Below, piece by piece: positions 1 through 24,137 of a stretch of DNA of 24,137 bases. Source of the DNA: a virus; the IMG/VR virus record IMGVR_UViG_3300024511_000004, positions 1-24,137 of that record. One strand, written 5' to 3'. A program made the translations under genes and the position numbers. The notes beneath the pieces were generated by a model. It did no database searches, had not been told where the DNA came from, and was given only the letters and a program-made list of their open reading frames with translations. How positions within the stretch are numbered: the first letter of the stretch is position 1; the number at the start of each line of letters is the position of its first letter.

Positions 1-41
1 CCAGGCGGCTTGTTGGACGGCAGACAGGCCGCGCCTAGTGC

Positions 42-57
42 TGTTGGGTAGCCAACA
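42..57 (-). terminator. Weak hairpin downstream of the 64-366 gene
   Basis: Positions 42-47 (TGTTGG) and 52-57 (CCAACA) form a perfect 6-bp stem with a 4-base loop, just past the stop codon of the leftward gene at 64-366. No T-run follows on the minus strand, so it is at best a partial or factor-assisted terminator. A second stem, 72-77 GGGGCT with 86-91 AGCCCC, lies in the last codons of the same gene. Bases 1-41 show no other recognisable feature. Confidence 0.25.
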
Positions 58-63
58 AACGCG

Positions 64-366
64 CTAGCGCCGGGGCTTTGCGGCTAGCCCCTTGCGGAGC
101 TTCTGCCACTCCTCTGGCGTGCGCGGAATGTGCTCGAGGCCGGCCGCGTGCAGCGCCTGCCCCCACGCCCCGTCGATGCCCACGCGCAGCAAGCGTTCGA
201 CCACGTAAGTCAGGTCGATGGCGTCCACGTCGTCGCCGTTCAACTCCGCGCGCAGGCGCCACAGCTCGCGCACCGAATCCAGGCCAGCCCGCACGTCCTC
301 TGGCTGGCGCGTGGTGAGCAGCACCCGCTTTCGCGGCGGCGCCTTCCAATAGGTGTCGTCGGGCAT
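64..366 (-). CDS. Small protein of unknown function, divergent from the recombination operon
   Basis: This is a 100-residue soluble protein starting at ATG 366, with no family I can name. It is basic at both ends (PPRKR near residue 10; KLRKG and KPRR at the end). The middle (residues 45-75) looks helical, with a short run IDLTYVVERLLRVGIDGAW that could be a helix pair. It is the only leftward gene left of the early operon and is transcribed away from it across a 166-base region holding a dyad and direct repeats. Such a position is common for a regulator of the divergent operon, but no DNA-binding motif is clear enough to claim that. It could equally be an accessory gene. Coding status is supported by composition and by the clean divergent layout. 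Confidence 0.6.
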   Translation of the reverse strand: MPDDTYWKAPPRKRVLLTTRQPEDVRAGLDSVRELWRLRAELNGDDVDAIDLTYVVERLLRVGIDGAWGQALHAAGLEHIPRTPEEWQKLRKGLAAKPRR

Positions 367-435
367 GCGCGCACCGATACACCCAGCAACAGCACCCGGC
401 CACTGAACGCAATGTCAGTCCCTCATGCCATGACC

Positions 436-482
436 GTTGTGCGCGGCGTTGTGCGAGAAACTTGACAGCGTATAACGCCGCG
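436..482. repeat. Direct repeat and 9-bp dyad in the divergent intergenic region (operator candidate)
   Basis: GTTGTGCG occurs twice with a 12-base period (436-443 and 448-455). A perfect 9-bp inverted repeat, CGCGGCGTT (442-450) and AACGCCGCG (474-482), overlaps it, with arm centres 32 bases apart, about three helical turns. A TTGACA box (462-467) lies between the arms. Arms placed on the same DNA face around a promoter suggest a binding site for a dimeric or tetrameric regulator. The repeats are directly visible; the operator role is inference. Confidence 0.5.
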
Positions 483-488
483 TAAAAC
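462..488 (+). promoter_or_regulatory. Candidate early promoter for the recombination operon
   Basis: TTGACA at 462-467 is a perfect -35 consensus. The best -10 is TAAAAC at 483-488 with a 15-base spacer, or AAACAT at 485-490 with 17; both are only partial matches. The box sits 66 bases upstream of the first rightward start codon at 533, in the only substantial gap on that side. The rest of 367-532 shows no other signal I can support, and I see no convincing promoter for the leftward gene at 366. Confidence 0.4.
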
Positions 489-532
489 ATGCAGCGCACG
501 GCCGGCAGGCAGGCCGCAACCAAGGGGACGAC

Positions 533-790
533 ATGAGGACGAAAGAGCAAGAGGCGGCGCACCTGTTCGCGGTTCGGTTTCTGGCGCGGGCGGCGCAGTG
601 GGCTGGTCCCGTGGTGGCCAGGCAGAGCGGCCACGACTGGGGCACGCCGCCGCGCGGGATGCAGCTGTCGCAGGAACAGTGGGACGCATTGGTCGACGCC
701 GAGGTGGCGCCGTTCGTCGGCGGGCGCGTCTACGTCCAGGGCGACGCGCTCGTCCCTGAGTCCGTCGCATTGTCCGGAGGTGCCCGGTGA
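533..790 (+). CDS. Small protein of unknown function, first gene of the early operon
   Basis: This 85-residue protein starts at ATG 533, preceded by a purine-rich ribosome site (AAGGGGA at 522-528). I do not recognise the family. It has an amphipathic helical N-terminus (residues 1-30, EQEAAHLFAVRFLARAAQW) and an acidic QEQWDALVDAEVAPF stretch near residues 47-61, with no Cys, signal peptide or membrane segment. Its stop overlaps the GTG start of the RecT-like gene in GTGA (787-790), so the two are translationally coupled. Position alone suggests a role in early phage DNA metabolism or its regulation; no specific function can be given. Confidence 0.75.
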   Translation: MRTKEQEAAHLFAVRFLARAAQWAGPVVARQSGHDWGTPPRGMQLSQEQWDALVDAEVAPFVGGRVYVQGDALVPESVALSGGAR

Positions 791-1653
791 GCGCCATCGT
801 CAAAGCTGACCCGTACCTGCCGACCACGATGGCCGAGGCCGAGCAGCTCGCGCAGCGGCTGGCTCAGTCCGCGCTGCTGCCAGACGGATTGAGGGGAAAG
901 CCGGCGGACGTGCTGATTACGCTCATAACTGGGCACGAGCTGGGCCTGAGCCCCATGCAGTCCGTCAGGGGCTTGCACGTTGTCAAGGGTCGGGCCGTGA
1001 TGTCGGCTGACCTCGCCGTGGGTTTGGTGAAGCGCAACAGCGCCTGCCGGCACTTCCGGTTGGTGGCCAGCGACGACAAGGCCGCCACCTACGAGACGCT
1101 GCGCGAGGGCGAGCCCGAGCCCACGCGCATGACGTTTACCGTCGACCAGGCGCGGCAGGCCGGGCTGGTGGCCGACAACTGGAAGCGGTTTCCGGCGGCC
1201 ATGTTGCGCGCCCGCTGCAGCCTCGCGCTTGCGCGGGCCGTGTACCCGGACGTCCTGCAAGGCGTCTACGACCCGGACGAGGTGGGGGCGGGGCCGGCAG
1301 TCGCTGCGCCGCCAACGGTGGAGCCGCGGACGGTAGCGCCGCCGCCGCCTAAGACGCAGGCGCCGCCAGCGCCGCGCACGGTTGACGCCGAGGTCGTGCC
1401 GGCGCCAGCCGCCGAGGCGCGCGAGAGGCTGACGCAGTCTCTTGGATGGGCGCCCCAACAGACGGACTCGCACGACGAGCCGCCGGAACTGTCGGCGCAG
1501 GAGAAGGCCCTCATCCTCATCAGTGAGGCCGAGACGGACGCCGCCCTCGTCGCCCTGGCGCCGCGCATGACGGCCCTGGGCGTGGCTCGAGACGCCGAGG
1601 TCCGCGCCGCCTTCACCGCGCGCAAGCGGGCACTGGCTGGGAGGGCAGCGTGA
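787..1653 (+). CDS. RecT-like single-strand DNA annealing protein
   Basis: This 288-residue protein starts at GTG 787, with GGAGG at 776-780. Residues 1-165 carry hallmarks of RecT-family annealing proteins of phages: a helical LRGKPADVLITLITGHELGL segment, GLHVVKGRAVMSADL, a FTVDQARQAGL segment, and NWKRFPAAMLRARCSLALARAVYPDVLQG near residues 130-160. A Pro/Ala-rich linker (about 168-205) leads to a helical C-terminal part (about 230-288). RecT proteins coat resected DNA and anneal complementary strands during phage recombination or replication. The next gene encodes a PD-(D/E)XK nuclease in a GTGA overlap, the usual RecE/RecT-style pairing, which supports the call. The family match was made by eye, without a search. 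Confidence 0.8.
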   Translation: MSAIVKADPYLPTTMAEAEQLAQRLAQSALLPDGLRGKPADVLITLITGHELGLSPMQSVRGLHVVKGRAVMSADLAVGLVKRNSACRHFRLVASDDKAATYETLREGEPEPTRMTFTVDQARQAGLVADNWKRFPAAMLRARCSLALARAVYPDVLQGVYDPDEVGAGPAVAAPPTVEPRTVAPPPPKTQAPPAPRTVDAEVVPAPAAEARERLTQSLGWAPQQTDSHDEPPELSAQEKALILISEAETDAALVALAPRMTALGVARDAEVRAAFTARKRALAGRAA

Positions 1654-2807
1654 GAGGCCGACTGCCTACGGCCAGCGGGCTAACGCGGGCCATCCGCTGC
1701 CCTGGCTCAATGTCGCTGCCCCAGGTCCAGCGCGAGACGGGGCCGCACGCGGAGACGGGCCGGCAGGTCCACACGTTCCTCGAGACGGTGGCCACCGTGG
1801 GGCGGGACGCCGCGCTCGCGGGCTGCACGGACGAGCGCGCCGCCAGCATCTGCGCCGCCCTGGACCTTGAGGCCCTGCCGCTGGGCGACGGCACCACCTG
1901 GGCCTCGGAGGTGGCGTTCGCCTGGGACATCACCAGCGGCGCCGCCCGGGAGGTGGGGCGGAACCTGTCCCGCGGATATCCAATGCAGGACGGCGAGGCC
2001 TACGGGACCGCCGACCTCGTGGCCCTGTCGCCGGACGGGTCGGCCGTCTTTGTGGCGGACGTCAAGACGGGGCGCGGCTGGCTCCCGCCGCCGGCTGAGT
2101 CCGGGCAACTGCGCTTCCTGGCCTACGCCGCCTGCCTCGCCTACGGCGCGGAAAGCGCCGAGGTTGCACACCTTCACGTCCGCGAGGACGGCACCACCTG
2201 GACGCAGTGGGCCACGCTGGATGCGCTCGAGCTGGCCCTGGTGGGCGAGCAGCTGCGCGAGCTGTCCCGCACCGCCGAGGCTGGGACGGGCGCCATCGTG
2301 GAGGGGCCGTGGTGCCGTTACTGCCCCGCATTCAGCAGCTGCCCAGCCAAGGCCGCCCTGGCATGCGCCAGCGTGGAGGCCCCGGCAACGCTGACGCCTG
2401 AGACGGCAGCCGCGGCGTGGCTGCGCGTAAAGGCCGTGCGCGAGGTGCTGGATAGGGTAGAGGAAGCCGTCCGCGCCTATGCGCTCGAGGCCCCCGTCCC
2501 GCTGGGCAACGGCCTTGTCCTGGCCCCGGCCGAAACCAGCCGGGACGAGCTGGACGGCGCCGTCGTCCACGCCGTGCTGGGCAAGCTGTACGGCCCCGAC
2601 GTGGCGCATGCCGCGGTGGAGCTCGCGGCAAGCAAGAAAAGCGTGGACCGCGCCGTCCGCATGGTGGCCGAGGCCGCAAAGGCGCGCGGCGAAAAGGTGA
2701 CGCTCAAGGCCCTGTCCGCGCAGACGCTCGAGGCCGTGCGTCAGGCCGGCGGGCTGACGACACGGACGCGCGTGGACGTGCGAGAGCGCCGGGAGGTGGA
2801 GTCGTGA
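1650..2807 (+). CDS. PD-(D/E)XK exonuclease, RecE/Cas4-like, with probable Fe-S staple
   Basis: This 385-residue nuclease starts at GTG 1650 behind GGGAGGG. The core is visible: H41 and E45 in a QVHTFLE helix, D122 in GTADLV, then D137 and K139 in VFVADVKTGRG, followed by a Q153 helix (SGQLRFLAYA). That order is typical of RecB-family PD-(D/E)XK nucleases. C17 near the N-terminus plus C222, C225 and C231 (CX2CX5C) match the one-plus-three cysteine layout of the iron-sulfur staple in Cas4 and AddB nucleases. It probably resects dsDNA ends to make the substrate for the RecT-like partner. The C-terminal 150 residues are helical. It overlaps both neighbours by 4 bases, so it is translated from a coupled operon. 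Confidence 0.8.
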   Translation: MRGRLPTASGLTRAIRCPGSMSLPQVQRETGPHAETGRQVHTFLETVATVGRDAALAGCTDERAASICAALDLEALPLGDGTTWASEVAFAWDITSGAAREVGRNLSRGYPMQDGEAYGTADLVALSPDGSAVFVADVKTGRGWLPPPAESGQLRFLAYAACLAYGAESAEVAHLHVREDGTTWTQWATLDALELALVGEQLRELSRTAEAGTGAIVEGPWCRYCPAFSSCPAKAALACASVEAPATLTPETAAAAWLRVKAVREVLDRVEEAVRAYALEAPVPLGNGLVLAPAETSRDELDGAVVHAVLGKLYGPDVAHAAVELAASKKSVDRAVRMVAEAAKARGEKVTLKALSAQTLEAVRQAGGLTTRTRVDVRERREVES

Positions 2808-3004
2808 GGGACACGCCAGACGCCCTCGAGCGCCGCGCCGCCCAGCAGGAGGCCGCCGCACTGCGCGAAGCCGAGCGAGCCGCGAAGCTGAAACGCGCCC
2901 GCGTGCTGCTGTCCGAGGGCTTTTCCGCCGAGGCCGTCAGTCGCCGCCTGGGCGTGTCGCTGCGGGCGGTGCGGCGCCTACCGTGCGCCGCTCGCCAGGA
3001 GTAG
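2804..3004 (+). CDS. Small basic helix-turn-helix protein
   Basis: This 66-residue protein starts at GTG 2804, overlapping the nuclease stop by 4 bases, with GGAGGTGGAG upstream. Residues 1-36 are a charged Ala/Arg/Glu-rich helix likely to form a coiled coil. Residues 37-58 read as a helix-turn-helix (EGFSAEAVSRRLGVSLRAVRR), the form seen in resolvase or MarR-like recognition helices. It may be a small phage transcription regulator or a DNA-binding accessory of the recombination pair. The HTH is inferred from pattern only. Confidence 0.65.
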   Translation: MRDTPDALERRAAQQEAAALREAERAAKLKRARVLLSEGFSAEAVSRRLGVSLRAVRRLPCAARQE

Positions 3005-3015
3005 AGTGCGGCGCC

Positions 3016-3219
3016 GTGGACACGCAGGCCAGCGCAGCGTCAGTTAAAGCCGCCAAGCATGCCGGCGCACTGGCTATGCGCGAGCGCGCAGCGCGACTGT
3101 GCGAGACGCGGCTGGGCCAGAGCCGCCCCACAAACCAAGCTGCAGCGCTGCTGCTTGACGTGCTGCGGGCGGTCGCGGCTGAGATACGCCGCCTGCCGCC
3201 CGCAGAGGACGAGCCGTGA
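3016..3219 (+). CDS. Small alanine-rich helical protein of unknown function
   Basis: The reading frame is open from 2983, but GTG 3016 is preferred. It lies just after the previous stop (3004) and follows AGGAG at 2997-3001, though the 14-base spacing is long. From there the product has 67 residues, almost all helical, with no membrane segment or motif. Its stop overlaps the next start in GTGA (3216-3219). Operon position and coding composition support it as a gene; no function can be proposed. Confidence 0.6.
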   Translation: MDTQASAASVKAAKHAGALAMRERAARLCETRLGQSRPTNQAAALLLDVLRAVAAEIRRLPPAEDEP

Positions 3220-3437
3220 CAACCCTCGGCCACCTCTCCGCGCTGCTGCTGGCCGCTGACAGGGTAACGGCGTGCCTGCGCCGGCCCACAACAGCCACAC
3301 TGCGGATGCGCCTCCTAGCCATAGCCGATGACCCGGACGAGCTGGCCCGCCTGCTAGGGCACCTCGAGCGCCTCCAGCGGGCCGGCCTGGATGTGCGCGG
3401 GGCGCCCGTCGTCGTTTCTGCGGGCCGGCTTAACTAG
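3216..3437 (+). CDS. Small helical protein of unknown function, last gene of the early operon
   Basis: This 73-residue protein starts at GTG 3216, with GAGGACG just upstream. It is Leu/Ala/Arg-rich and predicted helical: a first amphipathic helix (about 3-22), then DDPDELARLLGHLERLQRAGLDV (about 38-60). I recognise no family. Its TAG stop is read from the same four bases, CTAG at 3434-3437, that carry the stop of the opposing late gene. Confidence 0.6.
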   Translation: MTTLGHLSALLLAADRVTACLRRPTTATLRMRLLAIADDPDELARLLGHLERLQRAGLDVRGAPVVVSAGRLN

Positions 3438-3742
3438 CGCGGCAGGCTGGCGCCGACGTAGACGCCAGCCACAAGCCCAGCCACCAGGGACAGCGCCGCC
3501 ACCACGGCCAGCGGGGCGGCCACGCCGCGCTGCTGCGCCTCTAGCTCGGCTACGCGGGACGTCAACGTCCGCTCTGCCAGCTGCAGCCGCGCCGCCTCCT
3601 CCGCGAGCCGCGCATACCCGGCCTCGTTCATCATGTAGCCGCCCTCGACGCGCCACATGCGGGGCGCATCCGCGGCCGGCGGCACCTCTGCAGCGGCAGA
3701 AACCGACACTAAGGCCGCCAGGACGGCCGCGCAGGCCCTCAC
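3434..3742 (-). CDS. Small envelope protein: signal peptide, coiled coil, C-terminal TM (spanin-like candidate)
   Basis: This 102-residue protein starts at ATG 3742, overlapping the previous gene by 4 bases (ATGA). Residues 1-18 form a signal peptide with an AAA cleavage site. Residues 40-72 are a heptad-like Ala/Leu/Glu-rich coiled coil, and residues 74-97 (GVAAPLAVVAALSLVAGLVAGVYVG) a C-terminal membrane anchor. It is the last gene of the lysis cassette, where spanins usually lie. Unimolecular spanins have a C-terminal TM, but also a lipobox cysteine after the signal peptide; here the only Cys is C4, inside the signal peptide. So it is either an unusual spanin or an inner-membrane lysis accessory. 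I am sure of the topology motifs, less of the function. Confidence 0.7.
   Translation of the reverse strand: MRACAAVLAALVSVSAAAEVPPAADAPRMWRVEGGYMMNEAGYARLAEEAARLQLAERTLTSRVAELEAQQRGVAAPLAVVAALSLVAGLVAGVYVGASLPR
3445..3470 (+). terminator. Candidate hairpin terminating the early operon
   Basis: GGCTGGCG (3445-3452) and CGCCAGCC (3463-3470) form a perfect 8-bp GC-rich stem with a 10-base loop, starting 7 bases after the stop of the last rightward gene. No T-tract follows, so it is not a canonical intrinsic terminator. It also encodes the last residues of the opposing gene, so the fold may be coincidental in GC-rich coding DNA. Confidence 0.3.
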
Positions 3743-4263
3743 GGCGCCGCGCCTGGTCCGTTGACGATGTCCATCGGAGAGGCCACGGGCGCCTCAACCG
3801 CAGGGGCTGGCGCCTTGGGCGCCGCCGCGAGCTTCTTCACCAGGGAAAACCCGCCCGCCGCGCTGACGGCGACGGAAAGCGCCTGCAGCACCAGCGCAAG
3901 GCCAAACGGGGCGCCGCCCACCAGCGCCGTGGCAATGGCGCCAGCCACGGATGTCACCAGCACCAGGGCCGCGCCGCCCCTGTCTGTCGCCACCCACGGC
4001 AGGCGGCCGGCGCCGAAGCGCCGGACGAGGTGGACGACGGCCACCACGCCCAGGGCCGCCACCAGCGCCCAATTCTTCGACGCCACGGCCTCGGCCAGCG
4101 AGGCCACAAGCCCGCCGACGTCCTCCGGGTTGGGGGCCTGCGCCTGCCCCAGCAACAGGACGGGCATGGACAGCGAGGCCGCCAGAGACAGCCGAAGGTG
4201 GCCAGTGGCAGCAGCGAGGAACGACGAGACAGAGGCAACAGCCGCGACGGTTATGGCGTTCAT
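3739..4263 (-). CDS. Multi-pass membrane protein, holin candidate
   Basis: The product has 174 residues. The frame is open further upstream, but ATG 4263 is chosen because it overlaps the endolysin stop in ATGA. Hydrophobic segments lie near residues 3-20, 24-40, 65-81, 98-115 and 119-140. The first two could instead be a long signal region ending in QAQA near residue 43. A Pro/Ala-rich cytoplasmic-type tail follows residue 145. A multi-TM protein directly after an endolysin gene fits a holin, which would open the inner membrane at lysis. No holin family signature is recognised, so the assignment rests on context and topology. Confidence 0.65.
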   Translation of the reverse strand: MNAITVAAVASVSSFLAAATGHLRLSLAASLSMPVLLLGQAQAPNPEDVGGLVASLAEAVASKNWALVAALGVVAVVHLVRRFGAGRLPWVATDRGGAALVLVTSVAGAIATALVGGAPFGLALVLQALSVAVSAAGGFSLVKKLAAAPKAPAPAVEAPVASPMDIVNGPGAAP

Positions 4264-4775
4264 TTGGTGGCGTCTTTCGCGGCGACCGCCTCCCATACGC
4301 GCCGCAGGTAGAGGTCAGGACTGCTGTACGGCTGGGAGATAGCGATGGCCCACAGAGGCTCGAGCTGCTTGCCGGTCACGTACCCGGGCCACTGGACATG
4401 GGGCGCGTCACGGAACTTGAAGTTCCCGCCCCACACCAGCCCGTGGCGCACCGCCACACGGCCGAGGACGTCATAGTCAGCGGCCTTCCATGACGGCTGC
4501 AGGCCTGTCCTCGAGGCGTCCGCGTCCCGCGCGAAGTCCACGGCGAGGCCGTACTGGTGGGAGCTCTGCCACGGCTTGCTCTGCGTCACGACATGCCCGG
4601 GGCGCGTGCGGCCCTGCTCGTACAACGCGAGCTGCTCTTGAGGTGTCCGCAGGCCGCAGATGGCCCAGTATTCCGCGCCCTCCTTGCGGCAGTCGGCCAG
4701 CACCAACAGAAGCCGCTCCACGAGCGGAGGGTAGAGCCAGGCCGTATTGCATCGCCGCAGCAACTCCGCAGCCAT
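4260..4775 (-). CDS. Endolysin, M15 peptidoglycan endopeptidase (VanY/T5 Lys-like)
   Basis: This 171-residue enzyme starts at ATG 4775 with no gap after the previous stop (TGA then ATG). The zinc site of M15 peptidases is present: H73 and D80 in SSHQYGLAVDF, and H126 in DAPHVQW, with D123 as the likely catalytic acid. The spacing (His-X6-Asp and Asp-X2-His) equals that of the T5 L-alanyl-D-glutamate endopeptidase (H66/D73 and D130/H133). An LRTPQEQLALYEQGRT segment upstream matches the family too. It should cleave peptide stems of the cell wall at lysis. No signal peptide is seen, so export would need the holin. Confidence 0.9.
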   Translation of the reverse strand: MAAELLRRCNTAWLYPPLVERLLLVLADCRKEGAEYWAICGLRTPQEQLALYEQGRTRPGHVVTQSKPWQSSHQYGLAVDFARDADASRTGLQPSWKAADYDVLGRVAVRHGLVWGGNFKFRDAPHVQWPGYVTGKQLEPLWAIAISQPYSSPDLYLRRVWEAVAAKDATK

Positions 4776-5045
4776 TCACCGACTCCGGAGCAGCAGCTGG
4801 TCCACCTTGGACTCGATGCGGTCTAGCCGGCCGTCCACCCGAGCCGCCGTCTCCTCCGCAATACGCAGGGCCGTGTTGGCCGTCGCGGTAGCCGCCGACA
4901 CCTGAGACGCTGCCGCCGTCTCTGCGCGCGAAACAATGCTGTTGCCGACGCTGATGGCGCCAAACACCAGCGCTGCGATGGCGCCAGACAGCCAGGCAAC
5001 GGCGGCGCGGTAGGTGACGAACGAGTCGAGGGGCGGGGGCTTCAC
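4776..5045 (-). CDS. Small one-TM coiled-coil protein of the lysis cassette
   Basis: GTG 5045 is preferred as the start. It gives 89 residues, has AAGGAC 8-9 bases upstream, and avoids overlap with the tail-tip gene that ends at 5113. Residues 14-38 form one membrane helix (AVAWLSGAIAALVFGAISVG). Residues 40-88 are an Ala-rich coiled coil ending in RLDRIESKVDQLLL. With the N-terminus inside, the coil would be periplasmic, as in Rz-type inner-membrane spanins. A pinholin or XhlA-like role is also possible. It is the first gene of the lysis block, directly before the endolysin, and follows a weak copy of the block-head motif. Confidence 0.7.
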   Translation of the reverse strand: MKPPPLDSFVTYRAAVAWLSGAIAALVFGAISVGNSIVSRAETAAASQVSAATATANTALRIAEETAARVDGRLDRIESKVDQLLLRSR

Positions 5046-5076
5046 TTGGAGCGTCCTTGCTTGGGTGGTTCTGCCT

Positions 5077-5096
5077 CCCAATTGGGGGCGCGCTAA
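5077..5096 (-). promoter_or_regulatory. Block-head motif, copy D (weak), upstream of the lysis cassette
   Basis: On the minus strand GCGCGCCCCCAATTGGG matches the core of copies B and C (CGCGCCCCCATTT); 13 of 18 aligned positions agree with copy C. It contains a 10-base palindrome, CCCAATTGGG (5077-5086). It lies in the 67-base gap between the tail-tip stop and the first lysis gene, about 31 bases before the GTG start, further away than in the other copies. Confidence 0.4.
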
Positions 5097-5112
5097 GAGG
5101 CACGGCCCTAAG

Positions 5113-8100
5113 CTAGCCCTGCTGGGGCTGCTGCAGTTCCGCGAGCTGCTGCTCAAGCACCTTGACCCGGGAGGACAGTTCCTGCACGGCCCTCACCAGT
5201 GGCGCGATGAATTCGCCATAACGCAAGCCGTAGACGTCCGCGTCTTCGTCATAGATGAGCCCGGCAAAGTCCTTGCCGCCCAGCACCTCCTCGACGTGCT
5301 GGGCGATGAACCCATAATGAGGCCGCTTCCCAGGGACGGGGACTGTCTCTTCTCGGAACCTGGGAGTCCCGTCCTCATTCTCGCCGTCCGGCACTTGCTG
5401 CTGGACGTTCTGCCCAACCTTCCATCGGTAGCTGACGGGCCGAAGCGCCTCGATAAAGGACAAGCCTAAATCGCTGTCCTTTATGTTGTCCTTTAGCCGC
5501 TCGTCAGAGGTGTTGATGACGTTGTTGTTCGAGAATACTTCTTTCCAAAACGCCCCATTTGCTCCGAGGGTGTAGGTGTTCGCCCCATTGGGGACGAAGT
5601 GCCCGCCGGCCTGGAGTAGCGCACGCGTTGCGCCTCCGGTGAAAAAGCGGAAAGCGTGGCTAGACTTGGTGCCAATCTCGCCGCCGCTGCTGCTGACATA
5701 GGTGCCGACCTTGACGGTGCCATCACTGTGCAGGAGGCCGTAGGCAGAGGAAGCCGTGCGAACTTCTAGCTTTTCTTCCGGGGCGCTGACGCCTATTCCG
5801 ACGTTCCCGTTGTTCTGAATGCGGACCTTCTCAGCCGTCAAGGCCTGAGTGTCATTCGAGGCACTGTTGTTGCCGACGTTGAAGGCCAGATATTCCGTGC
5901 CCCAAGCCCCACCATTGAATCCCGCCACGACATCAGCCGCGCGGCGCGGTTCGTTGTCGCCCGTTGCTTGAAATGTCGGGTACAGCGAAAGCGCGCTGCG
6001 CTCGCCTTGTGCGGCGCCAGGCGTTCGGAAAGATGCAACTCCTGCCGCAGTGCCAACGGAGGGGCCGCGAACGGCAAGCCGGAAGCTGCCTGTTGTTGCC
6101 GTGCCGATTCCGACGTTGCCGCTGCTGGTGGCAAACGTAGCGCCGGCCGCTGAGGACAGTGTGCCTGCTACGGCAATGTTAGTGTCCAGCTTCGCGGATG
6201 TGACGGAGCCGTCTGCAAGCTGTGACGTTCCGACAGCTGACGCAGCAATAAAAGCGCTTTTTTCGAGCTGGATTGTGTCGACCTCAAACGTCGAGGAGCC
6301 TGCCGAGCTAAACCGTCCGATGACGAGGCGCGCATAGACTGACTGGTTAGGCGAGACAAATTCCGCCGATGTCGTCAGCCACTGCAAATTAGTGTAACCC
6401 AGGGACAGGTCCGACGTGGACATAAGTCCTTGTGCCGCGTCGAGCCACTCAATGCGGGCGAGTTGGTCTGAGCCAATGTGCGAACGGCGCCGGACGGACA
6501 GCCTATAAACGGCGTTTGCTGAAATCTTCATCAGCGCCGCCACGACTCGCCCCTGCCCGGCGGCCGTGCCAAAGCTGAGAGCGTAGCCGCCGGACACGGC
6601 GCCAACCGAGCGCGCAACCCGCGTGACGTCCGTACCCCATGCACCATTATGCATGGACCACGCATCCGGCGGCGCGCTAGCCCCAAGCGTCCAGGCTTCA
6701 AATTCGCCGTTGACCGGATACTGCCCGTAGTCTACCGCCGGCTGAAGCATCCGCGGCGCCGCGTAGCCTGCCGTGAAAGCCACCTCCGCGGAGGGCTGGC
6801 CCTGCACTATGCGGCCCGCGTTCAACTGCCGAGGCACTGCGCGGGCGTAGTAGGTGCGGCCCGGGATGAGGTTTTGAACCTCGAGGGACTCAGCCTTGCC
6901 AAAGGCCGCCAGCGTGCCGGCCGCAGGCGCAAACCCGGGCGAGGCCGAGACGTGCAACTCGACGCCGTCGAACTTCGCTAGGCGGGACAGCTTTTCGTCA
7001 ATGCGGAATTTCGCGCCACCAGCAACGCCGGCAGCATCCACAACGCCGAGGGTTACTCCTCCCATTGAGTCCTGCAGGGAGTGCGCGGGCGCCACGCCTG
7101 GGCGGCTGTCCCACTGTAGCCACCTGTCCGAGCCGCCCGACGGCTTGCCGCGGCACGTCAGCGAGGTGCGGAACGTCTGCTCGCCGTCGCTCCCGAGCTG
7201 CGCCTCGTGGCTGTAGCCGACAACGGCAAGGACCTGGTCCGCGTCGAAGTGGACGTTGTTGGCCGAAAACCGATACAGGTCCCCCAGCTGTACCCAGGGA
7301 AAGCAAAAGGCCTCGACGCCGAGGGAGGCGTGCGGGGTCGAGAGGTCCGCCAGCGCCGCGGAGGCCAGCGCGTCCGCTTCCGCTGATGTGTCAATGGCGC
7401 TCGTCGCCTCCTCGGCAATCTCCATGAACCGCCGCCCGTAGGCGGCAATAGAAGCCGAGTCCACCGCCTGGCGATACTTGCGCCGAGGCGTCTTCCCGTC
7501 CGTTCCGAGGTCCGCTGAGTCTCCGTAGATGACACGAACCACGTTGCGGACGTCCTCAATGCCCATGTCGAGGGCGGACACGTCAACGTAACTCGATGGC
7601 GAAAACGTCCAGACTGGCACCGAGGCCGCACGGTCCGGCCGGTACAGCTGCAGCCGCCAGCTGCCGCCGCTGTCATAGCGCGGACGCAAGTCCCACCCGA
7701 TGAGCTGCGCCACCTTCCGCATTGCCTCTAGGACGGGCTCGCGCTCCTGCTTCCACGGGCTCATCAGGAACGAACTCGCGTCCGGCGCATACAGCGCCAC
7801 CGAGACGGGCGAGTCGTTGAGCATCTGCTGCAGCACGCCCTCCATCGTCACCGTGCCCGCTGCAGCGGTCGCCACTCCGCACGTCCAGGTGACGCCACCG
7901 TCCACCACCGTCGCGCCCACCGCCGTCGGCCAACTGGGCTGTGTGGTGCCGGTGATGCCAGTGGTGACGGAGGTGGCGCGGTACAGGTAGCCGTTCAGCG
8001 TAGTGGGGACGCAGAGGTCGCCCACGGCCTGTGTCTCACTCGGCGCCCAGATTAGGCACCCGCGCTGCACCGCGTAGGTGGTGGGTGTCAGCCCGTACAG

Positions 8101-8583
8101 CCGTTCGCGCTCATAGAACGAATCGGACAGGACGGCCACCGTGGCGTCCCGGCATTGCAGCGTCACCGACTCGCCGTCCGCTACGGAGATGCTGTCGATG
8201 CGGCCGACGAACAACTCCGTCCAGGTGGGGCTCGTCACCAGCTCGTCGACGGCTCCGATGTAGAACTCGACGCGCACGCGCCGGTACAGCGCCACCGGGG
8301 GCGAGGGGCTTGCGCTCGGGACGTAGCCGCGGGCCGTGCCGGATGACAGCATGAGCGGGGAAAGGCTGTGCTCGAACACCTGGCGCCGGAGCTGAATGCT
8401 CGCGGTCGGCCCCTGCCCGTCGACGTCCTCCTGAATGCTGACGCCCATGAGGAACCGCTGGTCCCCGAAGTAGGAATCCACATCCCGAAACACGCCGCCG
8501 GCATCCTCAAGCGAGACGCGAAACGCCGGAGCGTAGGCCCCGGACGCAACTCGGACGGACTCAGCAGCGGATAGCGGGCGCAT
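5113..8583 (-). CDS. Tail-tip/central fibre protein with C-terminal peptidase S74 chaperone
   Basis: This 1156-residue protein starts at ATG 8583, immediately after the previous stop, with GAGGAA upstream. The N-terminal ~480 residues look like a tail-hub domain (EFYIG..ELFVGRIDSISV, later VRNVVRVIYGDS and a DLYRFSANNV segment). A small fibre-type insert sits at 184-236. An FN3-like stretch (about 525-605) and a jelly-roll carbohydrate-binding-like stretch (about 630-780) follow, then fibre segments with GNVGIGT-type repeats. From about 1022 the S74 intramolecular chaperone begins (S1026-D1027 in TSDERLKDNI; YGFIAQHVEEVLG), ending in a coiled coil (about 1125-1150). S74 domains trimerise the fibre and then self-cleave, probably at this conserved Ser. 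It is likely the host-receptor protein at the tail tip. Confidence 0.85.
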   Translation of the reverse strand: MRPLSAAESVRVASGAYAPAFRVSLEDAGGVFRDVDSYFGDQRFLMGVSIQEDVDGQGPTASIQLRRQVFEHSLSPLMLSSGTARGYVPSASPSPPVALYRRVRVEFYIGAVDELVTSPTWTELFVGRIDSISVADGESVTLQCRDATVAVLSDSFYERERLYGLTPTTYAVQRGCLIWAPSETQAVGDLCVPTTLNGYLYRATSVTTGITGTTQPSWPTAVGATVVDGGVTWTCGVATAAAGTVTMEGVLQQMLNDSPVSVALYAPDASSFLMSPWKQEREPVLEAMRKVAQLIGWDLRPRYDSGGSWRLQLYRPDRAASVPVWTFSPSSYVDVSALDMGIEDVRNVVRVIYGDSADLGTDGKTPRRKYRQAVDSASIAAYGRRFMEIAEEATSAIDTSAEADALASAALADLSTPHASLGVEAFCFPWVQLGDLYRFSANNVHFDADQVLAVVGYSHEAQLGSDGEQTFRTSLTCRGKPSGGSDRWLQWDSRPGVAPAHSLQDSMGGVTLGVVDAAGVAGGAKFRIDEKLSRLAKFDGVELHVSASPGFAPAAGTLAAFGKAESLEVQNLIPGRTYYARAVPRQLNAGRIVQGQPSAEVAFTAGYAAPRMLQPAVDYGQYPVNGEFEAWTLGASAPPDAWSMHNGAWGTDVTRVARSVGAVSGGYALSFGTAAGQGRVVAALMKISANAVYRLSVRRRSHIGSDQLARIEWLDAAQGLMSTSDLSLGYTNLQWLTTSAEFVSPNQSVYARLVIGRFSSAGSSTFEVDTIQLEKSAFIAASAVGTSQLADGSVTSAKLDTNIAVAGTLSSAAGATFATSSGNVGIGTATTGSFRLAVRGPSVGTAAGVASFRTPGAAQGERSALSLYPTFQATGDNEPRRAADVVAGFNGGAWGTEYLAFNVGNNSASNDTQALTAEKVRIQNNGNVGIGVSAPEEKLEVRTASSAYGLLHSDGTVKVGTYVSSSGGEIGTKSSHAFRFFTGGATRALLQAGGHFVPNGANTYTLGANGAFWKEVFSNNNVINTSDERLKDNIKDSDLGLSFIEALRPVSYRWKVGQNVQQQVPDGENEDGTPRFREETVPVPGKRPHYGFIAQHVEEVLGGKDFAGLIYDEDADVYGLRYGEFIAPLVRAVQELSSRVKVLEQQLAELQQPQQG

Positions 8584-9363
8584 CTATTCCTCGCGGAGCG
8601 TCACGGAGAGGGAGCCCGCCATCGGCGTCCAAACGCCGCCAATCCACGCCGGGGCGTAGTCGAGCGAGGACACGTCCCCGCGGACAAAGACGGGCGCGCT
8701 TGCGGAGCTGCCAGGGAATAGGTCGCCGTAGGCTTCCAGCCTTGGCAGCGGCGGAAAGGGTCGGCCGGTCGCGTACAGCAGCGGCGGCCATGTAGTCGGC
8801 ACCACCGCTGGCAGCGCAACCAGGTCGTCCATTATTGCGTAAGCGCTGAACTGCAAATAACCAGCAGAGGCAGAATAAAGCGGCGTCCACGCTGAATCGT
8901 TGCGAGCCCCATTAACCCACGTTTGCCCTAGCGAAGTTATTACAAAATGCAGCCACTCGGCGCCCGTGTAGTACCAAAACAACACACTCCACGATGGCCC
9001 CAGCCTTGTGGCCGCTAGCGCCGCGCTGGAGCCCATTGACAACCGACCCACGCCATACTTCGGCGCGGGAGACGTCGAGCCCACGGCCGCCGTCAAACCC
9101 GAGAGCGGCAACCCCTTGGCGCTGTATAGGTTGGCGTCAAAACTCCAGACGTGCCCCTCGCCGCGAAACAGCGCCATCCATGCGAGCTGGTCTATTTGGG
9201 ACGCGACGGGAATGGTCAGTTCAAGCACCCGCTTCTGCCAGCGCCGATTAAGGACGGCCGTCCCGTCAAAGGCGCGCGTCCGTTCGCCCACCTCCTCGAC
9301 GCTGCGGGACAGAGAGTCAGCGCCGACCGGAACCGTGATGCCGTTGATGACGAGTGCCGGCAT
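8584..9363 (-). CDS. Distal-tail-like protein with LamG/lectin-like insert
   Basis: This 259-residue protein starts at ATG 9363, 3 bases after the tape-measure stop. Residues 1-80 resemble phage distal tail/tail-tip proteins (VINGITVPVGADSL, RWQKRVLELTIP). Residues about 84-186 look like a laminin-G or concanavalin-like lectin fold, with SWSVLFWYY, WLHFVIT, then YLQFSAYAIMDDLVALP, the usual LamG ending. The C-terminal part (about 200-259) returns to tail-protein sequence ending in GSLSVTLREE. The DNA of the lectin part (about 8820-8960) is visibly more A+T-rich than its flanks. It probably forms the ring under the tail tube and contributes carbohydrate binding. Confidence 0.7.
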   Translation of the reverse strand: MPALVINGITVPVGADSLSRSVEEVGERTRAFDGTAVLNRRWQKRVLELTIPVASQIDQLAWMALFRGEGHVWSFDANLYSAKGLPLSGLTAAVGSTSPAPKYGVGRLSMGSSAALAATRLGPSWSVLFWYYTGAEWLHFVITSLGQTWVNGARNDSAWTPLYSASAGYLQFSAYAIMDDLVALPAVVPTTWPPLLYATGRPFPPLPRLEAYGDLFPGSSASAPVFVRGDVSSLDYAPAWIGGVWTPMAGSLSVTLREE

Positions 9364-9366
9364 GGA

Positions 9367-11961
9367 TTAGCTCCCGAACGCCGGCAGACCACCGAGCGTC
9401 CCGCGCCCCTTCTGGAAGTTTCCGCGCCGCCGGATGGCTTCCATCTTTGACCAGATGGCCTCCGGGTCGTTGCTGACGATGGTGACGTATGTGTCACCGA
9501 CCAAGGCGCCGGCAGACGAGCCGAGGTCTGCCGGGAAACGGGCCGTCGTCCCTGTGTTCGTGGCGTTGTAGCGCGCCAGGTCCACCTTGAATCCGCTCGC
9601 CGCGTTCGTCATGCCAGACGCCAACTCATCAGCAGCCGCGGCGGCAGTGCCGAAGGACTGCGCCGTCGTCAAGGCAGAGTCCCAAGTCATTGAGACGGCC
9701 GCCGCCAGTTGGTCCTCGTAGGTTTGCGTCGATGCCTTGGCGCTTTCAAGGCCCGCGGCCCACTCTCCGAGAAACGCGAGCGGCCTTTGTCCGGCGATTT
9801 CAAATCCGGCAATCACGGAAAAGACGGATTGAATCGCAGAAACGATGCCGTTCCAGACATTCAGAACGCCGACGACGATGCCGAGAATGACGATTGCGAC
9901 ACCCTGCATTGTGGCAAACACGCCGCGCAACGCCTTCTCGAGAACGTACATCACCGGCAACAGGGCCAGCTCGAGCACCTTGGCAACCAGCTGGATGATG
10001 GGCGCGAGGGCGCCGAGCAGCGTCCCCAGCACCACGAACACCGGGAGAAGCGGTTGCAGCACCTGACTCACCAGCGGAACGAGCGGCGCAATAAGTCCGG
10101 TCACGGCCTGCACCACTGGCGCCAGCGCAGAAACCAGGTCCGCAACAGGCACCAGCAGTTGCCCGAGGGCGTCACCGAGTGCAGTAAGAATCCCATCGAG
10201 TGACTCGGTTAGGCGCTGAAAGCCGGCGCTGCCCTTCACCAGCTCAAAGATAACGGCGACCAATGCGCCGATTTCCCCGCCCGCTTGCGCCATAGGCCCA
10301 GTGGCCGCCTGGATGACGCCGCTGACCTTGCCCATTGCGCCGACAACCTGGTCCCGAAAACCGGAAAAGGCCGCCTCGCTTGCCTGCTGCAGTTCCTTGG
10401 CGGCAGCTTCTGCGTCCAAGTACGCCTGCCGAGTTGTGTTGAACCATTCGCGCACAACTGGATTGAGGTCCCGAACTTGCGCCAGCGAGTCCTCAAGGTC
10501 CTCAAAGTCCGCGAGCGTTTTAAGACGGCTTCCGTCGAACTTGTCGAGCCATTCCGGCATCTTGCTTGTGACGCCGGAGCGCCTGGCACCCTCGCCAAAC
10601 GTCGACGCGCCAGCAAGAAACAACTGCGACTCCAGTGGGGCGCGGTCCGCGCGCAGCCGGTCAACGTGCTGGGCCGCCTTGCGCTGGTCCTCGTTCCACT
10701 TCTCCCAGGCAGATAGGTACTTCTCCGCCTCGCCGCCCTTGGCCCCCAGCTTGTGCAGGAAGTCCCGCACGTCCTCGATGCCCTTGATGCTGGAGAGCGC
10801 CTCGCCGTTGAACTTCTCGAGCGCGGCCGGCACGTTAAGCGCGCCCGCCATCTCCATCGAGTCGCGCAGGTTGCCGCCGCGGCCACGCAGGGCGCGGAAA
10901 GAGGCCTCCATCTTGTCCGCGCGGAGGCGGCCGAAATCCTCCGTGGCCTTGTCTGTGAGGTCTTTAAACTTGCCAACCTTGGTGGCGTTGGCCGGTAGCA
11001 GCTTGAGGAATCCCTCCAGCTTCGCGCGCATGTCGTCGGTCATTTTGCCGACGCCGCTTTTCATCATCGCCAGGACTTCCAGCGTGTCGTCCTTTAGTGC
11101 ATCCAGGCCCGAGTCCGTGGGCAGCTGCGCCACCCAGTCGGCCACCGTCTTTCCGAACTCCTCCCACCCGTCGACGTCCACCAGGCCGTCAATGTGCAGA
11201 GCCCGAGCAAGGCCCGCGGCGCCGGACACCATCAGCCGGATGACGCCGGCCCAGTCCTCGGCCACCTTGATGAGATATTTCTGGAACGCCTTCCAGATGT
11301 ATTCACCGACGCCGCCGAGCTTGTTTCCAAGCCAGGTTGCCTTTTCGCTCACCCAGCCCCATACGGCCGCGAACTTCTCTTGGATGCCTCCGAGGTTCTG
11401 GTCCCAGGCTTCGCGCACTAGCCCCGCAATGCCGATGAGCAGCGCGACCGCCACCAAAACGGGAAGCGTGGACGCCGACAGCAAGCCCATTGAAGACGCC
11501 ACAAAGCGGACGGCCGTAGCGGCCAGCTTGAAGGCCGGCTCCAGCTTCACCGCCGCCATGCCTACCGCGGACACGCCGAGCGCAATCTGGATGAACTGCG
11601 TAGCCATGGCGCGTTGTTCCGGCGTCAGCTGCCGAAACAGCGTCACCACCCGGCCCACCGTGTCCGCCATCTGCTGCAGCACCGGAAGGGCCAGGCGGGC
11701 CACCTCGATGGCCACGGCCGTCGAGGCGTTCTTCAAGTCCTCGACCTGCTTTTTGACCTGGGCGTCCTTGCTTGCCGCAACAGCCACGGCCGCGCCGACA
11801 GCGGCCGCGACCATGTTGGACATGTCGCTGGCGTCCTTGCCGAGCCCCTTTAGGTTGCGGCCGAACGACTCAATTTTCCTGGCCGCGCCGTTGAGCTGCT
11901 TCTGGAGCTTCTGCGTGTTGGCCGTCAGGGAGACGTAGAGGTCGCCTACTTTGAGTGCCAT
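9367..11961 (-). CDS. Tail tape measure protein
   Basis: This 864-residue protein starts at ATG 11961, 3 bases after the gpT-frame stop. The N-terminus is typical of tape measures (LYVSLTANTQKLQKQLNGAARKIESF), a coiled coil that sets tail length. Hydrophobic segments appear near residues 50-62 and 165-185, with long Ala/Leu/Val stretches from about 590 to 730 that may insert in the host membrane during DNA entry. The middle (about 300-560) is charged and helical. Size and position between the G/GT pair and the distal tail protein are diagnostic. At roughly 0.15 nm per residue the tail would be about 130 nm, an inference from the general rule. Confidence 0.9.
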   Translation of the reverse strand: MALKVGDLYVSLTANTQKLQKQLNGAARKIESFGRNLKGLGKDASDMSNMVAAAVGAAVAVAASKDAQVKKQVEDLKNASTAVAIEVARLALPVLQQMADTVGRVVTLFRQLTPEQRAMATQFIQIALGVSAVGMAAVKLEPAFKLAATAVRFVASSMGLLSASTLPVLVAVALLIGIAGLVREAWDQNLGGIQEKFAAVWGWVSEKATWLGNKLGGVGEYIWKAFQKYLIKVAEDWAGVIRLMVSGAAGLARALHIDGLVDVDGWEEFGKTVADWVAQLPTDSGLDALKDDTLEVLAMMKSGVGKMTDDMRAKLEGFLKLLPANATKVGKFKDLTDKATEDFGRLRADKMEASFRALRGRGGNLRDSMEMAGALNVPAALEKFNGEALSSIKGIEDVRDFLHKLGAKGGEAEKYLSAWEKWNEDQRKAAQHVDRLRADRAPLESQLFLAGASTFGEGARRSGVTSKMPEWLDKFDGSRLKTLADFEDLEDSLAQVRDLNPVVREWFNTTRQAYLDAEAAAKELQQASEAAFSGFRDQVVGAMGKVSGVIQAATGPMAQAGGEIGALVAVIFELVKGSAGFQRLTESLDGILTALGDALGQLLVPVADLVSALAPVVQAVTGLIAPLVPLVSQVLQPLLPVFVVLGTLLGALAPIIQLVAKVLELALLPVMYVLEKALRGVFATMQGVAIVILGIVVGVLNVWNGIVSAIQSVFSVIAGFEIAGQRPLAFLGEWAAGLESAKASTQTYEDQLAAAVSMTWDSALTTAQSFGTAAAAADELASGMTNAASGFKVDLARYNATNTGTTARFPADLGSSAGALVGDTYVTIVSNDPEAIWSKMEAIRRRGNFQKGRGTLGGLPAFGS

Positions 11962-11964
11962 TGC

Positions 11965-12514
11965 CTACCGTCTCCGCGTCTTGGCCTGCGCCCTGGCCTT
12001 GTCCATCTCCTTCTTCTCCCGAGCCGCCCGCTGCTCAAGCCACGCCGCCCAGACATGCAGCTCGTCCACACTCATGCGCGCCGCCAACTCACTGACCGTC
12101 ATGCCCCCCAGCGTGTGCGCCAGGTGGAACAGGAGGTCCGTCTCAGGCTGCGCCGCTGCTTTTGCGGGCGTCCTCCTGGTCCACGTTGACGAGCGCCAGC
12201 GCCGCAGTGGCCACCTCGTCAAACCACCCGCCCGCCGGCAGCTCCAACAGGGCCGCCTCGTCCGCGGGCTCAAAGGCCTTTCCGCCCGTCTCGACGTCCC
12301 AGGCGCACGCCATCACCGCCGCCACCTGGAGGCGCCCAAGGTCCACCGCGCCCTTTCCGTCGCCCGCTACACCGGCCGCCTTCAGGATGGCCGAGCGCCC
12401 AGCCACTGACGGCTGACGCAACTCCACCTCCAGCGGGCCGCCTTCCACGTCCAGCGTCAGGCGCTGGCTTCGAAACTTGGTGGTTGAGAGCAACGCCCCG
12501 CGCAGCTTCCCCAT
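11965..12514 (-). CDS. Tail assembly chaperone GT fusion (by programmed frameshift)
   Basis: The frame ending at 11965 has no credible start of its own: its upstream part is arginine-rich antisense-like sequence inside gene G, and the first sensible internal ATG would leave only 44 residues. Its genuine part encodes AQPETDLLFHLAHTLGGMTVSELAARMSVDELHVWAAW and a basic tail, like the T domain of lambda gpGT. Joining it to gene G needs a +1 (or -2) shift. A slip on AAAA (12163-12160) gives K118 of G followed by 64 T residues, about 182 in total. gpGT recruits tape measure and tail tube proteins during assembly. The shift site is inferred. Confidence 0.65.
12143..12514 (-). CDS. Tail assembly chaperone G
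   Basis: This 123-residue protein starts at ATG 12514, overlapping the tail tube stop by one base (TAATG). The open frame further upstream to 12643 lies inside the tail tube gene and is not used. Sequence features fit gpG-type chaperones: a short beta start (FRSQRLTLDVEGGPLEVELRQPS), then a helical acidic body. It sits between the tail tube and tape measure genes, as G does in lambda-like tails, and overlaps the T frame at its 3' end. In other phages most ribosomes make G and a few percent make GT. Confidence 0.75.
   Translation of the reverse strand: MGKLRGALLSTTKFRSQRLTLDVEGGPLEVELRQPSVAGRSAILKAAGVAGDGKGAVDLGRLQVAAVMACAWDVETGGKAFEPADEAALLELPAGGWFDEVATAALALVNVDQEDARKSSGAA
12160..12177 (-). 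other. Candidate +1 frameshift site for G/GT
   Basis: On the minus strand AGGAGG (12177-12172), an 8-base spacer, then AAAA (12163-12160) precede the G stop (12145-12143). In frame G the codons are CGC-AAA-AGC. Moving the lysine tRNA one base forward on AAAA gives AAA-GCA and enters the T frame. An internal Shine-Dalgarno sequence is a known stimulator of frameshifting. T is offset +1 from G, not the -1 of lambda. Confidence 0.5.
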
Positions 12515-13170
12515 TAGACACCCCAGCCGAAGGACACGGACTCGCCCGAGGCGGCAGTCTTGGCCGTGCCACTCAAAGAAACGGACAACTCCACGAGCCC
12601 ATCGCTGGAGCCCTTCTCCTCGAAGGACTCCACAAGCGCCCACCCGCGGAACAGGTAGCCGCCCAGCCCTACCTCCACCAGCACCGGCAGGCCTGCGGCA
12701 TGGATGCCTGCCACGGTGACAGCCCCGGCGCCGCCGTCGTTGTCCAAAAGCGCGGACTGCAGGGCTGTAATGCTGGCCGTGTAGTCCCTAAGCGTCAGCT
12801 TTTTGAGCGCCACGCCGGCCGAGTCCAGCGTTGTGGAGTCCGCAAGCGTGCCCTGCACGGAGATGCTGAACTCGCGCACCTCCGCAACGGAAAGCAACGG
12901 CAGGTATTTTGCCGAAATGTACACTGGGCCAGTGACGGTGTAGCTGTCCGCGAAAGTTACCAACCCGAACAGATGGTCCACCGTCCTGTTGCTTTGGGCA
13001 ACCTCGACGCCGTTGTCATAAACCGTCACAGGCCAGGCCGGGTCCAGCACCCGCCGTGACGCACTCGTGACAACGTAGGTTTTGCCGGACACCAGCGTCA
13101 GGGACGTGCCGGATATGGAAACGGCCGTCCCGGCTACCTTCACCGAGGCTGCATGCGCGGCAATGGCCAT
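12514..13170 (-). CDS. Tail tube protein, long paralogue
   Basis: This 218-residue beta-rich protein starts at ATG 13170, 2 bases after the previous stop. It begins MAIAAH, exactly like the upstream tail tube gene. Its C-terminal part (ALVESFEEKGSSDGLVELSVSLSG) aligns with that protein's end (CIVESYEVKGGVDGKAEFSASLQLNG). Residues about 8-90 form an additional beta-rich stretch (SISGTSLTLVSGKTYVV to VTGPVYISAKYL). It most likely builds the tail tube or is a minor tube component carrying an extra domain. Which of the two paralogues is the major tail protein cannot be told from sequence. Confidence 0.75.
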   Translation of the reverse strand: MAIAAHAASVKVAGTAVSISGTSLTLVSGKTYVVTSASRRVLDPAWPVTVYDNGVEVAQSNRTVDHLFGLVTFADSYTVTGPVYISAKYLPLLSVAEVREFSISVQGTLADSTTLDSAGVALKKLTLRDYTASITALQSALLDNDGGAGAVTVAGIHAAGLPVLVEVGLGGYLFRGWALVESFEEKGSSDGLVELSVSLSGTAKTAASGESVSFGWGV

Positions 13171-13172
13171 CG

Positions 13173-13595
13173 CTACACCGCCGACTTCGCGCCGTTCAGT
13201 TGCAGGGACGCGGAGAACTCAGCCTTGCCGTCCACGCCGCCCTTGACCTCGTAAGACTCCACAATACACGGGTAGAGGTAGCCCTTGCTGCCAGTGGAGG
13301 CGTTGGGGTCCCACTGAACCGTCAGATAGACGTTGGCGCCCGTGTCGAAGCTGGAGCGGATGAGCGCCTGGGGCGCGTCCGCGCTCTCAAGGTCGCCGGA
13401 CAGGCTGAACGAACCGTCCTCGAGGCCCGCCAGCTTCAGCTTGACGCCGGCTGAGTCCTTGAAGTCGGTAACGTCCAGCATCGTCTTGCTTGAGGACGCG
13501 GAGAAGTCGTTGAGCCCCTTCACCTCGTCCGAGCTGGTGGCCGTAGCCGAGGTGGACTTCACGTAGATTTTCGCAAGATGCGCTGCAATGGCCAT
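13173..13595 (-). CDS. Tail tube protein, short paralogue
   Basis: The product has 140 residues from ATG 13595, preceded by AGGAG 10 bases upstream. A start at 13625 would run into the previous gene and is rejected. Beta-rich sequence with FSASSSKTMLDVTDFKDSAGVKLKLAGLEDGSFSLSGDL and a terminal SYEVKGGVDGKAEFSASLQL strand fits the phage tail tube fold found in lambda gpV-like proteins. It follows the gp10-like gene by 16 bases and precedes its longer paralogue, so the tube may contain two related subunits. Confidence 0.8.
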   Translation of the reverse strand: MAIAAHLAKIYVKSTSATATSSDEVKGLNDFSASSSKTMLDVTDFKDSAGVKLKLAGLEDGSFSLSGDLESADAPQALIRSSFDTGANVYLTVQWDPNASTGSKGYLYPCIVESYEVKGGVDGKAEFSASLQLNGAKSAV

Positions 13596-13611
13596 GACGT
13601 TGTGTCTCCTG

Positions 13612-14055
13612 TTACTGCTGCTCAAGGCGCCGCAGCGCCCTCATCATTGCGGCGCCGACATTCTTTTCGAGCGCACCGCCGCGCCCGTCTGCTGCGCGCT
13701 CGAGAAACTTGGGAGGCGTGCCCGTCATCCGAAACCGGTCTTTTACGCCTGGGAAGCCATAGAAACCCTCATGCGCCTGCGCCGCATAGGGCGCCTCGTA
13801 TCCACAGGTGACGGTCATGCTCTCGCCGCCTTTGGATGCCTCGCCCGGGGCAATGAAACCAGAGCCAGCAAGGTCGCCCGTCTCAACCGGGATGCCCGAG
13901 CGGGACGCCACCATGATGTGAGCCGCCTCATTCCGCAACACTGGCTCACAGTCTTTGAGGACCTCCTTGGACGCGCGCTGCAGGCGTCGGCGCACGGCTT
14001 CCATGCCCTCAATCTGAATGAACGCCCTGGCGGCGCCAATGTTGAGCCGTGCCAT
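13612..14055 (-). CDS. HK97 gp10-like neck/tail completion protein
   Basis: The product has 147 residues. The reading frame is open to 14130, but ATG 14055 is chosen: the family begins here (ARLNIGAARAFIQIEGMEAVRRRL) and the extra sequence would span a terminator. Motifs of the HK97 gp10-like family are VETGDLAGSGF (58-67), a YAAQAHEGFYGF segment (90-101) and PPKFLERAA (114-122). These proteins connect the neck to the tail tube. It is the first gene after the intrinsic terminator at 14095-14128 and carries copy C of the block-head motif directly upstream, so it may head its own transcript. Confidence 0.8.
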   Translation of the reverse strand: MARLNIGAARAFIQIEGMEAVRRRLQRASKEVLKDCEPVLRNEAAHIMVASRSGIPVETGDLAGSGFIAPGEASKGGESMTVTCGYEAPYAAQAHEGFYGFPGVKDRFRMTGTPPKFLERAADGRGGALEKNVGAAMMRALRRLEQQ

Positions 14056-14073
14056 TCCCCCACCTAAATGGGG
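14056..14073 (-). promoter_or_regulatory. Hairpin covering the ribosome site of the gp10-like gene
   Basis: On the minus strand CCCCCA (14074-14069), TTTAGG and TGGGGG (14062-14057) form a 6-bp stem with a 6-base loop, ending one base before ATG 14055. The only Shine-Dalgarno-like bases (AGG, GGGGG) lie in the loop or stem, so the fold would limit initiation. Its 5' arm is the core of block-head motif copy C. The pairing is seen; control of translation is inferred. Confidence 0.4.
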
Positions 14074-14082
14074 GCGCGTTTT
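14065..14082 (-). promoter_or_regulatory. Block-head motif, copy C, upstream of the tail block
   Basis: Minus strand AAAACGCGCCCCCATTTA, ending 9 bases before ATG 14055 of the gp10-like gene. It is identical to copy B at 17 of 18 positions, and lies between an intrinsic terminator and the first tail gene. Confidence 0.55.
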
Positions 14083-14094
14083 CGGTCTGGCGCG

Positions 14095-14128
14095 AAACAC
14101 AAGGGGCGCCCCGTTGCCAGGGCGCCCC
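14095..14128 (-). terminator. Intrinsic terminator after the neck fibre gene
   Basis: On the minus strand GGGGCGCCC (14128-14120), an 8-base loop and GGGCGCCCC (14111-14103) form a perfect 9-bp GC stem, followed by TTGTGTTT (14102-14095). It lies 22 bases past the stop of the fibre gene (14151). Together with motif copy C just downstream it separates the neck and tail blocks. Confidence 0.7.
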
Positions 14129-14150
14129 AAGTCACGGCGTCAGCCGAAGG

Positions 14151-16151
14151 CTAGGCCTTCTGGCCGAGGTCCTGGATGGCAACGCGCATGCTGCTCGCCG
14201 TCACTGCATAGCCGAGCCGGACAACCCGGTCCCCGGAGCCAAGCGACGAGTACGGCACGGCCAGTCCCGCGGAGCCGAGGTAGTAGGGCTCGCCAGCGGT
14301 GAGCCCGCTAAAGCCCGTCAACCAGCCTGCGCTCACATATGGCACCTGCTGGTTAATGTTGGGGGAACTCACGGTCAGCCCCACCACCCGCGCAGTAGCC
14401 GAGGACGAACACGAAGCAGGAGCGGCCTTGCCAGAGGAAATGATGTAGAGAGCGACCGGCCCGTTGTCTGCGCTGATGGACTGATGCGCCCAGAGGTCAC
14501 CACCGACCAGTGTCTGGTGGTTATGGTAGGCATCGCCAGTGCCAGTTCCATTGTGTGCAGCGTATGCGTTGCCGTTGCCTGCGGTGAGAGTATTCAGGGC
14601 CACGTTCGTGACAGATGCCTGCGTGGCGCTGCCCGCAATGGTGAACAGCGAAGGCAGGCCAGCGACCTTGACGCCGGACGCGCTCTTGCTGAGCGTGGCC
14701 CCATCGAGCTTGAGCTCAAGTCCGCCGTTGACGCCGTCGAACTCCATGCCGGCATCGGACTCCAGCTTTACGGCGATGTCGCCACCGGAGAACTCGAGGC
14801 CCTTGCCGCTGGCGAGGTCCACGCGCACGCCGTCGCCGTCCACGGACAGGCCGAAGGCAGACTGTACCTTGGCCGCCACAGCGTCGGCAACCAGCTCGAT
14901 GCCGTTGCCCACGTTGACGGACAGCTCGTTGCCGGACTTGGACAGCCCGTCGCCGGCCGTAATCTGGCCGAGCCCGGAGAACTGCACGAACGTCAGCGCA
15001 GTGGTGTTCAGCGTGATGTCGTTGTTCGTGATGAGGACCCACGTCGAGTCGCCGTAGACCGTGCCCTGCTCCACGAACACGCTCATCCCGTCCTTCACTT
15101 CGCTGGACGAGTCGGCATCCGTGGCCCGCGCCCAGGCGCCGGCAGCCACGACATAAATGCCATTGTTCTCTGCCGCAGTCTGGCCCGCCACGAGGACGCG
15201 CATGCCGGCAGTCAGCGACACGCCGTCAACCGACTGAGTGCCGGAGAGGGTGATGTTGCTGGTGGCAATGGCCTTGACCGGGGCCTTGACGTGGAAGCCG
15301 GACACCAGGCTGTCCGCGTAAGCCTGCATGTTGGCAACAACCGCCGCGTCCGCCGCCTGGAATGCAGAGGTCAGCGAGGCCGAAAGCGCCGAGTCCGCCG
15401 CCGCGTAGTTAGCGGCAAGCTGGCTGTCGGCCGCGATGCGAGCCGCAGTCTCGGTGCTCAGGTTGTTGGTCAGCGTGGTGTCAGCGGCAATGCGAGCCGC
15501 CTCCTCCGCGTCGATGTCGCCCTGGAGAGCCGTGTCAGCGCTGGCCCGAGCGTTCGCCTCGTTGCTAATCGACACGCCGAGAGACGTCACCGCCGCGATG
15601 CGAGCGGCCTCCTCCGCGTCGATGTCCGCCTGCAGAGCCGTGTCGGCGGCAATGCGCGCGGTCTCCTCATCAGCCAGGTCGGTCGTCAGTCCGCTGATGG
15701 CGTTAGCGCGGGCCGTCTCCTCCGCGTCGATTTCCGCCTGCAGCGCCGCGTCAGCAGCAGCGCGGGTGGTGGCCTCGGTGTTGAGGTTGTTTCCGAGCGT
15801 GGTGTCAGCCGCGGCGCGCGCAGTCGCCTCCGCGGTGATGTTGCTCTGCAGGGTGGTGTCTGCGCTGGCGCGGGTGTTGGCCTCGGCCGTGATGGCCGCG
15901 TTCACGGTGGCAACGTCGGCAGCACGCGCCGCGGCCTCAGTGGCCAGCCCGCTGTCGACGTAAGCCTTGCGGGCCGCGCTGTTCGCGCCGACCGGGGCGC
16001 CCAGGTTGGCAATGTCCGCGCCGCCCACGTCGAGCGCCACGCCGGACACGCCAGAGAGAGTCACCTTGCCGAGCGAAAGCTCGTCAGTCGCCGCCTGCTC
16101 CTGGCTGTAGCCCTCAGTGGTGTTGAAGAAAATGAACTTGCGAATAGCCAT
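14151..16151 (-). CDS. Fibre protein with ten 18-residue coiled repeats, encoded in the neck block
   Basis: This 666-residue protein starts at ATG 16151 with GGTGA upstream. Residues 1-68 are an anchor region (AIRKFIFFNTTEGYSQ; LGAPVGANSAARKAYVDSG), similar to phage fibre N-termini. Residues 69-248 are ten helical repeats. Residues about 285-395 match a common fibre domain (ATSNITLSGTQSVDGV, MRVLVAGQTAAENNGIYVV, then WVLITNNDITLNTTALTFVQF). Beta-rich shaft sequence follows. Residues 587-666 are a small beta module (VVGLTVSS, SGLTAGEPYYLGSAG, GYAVTASSMRVAIQDLG) that also ends the protein at 16849-17715. Its place among connector genes, not after the tape measure, suggests a neck/collar whisker or head fibre rather than a tail-tip fibre. 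Confidence 0.75.
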   Translation of the reverse strand: MAIRKFIFFNTTEGYSQEQAATDELSLGKVTLSGVSGVALDVGGADIANLGAPVGANSAARKAYVDSGLATEAAARAADVATVNAAITAEANTRASADTTLQSNITAEATARAAADTTLGNNLNTEATTRAAADAALQAEIDAEETARANAISGLTTDLADEETARIAADTALQADIDAEEAARIAAVTSLGVSISNEANARASADTALQGDIDAEEAARIAADTTLTNNLSTETAARIAADSQLAANYAAADSALSASLTSAFQAADAAVVANMQAYADSLVSGFHVKAPVKAIATSNITLSGTQSVDGVSLTAGMRVLVAGQTAAENNGIYVVAAGAWARATDADSSSEVKDGMSVFVEQGTVYGDSTWVLITNNDITLNTTALTFVQFSGLGQITAGDGLSKSGNELSVNVGNGIELVADAVAAKVQSAFGLSVDGDGVRVDLASGKGLEFSGGDIAVKLESDAGMEFDGVNGGLELKLDGATLSKSASGVKVAGLPSLFTIAGSATQASVTNVALNTLTAGNGNAYAAHNGTGTGDAYHNHQTLVGGDLWAHQSISADNGPVALYIISSGKAAPASCSSSATARVVGLTVSSPNINQQVPYVSAGWLTGFSGLTAGEPYYLGSAGLAVPYSSLGSGDRVVRLGYAVTASSMRVAIQDLGQKA
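15408..15947 (-). repeat. Ten tandem 54-base (18-residue) repeats in the fibre gene
   Basis: Units read (I/L)-x-x-E-x-x-x-R-x-x-A-D-x-x-L-x-x-(N/D), for example ITAEANTRASADTTLQSN and IDAEEAARIAADTTLTNN, running without gaps from residue 69 to 248. A degenerate eleventh (AAADSALSASL) follows. Eighteen residues equal five turns of an alpha helix (one hendecad plus one heptad), so the hydrophobic stripe stays nearly parallel to the axis, as expected for a long trimeric rod. Copy number is likely to vary between relatives. Confidence 0.85.
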
Positions 16152-16174
16152 TGCGTCACCCGATGGGTAAGAGG

Positions 16175-16197
16175 CCGCCCAGGCCAGCCCCGGGCGG
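16175..16197 (-). repeat. Hairpin in the gap before the fibre gene
   Basis: CCGCCC (16175-16180) and GGGCGG (16192-16197) can form a 6-bp stem with an 11-base loop in the 62-base gap between the stop at 16214 and the fibre start at 16151. No T-run follows on the minus strand, so it is not called a terminator. It might protect the mRNA end or have no function. Confidence 0.3.
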
Positions 16198-16213
16198 TTG
16201 CCGCTTTGTCGTC

Positions 16214-16633
16214 TTAGGCCTGCTTATGGAGTGCGCCCGTCACGTCATCGAAGGAATAGTCCTTGAGGACGATTCCTAAGCGGTCTTCAACCGCCTTGAC
16301 GGTGGCTTGATACTGCTTCTGAGCCTCGCCGGACTTCTGTGCCACGGCGCGAGCCTCGTTCGTCATTTTACTCAACTTCCCCTCGGGGTCAATCTTGCGG
16401 AGGTAGGCGTCCCGCTGCTGGTTCCGAACGTGGGACTCTGCCGCCCAGCGCACCGTCTCGGACTCATAGAGCCGCAAGTGCAGTCGCTCCTCCGTCGTCA
16501 GCGCCAGCAAGCGCACCGGCTCGGCCGCTTTGGACTTAGCGCCGCCCTTGCCTTTGCCCTTCACCGCCGCCGGCTTCGCCGCGCCCTTGTCCGCCGCCTT
16601 CACTGCCGTCTTCGCCTTAGCCTTGCTTGACAT
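16214..16633 (-). CDS. Neck-region protein with lysine/alanine-rich tail, unknown function
   Basis: This 139-residue protein starts at ATG 16633, overlapping the previous gene by 17 bases. Residues 1-38 are a Lys/Ala repeat stretch (SKAKAKTAVKAADKGAAKPAAVKGKGKGG by composition), strongly basic and probably disordered, like a histone H1 tail. Residues 42-139 are helical and charged (TTEERLHLRLYESETVRWAAESHVRNQQRDAYLRKIDPEGK in composition), with a C-terminal IVLKDYSFDDVTGAL. I do not recognise the family. The basic tail could bind DNA or acidic capsid or connector surfaces. It lies between a DUF5659-like gene and the fibre gene. Confidence 0.7.
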   Translation of the reverse strand: MSSKAKAKTAVKAADKGAAKPAAVKGKGKGGAKSKAAEPVRLLALTTEERLHLRLYESETVRWAAESHVRNQQRDAYLRKIDPEGKLSKMTNEARAVAQKSGEAQKQYQATVKAVEDRLGIVLKDYSFDDVTGALHKQA

Positions 16634-16856
16634 TGTGTCCCCTTAGTGTCCGGTCGCGTAGGTGCCGAAACGACTCGAAGTACCGGAAAAACTCCGAGCG
16701 CGTGAACTCCAGCTCGAGCGCGTCCGCCTCCTCTGGCGCTAGCGCGAACTCAAAGGACGCGCGGTTGCGCGTCTTGACGTGTACGGCCGACAGCAAGACG
16801 CCGCTGTGGACGAGGTACGCCGCAAAGCCGATTTTCTCTGTGCGGAAACTAACCAA
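16617..16856 (-). CDS. Small DUF5659-like phage protein
   Basis: This 79-residue protein begins at a TTG start (16856) inside the stop region of the previous gene (overlap 8 bases), with no strong Shine-Dalgarno, so it is probably translated by coupling. The sequence (IGFAAYLVHSGVLLSAV, then ASFEFALAPEEADALELEF) resembles the short beta-hairpin proteins called DUF5659 that are scattered through phage structural regions. Function unknown. The match is from memory of the pattern and was not searched. Confidence 0.6.
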   Translation of the reverse strand: MVSFRTEKIGFAAYLVHSGVLLSAVHVKTRNRASFEFALAPEEADALELEFTRSEFFRYFESFRHLRDRTLRGHNVKQG

Positions 16857-17715
16857 GGCGCACCAGGTGGGGCGACGGCGTCAACTCCAGCAGCGCAGGC
16901 CCCAGAGCCACGCCCACCACCTGGACAAAGGCAACGCCGGACGGCGAGGCCGCCGCCGTTGGCGCCGTTGTCGTGGGGCGTCCGTTAAGCCCGACAAACA
17001 CAAGACGCCCAGGCACCAGCGGAGGCAGGCCCAAGGAAGACAGGTTGCAGATGCCGGACCGCTGCACCATTGCCACCGTGTCCGCCGGCTTGCTTACCAG
17101 CAGCCCCAGCACCGGCACGCCGGCCGAGCTGGACGGGTCTGCCGTCGTCACTACCGGAGTCCCGCTTGAGTCCGTAGCGCCAACCGTCACCAGCGCCCCG
17201 GGGACGTCGGTGTCCAGGCACAGCGCCTCAAAGGCGCTCGAGGCCGCGCTACCGCCGGCAATGCCGCCGCCGACGACAGGCGGCGCGCTGGAGGCGTCCG
17301 AGGAATACTGCGCCTCGACGTTGAGGCTCCACAGCGGACGGTCCGAGCCGTCTGTCGGTAGCCGGAAGGGCGCGGACTCGCGCACCTTCACGAAGACATA
17401 CGGCGACAGGGCGGGCAGGGTGAGGGCCGAGTGGACGCCAAACGCCAGGGACTGGCCCGTCGCGTGGTCCTCGCGCGGACCGCGCACCAGCACCTGACAG
17501 GTGGCGCGCATGTAGACGCTGCGCGAGCCGATGTAGGGCTCTGCGTTGCTGCCGCCAGTGGAGAGGATGGCCACGGCCACGTCAGGCACCGTGAAGTCGT
17601 CATCCTCTGGCAACGCACCGAGGAACAGGTTTCGCGGCACGGTCGGCGGGCGCGCGAGGCCCAAGTCTGCAGCCTCCAGCACCAGCGCCAGGTCCGCGGC
17701 CACGTCTCGCACCAT
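16849..17715 (-). CDS. Tail-terminator/minor capsid-like protein with extra C-terminal beta module
   Basis: This 288-residue protein starts at ATG 17715, 2 bases after the previous stop. Residues 1-140 resemble the phage minor-capsid/tail-terminator family: a helical start, LFLGALPEDDDFTVPDVAVAILSTGG, MRATCQVLVRGPREDHATG, then PLWSLNVEAQYSS. Such proteins cap the tail tube at the neck. After a Gly/Ser/Pro linker (about 140-162) comes a second part. Its end (199-288: VPVLGLLVSKPADTVAMVQ, LPPLVPGRLVFVGLNGRP, VVGVALGPALLEL) has the same layout as the C-terminus of the fibre at 14151-16151. The fusion makes it about twice the usual terminator length, and the extra module may project from the neck. 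Confidence 0.7.
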   Translation of the reverse strand: MVRDVAADLALVLEAADLGLARPPTVPRNLFLGALPEDDDFTVPDVAVAILSTGGSNAEPYIGSRSVYMRATCQVLVRGPREDHATGQSLAFGVHSALTLPALSPYVFVKVRESAPFRLPTDGSDRPLWSLNVEAQYSSDASSAPPVVGGGIAGGSAASSAFEALCLDTDVPGALVTVGATDSSGTPVVTTADPSSSAGVPVLGLLVSKPADTVAMVQRSGICNLSSLGLPPLVPGRLVFVGLNGRPTTTAPTAAASPSGVAFVQVVGVALGPALLELTPSPHLVRLG

Positions 17716-17717
17716 GG

Positions 17718-18041
17718 TTAGAACCAGACCTTCCGGTATTGCGTCAGCCCCGCGCCGTCCACGTAGAAGCCGATAGAGAGCGGGCGCCGAGCGCGGTTAA
17801 AGTCTCCCGCGGGCTCGCCGGGAAACCAGACGCGGGAGTTCAACGTGATGGCCGCGTCGGTGTAGACGACATGAGTGGCCTGCGCTTCCTGCCCCTTGGC
17901 GTCACGGATGAGCTTCTGCAGCGGCTGAATGCGCGCCCGAGCCGTCGCGGCCGGCCCCATCACCGGCTTTCCGTAGGCGTCCCGGCCGGTGAGCTCGGCC
18001 ACCGTGATGGTCTGCCGGAACAGGTGCGCGGGCGTTCCCAT
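17718..18041 (-). CDS. Head closure protein (SPP1 gp16-like head-tail joining)
   Basis: This 107-residue protein starts at ATG 18041, sharing one base with the previous stop (TGATG). It has the short all-beta pattern of head-tail joining proteins: FRQTITVAELTGRDAYGKPVMG, ARARIQPLQKLIRDAKGQEAQATHVVYTD, ending in the GAGLTQYRKVWF strand. It would close the portal channel after packaging. Its place after the adaptor gene is standard. Confidence 0.8.
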   Translation of the reverse strand: MGTPAHLFRQTITVAELTGRDAYGKPVMGPAATARARIQPLQKLIRDAKGQEAQATHVVYTDAAITLNSRVWFPGEPAGDFNRARRPLSIGFYVDGAGLTQYRKVWF

Positions 18042-18691
18042 CAGGACACCCGCAAAGAACGGTAAGGGGCCAGCACGGACTCCACCTCGGGCAGCACCAG
18101 CGAGGGCAGGGCGGCGCGGTATGAGACGGACCAGTCTCCGAGGCCCTCACTTGCCACGTTGGGGTCGATGGCGCGGCGCCGCAGCATGCCGGCGGCGACC
18201 AGCACCGCCGCCTCTTGCACGTCCTCGGGCAGCGTCACCGTAAGCGCCGCGTTGAGCGCCTTCTGCCCTGGCGTCACATAGCCTGCCGTATAGGTGACGA
18301 CGATGCCATCCGAGCGCCCGACATTGTCCGCGGGGCCGTAGGTGATGCGGCCCATGTAAGCGCCCGTGTCCAACCACACGCCGCCGCGCCGAAGCACCAG
18401 GCCGGCGTCCGCCATTGCGCCCAACGACTCAAACCCAGCAGCGTCCACCGCCGTCCCGCCCTCCGTCACGCTGGCGATGCTGATGATGGGGGCGCGGTCC
18501 AACAGCAACAGCGGCCGCCCGTAGCCGGCCGGGTACTCCGTCACCGTGGCGCGCTCAAACGGCCGCCCGCAATAGCGCGCAATAGCCCGGGACGCCGCCG
18601 TCACGGCGCGCTGCACCTGGGCATCATCCGCCACGCCGAGGTCTCCCGCGACGGTGGAGGCCAGACAGAGGTCAATCGCGCTCGCGGGCAT
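18041..18691 (-). CDS. Head-tail adaptor (HK97 gp6/SPP1 gp15-like)
   Basis: This 216-residue protein starts at ATG 18691, with GGAGGT 6-7 bases upstream. An early helix QVQRAVTAASRAIARYCGRPFE and a LLLDRAPIISIASVTEGG segment followed by VVTYTAGY fit the helical connector proteins that bind under the portal (HK97 gp6/SPP1 gp15 type). The C-terminus has PEDVQEAAVLVAAGMLRRR and GDWSVSYRAALPSLVLPEVESVLAPYRSL, common in this family. It is the first gene after the capsid terminator, whose T-tract lies only 18 bases before its start codon. Confidence 0.8.
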   Translation of the reverse strand: MPASAIDLCLASTVAGDLGVADDAQVQRAVTAASRAIARYCGRPFERATVTEYPAGYGRPLLLLDRAPIISIASVTEGGTAVDAAGFESLGAMADAGLVLRRGGVWLDTGAYMGRITYGPADNVGRSDGIVVTYTAGYVTPGQKALNAALTVTLPEDVQEAAVLVAAGMLRRRAIDPNVASEGLGDWSVSYRAALPSLVLPEVESVLAPYRSLRVS

Positions 18692-18708
18692 GCACTACCT
18701 CCAACAAC

Positions 18709-18748
18709 AAAAACGCTGCCGGCGCCGGTCGACCGGACACCGGCAGCG
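18709..18748 (-). terminator. Strong intrinsic terminator after the major capsid gene
   Basis: On the minus strand CGCTGCCGG (18748-18740) pairs with CCGGCAGCG (18722-18714) in a 9-bp stem. The loop contains a self-complementary CCGGTCGACCGG. TTTTTGTTGTT (from 18713) follows. A second hairpin, CTCCGT with ACGGAG (18750-18755 and 18763-18768), lies just before it. It should uncouple high capsid expression from the connector genes. Confidence 0.8.
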
Positions 18749-18769
18749 ACTCCGTGGGGGAGACGGAGA

Positions 18770-19843
18770 TTAGGAGTCGGAGATGACGGAAAAGGCCTTG
18801 TCGTGCCGCAGCTTGAAGTCCACGCGGACGATGGCGCGGATGACAGTCTCGTCATACGCGGCCCGAGCGTCCGGGTGCAGGCTGACGTTCACGTCCCGAT
18901 CCACGCCGTACAGGAAGTGCCGGAAGTCGCCGAAGACCAGCTTAGTGGTCGGGATGCGCGTCGACACCACAAAGGGCATGCCGCGCAGCGTCTTCGCGCC
19001 GAGCATCTCATCACGGAACACCCACCCGCCCGCATCACGCAGGCCCATCAGCTTCGAGGCCTTGTCCGGGGACATCAGCCACGACGGCGAGGTGATGGAC
19101 ACGTCAGACGCCAGCACCAGCTCCACAGCCTGGTCGATGTCGTCGATGTAGTTGGCAACGCTGGTGCCCGAACGCACAAACACGTTCGAGGCGTTGACCT
19201 GGGCCAGCAGGCCGGTCGGCTGGTTATTGAGGCCAGTGCCGTTGATGGCCGCAGCGTCCACGCCGTGGGCCATGGCCGTCCGCGCCTCCTCGCCGATGAA
19301 TGCGTCACCGACGGCGGGGTTACGGATGAGGTCGTTCGAAAGGTTGATGAGCGCCATGCCCTTCTTCGCGCGGAGGATGACCTTGCCGAAGACGGGCTTC
19401 GTCTCGGCAGTCGTGTCGCCCTCGCCAATCCACGTCAGCGAAGCGCCGGTCAACTGCTTGGGAATCTCGAGCTGGTAACTGAACGGCACCATCTGCACGC
19501 CGAGCTTGTCCAGAATGGACACGGGGCGCAGGAACTCGATGACGTCGGAGGCGTACTGGATGGGCACCAGGGCGCCGGCCGAGTCGAGCACCGACTCCTG
19601 GACCGCCTTGGCCATGTCCGCGCCGCCGAAGCGGGCCGCGTTCTTCGTCAGCTCGTCCCGGCCACCGCCGCGGTTGTTGCCAACGGCCTTGAGGAACGCG
19701 CCGAAGGTGGCCGCCGACTTGAAGGCCGAGAACTTCGCCGGCTCCTCCGTCTTCGTCACCAGCGCCTGCCGCTCGCCGCGGGACTTCTCCACAATCTCAG
19801 CCGCGACCATCTTCGCCACATCCTGCATCTGCTCGGGGTTCAT
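18770..19843 (-). CDS. Major capsid protein, HK97 fold
   Basis: The product has 357 residues from ATG 19843, with AAGGAG 5 bases upstream. A start at 20023 is rejected because it would lie in the protease. The N-terminal helical ~75 residues (NPEQMQDVAKMVAAEIVEK) may act as a scaffold delta domain. The HK97-type core then begins: SAGALVPIQYASDVIEFLRPVSIL, EIPKQLTGASLTWIGEGDTTAETKPVF, RAKKGMALINLSNDLIRNPAV, and near the end LVFGDFRHFLYGVDRDVNVSL. It overlaps the protease by 4 bases (ATGA). Subunits form the icosahedral shell. The terminator that follows fits a need for high expression. Confidence 0.9.
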   Translation of the reverse strand: MNPEQMQDVAKMVAAEIVEKSRGERQALVTKTEEPAKFSAFKSAATFGAFLKAVGNNRGGGRDELTKNAARFGGADMAKAVQESVLDSAGALVPIQYASDVIEFLRPVSILDKLGVQMVPFSYQLEIPKQLTGASLTWIGEGDTTAETKPVFGKVILRAKKGMALINLSNDLIRNPAVGDAFIGEEARTAMAHGVDAAAINGTGLNNQPTGLLAQVNASNVFVRSGTSVANYIDDIDQAVELVLASDVSITSPSWLMSPDKASKLMGLRDAGGWVFRDEMLGAKTLRGMPFVVSTRIPTTKLVFGDFRHFLYGVDRDVNVSLHPDARAAYDETVIRAIVRVDFKLRHDKAFSVISDS

Positions 19844-20709
19844 GCCTGCTCCTTCAAGTGGGACAGCGTGAGGGCGGCCAGCTCTCGCGCCAGCTCCTCT
19901 AGGTTGGGGGTCTGCTCTGCAGCGGGCTTCGATGCTTCCGGCGCCGCCGCCTCGGCCGCCGAAGTCTCCTGGGCAGGTTGCTCGGAAGGCTCGGCCTCCC
20001 ACGCAGTCACCTCGCCGCCGCACTCAGGGCATGCAGGCACGGTCGTCTGCCACTCGCACGCACCGCACTTGATGACGGCGCCGCCCGCCTTTGCCGCCTC
20101 TACCGGCGCCACATCCAATGGAAGACCCTCAGACGGAACGTCTGCCGCAGCCTCGCTCGCATCCTTCGCCGCAAGCGCAGCCAGCACCCGCGCCGTCACA
20201 AGGTCGGCCATGCGCTCGGCGGCCGCGTCAGCCTCGAGCCCCTTCACGCGGAGGGCGCGCTGATTCCCAGGCACCACGACGACAGAGATTTCAAGCAATT
20301 CCTGGGAGAGCGAGTCATACCCGCCCAGTTCGTTCTGCTTGAAATCCTGCATCACGTAGCGGACGGACACAGCATTGAGGAACCCGCCCGCCACCTTCGC
20401 TTCAACCTTGCGCGCGAACTCGTCGTCCTGGTCGAACTGGATGTCGACCATGAGCGCGTCCCCGTCCACGTAGGCGAGGCCCTTGCCGATAGGCAGGATG
20501 GGAGCGCCCGACTCGAGGCCCGCACCCTCATCGTGCTGATACAGCACGACGGGGTTTGCGTTGTAGGCGTCCAGCTTCCAGCCGGCCACGCTCACGCGGT
20601 CCTGATAGCGGTCCACCTCGCCGTCGTTCGCACGGAACGTATACAGCGTGCCGGACTTGGAGTCGGCCGCTGCCTTAGTGGCAAGGTTGAACGTCTTTAG
20701 GCGCTGCAT
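19840..20709 (-). CDS. Prohead protease with zinc ribbon and scaffold-like C-terminus
   Basis: This 289-residue protein starts at ATG 20709, with AGG sequences upstream in the block-head motif. Residues 10-155 match the HK97-family (U35) prohead serine protease: H59 in LYQHD, S115 in LNAVSVRY, and E140 in ELLEISVVVVPGN. Residues 160-210 are helical and Ala-rich. Residues 215-230 hold C215, C218, C227 and C230 (CGAC and CPEC), a zinc-ribbon pattern. The rest is acidic and Pro/Ala-rich, ending in a LEELARELAALTLSHL helix. No separate scaffold gene is present, so the C-terminal half may act as the scaffold. The zinc ribbon is unusual for this family. Confidence 0.85.
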   Translation of the reverse strand: MQRLKTFNLATKAAADSKSGTLYTFRANDGEVDRYQDRVSVAGWKLDAYNANPVVLYQHDEGAGLESGAPILPIGKGLAYVDGDALMVDIQFDQDDEFARKVEAKVAGGFLNAVSVRYVMQDFKQNELGGYDSLSQELLEISVVVVPGNQRALRVKGLEADAAAERMADLVTARVLAALAAKDASEAAADVPSEGLPLDVAPVEAAKAGGAVIKCGACEWQTTVPACPECGGEVTAWEAEPSEQPAQETSAAEAAAPEASKPAAEQTPNLEELARELAALTLSHLKEQA

Positions 20710-20717
20710 CCTGCGCC

Positions 20718-22070
20718 CTAAATGGGGGCACGTTTTGGTTGTGGCTCACGCTGCCACGGCTCGTCGCTGGTAGCCGTTGGCTCCTGCGCTGGCGTCTCGC
20801 CTGCCGGCTGCGTCTCTACCTGACCAGGCAGCGGCAACGGGTATCCCTGGCGGTCCGGGTCCGGCCGCAGCCCTGCCAGCTCGCGCCACTCGTCATAACT
20901 GAAGGCCTCGGGCATGCGACTCATCACCTTGAGCTGATGCTCGCGGTCGGCCGGGACGGGCGAGTCGTAGTCCAGCACCACGTCGGGGCCGAACTGCGGG
21001 GCCAGCCGCGCCTGGAGCTCCGTCCGCAGGAACTCGAGCCGCGGCAGCACGGCCTGTTCTGCGAGCAGTTCGCGCGCCGCAAACGCCGTAGCGCGGTTGC
21101 TGTTGGAGATGTCGCCAACAATCTCGGGCGGCACGCGGTACGTCATCCGCACGAACTCCATCAGGAAGCGCCGCAGCTCCACGAACTGCATGTCCTTAAG
21201 GGACGTGTCCAGCCGCGCGAACGTCGTCTTCCCGCCCGTGACGAGCAGCTTGCCGGCGCGGTCCGGCCCCTTGTGTTCGCGCTCGAGGCTTTCCTTGAAT
21301 GCGCGCACGGGCGCAGCGTTGGCATCGTTCAGCCCGTCGATGGACACGACGGCCGCCGGGAGAGTGCTGTTGAAGAAATAGTTCTTCGTATACCGAGCCG
21401 CGTACTCGTCCGCGTCCAGTTCGTCACCGAGCGCAAAGGCCGGCCCGATTCCACGCCCCAGAGGGTCGTCAGGGTCCAGCGTCCGCAGCGCCACCACGTC
21501 AGCAGCCGGAATCCTCCGCGCCTTGCCGCCGATGTTGACCTGATAGAAGCGCTCCTCTTTCGGTGCCGAGAGGTCCGGCAGCGCAGTCACGGCGTTAGGC
21601 GGCACCGGCCACGCTCCGACGATGACGCCGGCCACGCGGTCGAGCACCCAATAGGCCTCGCCCACCAGGTCCAGATGCACCTGGGAGAGCTTCAACACGG
21701 CGCGGCCAGACAGGTGGTCGCTAGGGTCCGTCAGCAGCGCGAGCAGCGGATGGTCTGGCACCTCGACCATCTCGCCGGACTGCGTCAGAGCGCGGATGCG
21801 CGCAGCGCGGGCAGTCTTGCTCGAAGTCCGCAGCGTGAAGTCCCGGCGGCCGTCAGCATTGACGCGGCGGTACACGCGCCACTGTGCGTTCGCCACGTTG
21901 TCGGCCACCACGTCAACAACCGTTCGCAGCCAGGGCATCTCCTTGTAGGCGCGCAGCAACTCCGACGCCCCGCGGCGCGGCGGCGCACTCACCCAGCGCG
22001 ACACCTCGAGGCCCGTGCCTGGCCGCTGCTTCCCACCGAATGCATCCTTGACGTTGTCCCACCAGCTCAT
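20718..22070 (-). CDS. Portal protein, HK97 family
   Basis: This 450-residue protein starts at ATG 22070, 9 bases after the large terminase stop. Typical features are an N-terminal WVSAPPRRGASELLRAYKEMPWLRTVVDVVADNVA segment, LSGRAVLKLSQVHLDLVGEAYWVLDR, GIGPAFALGDELDADEYAARYTKNYFFNS, and the MEFVRMTYRVPPEIVGDISNSNRAT stretch near residues 318-342 common to this family. The C-terminal ~45 residues are Pro/Gln/Glu-rich and probably disordered. Twelve copies would form the channel through which DNA enters the head. The stop lies inside block-head motif copy B. Confidence 0.92.
   Translation of the reverse strand: MSWWDNVKDAFGGKQRPGTGLEVSRWVSAPPRRGASELLRAYKEMPWLRTVVDVVADNVANAQWRVYRRVNADGRRDFTLRTSSKTARAARIRALTQSGEMVEVPDHPLLALLTDPSDHLSGRAVLKLSQVHLDLVGEAYWVLDRVAGVIVGAWPVPPNAVTALPDLSAPKEERFYQVNIGGKARRIPAADVVALRTLDPDDPLGRGIGPAFALGDELDADEYAARYTKNYFFNSTLPAAVVSIDGLNDANAAPVRAFKESLEREHKGPDRAGKLLVTGGKTTFARLDTSLKDMQFVELRRFLMEFVRMTYRVPPEIVGDISNSNRATAFAARELLAEQAVLPRLEFLRTELQARLAPQFGPDVVLDYDSPVPADREHQLKVMSRMPEAFSYDEWRELAGLRPDPDRQGYPLPLPGQVETQPAGETPAQEPTATSDEPWQREPQPKRAPI
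20719..20736 (-). promoter_or_regulatory. Block-head motif, copy B, upstream of protease and capsid
   Basis: Minus strand AAAACGTGCCCCCATTTA, ending 9 bases before ATG 20709. It differs from copy C by one base. It also encodes the last portal residues (KRAPI) and its stop codon, so it has been kept within coding sequence. Confidence 0.55.
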
Positions 22071-22079
22071 GGCCTCTCC

Positions 22080-23444
22080 CTAGAAAACAGCGAAGAACTG
22101 GTCAGCGAACACCAGCTCGTGCACGCCCCAGTTCATGGCGTCCACGCGGTCGTCGCGCCTGTCAGGGCGCCCCGTGAAAGTCGTTAGTTGCTTCTCCAGC
22201 GTCGGATGCTCACCGACGAACTCGATGCGTCCCGTCTCGGCGAGCGCGGACACAGGCTCGGCCCGCTTGCTTTTCTGCTCTTTGGCGCGGACGGGCTTGA
22301 TGTAGACGCTGACGCCCATCTCCTGGGCGACCGTCTCCACCAGCGTTGTCACCATCTCGCCGCCGGTATTCATTTCGACGACCAGCGCGTCACAGTTCCA
22401 TGCCAGGTATTCGTGGACGGCGGCCGTGGCCCACTCCCGCGGCGTGGCCTTGCAGCTGGAGTCCTTGAGGATGGACACCCGCTTGAGGCCGTCCTTACCA
22501 CGGCGCACGCCCTGGACGATGATACCCGTCTCATCCGCACCGAGGTCCGACGTCGGCGCGGGGTCAACGGAGACTATGCGGCGGTCCAGCCCCTTGGCGT
22601 ACTCGAGCGGCTCCGCGTCGACGCGGCCCCAGCGCGCAGAGCCGAACAGACTCCCGGGCGTGTCCATCAGCAGCTGGCCGAGGACCTCTTGCTGTCCCCA
22701 GCGCGTGCCCGCCATTGCCTGCATCGTGGCCACCGTGGACGGCGCCAGGTTGGCCGAGTTGGCGAGGCTGCTTCCCGTGATGACGACAACGCCAGGCCGC
22801 GCCACCAGCTCGGCCAGCTTTGGCACCGGCCGTGGCGTGCCGGTGAGCAGCACCTGGGGCGGAAACTCAGCCGTCCCAATTCTGTTGAACAGCGGGACCT
22901 GGTCGAGCGCCGCCATGTCATAGCGCCAGATTTGGGGCTCGTCGCCCCAGCAGAAATAGGTGTTAGTCCCGCGCAGGCGGTCCGGCTTGTCCGCGCTGTA
23001 GGCCATAGCGAACACGCCGTTAGGCCAAGTCAGTCGCCGCTTGCTGGGCTCGTAGACGGGGCGGAAGTCGGGCGGGCTTAGGGCGAGGATGCCGCTCGGC
23101 CCCTTAATCATCACGTCCCGAACGTCGGCCGCTGTCGGTCCGATGAGCGCCCCGGCGCCTTTGGCCTCGCGCGCCTTCTGGATAACCCACCGCGCGCCGC
23201 ACCAGGTTTTCCCGAAGCCACGGCCCGCCATGACTACGCAGTAGTTCCACGCCCCGGCCGGCGGCATCTGCTGGCGCCGCGCCCAGAAGTCGAGGTCGTA
23301 GGTCAGCGCCGTGACCTCGTCGTCCGTCAGCCCCTCGAACAGCCGGCGCACCTTGGCCGGCGTCCCGGCCGTGCGGCACATGTAGGAGGCGACGGACTCC
23401 TCTGGTCCAAGCTGGTCGATGATGGCGCGCCACTCACTCCGCAT
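22080..23444 (-). CDS. terL: Terminase large subunit
   Basis: This 454-residue packaging motor starts at ATG 23444, overlapping the small subunit by 11 bases. The ATPase has Walker A AGRGFGKT (73-80) and a Walker B-like YFCWGDE (D168, E169), with the coupling motif region LLTGTP (199-204). The nuclease half carries acidic residues D294 in IVSVDPAP, E357 in ALVVEMNTGG and D432/D435 in DDRVDAMNWG. All expected motifs are intact, so it should be active. It cuts concatemers and drives DNA into the prohead through the portal encoded next. Confidence 0.93.
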   Translation of the reverse strand: MRSEWRAIIDQLGPEESVASYMCRTAGTPAKVRRLFEGLTDDEVTALTYDLDFWARRQQMPPAGAWNYCVVMAGRGFGKTWCGARWVIQKAREAKGAGALIGPTAADVRDVMIKGPSGILALSPPDFRPVYEPSKRRLTWPNGVFAMAYSADKPDRLRGTNTYFCWGDEPQIWRYDMAALDQVPLFNRIGTAEFPPQVLLTGTPRPVPKLAELVARPGVVVITGSSLANSANLAPSTVATMQAMAGTRWGQQEVLGQLLMDTPGSLFGSARWGRVDAEPLEYAKGLDRRIVSVDPAPTSDLGADETGIIVQGVRRGKDGLKRVSILKDSSCKATPREWATAAVHEYLAWNCDALVVEMNTGGEMVTTLVETVAQEMGVSVYIKPVRAKEQKSKRAEPVSALAETGRIEFVGEHPTLEKQLTTFTGRPDRRDDRVDAMNWGVHELVFADQFFAVF

Positions 23445-23886
23445 CGGCCTCGGCCTCCGCGTCAGCCTTGGGCGCCGGCTGCGCTAGACGCTCGAGGCGC
23501 GAGAGCAGCAGCTCGCGCAACTCCTCCACGTTGGCCTGGCCGGGAGTGCCGGACGAATCGGACACGTTGTCTTGGCGCGAGTACCGCTGGGGGAACCGGC
23601 GCGACAGGACCCACATGCGAATTTTTGGCGCGGCCTCCGCTTGCTCGAGCAGCCGCGACAGCTGCGCCGCCTCGAACTGCGATTCGGCTTCGTTGACGCC
23701 CTCGAAGAAATCGCGCGCCAACCCGCGAGGCTCGCGCGCTCCGGTCTGGTACCACTTGCCGAAAGTGGACTCGCCCACCCGCACCAGGCCGGCGGCCACC
23801 TTCCGATGCTGACCGGCGCGGAGATGCGCGCAGACCTGGGCAATCAGCTCCGCCGTCAGCTTCGTTTGTTTGCGGCCTCGAGCCAT
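23434..23886 (-). CDS. terS: Terminase small subunit
   Basis: The product has 150 residues from ATG 23886. An upstream ATG at 24003 would add 39 residues of Pro/Arg-rich sequence across the block-head motif and is rejected. A basic start (ARGRKQTKLTAELIAQVC) leads to a helix-turn-helix at about 28-49 (RKVAAGLVRVGESTFGKWYQTG) for recognising the packaging site. Next comes a helical oligomerisation region (NEAESQFEAAQLSRLLEQAE) and a repeat-like acidic end (KADAEAEADAE) that may bind the large subunit. Ribosome binding is weak (CTGGCTGG). It is the first gene of the late region. Confidence 0.88.
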   Translation of the reverse strand: MARGRKQTKLTAELIAQVCAHLRAGQHRKVAAGLVRVGESTFGKWYQTGAREPRGLARDFFEGVNEAESQFEAAQLSRLLEQAEAAPKIRMWVLSRRFPQRYSRQDNVSDSSGTPGQANVEELRELLLSRLERLAQPAPKADAEAEADAE

Positions 23887-23893
23887 CCAGCCA

Positions 23894-23912
23894 GAAATGG
23901 GGGCAGCTTTTT
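23894..23912 (-). promoter_or_regulatory. Block-head motif, copy A, upstream of the terminase genes
   Basis: Minus strand AAAAAGCTGCCCCCATTTC, ending 7 bases before ATG 23886. It matches copies B and C at 15 of 18 positions and keeps the CCCCCATTT core and the A-run. Confidence 0.5.
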
Positions 23913-24003
23913 GGGGCTGGTGCCGTGCGCGCTCTACAGCAGGACGGCCCCTCTCTCCGGTGGCTAGTTCCGGGAACGCTGCGGAACCAGCCGGAACCGG
24001 CAC

Positions 24004-24137
24004 ACAGCATCACCCACGCTCACACACCGCCTACACGGGCCTACTTTTTCCACAGTGTGCGCAATGTAGTTATGTGTAGGGAGGTGTGCGCTCGTGTCGC
24101 ACAGTCGGTTCATTTTTTGTTGGGTTTTTTTAAACTG
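24004..24137. other. Repeat-rich region upstream of the late operon, AT-rich at its edge
   Basis: The stretch from the terS start (23887) to the window end has no gene I can support. GTGTGCGC occurs at 24055-24062 and 24084-24091. TGTGCG (24085-24090) pairs with CGCACA (24098-24103). CCTACAC (24030-24036) mirrors GTGTAGG (24074-24080). From about 24108 the sequence turns strongly T-rich on the plus strand (ATTTTTTG, GTTTTTTTAAA). It could hold the late promoter or the cos/pac recognition site that normally lies near terS; neither is proven. Confidence 0.4.

Follow-up and report, generated by a model that had tools for sequence, protein, structure and literature searches.

The question raised by this locus is what a short oriented motif does at the heads of several gene blocks of a phage. 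The window, by which we mean the whole stretch of DNA analysed, corresponds to an IMG/VR virus record (24,137 bases, 67% G+C) whose virion genes lie on the minus strand; the genome of the window phage is incomplete, and gene starts were set by inspection. An earlier note on this DNA had claimed a repeated motif on the coding strand at the heads of the terminase, protease/capsid, tail and lysis blocks. Searching the whole window on both strands, we found the exact motif AAAACGCGCCCCCATTTAGG at 14082-14063 (minus strand, 0 mismatches), AAAACGTGCCCCCATTTAGG at 20736-20717 (minus strand, one mismatch), AAAAGCTGCCCCCATTTCTG at 23911-23892 (minus strand, five mismatches) and a weak fourth copy, TTAGCGCGCCCCCAATTGGG, at 5096-5077 (minus strand, five mismatches), which confirms the oriented repeat. 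The best match beyond these four, on either strand of the entire window, has six mismatches, and the claimed absence of copies from other genes is borne out, with no intragenic copy scoring equally.

These matches exceed chance. The core GCCCCCATTT has three exact matches, all on the coding strand and only at the three strong sites (0.06 expected), and 0 of 100 shuffles contained three; the 20-mer with at most three mismatches occurs twice in the window against 0 expected. The note's naming of the four blocks agrees with PHROG matches to a small terminase, a protease, a neck protein and an endolysin. The features of the window are as follows.

23892..23923, minus strand: predicted sigma promoter 1, terminase/portal operon; GCACCAGCCCCAAAAAGCTGCCCCCATTTCTG, 5 nt upstream of the small-terminase ATG (23886)
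20717..20748, minus strand: predicted sigma promoter 2, protease/capsid operon; TGAGCCACAACCAAAACGTGCCCCCATTTAGG, overlaps the portal stop codon, ATG (20709) 7 nt on
14063..14094, minus strand: predicted sigma promoter 3, tail operon; CGCGCCAGACCGAAAACGCGCCCCCATTTAGG, ATG (14055) 7 nt on
5077..5108, minus strand: predicted weak or degenerate promoter 4, lysis operon; GGGCCGTGCCTCTTAGCGCGCCCCCAATTGGG
14103..14128, minus strand: intrinsic-terminator-like hairpin at the end of the capsid/fibre operon; 11-bp stem, TTGTGTTT tail, stops 8 nt before promoter 3
23434..23886, minus strand: small terminase subunit, first gene of the promoter-1 operon; PHROG 4102, E 4.4e-15
22080..23444, minus strand: putative large terminase subunit, from sequence and synteny
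20718..22070, minus strand: portal protein, which served as the query for relatives
19840..20709, minus strand: head maturation protease, first gene of the promoter-2 operon; PHROG 80, E 4.6e-13
13612..14055, minus strand: HK97-gp10-like or neck protein, first gene of the promoter-3 operon; PHROG 5, E 1.2e-8 (its PF04883 score is slightly under the cut-off)
4260..4775, minus strand: endolysin, lysis block downstream of promoter 4; PHROG 6523, E 3.5e-19
24137..24137: end of the window, with the sigma gene lying off-window

The gap between motif and ATG had been given as 7-9 bases in three cases; it is 7 nt for the copies at 14082-14063 and 20736-20717, as claimed, and 5 nt for that at 23911-23892. 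The 20.7-kb copy does cover the portal stop (...P K R A P I stop). For the fourth copy, the closest plausible start is a GTG at 5045, 31 nt away, and its position weight matrix score in the window is low. Its counterpart in the related 33-kb contig G001 is GGCCACGGCGGAGTCAGTGCCCCCAATTGGG, near to the lysis sites of Myxococcus prophages (GGGCCACGGCTGGAAAGTGTCCCCATTGAAG), and the lysis sites of clade C start with GGGCCACGGC; on this comparison, the fourth copy is probably a degenerate lysis promoter.

The motif is conserved at the same junctions in related phages; the earlier note had named a lack of such conservation as a refutation. The motif pattern gave nine matches in IMG/VR, including near-identical copies of the window phage and its relatives L007 and G001, both of which keep the motif at 20 of 20 positions at the tail junction in surrounding DNA that is only 76-79% identical. 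Three of the nine (L004, L008 and L010) share the short core only, are otherwise dissimilar to the window and were taken as chance matches. The portal protein search added virus records and named hosts, whose labels are, with one exception, Myxococcus, Corallococcus or Pyxidicoccus. Judged by these sequences, the relatives are Myxococcaceae prophages, and the relatives point to the probable host of the window phage.

The spelling of the site varies from clade to clade. Among these relatives, G007 and G008 carry CCAAAACCGCACACATTTAGG at the protease and tail junctions and a close variant at the terminase, and the site at the promoter 1 junction is also present in G001, G007, G008 and Myxococcus prophages. 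Each Myxococcus prophage has CCACTCGCGGAAAGYGTCCCCAT eight or nine times, with copies on both strands. Each of the roughly nine sites faces an operon, and together they head all lytic operons, including that of the sigma gene described below. Clade C has sites in front of the primase, SSB, RuvC-like, nuclease, terminase, protease, tail, lysis and sigma operons (gene names outside the window were read from translations); the sigma operon lacks a site in clades A and B. We compared the site at three junctions in 13 genomes from five clades: different junctions of one genome agree at 88% of the 15-bp core and the same junction in different clades at 66%, with flanks at the chance level of 27-29%. 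Such a joint change of many unlinked sites is the mark of a trans-acting factor.

The same comparison bears on the earlier suggestion that the motif is a boundary at which short shared sequences allow the exchange of modules. The sites do lie at module borders, as recombination would predict; however, concerted change within a genome combined with difference between phages is the reverse of what a shared crossover sequence needs, and some sites form tandem arrays that are not borders, so we give recombination a negligible probability.

The anatomy of the site is that of a two-part element. The conserved region extends about 12 bp upstream of the motif originally seen (GCCA), giving a full element of about 32 bp, common to all versions: TGRGCCA, about 17 nt, and then CATTTA, CATAAA, CATTGA or CATCTA. 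A logo of 58 sites shows the conserved TG..CCA block followed by GAAAGYGTCCCCAT and agrees with the sequence preceding the window copies (TGAGCCACAACC AAAACG...). The two elements stand at -35/-10 spacing, oriented with the gene, and the spacing is constant across clades. The downstream half of the spacer is also conserved (RAAA..YG); a conserved spacer block is unusual in a sigma-70-type promoter. Sites resembling the housekeeping sigma-70 consensus (TTGACA/TATAAT) are no commoner than chance in the late region: two occur within 4200-24137, with 1.4 expected, and neither lies at the motif.

Position relative to the start codon raised the possibility, also contained in the earlier note, of a start-associated signal that acts in the mRNA and binds a protein or the ribosome. 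Depending on the clade, 61-89% of sites are followed by an ATG or GTG 0-9 nt after the element, compared with 7-13% of random positions, and each site has a single orientation with respect to its gene. Against this, a start codon within 9 nt is lacking at 11-39% of the sites of each clade, the SSB gene regularly starts about 50 nt past its site, and some sites are tandem triplets 80 bp apart and distant from any start; the element is therefore not a start-codon signal. Its conserved part contains no Shine-Dalgarno core, RNA folding across sites and versions gave no common hairpin (z -1.1, -0.6 and +0.2), and a signal in the mRNA would leave unexplained both the sigma link and the TGRGCCA block at -35 distance. 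A hairpin hiding the ribosome site, seen by eye at the 14-kb copy, proved inconsistent across sites and versions and no better than shuffles. A translation signal thus fits worse than a promoter and is very unlikely. Most sites are 3-9 nt upstream of a start codon, which a promoter alone would not need.

A described case of such a signal is the start-associated sequence (SAS) found in cluster K mycobacteriophages. This 13-bp GGGATAGGAGCCC includes the Shine-Dalgarno core AGGAG, is located 3-7 bp from starts and occurs only in the non-structural half of the genome (PMC3203893). The analogy drawn in the earlier note holds for position, both being short oriented repeats near start codons and absent from the host. 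It fails elsewhere: our element is about 32 bp long, has neither GGGATAGGAGCCC nor AGGAG in its conserved part, stands at the head of structural operons (terminase, protease, tail) and includes the 11-39% of sites that lack a nearby start.

Many dispersed, phage-specific copies oriented with transcription are also what would be expected of an operator or stoperator, at which a phage repressor would bind and shut all operons in the lysogen. Cluster A stoperators act in transcription regulation through a phage repressor, and our sites resemble them in being dispersed, oriented and phage-specific. Unlike stoperators, the sites are at operon heads, and the conserved linked regulator is a sigma factor whose clades the versions follow; moreover, the element has no dyad symmetry, and its length and two-part layout suit a sigma footprint. 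Repression as the primary function is accordingly very unlikely, and no repressor was identified in the window; a repressor overlapping the promoters may exist in addition to sigma. Stoperators of cluster A mycobacteriophages are named in PMC3203893.

The gene that would supply this factor lies just outside the window. Contig L014 is 100% identical to window positions 10721-24137 (13,417 bases) and extends past the window end; the sigma-like gene of this phage occupies L014 positions 2423-3088 (plus strand), ends about 525 bp beyond the window end, and is followed by a small Cys-rich gene (L014 from 3072). A sigma-like gene stands shortly upstream of the small terminase in 19 of the 19 records that reach that far, two positions before it in L014, G008 and G025, where gene order was read. 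In clade C, small ORFs between the sigma-operon promoter and sigma are poorly conserved and may not be genes.

Several searches identify the product. PHROG sigma matches have E-values of 8e-7 to 1.7e-12, PF04542 (Sigma70_r2) scores above its cut-off in four relatives (3e-6 to 2.7e-10), and NCBIfam sigma70 matches reach 8.6e-17 and 1.7e-10. The clade C sigma exceeds the TIGR02937 cut-off with 61.2 bits; the window-phage sigma falls slightly under both cut-offs (40.8 bits against 42.9 for TIGR02937, 22.8 against 24 for PF04542), and its assignment draws also on PHROG, fold, synteny and relatives. A PDB profile search matched RpoS (E 3e-15) over two stretches, including region 4; PF04545 in the G008 sigma scores 19.6 bits, under its cut-off of 24.1, and the region 4 helices are present in the structure model. 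The AlphaFold2 model of sigma (pLDDT 79, pTM 0.46) has a disordered linker, and the top 50 Foldseek matches to the sigma model are all sigma factors or sigma-RNAP entries (probability 1.00, E from 5.8e-5). By homology to regions 2 and 4 and by the modelled sigma fold, the phage protein belongs to the sigma-70 family. A T7-like single-subunit RNA polymerase promoter, suggested by the 20-bp shape, was set aside when the sigma gene was found.

We observed a close association between sigma and motif versions. Among 96 Myxococcaceae genomes, clustered C-version motifs occur in eight, each of which has a top-class sigma in the same loci; two more combine a top-class sigma with a variant motif (D), and 86 carry neither (Fisher 3e-10, with counts that are not independent, as members of one sigma clade share ancestry and the genomes are related). 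The sigma search also returned distant homologues (E 1e-34 to 1e-46), and the prediction that their loci would have motif versions of their own was met in nearly all: a repeat search beside start codons, not seeded with the motif, gave TGAGCCATTCGCGGAAGTCGCACGCATTTACC, TGAGCCACTCGCGGAATCCGCACCCATTTAC and, in two loci, CACAACATCTA. On the sigma tree, versions A, D and H form single groups and C requires two changes. A split between E and F, one or two bases apart, was abandoned, since the two intermix on the tree in one group with H. On this comparison of sequences, sigma and its promoters have diverged together into several versions.

The genome survey also weighs on the possibility that the sites are host sigma promoters or are bound by another phage activator, such as the conserved Cys-rich protein beside sigma. 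The Cys-rich gene is indeed linked in the three clades examined. However, the C version is missing from 86 of the 96 genomes (mostly about 10 Mb each) and, where present, is clustered in prophages or integrative elements, which makes a host regulon unlikely; the phage sigma suffices to explain the sites, and we consider a host sigma or a second activator highly improbable.

Overall, the motif is very probably the cognate promoter of the phage-encoded sigma-70-family factor. The late promoter proposed in the earlier note is upheld by computed properties: the sites and their conservation at the same junctions, orientation, sigma-type geometry, the homology and fold of the phage sigma, its linkage and co-occurrence, and the concerted change of specificity. 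The tandem arrays in sigma-less elements, described below, and the scarcity of housekeeping-type promoters were also counted in favour of a promoter, as was the terminator-like hairpin directly before promoter 3; this hairpin is the strongest such site within 4200-24137 (-29.4 kcal/mol, z -4.1), and L007 keeps the same hairpin (z -5.5). A point against a promoter is the small number of sites in the window phage, three strong and one weak.

In the proposed mechanism, sigma would bind the host RNA polymerase and bring it to the promoters that match, about four in this phage, so that the terminase/portal, protease/capsid, tail and lysis operons would be switched on together; from the sequence, we infer this recognition and the order of expression. 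If transcription is assumed to start 7 nt past the -10 element, the predicted starts fall 0-5 nt before most start codons, and the mRNAs would have little or no leader. In Myxococcus prophages, this system would stand before all lytic operons, including the replication genes and sigma's own operon; with the sigma operon itself under a sigma site, the switch would be self-amplifying.

There is precedent for phage sigma factors in control of core viral genes: T4 gp55 (late) and SPO1 gp28 (middle) and gp34 (late) (PMC9429907). As in those phages, a sigma-family protein is predicted here to redirect the host RNA polymerase to phage promoters. SPO1 and T4 are lytic phages of Bacillus and E. coli, whereas ours are temperate Myxococcaceae prophages, which differ further in the TGRGCCA...CATTTA promoter with its conserved spacer, in having sites at every lytic operon in some clades, and in the several diverged versions. 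With the host factors RpoS, SigA, FliA and ECF, the phage protein shares region 2 and region 4 homology; unlike them, it is phage-borne and short (220-280 aa), with two domains and a disordered linker.

Solitary C-version matches in G094 (three copies) and G093 sit in elements that lack sigma. These carry predicted promoters of versions H, H, EF and C in tandem within about 250 bp, spaced by about 80 bp, usually two H, one EF and one C; one G094 copy (L169) has a variant EF site. After the array come a small wHTH-like gene, primase-type genes (Prim-Pol and DUF927 in L173, DUF5906 in L170), and excisionase-like and integrase genes; these integrases share 65-73% identity with the prophage integrases. 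The stretches of these elements that were analysed showed neither a virion gene nor sigma, and G094 has no sigma match at E 1e-6. Similar arrays occur on two short contigs of G022. The elements may be satellites or prophage remnants; the retention of a multi-version array in several copies favours a function.

The satellite P4 uses the late activators of its helper P2. The elements would resemble P4 if their promoters answer a helper's late regulator, and differ from it in carrying tandem promoters of three sigma versions. We regard it as evenly balanced whether myxobacterial temperate phages share a fast-diverging sigma/promoter pair as a lytic master switch, with sigma-less elements exploiting tandem arrays to be inducible by any of three helper classes. 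The open-access literature searched contained nothing on sigma-driven regulation in myxobacterial prophages, and the word sigma is absent from a review of M. xanthus phages. The phage collection searched held no close cultured relative (best portal match 31.5% identical), so that regulation in this group appears undescribed, as do the sigma/promoter lineage and the sigma-less elements with tandem promoters of three versions.

Taken together, the motif becomes a testable regulon, in which the phage sigma and all of its promoters can be read from the genome. The matched sigma and promoter versions form a natural series in which to study simultaneous changes of promoter specificity at many sites and, if the sigma-less elements respond to a helper sigma, tandem promoters would let a satellite sense several helpers by simple means.

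The gene immediately 3' of that for the phage-encoded sigma factor codes for a small Cys-rich protein in three clades:

from 3072 (+), contig L014, identical to part of the window: small Cys-rich protein gene, directly after sigma
81–392 (−), relative G008: the same
37590–37898 (+), relative G025: the same

In L014 this gene overlaps the sigma stop codon. The protein, with the pattern CAACGxPIxxGExIxYxLAxGPRHLxC, gave no family match and is a candidate sigma partner or anti-sigma factor.

The primase operon is headed by two to three tandem sigma promoters spaced by approximately 80 bp, which face one to two promoters of the sigma operon in the following genomes (positions within concatenated loci):

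20064–20225, G099b: tandem promoters upstream of the primase operon
16174–16334, G096: the same
13255–13417, G080: the same
16850–16998, G022_977: the same

Within the window, a RecT-like gene and, downstream of it, one for a PD-(D/E)XK nuclease (DUF2800) occupy 787–2807 (+); they are convergent with the virion genes, and no sigma promoter was found before this pair. The gene of a 666-aa repeat-rich protein (ATARAAADTTL type; 14151–16151, −) is flanked by capsid and tail genes, and its product matches tail-fibre and head-decoration profiles.

Extra genes break the common layout of the G025 prophage:

28033–29364, 32791–33546, 41446–42843 and 44916–45185: extra genes

Several are oppositely oriented, and some lie just 5' of promoter sites, as in the portal/protease interval; they may have been inserted where operons end, as cargo or for defence.

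A Myxococcus-type prophage is also present in L052 (BNCN01000010.1), a record titled 'Comamonas sp. KCTC 72670' whose genome measures 9 Mb and was recovered inside the Myxococcaceae family search as G024; this label is probably wrong.

Integrative elements without sigma occur in L168–L170 (G094), L173 (G093), G022:C448 and G022:C497. Ser/Thr-kinase-like gene pairs were located as follows:

57096–60332, G025: adjoining the prophage
5195–8496, L170: adjoining the sigma-less element

Since both adjoin such a pair, common cargo or a common integration region is suggested. In the sigma-less elements, promoters of different sigma versions are arrayed in tandem, and downstream of them come a small wHTH-like gene, genes of the primase type and those for an excisionase and an integrase; these elements could possibly be satellites sensing several helper phages.
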